Source: Clavelina lepadiformis
Taxonomy: Eukaryota; Chordata; Ascidiacea; Aplousobranchia; Clavelinidae
Reading direction: 5' to 3'
DNA: 64,000 bases
Assembly (NCBI RefSeq): GCF_947623445.1
Contig: NC_135244.1
Span: 4,154,001 to 4,218,000 of the forward strand
Shown: piece after piece, positions 1 to 64,000 of the stretch
How positions within the stretch are numbered: position 1 is the stretch's first letter
Layout: every line of letters begins with the position of its first letter
Notes under the pieces: generated by a model
Database searches by the model: none
Seen by the model: only the letters and a program-made list of their open reading frames with translations
Told to the model about the DNA's origin: nothing
Program-made: the position numbers and the translations under genes

Positions 1-505
1 ACCAATAACTCGACTAACTATTCTCTTGCGTTCTCTTCTCGCGGTCAACTGGTTTTCGGCACAGCGGGGGCGCAGCGTACCAAGAAGAATTTCTAGAAAT
101 GTGTCACTTTTAGAAACACTTAATTTACACTAAATTCACTTTCTTTAGTTTTACAATTATGATGTATACAGGAAGCCAGATGATTTTTCTACCAACCTGT
201 AAAAATCCGATCAGTTTACGACGTATAGTTTTCTAGTAATTAACGATTGAAAATGTGTGTGCGGGGTCGGCCACACCCAGGTAAAATAGTAAACTCCCAA
301 GGCTCGTTAGAATAGGGTAAAATCATATAATTTGAATAAACAACGATGCTAATTTAGACTACTTATTTTATACAATTGTACGGGTAAAATGCACAGCGGT
401 TGATTTGTGTCGTCGGTAAGTTGATCAAGACCAATTGTCGCCGGTTAATTTGGTCACGGTTAATTGACGTGATCCCTTGACAAATAGCTAATTATTACAT
501 AATAC

Positions 506-2403
506 CTGAATCGGCTTCGTAGTAATAGTAGAAATAGCGGTCAACTGCTTCTGGGTTATAAATATCGGTCATTACCTCGCCTTCAGGACCTTTAATTTAT
601 AAGCAAAATTCCTTTGAACCAACTTCGAACAAGTTTCAATAAAAAATGCGTAACTCGGCAATTCGACTTACTTATAAAAAATATTCTTGGGAAATATGAT
701 CCATCCGGTGCGAATTTTGGATCTTTGGGCACTTCGTCGTCAATGAGATTTACCATTTCAAACAAAGGAGAAAGCTTCTCTATGTACCTGATATATATAT
801 ATAGGCTATGTTTAAAATACAACAACTGCAATAGAGTAACGAAAACGCGAACATATCCCAAGAAAGAAATACTGTATACCTATTTACAGACAATAGAGTA
901 ATAGACCTATACACAACACTTATACTACAGTGCTTCCTCGATTATCCGGTCTAGTCGGGACAATGTTTTCAGAAACGTGACTGGATAAGCCAAAAAAACG
1001 GATAATTGAATTGTTGCATTTAAGTCAAAACGAAACGGAAACACAACACATTTGTGGTAGGCTACAGTGTAAAAACGGATAGAAGTTTAAATTTTAGCAA
1101 GAAATTTCCCATTTGTCTGTTGCAATTCATCACTGTTTTGTTTCAAACGATTGGTCCAACGGCTAATTAAAAAGCCATCTAACTTTGAAAAGCTGTAGCA
1201 AAATAGAGCAACTGGATAATAATCGAGGGACGGATAATCGGGGAAGCACTGTATCACAAAACATGGGGGCTTGGGTTAATTTGTACATTAGCATTAAATA
1301 GAATTTAAAGAAAATACCAATAAGTTCTGCTTGGAATTTTTATTACCAATTTTCCATTATTTTCGCGTTGACTCCTAGCCTATAGGCCTATTATAACTCA
1401 TACGGTAACTGTATAGGCCAGGGGTGTCAAACTCAATCGCACCAGGGGCCAAAACTCAAAAGTTTACTAACGCCGCGGGCCGATAAGGATAAAACTTGAA
1501 TGAACGTTTCCTGACATGAATTGGAACAGGCAGCGAAACAACACCAAATTTTTGATGATTTTTGACTGGGCTATTTTTGATTATTCTTCTCTTATATAAT
1601 TATGTTTCATTCATTTCCTTGCAAAAGCATTAAAGAATTAACAAACAACAAAGAGAAAAGCAGCCCAATTACAAGCGTTAGAATAAATCGATTTATTCCA
1701 TCGTATGATGGGGCAACTGCTGTGCTGCTGTATTGTGCGATTTGTTATAATCTTGTTGCTTGCTTAAAAAAAGTAAGTTATACTGTACAATGATCTCGTG
1801 GGCCGGAAATAGTTCAATGTATGAAATAACTACGCGGGTCAAGTTTTATTGTAAAGCGGGCCGGATGTGGCCCGCGGGCCAGGAGTTTGACACGTATGGT
1901 ATAGGCTAATCTTTTGTTCTTTTCTTTTGTCCGTGTCTCGGAAATAACCTATTACGTATGAAGGTAAAAAGTTCATACCGATTTGCTCTGAACTTAGGCA
2001 TTAAGTCGCGGCAAGCTTTGCACCATTTCTGATGAAGAAGAAGCATAATCGGTCGCCTTGTTTCAACACTGCTTCTTATTGCTTGGTCAAAGCTGGTCCA
2101 GTTCAAATGGCTCCCGAAACCTTGGGGAACATTTCAAAGTTTACAAATTACTGTTAACACAAGCAAGTAAAGTAGGCTATTTGATACCGTGCAAAGATTT
2201 TGTTTAACATCCAACTTTGTTTATACACAGTTATGGCCAAAATTAAGTTTGTGGGCGCAGTAAACCACACCCTCGTTAATGTGTAAACTACAAAACTGAC
2301 CTCTGTCCAAAGAGAAATCTTGCATTGGAATGGTTGATGACACCTGGCACAAGGTTAACAGTAAGATGACCCCACTAAGAATCTTAGCTACGCTAAACGG
2401 CAT
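506..2403 (-). CDS. TXNDC12: TXNDC12/AGR-family ER thioredoxin-like protein (C-terminus not found)
   Basis: Four minus-strand exons join in phase: 2301-2403, 1979-2120, 672-787 and 506-589. Exon 1 starts at the ATG at 2403 and encodes a hydrophobic signal peptide of about 25 residues. Exon 2 carries the start of the thioredoxin fold (GFGSHLNW) and the redox motif WCKAC with Cys68 and Cys71. Exon 3 carries VNLIDDEVPKDPKFAPDG, close to the VNLEDEEEPKD segment of vertebrate TXNDC12, and the cis-Pro strand YFPRIFFI. Exon 4 gives PEGEV and a tyrosine-rich stretch YFYYYYEAD. Family knowledge: small ER-lumen thiol-disulfide oxidoreductases acting in disulfide formation, with AGR2/3 as close relatives. 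The last exon, with any KDEL-like retention signal, was not identified in 1-505 and may lie left of the window. Intron 2 is the large one and holds two small transposons (928-1251 and 1419-1898). The family call is firm; TXNDC12 versus AGR is less so. Confidence 0.82.
928..1251. mobile_element. pogo/Tigger-like MITE in TXNDC12 intron 2
   Basis: This 324-bp element has terminal inverted repeats of about 21 bp: it begins CAGTGCTTCCTCGATTATCC and ends with the near-perfect reverse complement GATAATCGGGGAAGCACTG. It is flanked by TA on both sides (926-927 and 1252-1253), the target duplication of Tc1/mariner/pogo elements. It has no transposase frame, so it is non-autonomous. Confidence 0.85.
1419..1898. 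mobile_element. hAT-type MITE, CAGGGGTGTCAAACTC family, copy 1
   Basis: The element starts CAGGGGTGTCAAACTC and ends GAGTTTGACACGTATG. It is flanked by a perfect 8-bp duplication GTATAGGC (1411-1418 and 1899-1906), the hallmark of hAT insertion. The internal GCGGGCC-rich ends and the roughly 480-bp length match the copies at 24572-25057 and 37420-37906. It sits in intron 2 of the TXNDC12-like gene. No transposase is present. Confidence 0.88.
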
Positions 2404-4423
2404 GCCTAAGTTTCCTGCAAAAAGCTTTCAAAACGTGGCCAATTTCAAAAATTCAAATAGGAAAGCTCTGGAGGCAAACCCTATTTTTATCGCAGTTTCC
2501 CTCGCCTAACGTTACTCTTAACGCTGACGTAACTAACTTTTGATGATAATGCGAGGTGGCCTATTTTTGAAACTCTGATTACGTAAGAACTTTTGACGTC
2601 ACGAAAAATCGATAGCAAAGGGTCATAACTTTCGACTATTCCCTTTCAAAAGTACTTGAAATTTCTCCTTCTCGTAAGTGTCGCAGGCTTCGTTGTTGAC
2701 GGATGTAATAGCCATTACCCGGCTACGCCAAATCCGAACAGATACAACATGTTTTTGAAAATCCTCACATCGCGATTGGTCAATATCCGACTTCAGCAAA
2801 TGCGTCCTTTTGTCAACTAGCATTTAAACGAATACTTATTATCATAGAAGAGAGCGTGGTTTGAATGCCCAACTTTTATCTTTACTTTTTTAATAATTAT
2901 GAATGCAGAGAACCCTTTTACCTTAATAAGAGCCATTTTTGTCGTTTTTTGCGGCCCCTTAAATGTAAAAACCAAAAGGCCTACCAGGTGACTGACTTGG
3001 TTGTCACACATTGAAGGCAACAAAGTCACAGTGGTGTTTTTAGTGCGATTATCACTACGTTTTGACAAAATTTATATAACAGATAGAATTGAAGTGAATC
3101 GCTATGTAGCAATTATTACTACCAGCAATTTTTTTTGCAACACCGTGTTAATCTTTGGAGTTTATGTCGGCAAATTAAGTTTCGTGCACGCAATTTTACG
3201 TAGGCTTCGTGGTAACAATATGAACTTTAAAATCGCCAACTCTGACTCTCTTGCTTAACCATAAAGGTATTGGTAATTGTATAATAAATTTAATAGTGAT
3301 TGGGTAATTTTAGACAACCGATTTCCTGGCTCAAAGCAAAAAAATTCCAACGCCCGGTTTCTACCGAACAAATATTGCTTTGCCGGACGAAACGATCAGA
3401 AGGATACAAAGACGAAGCATAAATCACGAAATTCGCTGGTCATGTACGTTAAGCTCGACTCTATTTTCGTTCCGAAATCAAAAGTGGTGATGTTTTTCGT
3501 GTGCCCTTAAAAATATGAAATTGTCGATAATCTCGCTTTTAGAAAAAATAAGAGTAATGATTGAAATTGTCAAGATAGTCTTAGTTAGGATTCTTATTAC
3601 TAAATTTGAATTATTACGCCGAATGAATTAAGGTTGTAGCTAGGCTTCATACGACTTCCCCCATTTACCATGATAACAATAGATTCTCGTCGGGTGTATA
3701 ACTATGTAGAAGCGTAGGAAAAATTGAAGTTTCTCGAACGCAGTAATAAACGTTGGTATTTTTCAATTTGAATTTGCCTTGTGATAAGTTCATTCTCTTC
3801 AGGCTAAAGCTTTGAAGCATTTTTACGAAATGTGTCCTACCTGACGTCACGAAACGCACAATACAACTATTAAATTATCTTTAATTATAGCCTAAACGGA
3901 AACATTTTGCGATTACAATGACACGCCTTAAAATTTTTGTATTGTTTAACGGTGAGGTCATAGTCCTTACAAACCAAAGGATATGTAGGGACTATGGTGA
4001 GATTTAGCTGGCAGTGCTACGCTAAAAGTTACGTAATAAGGTATTGAACAATACAATTTGTAAAAAATAAAAACATTATGAAGACAATCTAAACAAAGGA
4101 AAACGGCTTATTTTGTAAACAAACAATAAAACAAGGCAAACCATAACCACAAAAAATAAACTGTTTAAATAAAAGAACCAAACAGCTTCGCCGCAAAATG
4201 TTCAAAGATTTCAAGCTAAGTGTGGAGAAAAGTTTCCAGCGCTGAACAGATTCAAACGACGTACAGCGAGCTACGAAACTTTTTCGCTACGATCTCATCC
4301 GAACTTTGTTTTCGTCGCACGATCTCGTCAAATACCAGGCATCAAGTGAGCGATATTGGCCAACGTTTCCGACTGAACAAAATGCAAATATGTCGGCAGA
4401 GTAAGGGCATAAGCCTTCAACTC
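2404..4423. other. Intergenic, no gene recognised
   Basis: About 2 kb separates the 5' end of the TXNDC12-like gene from the 3' end of the HMGXB4-like gene. Short open frames here lack homology I recognise and show no splice-consistent continuation. Apart from the CRE-like motifs near 2525-2602 and another TGACGTCAC at about 3843, I see nothing in it. Confidence 0.5.
2525..2602. promoter_or_regulatory. Two CRE/ATF-like motifs upstream of the TXNDC12-like gene
   Basis: TGACGTAA lies at 2525-2532 and TGACGTCAC at 2594-2602, about 120-200 bases upstream of the TXNDC12-like ATG at 2403. Such palindromes bind CREB/ATF bZIP factors, and ATF6-class factors regulate many ER-folding genes. A regulatory role is inferred from position only. 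TGACGTCAC also occurs near 3843 and TGACGTCA elsewhere in the window, so chance is possible. Confidence 0.25.
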
Positions 4424-7400
4424 TTACAAACCTAGATACTACAGTTGAGCATTGCATACCAAGCACCACACAATATATACTGCACTTAACAATACAATAA
4501 ACAGTTAGAGCCGCGAGGGCAGCTACTGCTACATACGCATCTACTGCAATACTGCACGGATGCAGAACGTAGGCTTACCATCAGCGTGTCTGGTACAGCT
4601 CCATTTAATTGAGGTATTTGGTTGACAAGCGTCAGCAGTGGACCAAATGAACAGACCAAGCTGTCTAAGAGCAGTGGTATCATCACGGTAGCAGATGACG
4701 CTTGCGCTGAATTGCGCAACTGGTTCCCTGTGCGACCAAAAAGTTGGTTTTAAGATTTTGTAGGTTGTAGGTAAGGCATTAGTGTTGGAAACACACAATA
4801 TTTCATACGATAACTTTGTCATAACTGTGTTATTATCAAAACAATACAATCATTCAGAACAACTTCTTGTGATAACATAAATATCAATTACCGTGCGTAA
4901 ATTAATAAAACCAAATAAAATCATCGCAAAATTGCACTTAGACTAGCTCAGTAACTGGGATTCGAAAAACTTTCCCAAGTCCATATGATAAAGATACCGA
5001 GACTGCATTATATTGATACTCACCGTGCAAGGTGAGTCATATTCAGGCAACAATTTTCTGTTCCCGATGTTTAGTTTAAACAGATAGACAAACAACGCAC
5101 CTATATTGGTGAGTGACTGCCCGAGAAGATTGAAGTGCGCTGCAGCATCGATTGGTTCGAGAGATGGGTTAGGTAACTTCTGTAATTCACGCTGCATGGT
5201 CTGCTCTGGGTGCTTGTGGGGTGGGTGGAGTGGCAACTGCGTCGGGGTGATTATCTTCTTGGGTGACACTGCAAATAATGGGCTGTGTAAGTGATTTTGG
5301 ATGGTGGTTGTGCTAATACCATGATCTAACTCTAATTGCATAACCACATAAATGTACATTAGAATTCTAAGTAAACATGTTACTAGTTGTAAATAATTTA
5401 AGCAATAATTTGAAAAAGTTCAGGAAACATCTGCAAAAAACAATGGAATTTATTTTCCAATCACAAAAGATTCTTAGGACGTCGGTGTTGAATGGCCGCA
5501 CCAATTTTTTTCTTTGGCCCAGTTTCAATCATCTTGCTTCCTTTACTTCGCGTAGTTGAAGCAGAGTGCATCTTCTCCAGTTTTCCAGCCATTTTGTCAC
5601 TCCTATACTTCCACATCTGTATCAGGAGAGCAGCCAATCAAAGAATAACTAATTCTATCACCAGACATCCTGTATATTTATTATTTCCCATTTATCAACC
5701 ACAGCAAACAACATATTCAAAAATTATTGGCATGGTAACTGAAAATTCAACTCGCCTGTTTTTCCTTATCTGGAATACGTTTCCACAAATCTCCCAATTT
5801 CTTGCTCACATCTCCAAATTGCAGCCCAGGGAACTGGGTCGTAACTTGTTTTCGCATTTTGCTCGACCAAAGCATGTAGCCTGTTGCTTGTTTGCGTTTC
5901 TAAAGGTTGCTAATTGATTAAAAGTTGTGTCTGACAGATTCAAAATTATATGAAAATTGCAATAATTTCTTTGTATATACATTATGCATATGTAGTTATA
6001 CCCTTAATAACAAAAATTGTATTTTACTGTTTTTTACAGAAGTTACATTATAAGAGAAAAAACAATGGAAAGAAAATCTCAACAGATTTCTCTAAAGTAA
6101 ACACCTTTTCTTTAATTTCATGTTTAACCTCTTGTTTTTTAACAACAGGTTTCTTTTTTTTGAACTGTGCAGAGTTGACAGCTTTTGCCATCTCTCTCGC
6201 ATAATTTGCTTTCATGGCGAGTGACTCTTCTGAGGTTAGTTCCACTTCTAACAAATAAAGAAATACTGGTAACAAAGAAAAATAACAATGCTCCCTTCCT
6301 CATGGTGTAACATGCTTTGGTTACAAAAAAGCAAGAAGCAATCACTCAAATCACTAACAGCAGAGGCAGTCAGGCTAATAATAGCGATGAAAGTTTCCAA
6401 TACACATCTGAAAACAGTGTGAGGCTAGAAAATTTTTAAACTGGTCCAAATTCACCTTGTTCTACTGCAACCTGCGGTGATTCAGGTTGTACAACTTCTT
6501 CCAAAACTTCCTCTTCTGCAACCACTGCATCCCATGACACTACCTCTCCCTCATCCACTCCAACAATCTCTTCCTCGACAACTTCGATGCCGGTATCGAC
6601 AATCTCTTCTTCCACAACTTCCTCCATGCCTTGATATTGTGTGTCATCGTATCCCACGGACTGATCATACTCCTGCTGTGGAAGCAGTAAGAGTAAAGGT
6701 GATAATTTTGAATCCTCTTCAACAAAAACATCTTTTCAAGGGGAACTGAAGTCATTTTTAACTTATTTTTTAAAAAGGATAAAAATATGCTGATTCTAAA
6801 ATCGCCAAAAAATTTTGTTGTTTTTTTTTTCTTCCACAAGTTATTGGCGAAACCTTTTTCATGAAATTATGCAGGGAACATATATGACTTCACCGTGATG
6901 GTTCTATGTTCAAGCTCATATTAGGTAATGCAAAGTAGCTGTTACAAAAGTCGTTTCAGTAAACTTAAACGTATTGCAAATTGTTTTCAAAACCCACTTC
7001 ATTTAACGATTGGCAGAAAATATAATGCAATTTTAGTTAAAAAAGTGTTATCTGTATGATGGTGGTGTGACTTTACCTTATGTCATCTAGGTATAGTCAA
7101 GAACAATATTTATATTAGCTTTCAGTAATTTTCGTAAATGCAAATACAACAAAATCAGGGATATTTTTATCCTAAAATCACTTCAGTTCCTGTTTAATTT
7201 CTAAATCAAGTGCTGGACAAGCAATAAAGATGCTGTAGCCATAATTTAAACAATAAAGGTAACCAAGTTACATCATCTCTTTCATCATCATACTCCTCTT
7301 GTGTTTGCTCTGAAGTTAAAAACATATAAACTTCACAACAGCATGTAAATAAATCACATGAAATAAAATCTTGTATAAACAGATGTAGAAATTTGGAATG

Positions 7401-9689
7401 TGCACTTTAAATAGTTTAAATAACAACTTCACCGGGATGTTTCGGGAAATTTTCAACTCACCGTGATGACTTCTCTTCTTCTTGGTTTTCTTTTTATGCT
7501 TAAAACAACACAAACATGATCATGAGTTAGCCAAGTGAAAAAAACTTAAATGCTACGGGAACCAAGTTACCTTACTGTCTGGCGAAACCTCTTCAGTTCC
7601 GCTTTTGTTTAAGACAAATTTGATTTTCAAGCCTCCTGCTGATTGTTTGCAAGATTGTACCTATAAATTATTCAACAGTGGGCACAAAATTAATATTTGT
7701 ACGTACTGGTAATAACTTTTTGCTATATTATATCTCTACATTAGTGGTCAGTCAATTCAGCCTATCGACAACTGAACTCATGTCGGTGCTCAAGCCAATT
7801 TGCACATGGGAAAGTATAGAAGGCAGAAATATTAGGCTCAAATTTTTCACAAAAACATAAAGTTATTAAAATTTAAACGTAGCAAGAACTTACTTGTTCT
7901 TCCTCATCTTCGCTTGATTCATTTCTGTAGTGCTTTCTTGCTGAATCACTTTTCCGACTTATTTTTATTTTGAGTGACCCTTGAAAACAAGGGGCTATTA
8001 TGTTAAAGTGCGCGACAATAAATAATAATTAATCAAGACACCACACCTCAGTGCCATAACATGGAATGTAAAGTTAGTTCAGTACAAAAATGTTAATTTA
8101 AAAAAACAACACACCAGAATTTTATTTTCCTACCTTTTAAGTTAGGAGGAGGGGTAAGGGATGCCCTTGCTTCGTAACTCATCTGTAAAAATTTTGCATG
8201 AAAAATGGAAAAACCTTTTCCCAAATTTTATCACATTTGGTGATAACTACTCAACTATTAAAACCTAAAGAAAGAAAACCATAAAACCAAAACATAAAGA
8301 ACCTTCTTTTTTAATGGCATAGAATGAAAGGGAATAGAAGTAGGTGAAGATTCATCTTCCACAGAAGATTGACTTTTCCTATCAAACACAAAAAGCGGTT
8401 ATTAGCTTATCAATAGCTAGTTTCAACAGAATGTACTACTACTAGATACCTACTTTTTTTTAAAGAAATACTCAGTTTATCTTCTAGCAGTCAAACTTGA
8501 ACAATAGTAAAATTGCAATAGTTTTTTGTACTTTTAATAACACAAACAAAAATGTTAAAAAATACAAAAGAGTAGACATAACATAGACCTTTTTCTTGAT
8601 CGCGAAAAAGTGTCCGATTCATCAAAGTGATGTGATCTTTTATGGACTGTACCACCCTTCTGTAAGTAAGTAGACATATTACATGGTGCAGCGACTCCGA
8701 CATTAAGCAGGTAACCAATGCAAATTTTCAAAATAAATAACATGGAAAAGTAGCATTACAATATCGAATAGAATAAAAATGTGGAATTACCTGTATCTGG
8801 TTATCAAAAGATTGGTCTCCAAAACCCTTTGAATAAAATTACTTTCAGTGTTTTCGTAACGAAAATAGTTACAAGCATAGCAACGGAAGGGAAAAAAGCA
8901 TACCTGGAAAGATTCAGTGTCTTCGCTGTCAGACTGCTCAAAGATTTGCGATAAATCTTCACTGATGTCACTTCCATCACTTGAGTCATCACTGGAGTCT
9001 TCCGATTCACTGTCATGGTTTGATGATCGTTGAAACGGAACAGGTCTCTTCCTCTGCGGGGGTTGTCGCTTCACCTCAATACCTCGCTTCTTCAAAGCCT
9101 GAGCTTTTTTCTTTAACTGTCTCCTTCTTATTCTCTTTGGGGAATCTTGAAGAAAAATACAATTTTTATGTTGATAAAAGCAGAATGTTTCAACAAAAAA
9201 GCAACATAGCATTCGTGGTTCAATGGGGGTGTCAACTTTTTCTTTTAAGCACACATGCATTACATTTATTACAATAATGAAAAAAACTATGTATTTTAAA
9301 AAGTTTTGAGGGACCGTAACAGTCTCTTAAATTGTATACTTCTGCAACTACAGCAGAAAGTTAACAAAGGGATTTTAAAAGTTATGGTCTTTTAAAATTT
9401 GTCAAGCCAAATCTTAAAAAACCTGCATGAAATATATGTTCATCCCATGTTTGAAGAGCTAAAAGTATTTGAGTATACCTGGATCAAAAGACATCGGAGC
9501 TCCTTTCCTCATCCTGTTCTCCTGATGTATCCTTGAGTGCAAATGTTCATTTAAATTATCTTTTCTCAAGGAATTGAGGGGCTTTTCACACCATTTGCAG
9601 AAAAGTTTTTTTGCCTTGACGGTGAATTCATCAGGCAGCTCTTGAGCCCTGATTTCAGGACTTTTTATTGAATGGATATACTTGGGCAT
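4424..9689 (-). CDS. HMGXB4: HMGXB4-like HMG-box protein with an N-terminal zinc finger
   Basis: Exons in order: 9479-9689, 8904-9145, 8589-8659, 8303-8378, 8134-8182, 7894-7979, 7571-7660, 7462-7498, 7272-7309, 6456-6675, about 6105-6247, 5756-5899, 5481 or 5502 to 5616, 5101-5268 and 4579-4727. Phases agree at every junction. A tiny last exon at 4424-4438 is a guess. The protein is about 620 residues; human HMGXB4 is about 600. Exon 1 encodes a zinc-finger-like motif (Cys31, Cys34, His49, His55). The middle is basic and acidic, with LKIKF and LKIKI segments like LKMKLIL of HMGXB4 and a very acidic exon at 6456-6675. The HMG box spans exons 12-13 (GYMLWSSKM, FGDVSKKLGDLWKRIP). The conserved C-terminal domain follows (EPIDAAAHFNLLGQSLTNIG, LLDSLVCSFGPL, QIPQLNG). 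Family knowledge: nuclear HMG-box regulator linked to chromatin remodelling and Wnt repression. Intron 12 appears to be GC-AG. The zinc finger is absent from vertebrate HMGXB4. Confidence 0.85.
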
Positions 9690-10679
9690 GATTCTATCTT
9701 CAGCTGGTTATACCCTTCACGAAGCAATTGCATCAGATCTTAATTCTGAAACAGTTTTCACTATGAATGTAATAACGTAACTGTGCAAACTGGTAGATAA
9801 CTTGAAGCAGTGTTTAGAGTGCAGAAAAGTACATGATGTTAATGGCATGACAATCTTGGTAATCTGCTGGCATACAAGGTAGCTACTATGGTGCAAGCAA
9901 CGTTCAGCACAAAAAAGAGCAATTACAACACAGTCAGAAAATAGTACCACATTATTTTGTACAGTGAAGTTTGGAAGCAACAATAAACAAAGCAAAGATG
10001 CCATGAAGAAAAGACCATCGGAAACGCAACTAAAATGAACAATTTTTGATTAAAATTCGCATTAACCTGTATGTGCTGTATACACTGTGCTAAAGCTTGA
10101 TAACTAAAAGCTGACGAGACATATAAAATTATTTCAATACCAAATTTGAGCTAAACAAACTTGTTGAATTGACGCAAAACATCTATTTATCTTTTAATGT
10201 CATATTTGTCACCCACCATCATTAATTAACAACACTCTTTTGAGAACAGTTGATCAAGAACTAAATATATATAAAATACTTGTCCGGTATTTTTTCGGCC
10301 AATTTTTTCTTTGGTTTAATTTTTCCCACTTGTCCCTCACTTTAAGCAACGTTGAGTTAACTTGTATTGCATATAATTTACAAATATTCGTATACAGACA
10401 ATAATAATACAATACATTATAAAAAAATTACGTAAAGAAATTTTTTGAAATTTTGCATGAGCCGTATATGATATAATGTGGATAATACAAGAATTCAATT
10501 CAATGCCTAAGCAAGTAGATGCAAAATATAAAAAAATAAATACATATATTTGGCTAATTATTCAAAGAATTAACTGTTATTATAAGTTTACAAACAAGTA
10601 AAACTGTGGATAAAAAGTTACCTTGTCATTAAACATCAAACAATAAAAATCCTGAAGAATACATGTTTAATAATAATTG
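9690..10679. other. Intergenic between HMGXB4-like and GXYLT-like genes
   Basis: AT-rich DNA without a convincing coding exon, repeat or RNA gene. It should contain the promoter of the HMGXB4-like gene and the 3' UTR of the GXYLT-like gene, but no specific signal stands out. Confidence 0.5.
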
Positions 10680-11999
10680 CTAAACTGCTTTTGTTCTTTG
10701 GCTGATTACTGCTTCGAACAAATCTATATTTCTTAGGGAGCACAAGCTATAAGCTGGCCACTCTTTGTATACAGCTTTTCTCAAAAGTTTAACGTCATGT
10801 TCTAGAGACAAATTGTTGAAAAAATCGAATTTGGTATCATCAATTAGTTCACAAACTTTCTCATAAACTGGGTGAACAGTTCTGGTATTCACCAGGTGAA
10901 CATTTCCAATACATTTTGACGCAGAGCAGCGTTCTACAGAAGGTTTAGTGCAATCGTCCAATTGAAAACTCCATTCACATGACAATGTATTGAATCTGCT
11001 TGGATTAAATAATGCAATGATATTTAACAAATCTTTACCAGGAGAAATTATATAATTTTTGAATATATTATAATATGCCAAAATCATGTTGGGATTCCAG
11101 GTCATTTCAACAACTTCATAGTCCTTTGGATTTATTGGAAGCCAGTTTGCAGATGCATTGTTTGACCTAGTAACGGGTACATAAAATATCATTTCTTGTA
11201 AACGATAAACATCAAATAAAACAAGAGTTGGGTCAAAAGTTTGATGAAATCTATCACTAAAGTGTTCATAGGAGATGGGACACTTCATTCCTTTGCTAAT
11301 TACAGGAACAGATAAAGTGTTGGAATCATCGTAATTCTCCAAATTTTCCCAAAGCTCGTCAACAGAACCCAAAAAAGTTGATCCACTTTTCGCATAGAGG
11401 ACAAAATCTAAATCTTTTATAATATTTGGGATGAACATGAATGCTAAATCACAATTTGATTCAACTTCACCGCTATCCTGATGTGGCTTATCATGCACTA
11501 TCCATTCTGGATACACGGTAGGATGAAAATCAAAAGAAACCCGATGTGTAATGGTGTTTGGCCACTGGTCAACCAGTTTTATTAACGTTGGAAATAACTT
11601 ATCTTCAGTAAATATGTGAAAGTGAATGATTCGTCTGGTGGAGAGTGTAGCTGACTTCATCGTTCTTAGAGTTTTCAGAGCCACCTGAGATGCACTCGTT
11701 TTCTCCGAATTTTGTGCACATGCAAAAACTACAAAGTTTATTTCTTTACTACGAACGCTTCTTGCTTGTGCCTCGCTATGAAAAACATAATCCATATCAT
11801 TAAGTTGAGCTTGCAAAGGACGCAGAGCTTTTGGAATGTGATCATCATTTATTCCAGAAAACAATCTGGTCCACGTGTAAGAAAATAGCACAAAAACAAC
11901 AACAAGAGAAATGATCCATCGTTTGATCCAAGAAATTGATATAAGATTTCGCCGATCAAGATCTTGAAGTTCACCATGTATTTGTTGAAAAATATCCAT
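10680..11999 (-). CDS. Intronless GXYLT-like GT8-family protein lacking the DXD motif
   Basis: A single 439-residue exon, about the length of human glucoside xylosyltransferase GXYLT1 (440). A short cytosolic tail, a membrane anchor at about residues 24-42 and a lumenal domain give the usual type II Golgi/ER topology. Family landmarks align in order: FVVFACA, HFHIFTED, the FMFIP helix, the LYAKSGSTFLGSVDELW segment at 201-217, LVLFDVYRL, and GKDLLNII followed by CEWSFQLDDC. GXYLT enzymes add xylose to O-glucose on Notch EGF repeats and need LYVDTD, whose DXD binds Mn-UDP-xylose. Here that site reads LYAKSG, GDQDLLN reads PGKDLLN, and the C-terminal HGNRG reads VNTRT. The frame is open throughout, so this looks like a preserved protein without the known metal-binding site, perhaps a pseudoenzyme. 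The lack of introns suggests retroposition or intron loss. Family membership is fairly sure; activity is unknown. Confidence 0.8.
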   Translation of the reverse strand: MDIFQQIHGELQDLDRRNLISISWIKRWIISLVVVFVLFSYTWTRLFSGINDDHIPKALRPLQAQLNDMDYVFHSEAQARSVRSKEINFVVFACAQNSEKTSASQVALKTLRTMKSATLSTRRIIHFHIFTEDKLFPTLIKLVDQWPNTITHRVSFDFHPTVYPEWIVHDKPHQDSGEVESNCDLAFMFIPNIIKDLDFVLYAKSGSTFLGSVDELWENLENYDDSNTLSVPVISKGMKCPISYEHFSDRFHQTFDPTLVLFDVYRLQEMIFYVPVTRSNNASANWLPINPKDYEVVEMTWNPNMILAYYNIFKNYIISPGKDLLNIIALFNPSRFNTLSCEWSFQLDDCTKPSVERCSASKCIGNVHLVNTRTVHPVYEKVCELIDDTKFDFFNNLSLEHDVKLLRKAVYKEWPAYSLCSLRNIDLFEAVISQRTKAV

Positions 12000-12330
12000 T
12001 ATATAAATTTCTATTTAACTGCTGTTCTATGGCTTAGGAAAGATCGTCAATACATGCTTGGTACGATCTTTCCACCAGACAATTTGGCAGTCAACCTAAG
12101 TTGGTATAATATACTGTACTCCAGAAAAATAGGTACGTATTACACTACAATGAACTGGTAGAAAAAAAGTGTTTCAGTATTATTATAATAGCATTGCACA
12201 CCACTGGAATCTACTCAAACCAGGCGTTAAAAATTTAAAATACTTTACAGCAACAAATTTTAGCATAAAATTATAAATGCAAAGAGCTTAGTAATCGATT
12301 TCCATTTATCACTATATTTAAGCAATATAT

Positions 12331-12406
12331 CAGGTGTTTGAAAAAACTTGATATTATTTGTCTTTAAATATCACATAAATGATATCAAACTTTTTAAAAC
12401 ACCCTG
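12331..12406. repeat. 76-bp foldback repeat
   Basis: Left arm CAGGTGTTTGAAAAAACTTG and right arm CAAACTTTTTAAAACACCCTG are near-perfect reverse complements of about 25 bp around an AT-rich loop. It resembles a minimal MITE or hairpin. No clear target duplication is seen. Confidence 0.6.
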
Positions 12407-12736
12407 TCTGCCTGTATATAGCCAAAGCGCAGGGAATTAAAATTAATTGCAGGTACACTGGCTATTGTTTTATCTTGATGCACTGGGAATTTCTCACCCA
12501 AAAACAGCAAACTTTCCCATCTAGAATATAGGCTGTATAATTTTCTTATGCTCATTTATGCTGGGTAATTAAATGATTGTGGGTCACATGTTACTGGTAA
12601 CATTGTTTTGAAAACCGCAGCATTGCTCCATACTTCTATTTCAATGTAAATGCTTTTTAATTTCATTGACAAATGGGTATATTATTTTCTTTCTTTCCTA
12701 CGTCCTAGGCTATAAAGATACCTGCCTGATGGTCCT

Positions 12737-12945
12737 GACTGGAAAATACGGCAGTTTTCAACGAAAAATCGTGCATGCAAGGATGCAACTTCTGACGTCA
12801 TAGCGTGCACTGAAGCTTTAATTTATACTTATCTACTATAAATTGGCATTAAAGAAAAGAGTCTTTCTTTGTTTATTTATTATAAGTCGGAGTGAAGATT
12901 AAAAAGTTTAGTGTGCGGTTTCCACACATTCTTCACCATGGTTGA
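12737..12945 (+). repeat. Old dispersed repeat, copy A
   Basis: The stretch beginning GACTGGAAAATACGGCAGTT is clearly but distantly similar, in the same orientation, to 54605-54830 (GACTGGAAAATACTGCAGTT). The similarity runs for about 200 bp through a shared TTTGTTTATTTATTATAA-like middle. Neither copy has a coding frame or obvious terminal repeats, so the class is unknown. Confidence 0.55.
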
Positions 12946-13078
12946 TAGTTATAATGGTTACCTATACAATCAGAAAAACATCAGTATCCAATTTGCCTGT
13001 AAATTGCAAGTTTTAACAACTCTGCAGGCTATAAAAATTTTTCATAATTTTTTATGCATTGTCTAACTGCAGGAAAAT

Positions 13079-13180
13079 GGGTCTAGTATACAAGTGCACA
13101 ACCAGATGACGTCACAATTTGAGTAGCTGGGATCTAGTATGCAAAGGCACCCTGTGGTTGTGCACTTGTACACTAGACCC
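13079..13180. mobile_element. GGGTCTAG foldback MITE, copy A
   Basis: A 102-bp palindromic element: GGGTCTAGTATACAAGTGCA at the left and the reverse complement ending CACTTGTACACTAGACCC at the right, around a short centre with TGACGTCACAATTTGAGTAG. Related copies lie at 13272-13378 and 57876-57967. Confidence 0.75.
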
Positions 13181-13271
13181 GAAAAATTTAAAAAATGAAA
13201 AAAGGTTAAGGTAGAATTACTCATTTATAGACCTTACACCTGATATAATAAAGTAATAGTGAGTAAAATGT

Positions 13272-13378
13272 AGGTCTAGTATACAAGTGCACTACAAGAT
13301 TACGTCGCAATTTGAGTAGATGGGGTCTTGTATACAAAGGCATCCTGTGGTTGTGTACTTGTATACTAGCCTAGACCC
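13272..13378. mobile_element. GGGTCTAG foldback MITE, copy B
   Basis: A diverged second copy in the same orientation, 91 bp after copy A. Its left arm is AGGTCTAGTATACAAGTGCA and its right arm ends CTTGTATACTAGCCTAGACCC. The centre keeps ATTTGAGTAG as in copy A. Confidence 0.72.
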
Positions 13379-13667
13379 TGATTTTGCCTGATGATTCCGA
13401 CAAATAGGCTTAGTGCTTGTGCTCAGCAAAGACTTCATATTGACATTCTGGTGACTATAATCACTATATAAACTATGGTCTTTGGTGCTTGGTGGTCAGC
13501 CAGTCTGTATTTCATGGCAAGATTCACCGAGATCTCAGGTGTGCAAACCTGGTAAGTGGTATTGGTAACTCAAGTTAAAATCGTTCTTCAGGTCAAATCC
13601 AGGGCGCGATTAATTAGTTTTCATCAATTGTCACCTAATTTGCAGGCAGGGTCGTAACCAAAAGTTC

Positions 13668-14386
13668 GGCTGCTATTGTTTAATAGCAGCCTGCTGTTTT
13701 CCAAAAGCGTCCTGCTACTGCTTGCTGAATCACTAACAGACAGACTGCTGTTCGTGACGTAATCTGTGGCAAGTTAGTTTTTTAAGAAAGTGAGCGGCTG
13801 ATGAGAAGTCTATCCAAGAATAAGGTACATTGATTTTAGAAAAGAATATTGTATTGTTTATGTTTCGTATATTGAAAGATTGGTTGTAATGGGTGAGGAT
13901 AGCGAAATTTATGTTCACGTCTTGATACTTGATCTGGTGCAGTGATTCCCGACCGCGGCTCCAAGCTAGCCTTCTTGCGGCTCTCATTGACCACTCTACC
14001 CCACATCTCATGGACATTAAATTGATTTGTGTTATTTTTCTTGTTAGTGTTGCTCTTCGTTGGTACATGCTTTCATGCTTAAACATTTTCGTTATAAGTA
14101 CTTCAGTGTTTTCCTGCGGCTCCATACGTACTCCGAAGTTTGAAACTTGGCCCCGACACAAAAAAGGTTGGGAACCACTGCTCTGGAGCATCCTTGATAT
14201 AAACAAACTGTGAGCTGTCCAATTTTCAGCAGCAACCAATAATAGCAGGGTACTACTCGTGCTATGACAGTTTGCTCTTGATTACGTCATGATCAGCAGT
14301 ATGTCATTTATGGAGCAGTAAACACTAAACAGTCAATAGCAGGGTGTTATTTGAAAACAGCAGGCTGCTGTACAACAATAGCAGCC
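13668..14386. mobile_element. 719-bp long-TIR element, superfamily unclear
   Basis: Imperfect inverted repeats of 50 bp or more begin GGCTGCTATTGTT and end AACAATAGCAGCC, with repeated CAGCAGGCTGCTG-type blocks in both arms. The flanks share GTTC (13664-13667 and 14387-14390), a probable 4-bp target duplication; TT is the alternative if one more base belongs to each end. A hAT-like element is nested inside at 13940-14180. No transposase is present. Confidence 0.68.
13940..14180. mobile_element. hAT-like MITE nested in the 719-bp element
   Basis: It starts CAGTGATTCCCGACC and ends GGTTGGGAACCACTG, the common hAT terminus type. The flanking octamers ATCTGGTG and CTCTGGAG match at 6 of 8 positions, consistent with an aged 8-bp duplication. 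It interrupts the centre of the element at 13668-14386 and so is younger than it. Confidence 0.7.
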
Positions 14387-14673
14387 GTTCTTATCATAAC
14401 GCTCCTTCATCTTCAAACTATCAATCAGCAACTACATGACGACACCAATTGCAGAGCGCTACTAAAAAACAGCATGCTACAAATTTGGCCTATGATTACA
14501 ACTGAATGTTTGACTCTAGCAGTGCTCATTCGTCACGCTTCAATTAATTATTTGCAAACTTTGCCTGGAACTGCCACATAATCGTACCAGATTCAGCACT
14601 TTTCTTTAAAAACTTGGCATTCTACGCATTTTTATACGTACCGCTAATTGCCAAAATTAATGTATAGGCTTCG

Positions 14674-15073
14674 TATATAAACTCGTATGTCTGTGCAGAA
14701 ATTCATTTAGTTTAATTCATTCAGTTCGGTTTCATTTGCTTCAATACAAGTTTTATCAACGTTTCTCATTTGACTAAAAACGTCGGTTTATTTCCAGTGC
14801 TAGTCGAGAAGAGCACGGGGCCGTTACTGTAGTCAGATCATCTGGATACTGGAGTCAAGACTGGGCTGTCTCTCTCTCCTACGGCTTTTGGCGACGCCCT
14901 TTAAGCGTTTTCCAAGTCGCTTCTCAGTTTGCACTCTACACTTTCAGGAGCGTGTCCAGAGGATGCCTCGTTACGCTTGTGTTCGTCTTTCGCCACAGGC
15001 TATTGCAAATCAAGCGGCGTAGCCTACGTTTAACTGGGCCTAAATATCTGGAAAACTTTGTACAAAATAAATG
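14674..15073 (+). other. GC-richer block with TATA-like and AATAAA motifs, in both units
   Basis: A TATATAAAC motif at about 14675 is followed some 390 bases later by AATAAA at about 15066; between them is a GC-richer stretch that includes a small hairpin (CTAGTCGAGAAGAGCACGG area). The block is kept in unit 2 (about 27668-28054). It could be an RNA-producing unit or a fragment of a mobile element. It has no long open frame, and no function is assigned. Confidence 0.25.
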
Positions 15074-15492
15074 CTCACCCATTGTGCCTAGCACCAACTT
15101 GGACCAATGCCTCGTAATAAAGGTACAACCATAGAATGCTAAGGTTTAGTTACTTACGAAAACATCGTTCAAACAATAGCAGTATTCCGCAAGTATTAAG
15201 TGACCACGACGCATTAACTAAACTGTGCCTTTCATTTAATTATGGTGAATAAAGGGTATTTAGATTGCCTGGCCAACTGACCGATAACGGCTTTACGTTA
15301 GAAAACGATTTGATATTGAATGGTATATTATCCTGAACATTGGCAAAATATAGAACGAAACAGTGGGCTTATTATAAAAATAAAAGTCGACTTTTTTCCG
15401 AACTCTACATATAGTCACGCAAACACAGTGCTAGCAAAACAACAAAACAAAACAGCTTAGTTAAACACAGTTTGGAAAAATTCTCAATAAAC

Positions 15493-16263
15493 TCAATACA
15501 CAGTCCAGGTCACTTGCTTCAATTTCACGTTATCCGCTTCCAAAGTGCTTCGCAGCCTATCGGTCATTTTTGGACATCCGTGAATGAGTAAGATGTTGAT
15601 AGCCGGGCACATGCTCATTACGCCCTCTACCGATCGATCAGAAAGCTGCATGCAATGATTTATGTGCAGTTCTTTCAGCGCAAGTCGCGGTGAGCCTGCA
15701 CATAAGCTCAGGATTCCATCGTCGGTTACAGATGTGGCTGCAATATTAAGACATTCCAATCCGGGACACTTCGCAGCCAGAGCCTGCAGACTAGCATCGG
15801 AAATTTTCGTACAAGAGCCCAGGTTTAGCTGTTTTAGATTCGGGCAATTTTCTGCCAGCGCTCGCAGTGCCCCATCAGTAACATTGCAGCATCTTCTCAG
15901 ATAGACTGTCTGGAGCAAAGGGCAGCCTTTGGAGAGCGCTACCACACCGGCAGTTGTTACCTGGTCACGAAACCCTTTTACGGCATTCAAATCGACTTTT
16001 ACCAGTTGAATACACACTTGCGATATTTGCAGGAGTGACGCATCAGTGACGTCACATTCACTTAAATCTATTTCTCTCAGCTTTGGATAAAGCAGCAAGG
16101 TTATATTGACGTCATTGACCAGGCCCCTCTTGCATAGCAAATAGAGGAGTCTCCTTTTAATATTGGGGGGTACAGTGCTTATTGCGTTGCCGTATTTGGG
16201 CAAGTGCTTTGTGACGACATACATGCTGGCGTTCACCAGAGAATCAACGCAACCATACAACAT
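15493..16263 (-). CDS. AMN1: AMN1 homologue, copy 1
   Basis: A single-exon protein of 256 residues; human AMN1 is 258. The first ATG of the frame is at 16263; upstream in-frame codons contain only GTG, so this start is preferred. Leucine-rich repeats of the F-box/cysteine-containing type run through the protein (LREIDLSECDVTDASLLQIS, LKQLNLGSCTKISDASLQAL, LECLNIAATSVTDDGILSL). The end LKQVTWTVY is identical to vertebrate AMN1. Yeast Amn1 antagonises the mitotic exit network; the animal protein has the LRRs but no obvious F-box, and its role is poorly defined. The gene lies about 500 bp downstream of TUBD1 on the same strand, too far for a tight operon. Its copy at 28313-29092 differs at about 27 residues, far more than the neighbouring genes. 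Confidence 0.92.
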   Translation of the reverse strand: MLYGCVDSLVNASMYVVTKHLPKYGNAISTVPPNIKRRLLYLLCKRGLVNDVNITLLLYPKLREIDLSECDVTDASLLQISQVCIQLVKVDLNAVKGFRDQVTTAGVVALSKGCPLLQTVYLRRCCNVTDGALRALAENCPNLKQLNLGSCTKISDASLQALAAKCPGLECLNIAATSVTDDGILSLCAGSPRLALKELHINHCMQLSDRSVEGVMSMCPAINILLIHGCPKMTDRLRSTLEADNVKLKQVTWTVY

Positions 16264-16761
16264 TTTCCTTTCGTACACCCTAGTGCCTGCCTATCACCTA
16301 CTGAAAATAATGTTTTAAGGAAATGTAAAACAAAATTTTGTTAGTTGGATCTAAACGCAATGCATAGGTATAACAAAGTGTTGATAACAACGAAAAAAAT
16401 ACCACTTGCTCAAGCATAAAAACTGTCATATGAATATTATACAAAAGAAAAATAGATTTCACGACAGGTACAATTTGTTTTGAAACAATATTGAAAACAC
16501 TCATGAACTACGAAAGCGTTAGTTACAGAATTGCACTTGATAACGACTAACGTTATGGTCAAAAACGTACGCAATACGTATTTGCAACAACCTCCAACTA
16601 GGAGTGTATTACAGCTTCACCCTCTTTGCTCCATGACAAGACTGCAAGGATCGCATCAAACAATTCGGCTGTGACACGATTTCGTTATATAACATACACG
16701 TGCGAACATGACGTTTCATGTGTAATTTGGAGAAATACCAAAGACACACTTAACTGCATGG

Positions 16762-18111
16762 CTACAACTGTTTGTACGACGATATAACGTTCTCTATCGA
16801 AACAAATGCGTTTACAAAGTCATCTTCTTCCATACCGTTTTTGGTATATTGATGCAGGTAGGCCCGTGCCCCGTACATTTGCCACGCTTTACTCACCACG
16901 TCATCTAGCGGTTTTACGCAAGAGGTCCCATTGCTTAGCAACGCAACGCTTTTTTCTATCTTTTCAAAAGGTCGGTTGATCTTCCATATTGGACACCTGG
17001 CTGAAGCGGGAATCCAGGCAGGGTAAAGGACAGGATTCTGGAAATCTGGATTCTCGGACTCGGGAGGTGCAAGAGCTTGTTTTCCTCTCATCACTACTAA
17101 GTTGCTCACATAGCGCGGATGACGACCTGTGTTATAAGATGATGATACGGAGAGCTTCCGGTGCCAGTCCAATCCCTCATCCATGTAGAAATCAGTGATC
17201 ATCATCTGATAAATTCTCTTGATGAGGGAGTCCCAGGAAAAGGTGGAATAAGCGACACTTGCCTGCGCAACATGCGGAATGGATTTCAGGTCCAACATGG
17301 TGTACTGGCCATGACAGGCGGACGTGTAGACAATTTCGTTTAAAACGTTACGAAAGTTCATTGAAAGGTTACCATCTGACGAGAAAGTGACTGGTTGCAG
17401 TAATGATGCTAACTGTTTGGCAACAACACCGTTAACATCATTAAAAGACACATGTTTGATGCCCAAAAGTTTTTCGCAAATTCGATGGACGTGATCATTA
17501 TGCAGAAGAATACTTGCATCTGCGGTATCGCAAGTGTGCGCTAACGAAAGCAGTGCATTGTAGCTTTGAACAGCAACTTCACCTTCCGTGTAGGGGCATA
17601 CAACAGGGTTCAATATGGAAGCATGGGGAAAAGCGTCTCTTAATGACCCAGTTATGTATGAACCCAATCCCGATCCTGTTCCACCAGCCAGGCTGGAAAG
17701 CACAAGAAAACCTCCAAAGTGGTCACATTTTTCAACTTCATGTTGCACCATGTCCATGATAGGTTCCCTGCATTGAGGCGCGTGGACTTTATACCCGTAC
17801 GACCAATTATTTCCGGAACCACTTTTTTGACAAAATTGTCCTTCTTTTGGATAAGACCACCCTTTCCCTGACGTTCCTTGTAGGGCGAAGTTCACAGCTT
17901 TTGCTTCCATGTCAATCATAACCGATCGAGCTTCATGTTGTCCACTTTCAGCTTCCTGAAAGAACGTACTGAGTGAAGCATTCGTGTATTCCTCATTGGC
18001 ATTTGATGACACTATCGAAGATGAGTGTTTTGCATCGTCATGTAAAATGCTGAGTAAATGATGACCAAGCTGAGTTCCACATTGCCCCAACTGAACAGTC
18101 ACACATGCCAT
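16762..18111 (-). CDS. TUBD1: Delta-tubulin, copy 1
   Basis: An intronless 449-residue protein; human TUBD1 is 453. It starts MACVTVQLGQCGTQLG, with the tubulin N-terminal nucleotide site, and has the GTP signature GGTGSGLG at 143-150. Delta-specific stretches include FCQKSGSGNNWSYGY, LDLKSIPHVAQASVAYSTF and the C-terminal YLHQYTKNGMEEDDF. Family knowledge: delta-tubulin is needed with epsilon-tubulin for stable centriolar triplet microtubules and basal bodies. The vertebrate gene has many introns, so the single exon suggests an old retrocopy or intron loss. The ATG at 18111 is about 280 bp downstream of the zinc-finger stop. The copy at 29612-30961 differs at about 12 residues, none in the GTP signature. 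Confidence 0.96.
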   Translation of the reverse strand: MACVTVQLGQCGTQLGHHLLSILHDDAKHSSSIVSSNANEEYTNASLSTFFQEAESGQHEARSVMIDMEAKAVNFALQGTSGKGWSYPKEGQFCQKSGSGNNWSYGYKVHAPQCREPIMDMVQHEVEKCDHFGGFLVLSSLAGGTGSGLGSYITGSLRDAFPHASILNPVVCPYTEGEVAVQSYNALLSLAHTCDTADASILLHNDHVHRICEKLLGIKHVSFNDVNGVVAKQLASLLQPVTFSSDGNLSMNFRNVLNEIVYTSACHGQYTMLDLKSIPHVAQASVAYSTFSWDSLIKRIYQMMITDFYMDEGLDWHRKLSVSSSYNTGRHPRYVSNLVVMRGKQALAPPESENPDFQNPVLYPAWIPASARCPIWKINRPFEKIEKSVALLSNGTSCVKPLDDVVSKAWQMYGARAYLHQYTKNGMEEDDFVNAFVSIENVISSYKQL

Positions 18112-18388
18112 ACTGCAAAGTCACGAAGCCTTTACCCACAAAAACATTGACCTACCTCTGCATTGAAAACAAACTGTTATACAAAGTTATATTAAATTTA
18201 GAAGTTATTTGGATTATAAGAAATTTAAAAATGTATCATAAATATGGAAAAACCTGAAACTATTACAATGTAAATATTGAAATAACAAAGAACTAAAAAA
18301 AATGACATTCCACCAATGACAACAGGATACAATTCATACAGTTTTTTGAGCAAAATCAGTGTTTCGCTATCCATAACATTTCAGACCC

Positions 18389-21172
18389 TCAGGTCTTTGT
18401 ATGAGTTTTCATGTGAACACTTAGATTATATTTCTGTGTGAATCCCTTTTTACATATGTCACATTTAAATGGCCTTTCACCACTGTGGATCCTCTCATGT
18501 TTTGCTTTGCTGCACACTTTTCGAAAACTTTTCGGGCAAAACTTGCATTTGTAAGGCTTGGCGCCAGTGTGCAGAGTCATGTGTTCAGTCAAATTGCATC
18601 GACGGAGATAAGCGCGACCGCAAACTTCACAGACGAACGGCCGATCCCCAGTATGTGACCTAAGATGTTCTTTCAAACCTAAAGCAATTGTCTGATCATT
18701 TACAAAAAATGTCTGTGATCTGAATGCAATCTACGGTTTATAAGCTTGTGAATTTGAGCTGTAATGAGATTAGATATGCTGAGACAAAACCAGAAGTTAG
18801 ATCTGACTGAGATAAATTACTAGAGTTGAACAATGCCATGGTACACCCAATACCACTACCAATGTATTATACCTCTTAGTAACGTAAAAGATTTTCCACA
18901 TGTTTCACATATGTGTTTTTTTCCACGATGTGTTTCAGTGTGATTTTCCAAATCCTGTCTTTGCACAAATGATCTTCCGCAAGTTTCGCAAACAAAAGGC
19001 CTTTCACCAGTGTGTATACGTAAATGTAAACTCAAACTGTGACAACTGCAGAATGAAAACAAAAAAACTAATGATTAAACGATACATTTGACAAATAAGT
19101 AGTATTACCTGTAATGGGTTTAAGAATTGTGTGGAATAAAGAGTGGCATTAAAAATCACACAAAAAAGATAAAAAAATCTTTGCTTAACACTGAGTAAAA
19201 ATTATGCTATATGCCATTTTAAGAATATAAATACATGAACAGTACGGAAACAAGCAATATACCTTGAAAATGTTTTTCCACATTCACTACACGTCTTAGA
19301 CTTATCCTTACGATGAGTTTTAGCGTGTTGCTGTATGTCTGTATACTTTGTGAAGTTTTTTCCACACAGTTCACAGGAAAAGAGCTCCTATTGTCAAAAT
19401 TAAAACAGTTTAGAAACCAGTTTGCAATTAAATATTTATCATAACATGCACAAAAAATATATGAAAGATCCTAGTGACACTTCTATGTAACAAAAATTGC
19501 AAGGCACATTGTGCCACCTGTGCAAAGAATCTGAGCTCGAATGTGTCTTTGATAACTTCATATCATGAATATTAATACTATATATATTAGTACCTCTCTA
19601 CTAGTGTCTCCCTGCACTACTGAAACAAAATAAAAAGTGAATCAAAAGCAAATAATTACCACAACCACAAGCAAAAATTAATCACGGAAACAAAAAAATT
19701 TACATAAATCTGAGTACACTTTTATTGCATTTTCTAAAATATACCTTTGTCATCTCTTGCAAGGTGTTGAGTGCTTGTGGTTCTTTTCAAATTAGAGCCG
19801 ACATTAATAATTTGATTTTCTTTGGCAACACTAGATTTTATACCAGAAAGTGTAATAGAGTCATCTGTTTGTGTCCCAATTTCTACAAGCTGTGCTAAAG
19901 TATTACACAATTTAAGGTTCATTTTAAAAAGAAGGAATTTCACTTAGTGTTGTCGTTATAACAGTGGAAATTGTCACAGTGTAGTTCAGGGCTTCTCAAA
20001 GTTTTTTGCTCTGCGACTCCGTTTTAGAAATGAGATTTCTATGCGACCCCTTGATGGGTAGCCTACACGTTAAAGATATTAAAACAATAAATGTTCCATC
20101 AAAAATCCCAAGTGGTAGTTTTGTCTATGGCGAAATTATACAAATGCACACAATCCACGAAATTAACTGCATGGTAATAAAATCACCACATAATGGAAAC
20201 AGTAAAGTGAGCATCATAGTAAGAAATGAGCAAAAAAAAAATTATCTTTATAAAAGTTGAATTTCTGGCGGTTGCAACCCAAAGTTTGAAAAACACTGGT
20301 ATAGATAATAGATTACAACAAAGGTGTTGGTCAAAAGTACATTTTTCTTCATACATTATACTAACAAGGTAAAGACAGCAACAATTCCAAAGCAGCCGCT
20401 CGACTATCCAGTCTTAAACTGCTAACAAATTCATCCAAGCGTGAAATAAGGTCTTTTAAGTGATGAGTAAAATCTTTTTCCTGAACAAGCATCTGCCACT
20501 TGCTAAAGGCACATTTTCTTTTGAAGTAATAAATGTAACTGGATCTTTGTCTTCTGCAAAAAACAAGTATTATTCCCTTGCTTTTGTTACAATTGTATCT
20601 GTTTATTGAATATTCTAATTTTTATTTGCCATTATAACTTATTAAGGCTGAAATAATTTTATTAAGACCAGCTCTACTGATACAATGGTACACGTGGTGA
20701 TCTACTTCTAAATGGATCCAGTCCATTTTCATTTTTCCATGATGTATGAAGAAAAATGCAATGACAGTGAATGTAAACAAAACAAACTCAAATTGTTTTT
20801 GAACAGTTAAATGCACTCTAACCAAATTTTAATTTGACAAATGTCACAACTACTGTTCTACAAAGTCCTTTATGTAAGAATATCATGATACTAATAAGGC
20901 AAACATGTAGCAAAATGGCGCTGTACTTGAATGAAAATGAAGAAGTTTGAGTTGCTCAGGCTAAAAATTTTGATAACAATTTATCAACGAACAGTCTATA
21001 CACTAGATTAAATGCAGACTAAACAGCTTAAACATGAAAGATTCTGTCAAAAACTTGAAAGCACTAACTGCTTCAACAAGGTTTCCAAAGAGTGCAGCAG
21101 ATTTCCACCATAAGTTTCTTCAAAAGCTGCAACTACTTCCACAGGTGCATAACCAAAATCAATGGGTATCAT
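18389..21172 (-). CDS. Seven-finger C2H2 zinc-finger protein, copy 1
   Basis: Seven exons join in phase: 21069-21172, 20366-20553, 19745-19894, a 26-nt microexon 19594-19619, 19263-19387, 18873-19045 and 18389-18678. The product is about 351 residues from the ATG at 21172. Residues 1 to about 160 form an N-terminal region I do not recognise (MIPIDFGYAPVEVVAAFEE, SKWQMLVQEKDFTHHLKDLI), probably helical. Seven C2H2 fingers follow, most with TGERP-type linkers, the first being FSCELCGKNFTKYTDIQQHA and the last ending HMKTHTKT. Finger 2 is split by intron 5 and finger 4 by intron 6. This is likely a nuclear DNA-binding protein; the target is unknown and I recognise no orthologue. Intron 2 holds a hAT-like MITE (19987-20298). 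Exon 1 ends at a GTTAGT donor, which is GTGAGT in the other copy. Confidence 0.82.
19987..20298. mobile_element. hAT-like MITE in zinc-finger intron 2, unit 1
   Basis: It starts CAGGGCTTCTCAAAG and ends CAAAGTTTGAAAAACACTG, typical hAT-type inverted ends. The flanking octamers GTGTAGTT and GTATAGAT match at 6 of 8. It is present at the same place in unit 2 (32837-33148), so it predates the duplication. Confidence 0.72.
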
Positions 21173-24100
21173 GTTACAAAGTACAGTATCTTCGAGGCAA
21201 GTATGACCTGACTGTATATAGAGTTAGACTTGTGGCTGTGTGAATCTAACCAAACCAAATTAAAAAATAAATAAGCTTACGCACAGCTTAAAAAGAACTT
21301 TACCATGTCTTAAAACACTAAATTAGAATAACAAATAATGTATATGATTGCAATACTGAATTTTGAATAATATCTACCATTTGTGGAACCTACTTCTGCA
21401 CATTTTTCTGTGCTGACAAATGCATTTCTTGTGTTAAATTAAAATATTACAGCTCTGTAGGTTAAAAGAGCAGTAAGCAACAACAAAACAAGAGATTTAC
21501 ACAATTCACGTAACAAGAAACACCAGTATTAAGTTAGTACTTCTGGCAGTTGTGGGTTAAAATCTTGACACTGGGCAAAGAAAAACTTTACAGTACCACA
21601 CAACAGTCTTGTCATTTCAACCGTGTTTGTCCTAATTTTTTTTTGGAAACAAAAGTCTTGCCTTCTTCTTCACCAGCTCTGTGTTTTCAATAACAAAATT
21701 CAATTTTTAAATACTATGATGTTAGAGTACAACGTTTTGCCCATAGACAAAACGTTTGCGAACACCTTTTAATTTCCTTAATCCAGATTGCAAAGTTTAC
21801 TGTTTTTGGGTGAGATAACCCCAGCGCAACAAGATAAAACGACAGCCATTACAGGCATAATTAATCTTTACCCCCGGTACATTTAGCAATTTTCCAACCT
21901 GTGCCTCATTCGATTTTTACTTGACGAAATGAAAAATTTTGTTTTTGACAAGGAATCCTTTGCACCAATTTCCAGGGCAAAAAGGGTGTAGTTTTTCGGG
22001 AGAGGAATGAGTTCTTGCCAATTTTTTTAATTGTTTTAAGTAAAATTTTTGGCAAAAAGCTTCCTTCTTGGGAAGTTACTCCCCCGACTGCAGAGTATGT
22101 CACAAGCATACCGGAGATTTTTGGGTGCAAAACAGCTTGCACACCAGCTCACCACTTCACCAGGTTGTTTCACATTGCGACAACTGGTGGCTATTTTTGT
22201 CGTTTACAGGTGATAATGATGAAAGTATTACCTTAGCGCCTTCATGCAAATATAGTATATAACACGACATAGGAACTAGCGATATAGGCCTATTTATCAA
22301 ATACAAATTTCGCCTTTCGGTTTGGATTGCACTTTGCTATTAGGTAAGTTTTCAAGTACATGAAGTAGGATATCTGGTCACTTTGTTCGCCAGCACACCA
22401 TTTTGCACACCACGTATAGTTACTACACACCGGCTCACCGCAGCGATTGTCTTTGCCCAATGCCCACCGGAGATCTCATCGAAAAGTGGCATATTCTGCA
22501 GTCAGTCTTAGGCACTTAACAAACTTTAAAATTTGGGAATTCCCCAGTACAAAACTAAATTGAGACATTAATAAAGATAAACAACTTATATTTATTGTCA
22601 AGTTAAAAACATTTTAAAGAGAAAACAACTTCTTTTAAACCACTAAGATTTATCCAATCTAAGGTCATTTTATCCAAAAGTATTATTAATTGAAACGCGT
22701 TATTCAGGTTTGGTTAGTTATGAACGCTATTATAGTGCAAAACATTTTCCGCTTCCATGTATGACGTTTAACTTATGACGTTTCGTCACTTCTAACTATT
22801 GATAAATCGCCTTATTCAAATAGAATACTCCGGCAGCAACAGAATACACTTTTTTTTTATTCTTCTTCAGTCGCCCAACAACTCAAATTTTGGTAATCAC
22901 GTTTTTTATGCACTCGTTTTTTACTGTCTCTCCATCCACTCTCCCAGATTCGCAACCAAACCATCCGCTTTTTTTTAGCATAAATCCTTTTTTCGTTCGC
23001 TGTTCTCTTCAAACGTTGCATCAGCCTGGCCAAGTTTGACCTCTGACGTATTTGTTTTTCAATTTCCAACCAGTTCAATCAAGGTCATCATATTATCATT
23101 TCTGATGCAGATGTTTTTCTGCACGTATGCTATGACGTGACACAGAGTCACGTGGTTTGGTTGTCACACATGCAATAGACGGGGTTGATACACTTCAAGT
23201 TCATAAGGAACTATCGGTGTGATCGTCCAAACAACTTAAATTTATTCCAGTAAATTGATAGAAAACTTGGACATGGCAATCAATGCCGGATTTACAATGT
23301 AGCAAAAGTAACATTTGCTAGGGTCCCCGCGTTTTCGGGAACCCCTGCGCTAAAGCCTTCTTCTTGTAACAAAAAAAAAGAAAGAAAAAAGCAAAAACAT
23401 TATGAGAAGAATATAGTATATTGAATACAGTAACTCCCAACCATGGGTTCGTGGAAAAGTTGTAGGAGAGTTTTGTACCGATTTTTAGCAAAAATATGGT
23501 GGTGGTTGCATGGTGGAACAGAGTGTTTACTTTTTTAGGCCTTATGTTACAAATAGTACGGTACACCTGATGAAGTAAGCTAAAGTTTGAAAAGCCTCGT
23601 GTTGAATAGTTAAAACTTTATCTTTCAAATGCAACAATATTTTCTTCTTTTTTTTAGATACTGAATTTAACACGGTTCAGCCACCATCAACTTTAAATAT
23701 TTCATTTTAGGTCGCCTATTATCATAGCGCATGACAAAAAATTATTTGCTCTTTTATGGTGACTATATTTTTAAAACATAGCAATATAAACTTGTCTACG
23801 GAAATTATAAGTAGCCGAAATGATTTTTTGGAAATTTTTATCTATAAAAGGTGTGACGTAACCATCACAGTGATTTCTTTAATTACATGACGATGCTTGT
23901 ATTGGATTGGATATTTTTATCGTTACGTAAACTTTAAACTTACGTTTATATGTCGATTTAATAACTCCGACGGCTGAACCAAGAAAATAACTGGAAAATT
24001 AGTATGAGGTTATCTGACCATACGCAAGGCATTTCTAGGACAGCTAATAATTAATCAGCAATAATCACGCCTTGAGGTGAGACTCGTTATAGCATCGAGA

Positions 24101-24571
24101 AATAGCCATAAACATCACCAAACTTCACCGGTCATCTCGCACAGCTAAAGGAGTGACTGAAGTCGCCACCTGTTATACGTCCAGTAGCGCAGTATATATT
24201 ATTATTTGTTACAAATGTCCCGGGGCTTTAAAAATGCTAATCATAGTGTTCATAAAACAGCAAAATGTTGGAAAAGCCTCCTTGGAGAATTTACACGAAA
24301 AATATAATTACAAGTTAACATCCAGTCTTGCAAGGTGTCAAAAGTCAAAGCAATGCCATCGATTCCTTGTTATTTTGAATGATAAAACAACAAGAAAAAA
24401 AGAAAATGTAAAGCGGTTTGGTATGGTTGCATTCAAGATTATTTATCTATGTAACATTGGTCTATATATGGAATGCTTTCTGTCTATTTTTCAGCTCGTT
24501 ACCATTTTGAGCAAAAAGAAGGCTGGGCCAATAACACGTTGATTTGTTTGCTTAGCGAGGACGCTGTACAC
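21173..24571. other. Unit 1 non-coding stretch
   Basis: About 3.4 kb upstream of the zinc-finger gene with no supported coding exon. Short open frames are conserved in unit 2 only because the DNA is recent duplicate sequence. It includes the 413-bp segment 22760-23172 that is missing from unit 2. Confidence 0.45.
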
Positions 24572-25057
24572 CAGGGGTGTCAAACTCAATCAAACCAGGG
24601 GCCAAAACTCAAAACTTATTTAACGCCGCGGGCCGTACGGATAAAACTTGATTGAACGTTTCGTGAAACGAGTACATGAATTGAAACAGGCAGCGAAACA
24701 ACACCAAATTTTTGATGTTTTTGACGATTTTTGACTGGGCTATTTTTGATTATTTTTCTCTGACGTAATTATGTTTCATTCATCTCCTTGCAAAAGCATT
24801 AAAGAATTAACAAACAATAAAGAAAAAAAAGCAGCCCAGATTCCAAGCGTTAGAATAAATCTATTTATTCTATCGTATGATGGGGCAACTGCTGTGCTGC
24901 TGTACAGTATTGTGCGATTTGTTATAATCTTGTTTCTTGCTTAAAAAAAGTAAGTTATACTGTACAAAGATCTCGCGGGCCGGAAATAGTTCAATGTATA
25001 AAATAACATTGCGGGCTAAGTTTTATTGTAAAGCGGGCCGGGAGTTTGACACGTATG
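24572..25057. mobile_element. hAT-type MITE, CAGGGGTGTCAAACTC family, copy 2
   Basis: Same family as 1419-1898. Perfect 8-bp duplication CTGTACAC at 24564-24571 and 25058-25065. The same insertion is present in unit 2 (37420-37906), so it predates the duplication. Confidence 0.9.
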
Positions 25058-26030
25058 CTGTACACGTTTAGCCGGACAGATGAAGATGATACTGCAACAC
25101 GCCCAAACGTCAGAAATGCACAATTTTCCCGATAACAAAGTTGCGAATGACAAAATCCTGACTGTACCTATAGCATACTATACATTCAAGTTTCAACCAT
25201 CGGCATTGTATTAATTGTAGATTGTTGACGACGTCTGTAGTGTTATTTGCCATTTATATAACTACAAACATTTAATGAAGTATTCAAAATATTTCGGTCG
25301 TATTAATGCCTCGCATATTTTTTGTGCTACAGGCCCCAAACCAGCTTAATCCGGTCCTGATGAAAATTATTTATTTAATTGAAAATGTACTGCATGTGTG
25401 CAAAATAAAATATTAGATTCATTCACAACAATTAAAGTGCCTAAACTTTAACAAAGATCGACTAAATTGCTTTGACATAAAACTAGCGACAATTAAGCGT
25501 ATCAAAATGAGTCCTCGTAGAACCTTGCCATTATCATCAAAATGTTGATGCTATCAAGTTGCCCACAAATTCGGTTTGAGCTGATTAAAAATCTATTTGT
25601 CAAATAGGAGTTGACAATAACTTACTTAAACTTTAATATTACCAGCTCTGAAAATCAATTTTTACTGTATTTCTGCCTCGTTTAAACTGAAGGGCAAGTG
25701 CAAAAAACAAATTGATTTTATATGAAAGAACACCACTCACTAAATATTCTGCTAAAATAGTTTTGAGTAATAATTCTTGGCTAGGTAATAATCAGCAAAA
25801 GAAAATCGCAAAATTTGCTTAAATTGTGACGTTGATCAAGGCTCGTGTGATGCCATACGCAATCGCAGACAACATTCGCAAATTCATAAATTTAACAATA
25901 CCTACTGTATATCATGTATGTATCTGTTACAGCTGTATAGATTGCTCTAACTGCCAACAGATTGATAGATGACAGCCTATAGCCCAAGCACGGCAACTAG
26001 TACGGTACTGGTTTGAACGGTAGTCTATTC

Positions 26031-26388
26031 CAGTGTTTCCCAATCTTTCTACACCGGAGGACCGGTAAAGATTTTAAAAAATGTTCACCGACCGGTAAAG
26101 ATTTTTAACAAAATGTTCACGGACCGGAAAGAAAAGATCATAGTGAATAGAACAGACATGTGTAATATTTTTCTTTATCAAAGTTGTCGTTACGTTTGCG
26201 GTATCAACGAAGCCAAGATGCGCCAGTTTTACTGCTGTGAATCGGCCAGGCGTAAAATGAGTTTTACAGGGAGTAACAACTTTGCAATGCTTATGAGTCC
26301 ATATTAAAACTAGCTTGGGAAAAAGCAAGATAGGCCTACTATGCTGACCGGCAAAAAAATTCCACAGACCGGCAGTTTGGAACCACTG
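26031..26388. mobile_element. hAT-like MITE with GGACCGG ends, unit 1
   Basis: It starts CAGTGTTTCCCAATC and ends CAGTTTGGAACCACTG, with sub-terminal GACCGGTAAAG/GACCGGC motifs. The flanking octamers GTCTATTC and GTCTATGC match at 7 of 8. Its duplicate is at 38888-39216, where an internal segment near the left end is shorter. Confidence 0.8.
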
Positions 26389-27144
26389 GTCTATGCAGTC
26401 CAAAAGATACCGTAACTTCACGGACGCAAAGGATTGGGCTAGAGGATTTTATATTTAAAACAATCGTAATTTAGTCACTTAGAATGCTTCACATTGCTAA
26501 TTTCTTAACACGACGCCTAATTAGACATAGGCTAAACTCCTATAACCTACACTTTTGACTTCAGTTGATTACCGCGCAAGAAAAACAACAGCAGCAGCTT
26601 GTTGTCAAGCAACTTGACTAATCTATGACATCACAAGAGCTTTGATCTACGTCACAAAGAAGGTCAAAACCTGAGACTTTTTGCGATTTTCTTTTGCCGA
26701 TAACTACGAAATATTTTTCAAAAATATTTTACCAGAATGTTCAGTTAACAGTGTTCTTTCATATAAGATCAACTTGTTTTTGGACTTGCCCTCACTTTAA
26801 AATTACCCATACTAATCGGCGATACGTTGATTAAAGTAACAATCGTCATAGTTCAGAAAAACAGCCTTTGTTGTTGAAACACTTTGCTTATTTTCATGCA
26901 AAATATCGTGAGAGAAGTGTACAACGATTTGAACAGAAATAGCGTAATCGTAAGGTAGATATGTAACTGATGTTCGTTCAAAAACTTATCACAATTTGGT
27001 GGGAGGCAATATGTCATGTAATTTGAATGCAGTTGTAGACCATCAATGCCAATCAACTACAGAAATTCGCTGCCTGCAGCAGGAGGGAGTATCACAGCGT
27101 GGGCTGATGACTACTTGCCGTATAGAACAAATGTGTCAAGTATG

Positions 27145-27220
27145 CAGTGGCGTAGCCAGAAAAAAAAATTGGGGGGGGCCAAATGTTTCATGAATTCAAG
27201 GGAACTACAAAGTGTTTGTT
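27145..27220. mobile_element. Truncated hAT-like element at the end of unit 1
   Basis: It begins CAGTGGCGTAGCCAG just after CAAGTATG, runs into a G-rich tract and stops at 27220, where similarity to unit 2 ends. The intact version is at 39975-40148, whose right flank carries the same CAAGTATG octamer. The duplication breakpoint therefore lies inside this element. Confidence 0.8.
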
Positions 27221-27587
27221 ACTTACAGAATGGTTATAGATTATATAGAATGGTTACCAGAGGTTAAAATAAAGACTTAGCTCTGTACCATGGTTTTACG
27301 CGCGTGACTGATCAGTGATTGAATCAAGGCCATAGCTATTTGGCGCATGAGCAATAGGCTACAAGTGTAGCTGCACTGCACCATATGATTATGAACGATT
27401 TTAACAAAAAAAGCATTTCGGCGATTCTAAGCTAGCGTGCAGCAAACTTTGAAACTTTAGAAACAATTCGTTCTAATGAGGGTGGTGAGCGGTTGCAGTC
27501 TATGAGCCCCGGCCCAAAATTTTCTTTGAGCCCAATTAAATAATAACTATGGACTTGTGGCGGTTAATGCCACACTTTCACACACAA
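27221..27587. other. Spacer between duplication units
   Basis: 367 bp that match neither unit nor, by eye, other parts of the window. It contains no open frame of note. It is either junction filler or the left flank of a larger original duplicated region. Confidence 0.6.
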
Positions 27588-28312
27588 GCATTTTCCTTTA
27601 AAAACTTGGCATTCTACGCATTTTTATACGTACCGCTAATTGCCTAAATTAGTGTATAGGCTTCTTATATAAACTCGTAGGACTATGTCTGTTCAGAGAT
27701 TCATTGAGTTCGGTTTCATTTGCTTCAATACAAGTTTTATCAACGTTTCTCATTTGACTAAAAACGTCGGTTTATTTCCAGTGCTAGTCGAGAAGAGCAC
27801 GGGGCCGTTACTGTAGTCAGATCATCTGGATACTGGAGTCAAGACTGGGCTGTCTCTCTCTCCTGCGGCTGAAGGCGACGCCCTTTAAGCGTTTTCCAAG
27901 TCGCTTCTCAGTTTGCACTCTACACTTTCAGCGTATCCAGAGGATGCCTCGTAACGCTTGTGTCCGTCTTTCGCCACAGGCGATTGCAAATCAAACGGCG
28001 TAGCCTACGTTTAACTGGGCCTAAATATCTGGAAAACTTTGTACAAAATAAATGCTAATAATTAATAATAATAGTGAATGAAGGGTGTTTAGATTGCCTG
28101 GCCAACTGACCGATAACGGCTTTACATTAGAAAACGATTTGATATTGAATGGTATATTATCCTGAGCATTGGCAAAATATAGAATGAAACAGTGGGCTTA
28201 TTATAAAAAGAAAAGTTGACTTTTTTCCGAACTCTACATATAGTCACGCAAACACAGTGCTAGCAAAACAACAAAACAAAAAAGCTTTGTTAAACACAGT
28301 TTGGAAAAATTC

Positions 28313-29092
28313 TCAATAAACAGTCCAGGTCACTTTCTTCAACTTCACGAAATCCGCTTGTAAAGTGCTTCGCATCCTATCGGTCATTTTTGGACATCCG
28401 TGAAAGAGTAAGGTGTTGATAGCCGGGCACATGCTCATTACGCCCTCTACCGATCGATCAGAAAGCTTCAAGCAATGATTTATGTGCAGTTCTTTCAGCG
28501 CAAGTCGCGGTGCGCCTGCACATAAGCTCAGGATTCCATCGTCAGTTACAGATGTGTCTGCAATATTAAGACATTCCAATCCGGGACACTTTGCAGCCAG
28601 AGCCTGCAGACTAGCATCGGAAATTTTCGTACAAGAGCCCACGTTTAGCTGTTTTAGATTCGGGCAATTTTCTGCCAGCGCTCGCAACGTCTCATCAGTA
28701 ACGTTGCAGCATCTTCTTAAATAGATTGTCTGGAGCAAAGGGCAGCCTTTGGAGAGGGCTATCACGCCGGCACTTGTTACCTGGTCACGAAACCCTTTTA
28801 CGGCATTCAAATCGACTTTTGCCAGTTGAAAACACACTTGCGATATTTGCAGGAGTAACGTATCAGTGACGTCACATTCACTTAAATCTATTACTCTCAG
28901 TCTTGGATAAAGCAGCAAGGTGATATTGACTTCATTGGCCAGGCCCCTCCTGCATAGCAAATAGAGGAGTCTCCTTTTAATAATGGGGGGTACAGTGCTT
29001 AGTGCGTTGCCGTATTTGGGCAAGTGTTTTGTGACGACATACATACTGGCGTTCACCAGAGAATCGATGCGACCATAGAAGTGATAGAACAT
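28313..29092 (-). CDS. AMN1: AMN1 homologue, copy 2
   Basis: 259 residues in one exon from the ATG at 29092, ending LKKVTWTVY. It has the same LRR architecture as the unit 1 copy. The first dozen residues differ (MFYHFYGRIDSLVNAS against MLYGCVDSLVNAS), and about 27 further replacements are spread across the repeats (for example LNVGSC for LNLGSC and IADTSV for IAATSV). By eye there are roughly 27 replacement changes and about 13 silent ones, close to the neutral expectation, while the frame stays open. A functional but relaxed or diverging paralogue is likely; positive selection is possible but not shown. Confidence 0.92.
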   Translation of the reverse strand: MFYHFYGRIDSLVNASMYVVTKHLPKYGNALSTVPPIIKRRLLYLLCRRGLANEVNITLLLYPRLRVIDLSECDVTDTLLLQISQVCFQLAKVDLNAVKGFRDQVTSAGVIALSKGCPLLQTIYLRRCCNVTDETLRALAENCPNLKQLNVGSCTKISDASLQALAAKCPGLECLNIADTSVTDDGILSLCAGAPRLALKELHINHCLKLSDRSVEGVMSMCPAINTLLFHGCPKMTDRMRSTLQADFVKLKKVTWTVY

Positions 29093-29611
29093 TTTGTCTT
29101 GCGTACACCCTAGAGCCTGCCTATCACCTGCTGAAAATAATGTTTTAAGGAAATGTAAAACAAAATTTTGTTAGTTTGATCTAAACGTAATGCATAGGTA
29201 TGACAAGCGGAAAGTGTTGATAACAACGAAAAACCACCACGTGCTCAAGAATAAAAACTGTCATATGAACATTATACAAAAGGAAAATAGATTTCACGAC
29301 AAGTCCAATTTGTTTTGAAACAATATTGAAAACACTCATGAACTACGAAAGCGCTAGTTACAGAATTGCACTTGATAACGACTAACGTTATGGTCAAAAA
29401 CTTACGCAATACGTATTTGCAACAACCTCCAACTAGGAGTGTATTATAAAAAGGTGTAGTACAGCTTCACCCTCTTTGCTTCATGACAAAACTGCAAGGA
29501 TCGCATCCAACAATTAGCTTGTGACACGATTTCGTTATATAAAATACGCGTGCGAACATGACGTTTCATGTGTAATTTGGAGAAATACCAAAGACACACT
29601 TAACTGCATGG

Positions 29612-30961
29612 CTACAACTGTTTGTACGACGATATAACGTTCTCTATCGAAACAAATGCGTTTACAAAGTCATCTTCTTCCATACCGTTCTTGGTATATT
29701 GATGCAGGTAGGCCCGTGCCCCGTACATTTGCCACGCTTTACTCACCACGTCATCTAGCGGTTTGACGCAAGAGGTCCCATTGCTTAGCAACGCAACGCT
29801 TTTTTCTATCTTTTCAAAAGGTCGGTTGATCTTCCATATTGGACACCTGGCTGAAGCGGGAATCCAGGCAGGGTAAAGGACAGGATTCTGGAAATCTGGA
29901 TTCTCGGACTCGAGAGGTGCAAGAGCTTGTTTTCCTCTCATCACTACTAAGTTGCTCACGTAGCGCGGATGACGACCTGTGTTATAAGATGTTGATGCGG
30001 AAAGCTTCCGGTGCCAGTCCAATCCCTCGTCCATGTAGAAATCAGTGATCATCATCTGATAAATTCTCTTCATGAGGGAGTCCCAGGAAAAGGTGGAATA
30101 AGCGACACTTGCCTGCGCAACATGCGGAATGGATTTAAGGTCCAGCATGGTGTACTGGCCATGACAGGCTGACGTGTAGACAATTTCGTTTAAAACATTA
30201 CGAAAGTTCATTGACGGGTTACCATCTGACGAGAAAGTGACTGGTTGCAGTAATGATGCTAAATGTTTGGCAACAACACCGTTAACATCATTAAAAGACA
30301 CATGTTTGATGCCCAAAAGTTTTTCGCAAATTCGATGGATGTGATCATTATGCAGAAGAATACTTGCATCTGAGGTATCGCAAGTGTGCGCTAACGAAAG
30401 CAGTGCATTGTAGCTTTGAACAGCAACTTCACCTTCCGTGTAGGGGCCTACAACAGGGTTCAATATGGAAGCATGGGGAAAAGCGTCTCTTAATGACCCA
30501 GTTATGTATGAACCCAATCCCGATCCTGTCCCACCAGCCAGGCTGGAAAGCACAAGAAAACCTCCAAAGTGGTCACATTTCTCAACTTCATGTTGCACCA
30601 TGTCCATGATAGGTTCCCTGCATTGAGGCGCGTGGACTTTATACCCGTACGACCAATTATTTCCGGAACCACTTTTTTGACAAAATTGTCCTTCTTTTGG
30701 ATAAGACCACCCTTTCCCTGACGTTCCTTGTAGGGCGCAGTTCACAGCTTTTGCCTCCATGTCAATCATAACCGATCGAGCTTCATGTTGTCCACTTCTA
30801 GCTTCCTGAAAGAACGTACTGAGTGAAGCATTCGTGTATTCCTCATTGGCATTTGATGACACTATCGAAGATGAGTGTTTTGCATCGTCATGTAAAATGC
30901 TGAGTAAATGATGACCAAGCTGAGTTCCACATTGCCCCAACTGAACAGTCAAACATGCCAT
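29612..30961 (-). CDS. TUBD1: Delta-tubulin, copy 2
   Basis: An intronless 449-residue paralogue of the gene at 16762-18111. The GTP signature GGTGSGLG, FCQKSGSGNNW and the C-terminal YLHQYTKNGMEEDDF are unchanged. About 12 residues differ (MACLTVQ for MACVTVQ, NPVVGPY for NPVVCPY, AKHLASL for AKQLASL), with a similar number of silent changes. Both copies therefore look functional and under constraint. The upstream 270 bp to the zinc-finger stop is also nearly identical to unit 1, so the two genes probably share regulation. Confidence 0.96.
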   Translation of the reverse strand: MACLTVQLGQCGTQLGHHLLSILHDDAKHSSSIVSSNANEEYTNASLSTFFQEARSGQHEARSVMIDMEAKAVNCALQGTSGKGWSYPKEGQFCQKSGSGNNWSYGYKVHAPQCREPIMDMVQHEVEKCDHFGGFLVLSSLAGGTGSGLGSYITGSLRDAFPHASILNPVVGPYTEGEVAVQSYNALLSLAHTCDTSDASILLHNDHIHRICEKLLGIKHVSFNDVNGVVAKHLASLLQPVTFSSDGNPSMNFRNVLNEIVYTSACHGQYTMLDLKSIPHVAQASVAYSTFSWDSLMKRIYQMMITDFYMDEGLDWHRKLSASTSYNTGRHPRYVSNLVVMRGKQALAPLESENPDFQNPVLYPAWIPASARCPIWKINRPFEKIEKSVALLSNGTSCVKPLDDVVSKAWQMYGARAYLHQYTKNGMEEDDFVNAFVSIENVISSYKQL

Positions 30962-31238
30962 ACTGCAAAGTCACGAAGCCTTTACCCACAAAAACATTGA
31001 CCTACCTCTGCATTGAAAACAAACTGTTATACAAAGTTATATTAAATTTAGAAGTTATTTGGATTATAAGAAATTTAAAAATGTGTCAAAAATATGGAAA
31101 AACCTGAAACTATTACAATGTAAATATTGAAATAACAAAGAACTAAAAAAAATGACATTCCACCAATGACAACAGGATACAATTCATACAGTTTTTTGAG
31201 CAAAATCAGTGTTTCGCTATTCACAACATTTCAGACCC

Positions 31239-33931
31239 TCAGGTCTTTGTATGAGTTTTCATGTGAACACTTAGATTATATTTCTGTGTGAATCCCTTTT
31301 TACATATGTCACATTTAAATGGCCTTTCACCACTGTGGATCCTCTCATGTTTTGTTTTGCTGCACACTTTTCGAAAACTTTTCGGGCAAAACTTGCATTT
31401 GTAAGGCTTGGCGCCAGTATGTAGAGTCATGTGTTCAGTCAAATTGCATCGGCGGAGATAAGCGCGACCGCAAACTTCACAGACGAACGGCCGATCCCCA
31501 GTATGTGACCTAAGATGTTCTTTCAAACCTAAAGCAATTGTCTGATCATTTACAAAAAATTTCTGTGATCTGAATGCAATCTACGGTTTATAAGCTTGTG
31601 AATTTGAGCTGTAATGAGATTAGATATGCTGAGACAAAACCAGAAGTTAGATCTGACTGAGATAAATTACTAGAGTTGAACAATGCCATGGTACACCCAA
31701 TACCACTACCAATGTATTATACCTCTTAGTAACGTAAACGATTTTCCACATGTTTCACATATGTGTTTTTTTCCACGATGTGTTTCAGTGTGATTTTCCA
31801 AATCCTGTCTTTGCACAAATGATCTTCCGCAAGTTTCGCAAACAAAAGGCCTTTCACCAGTGTGTATACGTGAATGTAAACTCAAACTGTGACAACTGCA
31901 GAATAAAAACAAAAAAAATAGTGATTAAACTATACATTTGACAAATAAGTAGTATTACCCGTAATGGGTTGAAGAATTGTGTGGAATAAAGAGTGGCATT
32001 AAAAATCACACAAAAAAGATAAAAAATCTTTGCTTAACACAAAGTAAAAATTATGCTATATGCCATTTTAAGAATATCAATACATCTACAGTATGGAAAC
32101 AAGCAATATACCTTGAAAATGTTTTTCCACATTCACTACACGTCTTAGACTTATCCTTACGATGAGTTTTAGCGTGTTGCTGTATGTCTGTATACTTCGT
32201 GAAGTTTTTTCCACACAGTTCACAGGAAAAGAGCTCCTATTGTCAAAAACAAAACAGTTTAGAAACCAGTTTGCAATTAAATATTTATCAAAACATGCAC
32301 GAAAAATATATGAAAGATCCTAGTGACACTTCTATGTAACAAAAATTGCAAGGCACATTGTGCCACCTGTGCAAAGAATCTGAGCTCGAATGTGTCTTTG
32401 ATAACTTCATATCATGAATATTAATACTATGTATATTAGTACCTCTCTACTAGTGTCTCCCTGCACTACTGAAACAAAATAAAAAGTGAATCAAAAGCAA
32501 ATAATTACCACAACAACAAGCAAAAATTAATCACGGAAACAAAAAAAATTTACATAAATCTGAGTACACTTTTATTGCATTTTCTAAAATATACCTTTGT
32601 CATCTCTTGCAAGGTGTTGAGTGCTTGTGGTTCTTTTCAAATTAGAGCCGACAATAATAATTTGATTTTCTTTGGCAACACTAGATTTTATACCAGAAAG
32701 TGTAATAGAGTCATCTGTTTGTGTCCCAATTTCCACAAGCTGTGCTAAAGTATTACACGATTTAAGGTTCATTTTAAAAAGAAGGAATTTCACTTAGTGT
32801 TGTCGTTATAACAATGGAAATTGTCACAGTGTAGTTCAGGGCTTCTCAAACTTTTTTGCTCTGCGACTCCGTTTTAGAAATGAGATTTCTATACGACCCC
32901 TTGATGGGTAGCCTACACGTTAACGATTTTAAAACAATAAATGTTCCATCACAAATCTCAAGTGGTAGTTTTGTCTATGGCGAAATTATACAAATGCACA
33001 CAATCCACGAAATTAACTGCACAGTAATAAAAGAACCACATAAAGAAAACAGTATAAGTGAGCATCATAGTAAGAAATGAGCAAAAAAAAATTATCTTTA
33101 TAAAAGTTGAATTTATGGCGGTTGCAACCCAAAGTTTGAAAAACACTGGTATAGATAATAGATTACAACAAAGGTGTTGGGCAAAAGTACAATTTTCTTC
33201 ATACATTATACTAACAAGGTAAAGACAGCAACAATTCCAAAGCAGCCGCTCGACTATCCAGTCTTAAACTGCTAACAAATTCATTCAAGCGTGAAATAAG
33301 GTCTTTTAAGTGATGAGTAAAATCTTTTTCCTGAACAAGCATCTGCCACTTGCTAAAGGCACATTTTCTTTTGAAGTAATAATTGTAACTGGATCTTTGT
33401 CTTCTGCAAAAAACAAAAATATTCCCTTGCTTTTGTTACAATTGTATCTGTCTATTGAATATTCTAATTTGAATATTGAATATTCTAATTCTAATATTCT
33501 ATTGAATTTGCCATTATAACTTATTAAGGCTGAAATAATTTTATTAAGACCAGCTCTACTGATACAATGGTACACGTGGTCATCTACTTCTAAATGGATC
33601 CAGTCCATTTTCATTTTTCCATGATGTATGAAGAAAAATGCAATGACAGTGAATGTAAACTAAACAAACTCAAATTGTTTTCAGTTAAATGCACTCTAAC
33701 CAAATTTTAATTTGAAAAATGTCACAACTACTGTTCTACAAAGTTCTTTATGTAAGAATATCATGATACTAATAAGGCAAGCATGTAGCAAAAACAGGTT
33801 TAAAAACCTAGCAAAAACAGCACTCACTGGTTCAACAAGGTTTCCAAAGAGTGCAGCAGATTTCCACCATAAGTTTCTTCAAAAGCTGCAACTACTTCCA
33901 CAGGTGCATAACCAAAATCAATGGGTATCAT
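31239..33931 (-). CDS. Seven-finger C2H2 zinc-finger protein, copy 2
   Basis: The same seven-exon structure as the unit 1 copy: 33828-33931, 33216-33403, 32595-32744, 32443-32468 (26-nt microexon), 32112-32236, 31723-31895 and 31239-31528. All exon lengths and phases are identical to copy 1, and every zinc ligand is kept. Replacements are few (SKTKHERIH for SKAKHERIH, SSYNYYF for SSYIYYF, SLHSRIH for SLHLRIH). The exon 1 donor is GTGAGT, stronger than GTTAGT in copy 1. The DNA just upstream of that donor differs between units through local deletion, and copy 1 has extra intron sequence there. The N-terminal region is unrecognised, as in copy 1. Confidence 0.82.
32837..33148. mobile_element. 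hAT-like MITE in zinc-finger intron 2, unit 2
   Basis: Duplicate of 19987-20298 with the same ends (CAGGGCTTCTCAAAC and GTTTGAAAAACACTG) and the same flanks. Confidence 0.72.
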
Positions 33932-36900
33932 GTTACAAAGTACAGTATCTTCGAGGCAAGTATGACCTGACTGTATATAGAGTTAGACTTGTGGCTGTGT
34001 GAATCTAACCAAACCAAATTAAAAAATAAATAAGCTTACGCACAGCTTAAAAAGAACTTTACCATGTCTTAAAACACTAAATTAGAATAACAAATAATGT
34101 ATATGATTGCATTACTAAATTTAGAATAATATCTACCATTTGTGGAACCTACTTCTGCACATTTTTCTGTGCTGACAAATGCATTTCTTGTGTTAAATTA
34201 AAATATTACAGCTATGTAGGTTAAAAGAGCAGTAAGCAACAACAAAACAAGAGATTTACACAATTCACGTAACAAGAAACACCAGTATTAAGTTAGTACT
34301 TCTGGCAGTTGTGGGTTAAAATCTTGACACTGGGCAAAGAAAAACTTTACAGTACCACACAACAGTCTTGTCATTTCAACCGTGTTTGTCCTAATTTTTT
34401 TTTGGAAACAAAAGTCTTGCCTTCTTCTTCACCAGCTCTGTGTTTTCAATAACAAAATTCAATTTTTAAATACTATGATGTTAGAGTACAACGTTTTGCC
34501 CATAGACAAAACGTTTGCGAACACCTTTTAATTTCCTTAATCCAGATTGCAAAGTTTACTGTTTTTGGGTGGGAAAACCCCAGCGCAACAAGATAAAACG
34601 ACAGCCATTACAGGCATAATTAATCTTTACCCCCGGTACATTTAGCAATTTTCCAACCTGTGCCTCATTCGATTTTTACTTGACGAAATGAAAAATTTTG
34701 TTTTTGACAAGGAATCCTTTGCACCAATTTCCAGGGCAAAAAGGGTGTAGTTTTTCGGGAGAGGAATGAGTTCTTGCCAATTTTTTTAATTGTTTTAAGT
34801 AAAATTTTTGGCAAAAAGCTTTCTTCTTGGGAAGTTACTCCCCAGACTGCAGAGTATGTCACAAGCATACCGGAGATTTTTGGGTGCAAAACAGCTTGCA
34901 CACCAGCTCACCACTTCACCAGGTTGTTTCACATTGCGACAACTGGTGGCTATTTTTGTCGTTTACAGGTGATAATGATGAAAGTATTACCTTAGCGCCT
35001 TCATGCAAATACAGTATATAACACGACATAGGAACTAGCGATATAGGCCTATTTATCAAATACAAATTTCGCCTTTCGGTTTGGATTGCTCTTTGCTATT
35101 AGGTAAGTTTTCAAGTACATGAAGTAGGATATCTGGACAGTTTGTTCGCCAGCACACCATTTTGCACACCACGTATAGTTGCTGCACACCGGCTCACCGC
35201 AGCGATTGTCTTTGCCCACCGGAGATCTCATCGAAAAGTGGCATATTCTGCAGTCAGTCTTAGGCACTTAACAAACTTTAAAATTTGGGAATTCCCCAGT
35301 ACAAAACTAAATTGAGACATTAATAAAGATAAACAACTTATATTTATTGTCAAGTTAAAAACATTTTAAAGAGAAAACAACTTCTTTTGAACCACTAAGA
35401 TTTATCCAATCTAAGGTCATTTTATCCAAAAGTATTATTAATTGAAGCGCGTTATTCAGGTCTGGTTAGTTATGAACGCTAATATAGTGCAAAACATTTT
35501 CCGCTTCCATGCAATAGACGGGGTTGATACACTTCAAATTCATAAGGAACTATCGGTGTGATCGTCCAAACAACTTAAATTTATTCCAGTAAATTGATAG
35601 AAAACTTGGACATGGCAATCAATGCCGGATTTACAATGTAGCAAAAGTAACATTTGCTAGGGTCCCCGCGTTTTCGGGAACCCCTGCGCTAAAGCCTTCT
35701 TCTTGTAACAAAAAAAAAGAAAGAAAACGGCAAAAACATTATGAGAAGAATATAGTACAGGGGTGGCCAGACCTGCTTGATGCTCGAGCCGCATATGACA
35801 AATTCCAGTTTTAAAAGAGCCACAACACAAACAAAATAAAAAACACGAATTTATTCACTCACAACGAAGTGTAGCTATTTGATAAACATAAGTGCTGCGT
35901 GGTGATACTATGAGGCTCCACCTGGGCTTCACCAACTCTTTTTGCAATTATTAGTATAACCATAACCAAGACTTAAAACTAGGTCAACCCTGACTTACAG
36001 CTTCAATCTGACAGTTTACTTAACTACAGTGTACAAGTTAGCACACTTCTATACAATAATGTACTTTTTGGAGTGTAATTTGATTATTACTAACAATGAG
36101 TCCATTGTTACTACGTGTGATAGAACGCATTGTTTCATAATCTGATCAAACAACTCGTCTAGACCGGGAAAATGCATGTCTAGTAATCTAGTTCAACAAT
36201 GCTAATTCATTAAAGAGCCGCAATCAAAGGCTCAAAGAGCCGCAGTTTGGCCACCCCTGATATAGTATATTGAATACAGTAACTCCCAACCATGGGTTCG
36301 TGGAAAAGTTGTAGGAGAGTTTTGTACCAATTTTTAGCAAAAATATGGTGGTGGTTGCATGGTGGCACAGAGTGTTTACTTTTTTAGGCCTTATGTTACA
36401 AATAGTACGGTACACCTGATGAAGTAAGCTAAAGTTTGAAAAGCCTCGTGTTGAATAGTTAAAACTTTATCTTTCAAATGCAACAATATTTTCTTCTTTT
36501 TTTTAGATACTGAATTTAACACGCTTCAGCCACCATCAACTTTAAATATTTCATTTTAGGTCGCCTATTATCATACCGCATGACAAAAATTCATTTGCTC
36601 TTCAGTGGTGACTATATTTTTAAAACATAGCAATATAAACTTGTCTACGGAAATTATAAGTAGCCGAAATGATTTTTTGGAAATTTTTATCAATAAAAGG
36701 TGTGACGTAACCATCACAGTGATTGCTTTAATTACATGACGATGCTCGTATTGGATTGGATATTTTTATCGTTACGTAAACTTTAAACTTACGTTTATAT
36801 GTTGATTTAATAACTCCGACGGCCGAGCCAAGAAAATAACTGGAAAATTAATATGAGGTTATCTGACCATACGCAAGGCATTTCTAGGACAGCTAATAAT

Positions 36901-37419
36901 CAGCAATAATCACGTCTTGAGATGAGACTCGTTATAGTATTGAGAAATAGCTATAAACATCACCAAACTTCACCGGTCATCTCGCACGGCTAAAGGAGTG
37001 ACTGAAGTCGCCAACTGTTATACGTCCAGTAGCGCAGTATACATTATTATTTGTTACAAATGTCCCGGGGCTTTAAAAATGCTAATCATATAGGTCTAGT
37101 GTTCATAAAACAGCAAAATATTGGAAAAGCCTCCTGGGAGAATTTACACGAAAAATATAATTGCAAGTTAACATCAAGTCCTGCAAGGTGAAGTCAAAGC
37201 AATGCCATCGATTGCTTGTAATTTTGAATGATAAACAACAAGAAAAAAAGCAAATTTAAAGCGGTCTGGTATGGTTGCATTCAAGATTATTTATCTAAGT
37301 AACATTGGTCTATATATGGAATGCTTTCTGTCTAGTTCTCAGCTCGTTACCATTTTGAGCAAAAAGAAGGCTGGGCCAATAACACGTTGATTTGTTTGCT
37401 TAGCGAGGACGCTGTACAC
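33932..37419. other. Unit 2 non-coding stretch
   Basis: Counterpart of 21173-24571. No supported gene. The only new content is the hAT element at 35758-36259. The 413-bp segment of unit 1 is missing at the junction at 35511. Confidence 0.45.
35758..36259. mobile_element. Young hAT-type MITE specific to unit 2
   Basis: A 502-bp element starting CAGGGGTGGCCAGACCTG and ending CAGTTTGGCCACCCCTG. A perfect 8-bp duplication ATATAGTA sits at 35750-35757 and 36260-36267. Unit 1 has the empty site with a single ATATAGTA near 23410. The insertion therefore happened after the segmental duplication. No transposase is present. Confidence 0.95.
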
Positions 37420-37906
37420 CAGGGGTGTCAAACTCAATCGAACCAGGGGCCAAAACTCAAAACTTATTTAACGCCGCAGGCCGTAAGGATAAAACTTGAT
37501 TGAACGTTTCGTGACACGAGTACATGAATTGAAACAAGCAGCGAAACAACACCAAATTTTTGATGTTTTTGACGATTTTTGACTGGGCTATTTTTGATAA
37601 TTTTTCTCTTACGTAATTATGTTTCATTCATCTCCTTGCAAAAGCATTAAAGAATTAACAAACAATAAAGAAAAAAAAGCAGCCCAGATTCCAAGCGTTA
37701 GAATAAATCTATTTATTCTATCGTACGACTACGATGGGGCAACCGCTGTGCTGCTGTATTGTGCGATTTGTTATAATCTTGTTTCTTGCTTAAAAAAAGT
37801 AAGTTATACTGTACAAAGATCTCGCGGGCCGGAAATAGTTCAATGTATAAAATAACATTGCGGGCTAAGTTTTATTGTAAAGCGGGCCGGGATTTTGACA
37901 CGTATG
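37420..37906. mobile_element. hAT-type MITE, CAGGGGTGTCAAACTC family, copy 3
   Basis: Duplicate of 24572-25057 with the same CTGTACAC target duplication (37412-37419 and 37907-37914). Confidence 0.9.
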
Positions 37907-38887
37907 CTGTACACGTTTAGCCGGACAGATGAAGATGATACTGCAACACGCCCAAACGTCAGAAATGAACAATTTTCCCGATAACAAAGTTGCGAATGAC
38001 AAAATCCTGACTGTACCTATAACATACTATACATTCAAGTTTCAAACATCGGCATTGTATTAATTGTAGATTGTTGACGACGTCTGTAGTGTTATTTGCC
38101 ATTTGCTAAAATACCGGTTTATATAACTACAAACATTTATTGAACTATTCAAAATATTTTGGTCGTATTAATGCCTGGCATATTTTTTGTGCTACAGGCC
38201 ACAAACCAGCTCCGGTCCTGATGAAAATTATTTATTTAATTGAAAATGTACTGCATGTGTGCAAAATAAAATATTAGATTCATTCACAACAATTAAAGTG
38301 CCTAAACTTTAACAAAGATCGACTAAATTGCTTTGACATAAAACTAGCGACGAACGTATCAAAATGAGCCCTCGTAGAACCTTGTCATTATCATCAAAAT
38401 GTTGATGCTGTCACGTTGCCCACAAATTCGGTTTGAGCTGATTAAAAATCTATTTGTCAAATAGGAGTTGACAATAACCTACTTAAACTTTAATATTACC
38501 AGTTCTGATAATCATTTTTTACTGTATTTTTGCCTCGTTTAAACTGAAGGGCAAGTGCAAAAAACAAATTGATTTTATATGAAAGAACACTACTCACTGA
38601 ATATTCTGCTAAAATAGTTTTGAGTAATAATTCTTGGCTAGGTAATAATCAGCAAAAGAAAATCGCTAAATTTGCTTAAATTGTGACGTTGATCAAGGCT
38701 CGTGTGATGCCATACGCAATCGCAGACAACATTCGCAAATTCATAAATTTAACAATACCTACTGTATATCATGTATGTATCTGTTACAGCTGTATAGATT
38801 GCTCTAACTGCCAACAGATTGATAGATGACAGCCTATAGCCCAAGCACGGCAACTAGTACGGTACTGGTTTGAACGGTAGTCTATTC

Positions 38888-39216
38888 CAGTGTTTCCTAA
38901 TCTTTCTAACAACGGAGGACCGGTAAAGATTTTTAACAAAATGTTCACGGACCGGCAACAAAAGATCATAGTGAATAGAACAGACATGTGTAATATTTTT
39001 CTTTATCAAAGTTGTCGTTACGTTTGCGGTATCAACGAAGCCAAGATGCGCCAGTTTTACTGCTGTGAATCGGCCAGGCGTAAAATGAGTTTTGCAGGGA
39101 GTAACAACTTTGCAATGCTTATGAGTCCATATTAAAACTAGCTTGGGAAAAAGCAAGATAGGCCTACTATGTAGACCGGCAAAAAAATTCCACAGACCGG
39201 CAGTTTGGAACCACTG
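38888..39216. mobile_element. hAT-like MITE with GGACCGG ends, unit 2
   Basis: Duplicate of 26031-26388, shorter by about 30 bp because one of two adjacent GACCGGTAAAGATTTT repeats near the left end is missing. Confidence 0.8.
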
Positions 39217-39974
39217 GTCTATGCAGTCCAAAAGATACCGTAACTTCACGGACGCAAAGGATTGGGCAAGAGGATTTTATATTTAAAACAATCGTAATTT
39301 AGTCACTTAGAATGCTTCACATTGCTAATTTCTTAACACGACGCCTAATTAGACATAGGCTAAACTTCTATAACCTACACTTTTAACTTCAATTGATTAC
39401 CGCGCAAGAAAAACAACAGCAGCAGCTTGTTGTCAAGCAACTTGACTAATGTATGACATCACAAGACATCTACGTCACAAAGAAGGTCAAAACCTGAGAC
39501 TTTTTGCGATTTTCTTTTGCTGATAACTACGAAATATTTTTCAAAAATATTTTACCAGAATGTTCAGTTAATAGTGCTCTTTCATATAAGATCAACTTGT
39601 TTTTAGACTTCCCCTCACTAAGTTATAAAATTACCTATATTAATCGGCGATACGTTGATTAAAGTAACAATCGTCATAGTCCAGAAAAACAGCCTTTGTT
39701 GTTGAAACACTTTGCTTATTTTCATGCAAAATATCGTGAGAGAAGTGTACAACGATTTGAACAGAAATAGCGTAAACGTAAGGTAGATATTTAACTGATG
39801 TTATCAAAAAAAACTTATCACAATTTGGTGGGAAGCAATATGTCATGCAATTTGAAAGCAGTTGTAGACCATCAATGCCAATCAAGTACAGAATTCGCTG
39901 CCTGCAGCAGGAGTATCACAGCGTGGGCTGATGACTACTTGCCGTATAGAACAAATGTGTAAAGTTGGCCTATG

Positions 39975-40148
39975 CAGTGGCGTAGCCAGAAAAAAATTGG
40001 GGGGGGGCCAAATGTTTCATTAGTTCAAGGGAACTACAAAGTGTTTGTTTTAAGACACCGCCACCTGATGTAGAAGCCTATAAACACAAAAATTTGGGGG
40101 GCTATGGCCCCTTTCGCCCCCCCCCCCCCCCCCCCGGCTACGCCTAAG
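39975..40148. mobile_element. hAT-like element with G/C homopolymer tracts, complete copy
   Basis: It starts CAGTGGCGTAGCCAG and ends GGCTACGCCTAAG; the inner ten bases of the ends are inverted repeats. The right flank CAAGTATG (40149-40156) matches the left flank of the truncated partner at 27137-27144. The left flank here is disrupted by a short insertion. It contains a run of about 19 C. Confidence 0.78.
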
Positions 40149-40411
40149 CAAGTATGCAATTTTATTTAGCTTTAAACTAAGCTAGCTAAAAACAACGGCC
40201 TTTGAAACACATTAGCCCACCGAAAATATATAACAGTGTTACGATTCGAGCAAGAAATCTAGAGTTAACAAAACAACAAATTTCAGATTTCGCAACACAC
40301 TATTAGAAGGACAAAAAAAGCTTAGAAAACAACCGTAGATAAAATTCAGTTAACTGGGTAGGGAAAAGATTGCAACTTTACTGCAAATGAGGTTTAGTGC
40401 ACTTTACAGTA

Positions 40412-40441
40412 ACGAGAAATATATGAATTCATATTTCTCGT
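40412..40441. repeat. 30-bp near-palindrome
   Basis: ACGAGAAATATATGAATTCA followed by TATTTCTCGT can fold into a hairpin with arms of about 9-11 bp. No function is assigned. Confidence 0.4.
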
Positions 40442-41445
40442 TGTTCCTTGTATAAAGAGCGCTATAAAAGCACAAGGACAAATACGATGAAACAGATAAA
40501 GGAAGACAACCAACATCAACATGGTAAACTTTTAACGGTTAATTACATCCGGAGTTCGAACTGAACATCGCATGCAGTTTATGAAGTTACTTTTTTGTCT
40601 TGGGCGTTTTACCGGGAGTGTTTTCCCCGTGACGGTGACGTAGTTTAGTCTATGTTGGTAGATAAGATATGCAGTAGTTAACAATACAGAAAGGTTATCA
40701 TTCTGGTATAGATATAGTATAAAAATATAATTAAAATGATTATATTAAGCATCGATATAAGCACAGAGTTCAGGTAACCTGGACAAAAAAACAGCAAATT
40801 ATATTGATATGGTTTGCTGGTACGTTTTGTGGTATGCCTTCTTTCAGTTCCTACTACCAGACACTCACGTGATTGGGAAAACAAATTTTGCAACCGCTCC
40901 TTTTGATTGCTTTTGGTCACGAGATTGTCGAAAATGTCATAAAACATGTTATGCCATTACAATACAGCGCATAAATGATTTACTACATGCATTTCAATCG
41001 CTTATCTGTTGCGTCACAATGCTAATATCGATGGACGCAAGATAAAACTAAGCGGTTCGATGCATTGAGCAGAAGTTACCGCATAATGCTGTAGTTAATG
41101 CGCATATGGAAGTTCGAGCATAGAGTATACGACATAAGCAAAGGAAGGTACTCTATTGTCCGGCTACTTTAGGTATCTTGGGAATAAATCATGTTAACAA
41201 CCAGACCAGTGACGAAATAAACTTTAAACAGTTTGAAATATCTCCCCCTGTTTTGTATTGAACAATACACGTCATAGCTTTTATACTAGCGTGTTGCTTG
41301 CTCAGACTTCGATTGACCGATCCCATGATCGACTGGAAGAGAGACGATAGCGCTGTCAGCTTAGATTTGTAAATAACGACAAAGCTTGTACGATGTACGT
41401 AGGCCTGCTGTAGGTTTGTTGGTGCTCTATAACGTACATGTTTTC

Positions 41446-41470
41446 ATAAACATAAACATAAACATAAACA
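41446..41470. repeat. (ATAAAC)4 microsatellite
   Basis: Four tandem ATAAAC hexamers directly visible in the sequence. Confidence 0.8.
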
Positions 41471-42805
41471 CTTCAAGCCGCGTAAACGTATCGAAGTTGA
41501 AAAGGTAATTAAATATTCAAGTCTTCTGTGGTTTTTATTATTGCTGGTTGATTTGAGACTAAGGCGGGACAGACGCACAGGATGTGACGAAAGAAATTTT
41601 ATGCTTATACGTAAACAACTACGATTTGTCAAGGAAAGCGTTGTTAATTACTATACGTTGTGATCAACAAGTAACGGCAACAATTGGCTGGAAGTCATAA
41701 CATCATTAGGCATAAACGTGCGCCATTCCTTACATAGCTACAGGTTGCGCCAACATTCAGGGTCGGTCAAGTTTTCGTGCGTTCAACCATTTATGGAGAT
41801 CAGTATACAAAAATATGACGCAACACATTCAGATTAGCCTATTTCAATTTCAGCATTTATGACTTTAATTGTAATTTTCGTGCAGTTGTATGTTCCTTTG
41901 GCGACTTGGTTTTTAAATTGACTTTTTGCACAACCCGTTGTGCGCATTCGTGAATTTGATGACAAATGAGCTTCAGGTTCTATAGGAAATGCACGTGAAT
42001 TTTTTACAGGCACTGTTTTCGTTTCCTTTAGGCAACGACACCAGTATTTTTCGACTAAATATCATAGATTACGAACGCATATATGCATTCCGATAAGCGT
42101 CGGACAAGTCCTAAGTGGTAAAGAGGAGCGAGGACTGAAGGTGTAGGCCTACGCCCTACAGGCCTACAACAAGCAAATGAAACATGCAATTATTTTGCCA
42201 TATTATGAGACAAGGTTAAAAGGTGCTAACGACGATAGCCTACTTATATAAAAGAAAATTAAATAGAAATAGGTCAATTTTAATCTTGAAATTAACTTCA
42301 TTCAAGTGGTACGGTACCGTAGATACCGGACTACAATCAGTCAGTTATATTATAGACTATGCGACTGTTTCTTTAAGTTAGAATTTTGTGGAAAAATTAT
42401 ATGTATGGTGCCTATTCAAAATCTAAGCAAACTTCGAAAACTTATTGTTTCTTAACATAGACAAAGACAACAAAAAAGAAATCTGTATTGTAAAAGACAA
42501 GCAAAACCACCGATTGTTACCAAAAAGTGTCACGTGGCCGACATATTAATTTAGGCGTTTTTAGTGTGCAAAAGGTCTATCTACTCTATCATAAGGCCTA
42601 GTTCCAATAATTTGACGACAAAGCAACTAAGCTCCGTGATCAAAAGCAAAATATTAAACTACGAATTGCGCCATTGTCAGAGCTATAGGGTAATATTCAG
42701 ACGCCTATACAAGGAAATGTTTTTCTATTTCCGGGATGGCTCTGCGAACGACGCTTCATATGCTTATTCACGAGACCAGATTTTTTATTTTGGCTTTTGC
42801 AACTA

Positions 42806-43392
42806 CAGTCGAATCCGCTTAATTCGGACACCGGATAACCCGGACAACCGCTTTATTCGGCCAAAATGCTCGGGAACGGAACAAAAGTAAAAATTGAACG
42901 TAAAAAACTCCTGTTAATTCGGACAATCCTCCGCTTAATTCGGACACAGGTTCGCAATTCCATCGTTAGGTTATGACACAATAAACAGTACTTCGTTCGT
43001 TTTAAGACAAGATTCAATTGCATTATGAGTGATTATGGTGAAACAAGGACGATCGATGCAGTAACAATCGACAATGAACTCATATAACGCCGTGCCAGCT
43101 TCATAGTCGCTTTTACTTCGGTACAATTGCGTCCATCTTGTAGGACAAAATTGTACAGAAAAGTTTAGCACAAAAAGTGAAATTGCTCACTAAAGTAAAC
43201 GAAGACGTTTTATGCGATCAGTGCCAGTTACTGCAGTATAGCGCAGCTGCAATTCATTTATTACGCAACACTACAGTGTTTTAAATGCGTTTTTTGCCTT
43301 TATGCATGACCATGAAACGAACAATTGATTTTCCGCTTAATTCGGCCAAAAGTGAGCGGAACCAAAGTGTCCGAATTAAGCGGAGTCGACTG
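42806..43392. mobile_element. pogo/Tigger-like MITE
   Basis: A 587-bp element starting CAGTCGAATCCGCTTAATTC and ending GAATTAAGCGGAGTCGACTG, flanked by TA on both sides (42804-42805 and 43393-43394). Several internal TTAATTCGGACA-type repeats lie near the ends. It has no transposase and is distinct from the family at 928-1251. Confidence 0.88.
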
Positions 43393-43598
43393 TATTTCGA
43401 CTTGTGGAAGACTAACAACAGTTGACAATGCAGATTTTTTCCACATACAGAAATGAAGTCGTGATGTGGTGCAAAGTGTATAGAATTGTCTCCGCATGAC
43501 TGAAATGTAAACCAGGTGCCGACAGAAGACTTCTTAAGTGATTATTTGCCGTTAAAGTTTTCGATTTCTTCCTAATCAAATTAAACAGAACCGGTATA

Positions 43599-46500
43599 AT
43601 GGCATCTGAAGCTGGAGAACAAGAATCGCTCATTTCTGAAAAAAGTGATGTCGAGAACGACGAAGGGCAATCTTTCCACTCCGTAAGTTTGATCAAACAC
43701 CTGTATACCGGATTACATTACAATAATGCCATGAGGATGTATAACAATGGTGATAGGTATAATGTATATAGTAGGGATGTGCCGCGGAGAAAATTATTCG
43801 GGTTCGTGCGAACCCGAATATCATGAAGGTCGACACGAACGAATCCCGAATCTATTCGTATTAGAACTAAACAATAAAAGTTCATTCAAAAATCGTCAAG
43901 TCTTGCTTGTACAATGACGTAATCGATAAACAAATCGCTTTCTTTCGAAAAATAGTGTTTAAAAAACGTTTGAAAAAGCAAAATCGTTGAGAAAACGACG
44001 TTCCTTGTAAATACTGCTGACTTTATTTTAGCTTTGTCGGGAAACTAGATCATCATTTTTAACAAAAGTCAGTAAATTTATAAGTAATATTGTATTTGGG
44101 TTCACCATTGTTGGTATTCGTGTTCGCCCGAATCTTCCATAAAGGCGATATTCGGCGAATCTATTCGGGTTTGGGTTCGTATCGGCCTATCCCTAGTATA
44201 TAGGCTACTCATAGCAACATCTTTTACAAAACGTGTCATGTAGGCTGCCCTAGGTAACCTGTTTCCATGTTATGTCTGGATAAAGGCAATGTGCCAAGTG
44301 GTCTTGGATGCTATTATTACGCTAATTCTGTTTTGCCGTTTTTAAAAGAAAAAGTGTTGACTTTTACAGAGTAATTCTACATGGCCTTGTATAGAACTCA
44401 TTAGCTTCATACGGAGAAGAATCGTAATTCACTATTCATTTTTTAGAAGCTGACCAAAAAGAAGGGGTTGTCAGTTTTCGTGGGAGCGGTTTTCATCGTG
44501 GGAACAATGTGCGGAAGCGGAATACTAGCAGTTCCTAAAGCCCTGGTTGACAGTGGTTGGGCAGGTATATGTGTTTTTGGACATGATTCGCCGCAAATTG
44601 AACCATTCGCTTGTATGTTAAAGCGGCACAAATGCAAACAACGTAGCCTAAACCACCTGCATATAATTGTATGAGTAAGTAACTGATTAACCAGCTGGCT
44701 GGCAAACCTGATTTATTTGCTTCATCCAGATATTTTAGCGAAGGTAGTAGCATCAACTCGAAAAGAAGCGTTTTTATACGAGCCGAGTGTGCTCATATAT
44801 GCTGTATATTGCACGCCGATAAAGTAAACAAATCTAAATGGTACTAAACTAAATTATCTTTGTCAAATTTATATTTATTTATTCTCATCAGGAATTCCTC
44901 TTATGATCGTATGCGGGCTTCTTTCGTCATACACCGGAAGCTTGTTGGGAAAATGCTGGACTGTTTTAAGGAAGCGCTATCCGGAATATGAGGAGGATTA
45001 TATCGCTGATCCGTATCCTACGATCGGCTTCCGTGCCGCCGGAAAATGGGGAAAATATATCACGAGAATATGCATTTTACTCACACTGATCGGTGCTGGT
45101 AAGTTGTTAATGTATTCGACTAAAAAGTCAGTTGGCCTGTAGTATGCGATGTAGTCAGACATTCATTGATCAGTTTTAATTACACTGCAATTGGTAAACC
45201 TGCAATTTGGCTTTCGAAAAACTCTGATTTAATGGTATCGTTTGCTCTGTATATAGTCGCTCGCTTTGCAAATTATTTGCATATTTGTAAAGTTTGAAGA
45301 AAAATTGAACATAACCCGTTATACTGACGACAAGTATTCAGCAAAACTGTGAATTTATGTATTTTAATTTTCAGGCACTGTATATCTTTTACTGATTGCT
45401 GGAAACATGGGAAACTTGATTCATAAAATCGACCAAAAAGATTTCCATACTTGTTACCTTGTGCTTATAGTTACCGCTTTTCTCATACCTCTGACATGGC
45501 TTGGTACTCCGAAGGATTTCTGGCAAGCTGCTATAATTGCGGCGGCCACATCTGCAATTGCAGGCATTTTAATCGTTGCAGGAATAGCAAAGGTTGCGTA
45601 CATAGCAAAACAGGAATAATATAACAAATATAACAAATATATTATTATATTACATATTATAAACAAGCAAAAAGGAGATGTTTGAAACTGACTGATTGAA
45701 GCAATATAAATGGTCTAAATTTCTTTGAAATAGTTCATTTTCTAATTTACGTTAGATGGCGCCAAGTCAACCTCCTACCACACATGAGAACCCTTCTTTT
45801 ACCAGCTTCTTTACGGCGTTCGGTACAATTTTGTTTGCATTTGGAGGAGCAAGCGTTTTTCCAACAATTCAGGTCGACATGAAAAACCCAGACAAGTTTC
45901 CTTATTCTGTAATAATTGGGATCATGAGTAAGTCCATGAATTAAAGAAATCCTTTCTGTTGCTATTTCTACTCAAGGCTTAAAGCAATTCTTTCAGTCTC
46001 TTTTAACTCCTGCATTACATCAAAGAGAAAAAAAATAGACAAAAATGGTTTGCACAATGCAAGCAGGTAAAATCGTTTTCTTACGTTTCAGCTACGTTGT
46101 CTCTGTATCTTCCCGTCGCAATCTCTGGATTCATAGTCTTCGGTGATCGAATGAAACAAAGTAATATTTTAGATGAAATGGAAGGCGGCCCTATCCTTTA
46201 TACAGTCATAGCGCTTATCACGTCACATCTAATGATGGCCTATCTTATTGTGATGAATCCGATAAACCAAGATTTGGAACGATTTTTTGGAATCGAAGCC
46301 AGTAAGTTTTTGCCGATCAACTTTCATGAAAAAAAATTTTTTGGATTTGGATTACTTTTAAACGTTGCTAAAGCATAGTTTGTCTGGACAGTGGCTGTAA
46401 ACATAAACTGCTTTTTTGCAGAATTTGGTTGGAAGCGTTGTGTCTTGAGAACGCTGACTACATGTGGCATAGCCTTCCTTGGACTCAGCATTCCGCATTT

Positions 46501-46927
46501 CGGAATAATCCTGTCTCTAGTTGGGGGAAGCACCGTAACCGCAACTAATTTTGTTTTCCCCCCACTTTTTTATGTTTTGCTCTCGTGTCAAAAGGAACCC
46601 TCAGATGCGCCCGGGGAACTATCAAAGTACCACGAAGAGATGATTTACACAGCCGTTTCCGGTGATGGTGTGCCGCCGAGAAGTAAGGATAAAGAAGAAA
46701 GTGCATCCAGCACGGACTTGGCGACCGAATCCGAGACACACGCAAGACTTGAGTGGGAGCAGATCGAAATTCCTTTGTACATAAAAATTCTTCTTGGGGA
46801 GATTATATTCATTGGTGTAGTGGGTGGAATTGCCTCAACTTTCTCAATCATTTGGTCGCTTGCCAATGGGTCATCCGGGTTCACGGTACCTTGTTACGTT
46901 AACTGGGCAACAGCCGACGCATATTAG
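43599..46927 (+). CDS. Amino-acid transporter (Aa_trans/AAAP family)
   Basis: Seven plus-strand exons join in phase: 43599-43682, 44447-44564, 44892-45098, 45375-45592, 45756-45927, 46092-46301 and 46422-46927, giving about 504 residues. About eleven membrane segments can be picked out. TM1 has the family motif FVGAVFIVGTMCGSGILAVP, and later segments include FGTILFAFGGASVFPTIQVD and SLYLPVAISGFIVFGD. Family knowledge: H+- or Na+-coupled amino-acid permeases of the SLC32/36/38 superfamily. This one looks like the invertebrate branch without a direct vertebrate orthologue, so the substrate is not assigned. The N-terminal tail has an acidic dileucine motif, EQESLI, suggesting lysosomal or endosomal sorting. 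A long acidic, serine-rich loop precedes the last two membrane segments. Intron 1 contains a hAT-like MITE (43772-44195). The ATG at 43599 is the first in frame. Confidence 0.88.
43772..44195. mobile_element. hAT-like MITE in transporter intron 1
   Basis: It starts TAGGGATGTGCCG and ends CGGCCTATCCCTA. It has a perfect 8-bp duplication GTATATAG at 43764-43771 and 44196-44203. Internal ATTCGGGTTCG-type repeats are present in both arms. It has no transposase. Confidence 0.88.
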
Positions 46928-47653
46928 CTTGATGAATACATAAAACAAACATCTTTAAAAAATTTTTTAAATTATTTGCATTAAAAAGCATTGTTTCATA
47001 AGTGAAAAGAATTAAGTAGCCTACATGTTTGACGCACAAGTACCTACTGTTTGAGTATTTGTAACTTTGCTAAAATCGAAGCTTTGTTGCTTTTCCTGTC
47101 AAAAAATCACTAGCTACTAATCCCGCTGTTTTCCTGTTGATTGAAACAAAACATGTTGTGCAATCTTATTTTTATGAAAATCTCATTTATAACCATTTAT
47201 TGAGATTGTTCTTAAAAAATCTACCAGCACTTGTTATTTTATACCGTAAGTACGTTTTTTATTTTTTTTATGTCAATTTTGCTTATGCATAACCACTTCT
47301 TCATTTAATATCTTTCTTGATCTACACTTTCTTTGCGTTTTAAGTGACCTATTAAATGTCAACCACATTTTAAATGATTCACTATGCTGGTTCACAGGCG
47401 AAGAAAAAATAAACGAAAAAATTGTACTCGGGTGATGCAACTATGTGTGAGAAAAATTTTGTACCACAAAATTTATTTCCTTTAACAGCAAACAGGGTAA
47501 CAAAATACTTTAATCATCTCATGAGTTTATTATTAAACCCACAAGCGTAAAGACAAAACGATCAGGACACAACACAGTTGAGGTCTCATTGCACATTTTT
47601 CACAATTTATAAAAATAATTAATCAACATGCTAGTGACGTTATCAAAATGCGA
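46928..47653. other. Convergent intergenic spacer
   Basis: Lies between the 3' ends of the transporter (+) and the hypothetical gene (-). AT-rich, presumably the two 3' UTRs; nothing else is seen. Confidence 0.5.
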
Positions 47654-49699
47654 CTAAGTGTGGGTCCTAGATGACGTAATCCTTCGTAACCTGGACTCGA
47701 TGTTCCGTTTCTTATTGACGTCATCAAGCCAACGGATTATAAGCTCCGTTTTTCGCGGATCGCAAAAGTTTATGTGGTCCGGCATAGAGGAGATAGGCTG
47801 GAAATCCGTATAAGCGGTCGTGGTCGATTCAGGCACATTTCGTGGTGCAGTTGCAGCAGTTTTTTGTTGATTATCAGCTGGCGGGAGACGTTGCTGTGTA
47901 GGCGGGAGTTGTGGAGGTAGTGGATTTTCCGCCTTAATCGGTTCTGTTTTCTTTGTTTGTGACGACGTGAGATAAACTCCGTCACTGGCGCTTGTAAGAC
48001 GACTTCGGAGGTTTTCCGGATTACTCGGAGGCCGCGGATTTGTCGTTGGTCTGTTCCGGTTAAAATTATTTCCCTGAACCGACACTGATAAATTAGCCGA
48101 GTTTTGTGGAATGTTAGCAAGCTTTGGGTTTCTTGAATGATGCGGGAAATTCTGGCATGCCCAAGCAGGTTGCTTCGGAAAGTTTGGCATTACCACTGTC
48201 TGACGTTTCGGCACCAGTTTGGCAACTCGCTCCATGGCTTCCTTGGTGCGTGAGTAACCCGCCGTTGACGCACGTTGCGTAGCTTGCGTGCCCCGTCGTA
48301 TTGCGTCAGCCTGTGTGGACGGTTTCACATCTGATATGCTTTTGTCAGCAGTATTGGCGTACTTATTTACAATTCTTGACGCCATATTTGTGACCCTGTG
48401 TTGGAGATACCCCGGATGTGACGTATCGTCGCAATTGGTAACTGTGCTCTCGTCAACAATATCAGTTTCGGCAGGGGCGTGTCTTTTTGTCACCACAACT
48501 TTCAAGACGGGAGTGGCGAAATTATTTTGTTCTTCTTCACCTTTGCTTGAAGCTTCGACAGAATCTGCTGTCACTGCGCCACTTTTGAACTCGCTCATAT
48601 CCGCCGAACTGTTATAACTCGACCCAACCGTACCGTGGGCGGTATTTAAGTAGTTCTTTTGCTTGAATGAACGCTGAAGCGAGTCAATCAAAACCTCACT
48701 GTAGGACGGTTGCTCGGTGAGTGGAGTTGTCGTCACGGTCGCACTAAATCGGACCTTTTTCTCGGTTTTTGTAGGTGATGAAGAAGAATTCTGTCCATGC
48801 TGAGATCTTTGCAAAACTGAAGACACCAAGACGTCGATGGATTCCTGGTTACCTTCTTCCTTTAAATTTTCTTTATGACGTTTTGACGCGTTTTCAATTC
48901 CCTTTGCATCCGCATCCCGATCAGCGGCAAGTTTTTCGATCTTCTTCCCTTCCACGTCGATGGAAGGGACATCGACCACGCTGGCACCGTCGCCTCGTTC
49001 TCTGACTTCATAGAAAGGAACATAATTTACACTTGTCCGGTTCGAAAAGATCTTCTCCGCCTGATGAGGATAAGAAGTTGTGCTCTGCGATTCCGGTAGA
49101 AGACCGTGCCCACTCGCTGAGATCGAGTTATGGACAGCATTCCATGTCGCACTAGCACTAACCGAGGTTGTTCCTGATCCGAGTCTGGAGTATGGACTGC
49201 GTGACATCATGGAACTTTGAGGAAGAGATGCGTAGGATTTGTTGCCGTTTTTGGCTTCGTTGGGTGGCGCTGTTGAGTAAGTAGGGTTTGTAAAACTCCT
49301 CAGTTCTCTTTTGCGTTGGTTTGCAGCGTTTTGGGAAAGTGGGCGCGGTATCAGGTTGGGGAGTTTCCCTGCAGTTTGCGAATTCCTCGATTCGGCAAAA
49401 GTGTGCTGTTTGTACAGGGAAGCAAGCAATGACGTGGTGGGATGTGACGTCACTGGACGAAATTTTGTAAAGCTCACTTGGCTTCGACCGAGACGTATGT
49501 CCTTATTACCTCTCACGTAATTGCTTACGTCATTTTCTGAAAGCAGCGCACTGTTAATCCGGTTAACCCCTACAGCTTCCATTTCGGGGTTGGTTTCTTT
49601 TCTTGACGATCCAAAAAAGTTACGGCGATACATGCTTCCCCCAGTGACGTAGGTTTGCTTTACCGGTTTAGCAAATTGCGTTCTAACATCAGCAGACAT
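47654..49699 (-). CDS. Hypothetical 681-residue serine/threonine-rich protein
   Basis: A single open exon of 681 residues from the ATG at 49699. It has no signal peptide or membrane segment, and most of it is Ser/Thr/Asn/Pro-rich and probably disordered. I recognise no domain. Two things stand out. First, KKVRFSATV at about residues 314-322 fits the RVxF docking motif for protein phosphatase 1. Second, a charged helical C-terminus contains TELIIRWLDDVNKKRN. The frame is much longer than chance would allow in this AT-rich DNA, and its base composition is GC-richer than the flanks, which supports coding. Function is unknown; a scaffold or cytoskeletal role would be a guess. Confidence 0.75.
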   Translation of the reverse strand: MSADVRTQFAKPVKQTYVTGGSMYRRNFFGSSRKETNPEMEAVGVNRINSALLSENDVSNYVRGNKDIRLGRSQVSFTKFRPVTSHPTTSLLASLYKQHTFAESRNSQTAGKLPNLIPRPLSQNAANQRKRELRSFTNPTYSTAPPNEAKNGNKSYASLPQSSMMSRSPYSRLGSGTTSVSASATWNAVHNSISASGHGLLPESQSTTSYPHQAEKIFSNRTSVNYVPFYEVRERGDGASVVDVPSIDVEGKKIEKLAADRDADAKGIENASKRHKENLKEEGNQESIDVLVSSVLQRSQHGQNSSSSPTKTEKKVRFSATVTTTPLTEQPSYSEVLIDSLQRSFKQKNYLNTAHGTVGSSYNSSADMSEFKSGAVTADSVEASSKGEEEQNNFATPVLKVVVTKRHAPAETDIVDESTVTNCDDTSHPGYLQHRVTNMASRIVNKYANTADKSISDVKPSTQADAIRRGTQATQRASTAGYSRTKEAMERVAKLVPKRQTVVMPNFPKQPAWACQNFPHHSRNPKLANIPQNSANLSVSVQGNNFNRNRPTTNPRPPSNPENLRSRLTSASDGVYLTSSQTKKTEPIKAENPLPPQLPPTQQRLPPADNQQKTAATAPRNVPESTTTAYTDFQPISSMPDHINFCDPRKTELIIRWLDDVNKKRNIESRLRRITSSRTHT

Positions 49700-52600
49700 G
49701 ATGTCAAGATTTCAAACAATATCTACGTCATATGGCTGCTGAAGTTTAATAAAGCACAGGTTAAAGTACAATGAAACTTTGCAAACGTTCTGAAACCTTA
49801 TATAAGATAACGTCAAGTTCATTGAGTAGTTAGTTCATCGAAATGGCACTGAAAATCAGTTTCTTATAACGAGTGTAGATCAAACAAGGCTATCTTGCTC
49901 GTCATTAAAGTGGAGGGTATACAAACATAGTTCGTTTTGCTAAGCTCTTATAGATTAAACTTTTTCGGCGAAGTTAGTATTGTTATACCGTCAACATTAT
50001 TGGCCAAAGCTGCAACCTTTCCTTCAGTTTACAACAATGTTTTTCACTTCAAAGTAAGGTACGTGTATATAGCTCAGTATTCCGTTAAATTCCGCTAATT
50101 CTGAGCCTACATTGAAGTGGCATAGCGTGAATATCAGCAAGTAATACATTATTTTTGATTATAACGCTCATTGAAACTAAGTTTATCTTCAAACCATCTA
50201 CAGTATATACGGGGGTTCGAAAATAATAAATTCGACAGATCTAATCGTAATTTTGACTGCTTTCATAACGTAGGGTACTATAGTATAGTTTATATATATG
50301 TTTAACTATGCTATACGTTTCATAAGCTAAGACTGGAAGTAATCATCAATACGTACCTTTAAACGATAACTCGGGATCAGGTAACCAAGACTGTTTACCT
50401 TACCCACACCACCTGTAATATAGAACAACTTAAATATTCCAAGACAAAACGGGGATAATCTTAAGCTCTTGTAACACATCGACGTGAGAACAATAGTCGC
50501 TCTTAAGAAGAATAGAAATCGTCAGTTATGGTGCTTTTCTTGGGACCTTTAATCATTGTTTACATATGACCCGTGAATGCTGATCATTTCAACACTTCAA
50601 AGAACGATTGGTTTGAAATACAACTAAGCGTCTTACGCTGTTTATCACGCGATCGCCGCGATATTGCGCAAGTTACCCATGTGTGGCAGGACATGGCTTC
50701 ATACAAGCATTGAGAACAGACAATTACCAAACATGAGCCTATAAGAAAGAGACAAGGGAAACTTCTTGTAGCTGCCAAAGCCCAATACCGCTAATGAGAC
50801 ACCGTTTTAAATAAACGTCTTCCGATATAAGACGTGCCAAGCAAACGCGGGGTCCAATGCATGAACTGATGGCTGGGTCCCGATTTTAAATAACTTAATG
50901 TAATAATAGTAATAACGTAAACCTAATATTAAGTCTTTGCAAATCAGTTTCAATCAAAGCTTTGCTTCGTGATATATTTTCACTAAACCGTTCTCTTAAT
51001 TTAGAAAGAAAATTGCGAAATAACACAATCTGGATAAATAACATAATCTGGGCAAAATAAAAGCTTAATTGTAATATTTTTTGGTGATTTTTGTAATAAA
51101 GATGAGTTGAAATGAGATTTGTAGTTTTATTTTATCGAATTCTGTAAACTGTAAAAACAAACATGTTTCGTGCCCACAATTAAACATACAAGTTACTAAA
51201 ATAAATTTGAACTAAAATAGGAAAAACACAAAAGTTGTTAAAGTTTCATAGAGCCATAACTTTTCTGTAAGCCATCGAATGTGTATGTTTCTTGAATTGT
51301 TGATACAGTACCACTGTCATGATTTACAATTTGCAAAACACTCTTATGACGTCAAAGAAAACTAAAAATTTAAGTAAGAGCGTCACCATGCGAGTTATGC
51401 GCAAACACAATATAGATCGAGTGAGAGCGTAGGTTTTGTGAATAAAGTGCAAACCAGGAACAGAGCTTTTCAAATTACATTTTTAGCAGACACAACATGC
51501 TTTTACATCCCAGGCGCAACCAAAATTAAACCGTTGCTTTTATTGTTGCAAGCCGATCTCTTTTCTACTGTTCTTGTTTACTCTATAATCTACTTAATGT
51601 AAGTTATGTGTGTGTATTTCGTAGGCATACTTTTGTGTTTTTGTTTGCCTTCATAGAATTTATTGTAGTCCTGTTATTGTATATCTATTCTATTTGGGCA
51701 TCCGTTTACCAAATTTCAGTTCTAAACAAGTATTTATTGAAGATTGCATAAGATTTGAGGAATGTAGGAGCGCAGTACTGAGAGTTACGACTTATACGCT
51801 CGATCAAGAGCATGGGAGGTCACACAAAAATAAAAGGTACAGGTCCAATTTTATCTTTTAAAAATATGTAAATTCAGGTGTGGGATATTTGTGTGGCACC
51901 GACCGCCACACGCATCACATGCGCTGAAACCAAGACAATAGTAAACTGTGTGCGTAGGATTAAATTTATGAAACGTGTTAAGAGAGCTTGGTTTGTTACT
52001 TAGTGATATAAAACCCAGCGAGATTTAACTGATGGTTATGAACACGGTCTATGGCCTACAGCCTTGTTGACATGGTTTACGGCACGCAGTCCTTACACGC
52101 ACGACGTTTAGCTGCTTCGTTGTTTTTGCGCCAAACGTTATGTTGTTATCGGGTTTGGTAGGTGTGCTAGCCTTTGATCGTTATAGCACCACTGTATAGT
52201 TAACAGACAGCACGTTGTAAGCTTTCGGACTTCGCCACTTTTCTAGTTTCTTGATTGTTTGAAGGCATATTTCTTGCTATGATTTGCTACAATAAGGTTG
52301 GCATCATTCTTTTTGCTGCCCACAGTCAATGGCGAAAAATGAAATAAATAAAACCGCATTTTTAAAAATATTGATAAAATAAAGCATTAATAAAAATATA
52401 TTTATTACTATATTATTAAGCTGTCGTCTTATTCTAAAACCTCTCGGTAAAAAGTCTTCCTTGTCATAGGCACTTGTTCCAATCAAACCTTCAAAAGTAG
52501 TGGTAAATGTTTTTTTCTATTGATAAGTACACGCGATATTTGTTTTTAATCATTAGATTAGAGGTATACAATTTGTATTTCAAATGTTTCAATACTATTT

Positions 52601-53036
52601 CATGAGCCATCATCAAATGACAATACTTGTAATGCCTTGAATGCAATAAGCATACACAACACGGGTTATTGGTGTCACAATTTTTTGCAAAAGTTACTTT
52701 ATACTTACCGCGCCACGTTGTGCTAATACTAGTGATAAACTGAAGAACAAAAAAAGAAAACTTTAAAATGCAGCTTTTGAAAAGAACAAAATGTAATTAC
52801 TACAATCTGCTGTTAATGGCATCACATAAACATCTTACAATAACAAACAACGTGAATAAAAACGTTTATATATATACTTTACCTTTACATGCTTTAAGTA
52901 AAAAAATAAAACGCCAGAAGCAAGGAAATAAACGTTGACAGAAAAAAGTTGTCCGTTTGCAACATGAAGCTCAAAATGAAGGGTGGCTACTTAAAACGTT
53001 TACACTTTTTCTGTCACATTTCTAGAAACAAAATAA
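49700..53036. other. Intergenic, no gene recognised
   Basis: About 3.3 kb of AT-rich DNA with no splice-consistent coding exons and no terminal-repeat element found. A short frame at 50584-50778 resembles a secreted peptide but has no ATG. Confidence 0.5.
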
Positions 53037-53978
53037 TTATATGAGCAAAGCTTGCCTAATCAGCTGCTTCTTTTCAGGAGTAAGCTGATCAGGGAACTGA
53101 ATGTCGAATTCGATTACAAGATCTCCCCTCTCAGCTGGACGTTTGGAATTAGGCATGCCTTCTGCTGGCACAGTTTTTGTGTATTTGGGATGAACAATGT
53201 CATTTATCGGAATGTTGAGTAATCTTCCATCTAGTGTAGGGACCTCAATGCTGCAACCAATCAATGCTTTACCGAGCGGAATTTTGGCAACGTAGACAAG
53301 ATCGTTGCCACTTCGGCGGAAGAGGGGATGTTGCTTGTCACGCACGATGAACACAATGTCAGCAGGAACGTTGTTGGGACCTTGATCACCTTCTTGTGGA
53401 AAAGTGACTTTAGTTCCAGCCTTCCATCCTGGTTTTACTTGAATAGAGAGAATCTTGTCACGGATACTGGAAGTATGACCATCCTCATTCATAACACGAC
53501 GGGAGATCTTCATTTTCTTTATGCATCCGTGAAAGAGCTCCTCCAGGGATAAGAAAAGATCTCTTTCGATAGGTGGGTCTTGCTTCTTGCGTCCCCTTCC
53601 TCTGATGCCACCAAAGCCAGTCATAAAATCTCCATTTGTGTCAAAGAAATCAGCAAATGGATTTGAACCACCAAAAAAGTCACGGAACACTTTTTCTGGG
53701 TCGCCATGGAATGTGTAGCCTGATGTGAAGCCACCACCATCGTTAGATGGAATGCCACCTTTCAACCCTTCCTCTCCAAATTGATCATATGTTGCACGCT
53801 TCTGGGGATCATTCAAAACGTCGTAAGCTTCAGCAATCTGCTTGAACTTCTCTGTTGCACCAGGCTCCTTGTTTTTATCAGGATGATACTTTAGTGCCAA
53901 CTTCCTATAAGCTTTCTTAATTTCGGCATCTGAAGCATTTCGGGTCAGTCCCAAAATGGCATAATAATCTACACCCAT
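53037..53978 (-). CDS. DNAJB13: DNAJB13 (Hsp40 type II co-chaperone of the axoneme)
   Basis: An intronless 313-residue protein; human DNAJB13 is 316. It has an N-terminal J domain at about residues 3-70 with an intact HPD (32-34), then a Gly/Phe region ([15 protein letters not shown]) and the two C-terminal substrate-binding beta domains ([33 protein letters not shown]) with dimerisation end [11 protein letters not shown]. Segments such as [15 protein letters not shown] and [14 protein letters not shown] match DNAJB13 rather than DNAJB1/4/5. Family knowledge: DNAJB13 is a radial-spoke neck protein of motile cilia and sperm flagella. Human DNAJB13 has HPL instead of HPD, so the ascidian form may still stimulate Hsp70. 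The neighbouring IFT22 is also ciliary but transcribed in the other direction, more than 3 kb away. Confidence 0.9.
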
Positions 53979-56900
53979 GGTTCAACCTAAATAACTTTGC
54001 TGTAAACAAGTAAAAAGTACACAGGGTTTGACAATGTGATCAGTTTGATAAATAGTATGACCGAGCTGAATTAACCAGTAATGAAAAGTGTGGCACATGC
54101 ACACATTGATTACATGAGACTCATCACTGGGCACACTGAATGCTTTTATGTTCACTCTGATTTATGATAGACAAACATAGTAAACTTGGCTGTTTGAATG
54201 CTGATTTATAATATATAAATAATTGAGGATCCTGTTCAGTCCTTTACGTCAACACTTGTTTCTTTGCATGAAAGATTTTTAGTTAAAAACTATCACATTT
54301 CCAGTCTGGAAATTAATATATCATTGTAAACAAAAATGAAAGAAAAGTTTTTTTTGTCACCATTTTCCTGTATGTTAAATATTTGTGAGTATAATTTTTG
54401 TTAGATATATAATGCCATAAAAAATTAAAACCTTTCTCTTCATCCCCACAGTCAATAATGAAAAATAGCAGATAGAACACAGGAAAAATGTAGCATGAAA
54501 AATTACACTGCTTTTATACACAGGAAAATCTTTAATCAAGAACTTATACCAAGGGCAACTTTGCAAATATTCATAAATTAGATGAGCTTACCAATAATTC
54601 ACCCGACTGGAAAATACTGCAGTTTTTGACAAGAAATTGTGTGTACAAAGTTACATATTTTGGTGTTATGGTGTGCATTGATGCATCAATTCTTCGTTTA
54701 GTTATTATAAATAGGCGTTTACACAACCAGCTTTTATTTGTTTGTTTATTATAATTTGAGGTAAAGATAAAAATTTTGATGTGCACGTTAATGAATCTTT
54801 TGCGTGCAGGTACCACATTTTCCAGCATAGAGAATTCATGCATAGGCCTATATGGCTAACAGCTGATTTTGAATATGCTTTTTGGCATGTTTGGAAAAAC
54901 ATACATTCAATATAATATATAAAGCCTTTTATAGATCGCGATAACTATAAATATTACAGTTACAGAATAAGGCTAGTGTACTGCAGTTGGCCTTTACTTT
55001 GTCTATTAGCTTAGCCTTTACAATTAACTAAAAAACTATTGTATGGCTGTACCCTGTGCGGTAGCAGCCTGTTGGAATCTTTATCCTTAGTCTTTGTATG
55101 ACTTAACCTCCACAGTTTTTGTGGTCATGCTAGAATTCGACATTGTTCAGCAGTCCATATCCATTGAACACTTGACATACGAGAAAAGTCTGCACAAATA
55201 CTTAACGTCAGCTATAAACATGCATGGCTCTAGCATAAAGGTTCAAAATCTTCTAAGACAGTTAGTCCAGAAAGCTATAATATAACAGCACACAAGGATC
55301 TCACTAAAAGGCTGAAACAAAGAAAATAGGCCTATAATTGGGAAACATTGTTTTCAGTTCCATCCTTCAGGCTTTTAGCGTGTCCTGCACAAAACAATTT
55401 TTACAGATAACCATCCATATTTTGGACTAACAAACAAACTTAGGAAGTTCGGCTAACACAAAAAATTACTCAGAAGACTCTGGTTATAACATCAGACTAA
55501 ACTAAAATAAAGTCCCTTTACTCAAATTTCAATGTCCAAACAAACAGACCTAAGAAACAGAAAATATCTAGCCTACAGCATTTCATATTTGCACATTCTG
55601 AACGCACTTTGTTTTGCGTTTTTTTTTTCGAAATTTCCAGAACAGCACTGTAACCTAGCGACCAATAAAAGTGAAAGGGACGCTTTTTTGAGAGTTGCCC
55701 ATTCAAATCTACAAAATAACAAACGTTAATTTGTGACAGCGAAACTGAGTTTTTGTTTAAGACAAGAGTAAGTTATTCAAGGCAATATCGCAAGAGTATC
55801 GCAAAAAATTTCTTCTATTATATAGAATTATAGATGATAATAAACGTGCAAGAAAACCACTCGTTATTGCGCAAGTGTTCTAAATAAAACCTAAGTGAAT
55901 CCTTTGAGTAAAAAATGATTTAATTTTAATTTTATTGTGTTTGGGAAAGATTTCAAGGTTGCAGTTATTATGGTATATGCCCATTACGTTGATTAGTGCA
56001 AAAAATGTCATAACGTAAAAATATTTTGAACTGTGGTCAATGCACCTGTTTAACGGGGACAGGTATTTGTCTAATGAAAAATTCTAAATGTAAAAGAGTT
56101 TGGAGTGGACTATAAAATTAACTCTCCACGACTAAAGAGTTAAATAGTGGTGAAGCGGCAGCGCGTAGGAACGGCGTTCTTACCATCTATTTGTGGTAAA
56201 AAGGAATTGTAAGGTGCTTATGTATCACTACAGCACCAAATCATATTCTGTATTCTCTGAGTTAGAGCAAGTTTCACACCACCACTGCTTGTGTTTCAAT
56301 TGAAACAATTTAACCTAACAATGATTATGTAGACCCTTTGTTCAATGTATATAATGCTTATTCTACTTGTAGGTTGTCTTTTTATATTCAAAATTATGTT
56401 TCAAATTTTTAACGTAGGCTATAGCAAACCAGTAAATGTGTAAACCGTGTACATCAGGAGAATAAACAATTATGAACAAAGTTGTACTACATAACTGGAA
56501 GATAGCTTTTTTATCAAATTTCAAGAAACTCACGGTAGTCGTTAACACGAGCAGAACCACAGTAGAGTAATTGAAGACGTGTAAGGAAACCTACTATAGA
56601 CGCTAAATTTAAAACTGTAAACTGTTTTTTAAGTATGCTTGGTGTTAGGAGAAAGCGAAATTAAAAACTGTGTCCAAGACCTGCATAATTATGTATAAAG
56701 ACAAGTTCGATAACCAACTTACTGGAAAAGTTTTTGTAAAGTATATTCTATCTTAAGATAAAAATACAGTAACGCAAATTTTCGAAACACAATATTCAGA
56801 TAATTTAATCGTTGTGATGACGTTTGACCCAGGGCCATATTCATGTCAATCTAATTGTTTTTTTGTTTTTTTTGTCTCGATTATTGGTAAATTTTGTTTT

Positions 56901-57259
56901 TCCTTAATAAATAAAGCAATTATATGTAAAGCAAGTTTTTAAGAATGTATTTAGCGCTATTGCGCCAAGATAAAATTTTGCTACTTAACTTTTGCAAAAT
57001 TTGAAAATGCCGGAAAGTAATCCTTTTTACAAATGAATAATTTTATCGCTAACGGCCGCTAAAGCGTAATGTTTCGGTTGGGTTACTTCGCGTTCCTCGA
57101 AACAAAATTATCGGCTTTATCAACCATGATTGATATCTTACGCGTACAGTTGGCCTATCTCTGTCTGGTATAGACCATTTATAACTCAAAGTTTTCTTAA
57201 CTAATTAGGTTGATAAACTGTCTGATTCGTAGACATTAAGTCAGGTTATTCGAACCAGG
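53979..57259. other. Intergenic between DNAJB13 and IFT22
   Basis: Head-to-head spacer of about 3.3 kb. It contains a dispersed repeat at 54605-54830. No coding exon is supported, and I could not find a convincing RFX X-box near either start. Confidence 0.5.
54605..54830 (+). repeat. Old dispersed repeat, copy B
   Basis: Diverged partner of 12737-12945, starting GACTGGAAAATACTGCAGTT, with a shared TTATTATAAATAGGCG-like centre and a TTTGTTTGTTTATTATAA segment. Confidence 0.55.
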
Positions 57260-58447
57260 ATGTTTAAAGCTAAAGTTGTGGTTGTTGGTCCTCCAGAAAG
57301 CGGAAAGTCAGTTTTATCAAATTTCCTTGGTGATCAAGTGAGTTTTGGTTTTTACCAAACCCAATTCGAAATTAGAATTTTAAGATTCTACTAATATAAC
57401 TACCTCTATGCAATAGTGTTTATATTCAAAAGTGTTTCGTTTAAAAATTCACAATTATCTTAAAAGATTCTTTGTTCAGACTGACATATCACAAAGCAGA
57501 TATCATCCAACTGTTGGCGTTAGGGTTCTTGAGTTTGAAACACCAGTCGACAATGGACGAACCTTCACCAACATGGATATCGAATTGTGGGACTGCAGTG
57601 GAAATGAAAACTATGAAGGTTGTTGGCCAGCAATGGCATATAAAGCAGACGGTAAGTTTGATGTTCATTTCACCTTTTTGATCATAGAATATCAAATAGT
57701 TCCAATGCTTTAGTTATTGTTGTACAATCTAAAAATTTGCTCATTAGAATGATTTTATTCACTTAAAATGGCTGAGGGGTTATTGTAAGGATTATTGGCA
57801 ATGTTGTCATGTGTAAAAGTGTGGTTAAGGCTTTACATGCAGTCAGTTTTTAAAACTGTTTTTTAACTTTTAATATTTCGGGTCTCATATACAAGTGCAC
57901 AACCACAGACCACAGATACTCAATTTGTAATGTTGTCTCATTGTGCACTTGTTTACTAAACCCGAAATAAAACATAATATATTGTAACTGATTCCTTCAA
58001 CTGGAATTTTACCAGGTGTTGTAATTGCTTGTGATGCATACAAATCAAGTGATCTGCAGGCTGTAGAGAATCTATACAGTTATTTTGTTGCCAATCGAGG
58101 TTTGAAACCTACACAGTGTTTAATCTATGCAAGTTGCAAAAATAAGGAGGCAAAGACCCTAAAATCACCTGTAGCATCTGTCCCAATAGTAAGTGATAAG
58201 TTTTCAATTTGCCTTCAAAACAGAAGTCGTGTGTTTTTTTTCAATGTATTATCTCATAATAACTAACATATGTACTTTCTCAGAGACTAGCTTAGTAATG
58301 GCAATTCTAAAACTATTATTTCAGATGATCGGCAGCACAGACAAGAACTCTGAAGATTTAAGGGATGCATTTAAGAATTTTTTACAAAGGATCTATGGAA
58401 AACTTGCCGATTCTCGTGACAAGGAAGAACTTCAAATGATGTCATAA
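57260..58447 (+). CDS. IFT22: IFT22/RABL5 small GTPase-like IFT-B subunit
   Basis: Four exons join in phase: 57260-57337, 57480-57651, 58016-58188 and 58325-58447, giving 181 residues; human IFT22 is 185. The start MFKAKVVVVGPPESGKSV carries the P-loop GPPESGKS at 10-17. VRVLEFE and IELWDCSG (the DxxG-like G3 region) and NENYEGCWPAM match the family. It ends DSRDKEELQMMS, against SESRDREEMSIMT in human. Family knowledge: RABL5 is a divergent Rab-like GTPase bound to the IFT74/81 part of the IFT-B train in cilia. A foldback MITE lies in intron 2 (57876-57967). Transcription converges on the pyruvate carboxylase gene, whose stop is about 1.1 kb away. Confidence 0.94.
57876..57967. mobile_element. 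GGGTCTAG-type foldback MITE, copy C, in IFT22 intron 2
   Basis: The arms ATTTCGGGTCTCATATACAA and CTTGTTTACTAAACCCGAAAT are reverse complements with a few mismatches. The shared core ACAAGTGCACAACCA identifies it as a diverged relative of 13079-13180. Confidence 0.7.
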
Positions 58448-59538
58448 ACTATTGTCAATCATTTTGCCCCATTGGCTAGTTGCAATTTTTCATGCTACTT
58501 TTGAGCCGTTGAAAAGTTTTGTTTTTCTATCATGTGTTTAGGTGTTCAAACTCAAAGTTCTATCTTATGTCTTATCCTAACCACACCTATCAGTGGTATC
58601 ACTTCTATTTTGTTTTATTTCTAAGCATTGCATCATACATTTATAAATGTGAAAATATAACTTTGTTACAAAACATACTTTGAAATAATTGAGAGGTCAT
58701 AAAATGTCAAGATATTAGGGCAATTCGAAAATTTTTAATGCCACCAATACTCCAATTAAGGGATGTCGGACAGGCGATTATTAATTTGGCACCGGACTTT
58801 TTATAAATTTGCTGCCTGTAGCATAACAATACAATAAGTCAACGACTGTGTATAGGTATCAATGGTAATGTGTTGTCAATTTAATGTTGCACTGTTTACA
58901 TAAAAAAAAACAGAACATAGGCAAAACACGTGTATAATAGAAACAGCACAATAGAAGCTCAGGCAGCAGTAAAAGTTGAACAAACATTTCTAGCTTGAAT
59001 AGTTGGAACTACTTCATTATGACCAATACAATTATCGGTATAAAGTTTCAATCTGGAAGGAAACGTGATTCACGCAAAACAAAGTATTACCATACTACGT
59101 ATTGCAAAACAGTGATAGCATTGCATTTTCGAGAATATAATGAACTAACCTTTGTTCAAAATGATTACAAATAACAAAATTTTTGATTCCAATGCGAGGC
59201 ATTGTACCACTTATTGCATTTATAAACAAGAAAAAAAATGTCATGTGAAAATGGAACAAATAATATAGAGTTAGATGCGCTTTTGATAAAGGTAGTTGCA
59301 CACAATACAAAACATGTACAGTAGGCTGCAGTTCTCTACTATTAAAATTGCCCCGTTTCACCATCTATTATGAACGAAGATATTTACAAAGCTTGCTGGT
59401 ATACAAATATGAATATTGCAGTGGAACATAAAACGCAGGAAAAAATGTTGGACACCTCTAAATGGTATCGTTTTGGAGCAACTGTGTATAACGAACAGTT
59501 GTACACTGTACAAGTGTACAGATCCCACAGAGATTTAG
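58448..59538. other. Convergent 3' spacer between IFT22 and pyruvate carboxylase
   Basis: AT-rich, presumably two 3' UTRs and a short spacer. No further gene or repeat recognised. Confidence 0.5.
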
Positions 59539-62500
59539 TTACTCTACTTCGACCAACAAGTCCTCCCCTTCTACATGCATGCCTTTCGTAACCGCCACCT
59601 CTTTTACAACACCGTCGGTAGTTGCTGCTACGACCATCTCCATCTTCATGGCGCTGATGACAAGCAGAGGTTGACCTTTGACCACTTTCTCTCCGACCTG
59701 CCACATACCAGGTTTAAAGGAAAGCAACAAAACAGATTTCACATCAAAATAAAATCACCAGAAAGTCAGCAGCAGAACAAAGAATTCTTTTCAAAAGTCA
59801 GCAATGAATCAGCGAATAAGTTTTCATCCAGTAATGAAAGACAAGAACACAGAAAATTGAAAAAAAGATCGTATTTACCTCAACTTTAACTTCCAAAACA
59901 TCACCGGGCATCGGAGATCCAATCGAACCTTTCACCCCAGCTCTTGCTTTGGGGTGAAAATGCATTTCCTGTCAATTTAACACTTGATAAGCTCGGAGGA
60001 AATGATGTTACCATTTCATTGAAATAGCTAACGCAATCTCTCCACTTAGTTTAAACCCACTTGTCCGCATACTAGCTCTATATTCTTAACAATGTGTGTT
60101 AGGAAGTATTTAGCTAACATTTAATAATACAGCTACATGTGTTCACAAATATGTTACTTTTAATGCTTCTTTGTCTTTGACCAGTATGGAACGAAGCTGT
60201 CCGTTTAATTCCATGAAAACTTCCCTCTCACCGGTCTCCGATTTCAAATCACCGACAGCGAGCGGCTTGATGTGAAGTGTCTTTCCTGCCAAGAAAATGA
60301 CAATTAATATCCTAATAATGTCGTTTGTTATAGAAAATGAGTGATTTTGTTACCTGGTTCAAGAGTCACTTTGAATTCATCAGCAATGCGAGGTCCGCAT
60401 AAAAATCTTGGTGTGTCCAGTTTATCGACAGGGCCGTTGTCTTTGTAGAAGCGAAGAAAATCAGATGTTACCTGCATATGGAATACTAATATAACGACCT
60501 TTGTATATAATGACCATCTACTATTGAACTATACAATTTACAGAAACTGTTCTACTGATATGCATAACAGATGACAATTACAAGTACTACAAACACATTT
60601 TCAAAGAGTCATTGTTTGTCATCATGATTCTTAATCAACCGATTCGGAAAACAGATGGGGTTATAAAATTGACCTTGGGGTACATGGCTGCACTCATAAC
60701 ATCTTCCTCGGTGACATTTGATCCATGTTCTTCTTTCAGCTCCTTTTTCAATTTGTCGAAGTCAAGAGGCTCCAAGATTTCACCCGGCCTACCTTCAAAA
60801 ACTGGCTGGTCACGGATTATCTGCAAAACATTAATAATTTCTTCAGCTTATGGTGTCGACAGTGACAAAACAGAAGAATAAAGAAAATGAAAGATTCTTT
60901 AAATGTCTTACGATTGTGGAGGTTGTCGTCAATAATCCTTACCTTGCTTCTAAGGGGCTCTGGAAATCCCCCAGGTGGGTAACCAATAGCCCCACGCATC
61001 ATATCTATGACTGATTGTGGGAAGGAAAGCTCGTCTGCTCGTTCTTCTACTTCTTCCGCAGAGAGATTATTCTGCACCATGAACTGAGCCATGTCTCCAA
61101 CAACTTTGGATGATGGTGTCACCTTTGTTGGATGAAAAAGTGATTTAAATGATGAAAATGGTATTTAAATGATTTATATGGTAACCGTAAAGCAATGGGT
61201 AAGACATCCTACTACATTACATGTAACATGAATTTCATAATTACCTTAATTAAATCACCGAACATTTTATTTGCTTCAGCATATCTCAGCTTCACTTTTG
61301 AGAACTGGTTTCCAAGACCCATGGAATGTGCTGTAGAAATAAGTTTTTTTGACTATTGCATTTTCAATCAAAAGTGCCAAACAACATGAATTCATTTTAT
61401 TTTCTGGGCAAATTAAGAAAGTACAGATATCAAAATATCCACCTGACCATAAAATGTCGGAAAATGTAACAGCTTAACAGGAGAAAAATGTGTCGGTTAC
61501 CTTGGAAGTGGAGGTTGGTGTACTGGCCACCAGGGATCTCATGCTGGTAAACACTGGAATCCCCAGACTTCATTGAAATTGTGCATTCGAATGGCGCATA
61601 GAGTTGCCTGGTTTGCTCCCAGTATTCATTGTACAGGGCCAGTTGGTTCATTGGCAGACCTACAAATGGAGTTGCTTAACTCACAAAAAAAATTACATAT
61701 TTTTTCAAACGACTTACCTGTATCGAGTGCTGTTCTTTCACACGATGTCACTAAAGCTCCTATGCTAGGCTGTGATGTCATACCAGACATGGAATCGATA
61801 GCTCCATCCACGATATCTGCACCTGCCTCAGTTGCAGCCAACATTGCAGCAACACCTGCAAAAGAAAAGCGCATTAGTTAAGATACAGTGATACAGTGAA
61901 CAACAACATAACATACAGTAGCAGTGAACAACAGTGAACTTAGGGCTACGAATGAATATATACTGAGTAAGTTTTTCAAACCATTATTGTCAGTAATTAA
62001 ATAAAGAAATTGACAAAATACCAGCTCCAGATGTGTCATGAGTGTGAACGTGGATTGGTATGTCTGGAAATTTTTCCCTCAATGATGAAACAAGTATTCT
62101 TGCGGCTTGTGGCTTGAGCAACCCAGCCATATCCTACAATGATAAATTTTTATTGCTTTTAGAAACATTAAACATTTCATTCAAAGGATGACTGTTTTTT
62201 ATCAAATAAAACTGTTGACCTATCATCAATCAGCACAGAATTCACCCAAAACTTCACCATAACCCAAATTCACCCAAAACTTAGTACAAGTAAACATCAC
62301 CTTAATACATAGAATATGTGTCCCCATGGCCACGAGTTCGTCGGCCAGATCAAGGTAATATTTCAGGTCATATTTAGTCAAGCGTGATGGGTCTGACACA
62401 TCACCAGTGTAGGATATTGCTGCTTCAATCACACCACCTGCTTCTCCTACTGCTTCGATACCAAGCTTCATGTTTGGGAGGTAATTCAAGGAGTCAAATA

Positions 62501-64000
62501 CACGAAATATATCCATTCCATTTATGTAGGCAAGCTCGCAAAACCTGCAAAGTTTGCAATGAATAAAATCAGCTTTCCAAATATATGCCGTAGGATTACG
62601 ATGGCATGGTTAGTAGTAAAACTTGCAAACTTGTGAGTTTGTAAATTTTCACAGATAACATAAATCAAAAAATTCGCATTTAAACTTACTTCTTCACAAC
62701 ATTGTCAGGGTAATTTGTGTAGCCCACTCCATTTGCACCTCTAAGCAACATTTGAAATGGAATATTTGGAATTTTTTCACGGAGCACACGTAACCTTTCC
62801 CATGGACATTCATGGAGAAATCTCAAAGCGACGTCGAATGTGGCGCCACCCCAGTTTTCCAAAGAAAACAATCCATTCATACGATTAGCCACAAAAGGAG
62901 CTATCCTTGCAAGGTCATATGTGCGCACTCTAGTGGCGAGAAGAGATTGATGTGCGTCTCTCATGGTGGTGTCGGTGAGTAGCAATCCCTGATGTTCACG
63001 AATTGCTCTCGCAAATTCTTCGGGACCCCTTTCAAGAAGTACCTGTCGCCATCCAGGAGGTGGTTTCGATCCTATTCAAACATCATAAACATTCAAGCAA
63101 TTAATTAAATTTACATCTGTACAGTTAAATGCACTTTAAAATTTTGATTCCTTTCATGAATTTTTAAAGATTTCTTCCAAAAGCAAATCATGCAGAATTG
63201 CTCGTGGTTTACAACTTTACTTCACAAAGTCATAGTGACAAAGTACAACATTCTCCGACAATGTTTGCTGTGCCATCAAAAAGTGTACCAAGACAATATT
63301 GACACTATTTTAGTTCTTCTTTGAATTTCCAGACTTGAGCAATCTCGATGTGAATTACTTCACAAACATTCAAAGGTCACTAAGTCAAGGTCACCTGCTG
63401 GCAAGGATGGAACGACCGGTTCATCGTATGGTGGTCTTTGATCAGTTGGGAGTGGTGTGGATGGGCCATTTACCAAGACTTCAGCGAGATAATGCATCAA
63501 ACGGCCGGCTCTATTCATGCTTGGATGCATTTTGAACAGCTGAGAAAAACAAAAAAATACAATGAAGGTAAAACAAATCAGAAATGCAAAAAATAACATA
63601 CACATATTACATTGCGTGCCTTACCTGAGGATTGTTATCTATAAACTGTGTCGTGATTGTTCCATGGAGGAAAGCGTCATCACTTATTACGTTCAGTAGA
63701 AATGGAATATTTGTCTACCAACAGCAACGCAATTACTGACATAAACACACTTGTACTTCCAACCACCAATTAAGTGGTAACCTTTCAAGTACTTACATGT
63801 ATTTATCAATTTTACCTTTACTCCTCTTATTCGGAATTCCCTCAGAGCGCGATGCATTTTCCTCGCAGCAGACGGCATGTCAGCAGCATGTGATATCACC
63901 TTAACAAGGAGGGAGTCATAATGAGGAGAAACTATGGCTCCTGCAAATGCAGATGCACTGTCCAGTCTGATGCCCATTCCTTCTCCACTTCTAAAGACCT
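59539..64000 (-). CDS. PC: Pyruvate carboxylase (3' part; 5' end beyond the window)
   Basis: Fifteen exons in phase: 63816-64000 (cut by the edge), 63625-63714, 63395-63539, 62690-63071, 62301-62544, 62022-62133, 61718-61855, 61501-61659, 61245-61330, 60943-61122, 60674-60820, 60354-60471, 60158-60285, 59879-59968 and 59539-59697. The product covers the end of the biotin carboxylase domain ([11 protein letters not shown]), then the carboxyltransferase TIM barrel ([79 protein letters not shown]), the tetramerisation region and the C-terminal biotinyl domain with AMKME, whose Lys carries biotin. It ends DLLVEVE, as in animal enzymes. Family knowledge: a mitochondrial biotin enzyme that makes oxaloacetate from pyruvate and bicarbonate with ATP. 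The ATP-grasp half and the transit peptide lie to the right of the window. No defect is seen. Confidence 0.96.

What the first reader, a model, noticed from the sequence alone, without database searches (positions are those of the whole stretch)
14596..40049. Recent 12.5-kb direct tandem duplication of a zinc-finger/TUBD1/AMN1 block
Unit 1 (14596-27220) and unit 2 (27588-40049) carry the same three genes in the same order and strand, with the same exon lengths and phases, and match almost base for base outside a few indels. All six genes look intact. Two delta-tubulin genes in one haploid genome would be unusual, since most animals have one. It could also be uncollapsed haplotype sequence in an assembly, but the distinct flanks, the junction spacer and the breakpoint inside a transposon argue for a real tandem event.
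Basis: seen in the sequence. Interest (0 to 1): 0.75.

Follow-up and report, generated by a model that had tools for sequence, protein, structure and literature searches.

The report
Tandem-duplicated delta-tubulin gene block
In what appears to be a sea squirt chromosome, a 12.5-kb block with three genes, one of them like the centriole protein delta-tubulin, sits twice in a row with both copies apparently intact; it is most likely an ordinary real gene duplication, though not brand new.

Summary
In detail: 14595-27220 and 27587-40049 are direct repeats, each with a C2H2 zinc-finger gene, a single-exon delta-tubulin-like gene and a single-exon AMN1-like gene on the minus strand. "Almost base for base" is too strong: identity is 97.2% over 11,814 aligned bases, in blocks of 5.7%, 1.75% and 3.0% divergence, and each unit has a private transposon-like insert. 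Contig lengths point to the ascidian Clavelina lepadiformis: C4 is 25,070,715 bp, exactly the published scaffold N50. I judge it a real segmental tandem duplication (about 0.85): no N in the window, and the 366-bp spacer matches neither flank. No reads or alternate haplotype could be examined, so an artefact or a one-haplotype variant is not excluded. It is not very recent: silent divergence is 3-5% in the zinc-finger and tubulin genes and 9.5% in AMN1, best read as an older duplication partly homogenised by gene conversion. The tubulin and zinc-finger pairs show purifying selection; AMN1 is diverging. An ordinary kind of event on an unusual target gene.

The parts
14595..27220 (.). Unit 1 of the direct tandem duplication
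   Evidence: Self-BLAST; alignment
27221..27586 (.). 366-bp junction spacer, not similar to either outer flank
   Evidence: local scores 12 (left) and 13 (right) against means of about 13 over 300 window stretches; BLAST against the window finds only itself
27587..40049 (.). Unit 2 of the direct tandem duplication
   Evidence: Self-BLAST; alignment
15493..16263 (-). AMN1-like leucine-rich-repeat gene, unit 1, single open frame, 256 aa, stop included in the coordinates
   Evidence: Pfam LRR_4/LRR_6; 112 of 255 aligned residues equal to recalled human AMN1
28313..29092 (-). AMN1-like gene, unit 2, 259 aa, stop included
   Evidence: Pfam LRR; 106 residues equal to recalled human AMN1
16762..18111 (-). 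Delta-tubulin-like (TUBD1) gene, unit 1, single exon, 449 aa, stop included
   Evidence: Pfam Tubulin E 9.8e-45; 195 of 444 aligned residues equal to recalled human TUBD1
29612..30961 (-). Delta-tubulin-like (TUBD1) gene, unit 2, single exon, 449 aa, stop included
   Evidence: Pfam Tubulin E 1.1e-44; 194 residues equal to recalled human TUBD1
18389..20492 (-). C2H2 zinc-finger gene with several introns, unit 1; 5' end approximate
   Evidence: Pfam zf-C2H2 on three exon pieces; exon reading
31239..33342 (-). C2H2 zinc-finger gene, unit 2; 5' end approximate, by alignment with unit 1; not scanned against Pfam
22760..23168 (.). Insert private to unit 1, flanked by a 4-bp CATG duplication; empty site in unit 2
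35758..36259 (.). hAT-like insert private to unit 2 (TIR CAGGGGTGGCCA, 8-bp duplication ATATAGTA); empty site in unit 1
14595..16698 (.). High-divergence segment of unit 1 (5.7% against unit 2), covering AMN1
   Evidence: change-point segmentation
16699..23726 (.). Low-divergence segment (1.75%), covering delta-tubulin and zinc-finger genes; candidate gene-conversion tract
   Evidence: overdispersion reached by 0 of 5000 shuffles

Best explanation
A 12.5-kb segment holding a zinc-finger gene, delta-tubulin and AMN1 was duplicated head to tail on contig C5 of an assembly that fits the ascidian Clavelina lepadiformis. Shown: two collinear copies, an unrelated 366-bp junction spacer, private inserts, open reading frames. 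Inferred: the duplication predates the silent divergence now seen in the tubulin part. Later gene conversion or unequal exchange re-homogenised about 7 kb around delta-tubulin and the zinc-finger gene, while the AMN1 end went on diverging. Both delta-tubulin copies are kept by purifying selection as near-redundant genes, probably acting as extra dosage of the triplet-microtubule factor; AMN1 of unit 2 looks like the faster-changing copy. The confidence given is for a real, older tandem duplication with open genes; the conversion step alone I hold at about 0.7 and the dosage role is a guess.
For: Collinear direct repeat. No N in 64,000 bases, so no scaffold gap at the junction. Spacer matches neither flank, whereas an end-to-end join of two haplotypes predicts that it matches one of them. 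No third copy seen of a 2-kb piece of unit 1 (20000-22000): of 41 matches, 3 lie in the two units and the other 38 cover only the first roughly 290 bases, a dispersed repeat (the best 40 of 384 candidates were scored). Assembly from 117-fold HiFi, hifiasm and purge_dups, BUSCO duplicated 0.6% (PMC10884593, parts 1-2 of 3 read). Selection: TUBD1 dS 0.045, dN 0.0125, Fisher p 0.0014; zinc finger dS 0.032, dN 0.008, p 0.023. AMN1 dS 0.095, dN 0.051, p 0.066. Mosaic divergence. In AMN1, 10 of the 14 substitutions where exactly one copy matches the recalled human residue match unit 1 (16 more match neither, and the three inserted residues of unit 2 are left out).
Against: No read depth, spanning reads, Hi-C map or alternate haplotype was available. 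Divergence of about 3% may be within what very polymorphic tunicates show between alleles (PMC4122922 passages, speak of extreme heterozygosity in Ciona savignyi); no figure for Clavelina was found (listing of 12 of 79 papers). Mosaic divergence, private inserts and purifying selection are also expected between alleles. Ko et al. say that false copies are sometimes joined without an N gap. For delta-tubulin the outgroup comparison shows no clear asymmetry (3 differences match unit 1, 2 match unit 2, 7 neither). Searches of the own genome with the tubulin and AMN1 proteins and with the junction DNA did not complete, so a count of exactly two delta-tubulin genes rests on the Pfam search, whose other matches were not typed.
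Confidence: 0.8

Rival explanations
1. False heterotype duplication: the two haplotypes of one single-copy locus were laid end to end by the assembler.
For: About 3% divergence, patchy, with private inserts, as between alleles of a polymorphic tunicate (passages for tunicate polymorphism). The curators themselves removed 9 haplotypic duplications. Ko et al. note that false copies are sometimes connected without an N gap, across a read-depth gap (PMC9516828 passages), which cannot be seen here.
Against: No N gap between the copies, the commonest mark in Ko et al. (window 0 N). The spacer is homologous to neither flank. 28 replacement changes at 27 residues in 250 aligned AMN1 codons would be a lot for alleles. 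BUSCO duplicated only 0.6%.
Confidence: 0.12
2. Real but polymorphic: the tandem duplication exists on only one of the two haplotypes of the sequenced animal (copy-number variant). This is a form of the real reading, not exclusive of it.
For: Ko et al. describe an allele-specific tandem duplication in one contig at haploid depth (PMC9516828 passages). Nothing here tests fixation.
Against: Silent divergence of 3-10% and two private inserts suggest an age long enough for fixation, but this is weak.
Confidence: 0.25
3. Old duplication without gene conversion: the AMN1 end differs only because of relaxed or positive selection or a higher mutation rate there.
For: AMN1 has excess replacement changes against TUBD1 plus zinc finger (28/571 against 19/1785 sites, p 1.9e-7).
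Against: Non-coding DNA beside AMN1 is also more diverged (4.8% and 5.3% against 1.2% upstream of the zinc-finger gene), and silent sites too (p 0.017), so the effect is regional; that speaks against selection on AMN1 alone but not against a regional mutation rate.
Confidence: 0.2

Closest known systems
Segmental tandem duplication of multi-gene blocks in animal genomes
   Same: Direct, adjacent, collinear copies with whole genes and patchy divergence compatible with partial homogenisation
   Different: Nothing structural; the target genes, delta-tubulin above all, are usually single-copy (recalled, not surveyed here)
False heterotype duplication (Ko et al. 2022, PMC9516828; passages seen)
   Same: Two adjacent diverged copies in a haploid assembly of an animal that may be heterozygous
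   Different: No N gap, and the junction spacer is unrelated to the flanks; depth untested
Delta-tubulin (TUBD1), needed like TUBE1 for centriole triplet microtubules in human cells (PMC5653238; passages seen)
   Same: Tubulin GTPase domain, full length, 195 and 194 of 444 aligned residues equal to recalled human TUBD1
   Different: Two copies in one haploid assembly; single exon

Membership tests
True segmental tandem duplication | Two adjacent, collinear copies in direct orientation | tested here: met
True segmental tandem duplication | Junction that is not explained by joining the flanks of one locus | tested here: met
True segmental tandem duplication | Spanning long reads and diploid depth over both copies | not testable with these tools
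   no reads held
False heterotype duplication | Assembly gap between the copies (commonest, not universal) | tested here: not met
   0 N in the window; the mark, and its exceptions, are from PMC9516828 passages
False heterotype duplication | Half depth and one-copy k-mers | not testable with these tools
   no reads held
Delta-tubulin | Tubulin GTPase domain over the N-terminal half | tested here: met
   Pfam E 9.8e-45 and 1.1e-44
Delta-tubulin | Closer to delta than to alpha, beta, gamma or epsilon tubulin | tested here: inconclusive
AMN1 | Leucine-rich repeats and AMN1-like C-terminus | tested here: met

The most novel reading that the evidence does not exclude
Clavelina lepadiformis keeps two functional delta-tubulin genes in a conversion-homogenised tandem array while the linked AMN1 pair is splitting in function, giving a natural test of delta-tubulin dosage in an animal.
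Probability: 0.25. Interest if true: 0.45.

Novelty: new member of a known kind. Interest (0 to 1): 0.28.

Why it matters
If real and fixed, it is an animal with two delta-tubulin genes, where the dosage of the delta/epsilon partnership that makes centriole triplets could be asked about. It is also a tidy case of patchy divergence after tandem duplication. If it is a haplotype artefact, it is a warning against counting this gene pair as an expansion. Either way the kind of event is ordinary.

Tried and rejected
"Almost base for base": rejected by the measured 97.2% identity and the private inserts. "Breakpoint inside a transposon": not established; near it, only a repeat about 430 bp inside the unit was found, by a search of the 12 fetched loci. 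Mitochondrial COX1 as a species marker: no match in the assembly, so species identity rests on contig lengths against the genome note. Rfam and tRNA scans of the window: nothing. Literature for delta-tubulin duplicates: a search with six phrases found 0 papers; three broader searches (5 of 5, 12 of 200 and 12 of 29 papers listed) showed none about it in the titles and abstract openings. That covers the held open-access library only. Searches for a Clavelina heterozygosity figure and on tandem duplication in ascidians gave nothing used here. AMN1 pair aligned; no structure was predicted, since it would not decide between the readings.

Exon-intron structure of the zinc-finger gene was read by eye; five exon pieces were compared, and its first exon and a short possible intron near 18700 stay uncertain. 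dN and dS are Nei-Gojobori values from small counts (TUBD1 13 silent and 13 replacement; zinc finger 6 and 6; AMN1 16 and 28). The residue list for AMN1 ran one codon past the stop, so its 28 entries are 27 residues; the dN and dS counts there stop before it. The non-coding set still holds two short zinc-finger exons.
Full report
WHAT IS THERE. Self-comparison of the window joins 14595-27220 to 27587-40049 in direct orientation through five collinear matches. Over the 11,814 columns aligned in those five segments, 327 differ (97.23% identity) and 207 further columns are gaps; with the inserts forced in, a global alignment gives 94.2%. Both units carry, in the same order on the minus strand, a C2H2 zinc-finger gene with introns, a single-exon delta-tubulin-like gene (449 aa) and a single-exon AMN1-like gene (256 and 259 aa). 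No stop or frameshift private to one copy was seen in the two single-exon genes or in the five zinc-finger exon pieces compared; the AMN1 starts differ by an indel that leaves the frame open.

WHERE IT IS. The window is C5:4154001-4218000 of a 209,060,895-base assembly in 95 contigs. C4 has 25,070,715 bases, the exact scaffold N50 given for Clavelina lepadiformis kaClaLepa1.1, and C5 (24,617,235) and C6 (20,771,506) fit its table of chromosomes (PMC10884593, parts 1 and 2 of 3 read). Against an exact match: C1 and C2 are slightly shorter than published (28,783,666 against 28,789,166; 26,529,800 against 26.54 Mb), the total is about 1 Mb less and there are 95 sequences instead of 102; a revised or filtered release is my guess. 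The species is inferred from lengths, not from a sequence match.

REAL OR ARTEFACT. For a real tandem: the window has no N; a 2-kb piece of unit 1 was found only in the two units, apart from a dispersed repeat in its first roughly 290 bases (41 matches, 3 of them in the units; best 40 of 384 candidates scored); and the 366-bp spacer matches neither the left nor the right flank (local scores 12 and 13, which 261 and 188 of 300 control stretches reach or exceed, the few controls overlapping the spacer being scored zero). Two haplotypes laid end to end should leave at the junction sequence related to one of the flanks. Ko et al. 2022 give gaps between copies as a main mark of false duplications, beside half depth and one-copy k-mers, and add that the copies are sometimes joined across a read-depth gap instead (PMC9516828 passages). 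The N gap is absent here; the other marks could not be tested. Against: about 3% divergence with patchiness and private inserts is also what two alleles of a polymorphic tunicate could show (PMC4122922 passages). I put a real tandem at about 0.85, including the case that it is present on one haplotype only.

AGE AND MOSAIC. Divergence falls into 110/1922, 113/6461 and 104/3431 mismatches, and mismatches outside the listed coding stretches, in 250-base bins, are overdispersed (index 2.37; 0 of 5000 shuffles reach it). Silent divergence is 0.045 for delta-tubulin, 0.032 for the zinc finger and 0.095 for AMN1. Each unit has one private insert with a target-site duplication and an empty site in the other unit; the unit-2 insert has hAT-like ends (the hAT label is recalled, from its terminal repeats and 8-bp duplication). 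Gene conversion over the middle is the simplest reading of the mosaic, but it is inferred.

SELECTION. Replacement changes are rarer per site than silent ones in delta-tubulin (13/1051 against 13/296 sites, p 0.0014) and the zinc finger (6/734 against 6/193, p 0.023), less clearly in AMN1 (28/571 against 16/179, p 0.066). These tests do not separate paralogs from alleles.

WHAT IT DOES. Human cells without delta- or epsilon-tubulin have centrioles that lack triplet microtubules (PMC5653238 passages). Two near-identical delta copies most likely act redundantly or add dosage; no expression data were examined. Whether exactly two delta-tubulin genes exist rests on the Pfam search (52 exon-level matches, two of them the copies in this window); the others were not typed one by one, and the direct protein search did not complete.

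VERDICT. A well-supported but ordinary tandem duplication of an unusual gene, older and more diverged than first described, with the artefact rival reduced but open until reads or the alternate haplotype are examined.

Noticed in passing
window 16762-18111 and 15493-16263, with copies in unit 2: Delta-tubulin and AMN1 are both single open frames here, and in unit 1 each start codon is preceded by a splice-acceptor-like stretch (AMN1 in both units), compatible with spliced-leader trans-splicing or an unseen 5' exon.
   Followed up: no
window about 20000-20290: Dispersed repeat upstream of a zinc-finger exon, aligned between both units, with 38 further matches listed in the own genome (a lower bound).
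   Followed up: partly
G000:C5:17467343-17468221 and 17471000-17471878: Two tubulin genes about 3.7 kb apart with near-identical Pfam scores, which look like another tandem pair.
   Followed up: no
window 53037-53981, minus strand: DnaJ protein gene in a single open frame of 314 aa with DnaJ and DnaJ_C domains.
   Followed up: no
window 1418-1864: Repeat 88% identical to 24571-25041 and 37419-37890 inside the two units.
   Followed up: no
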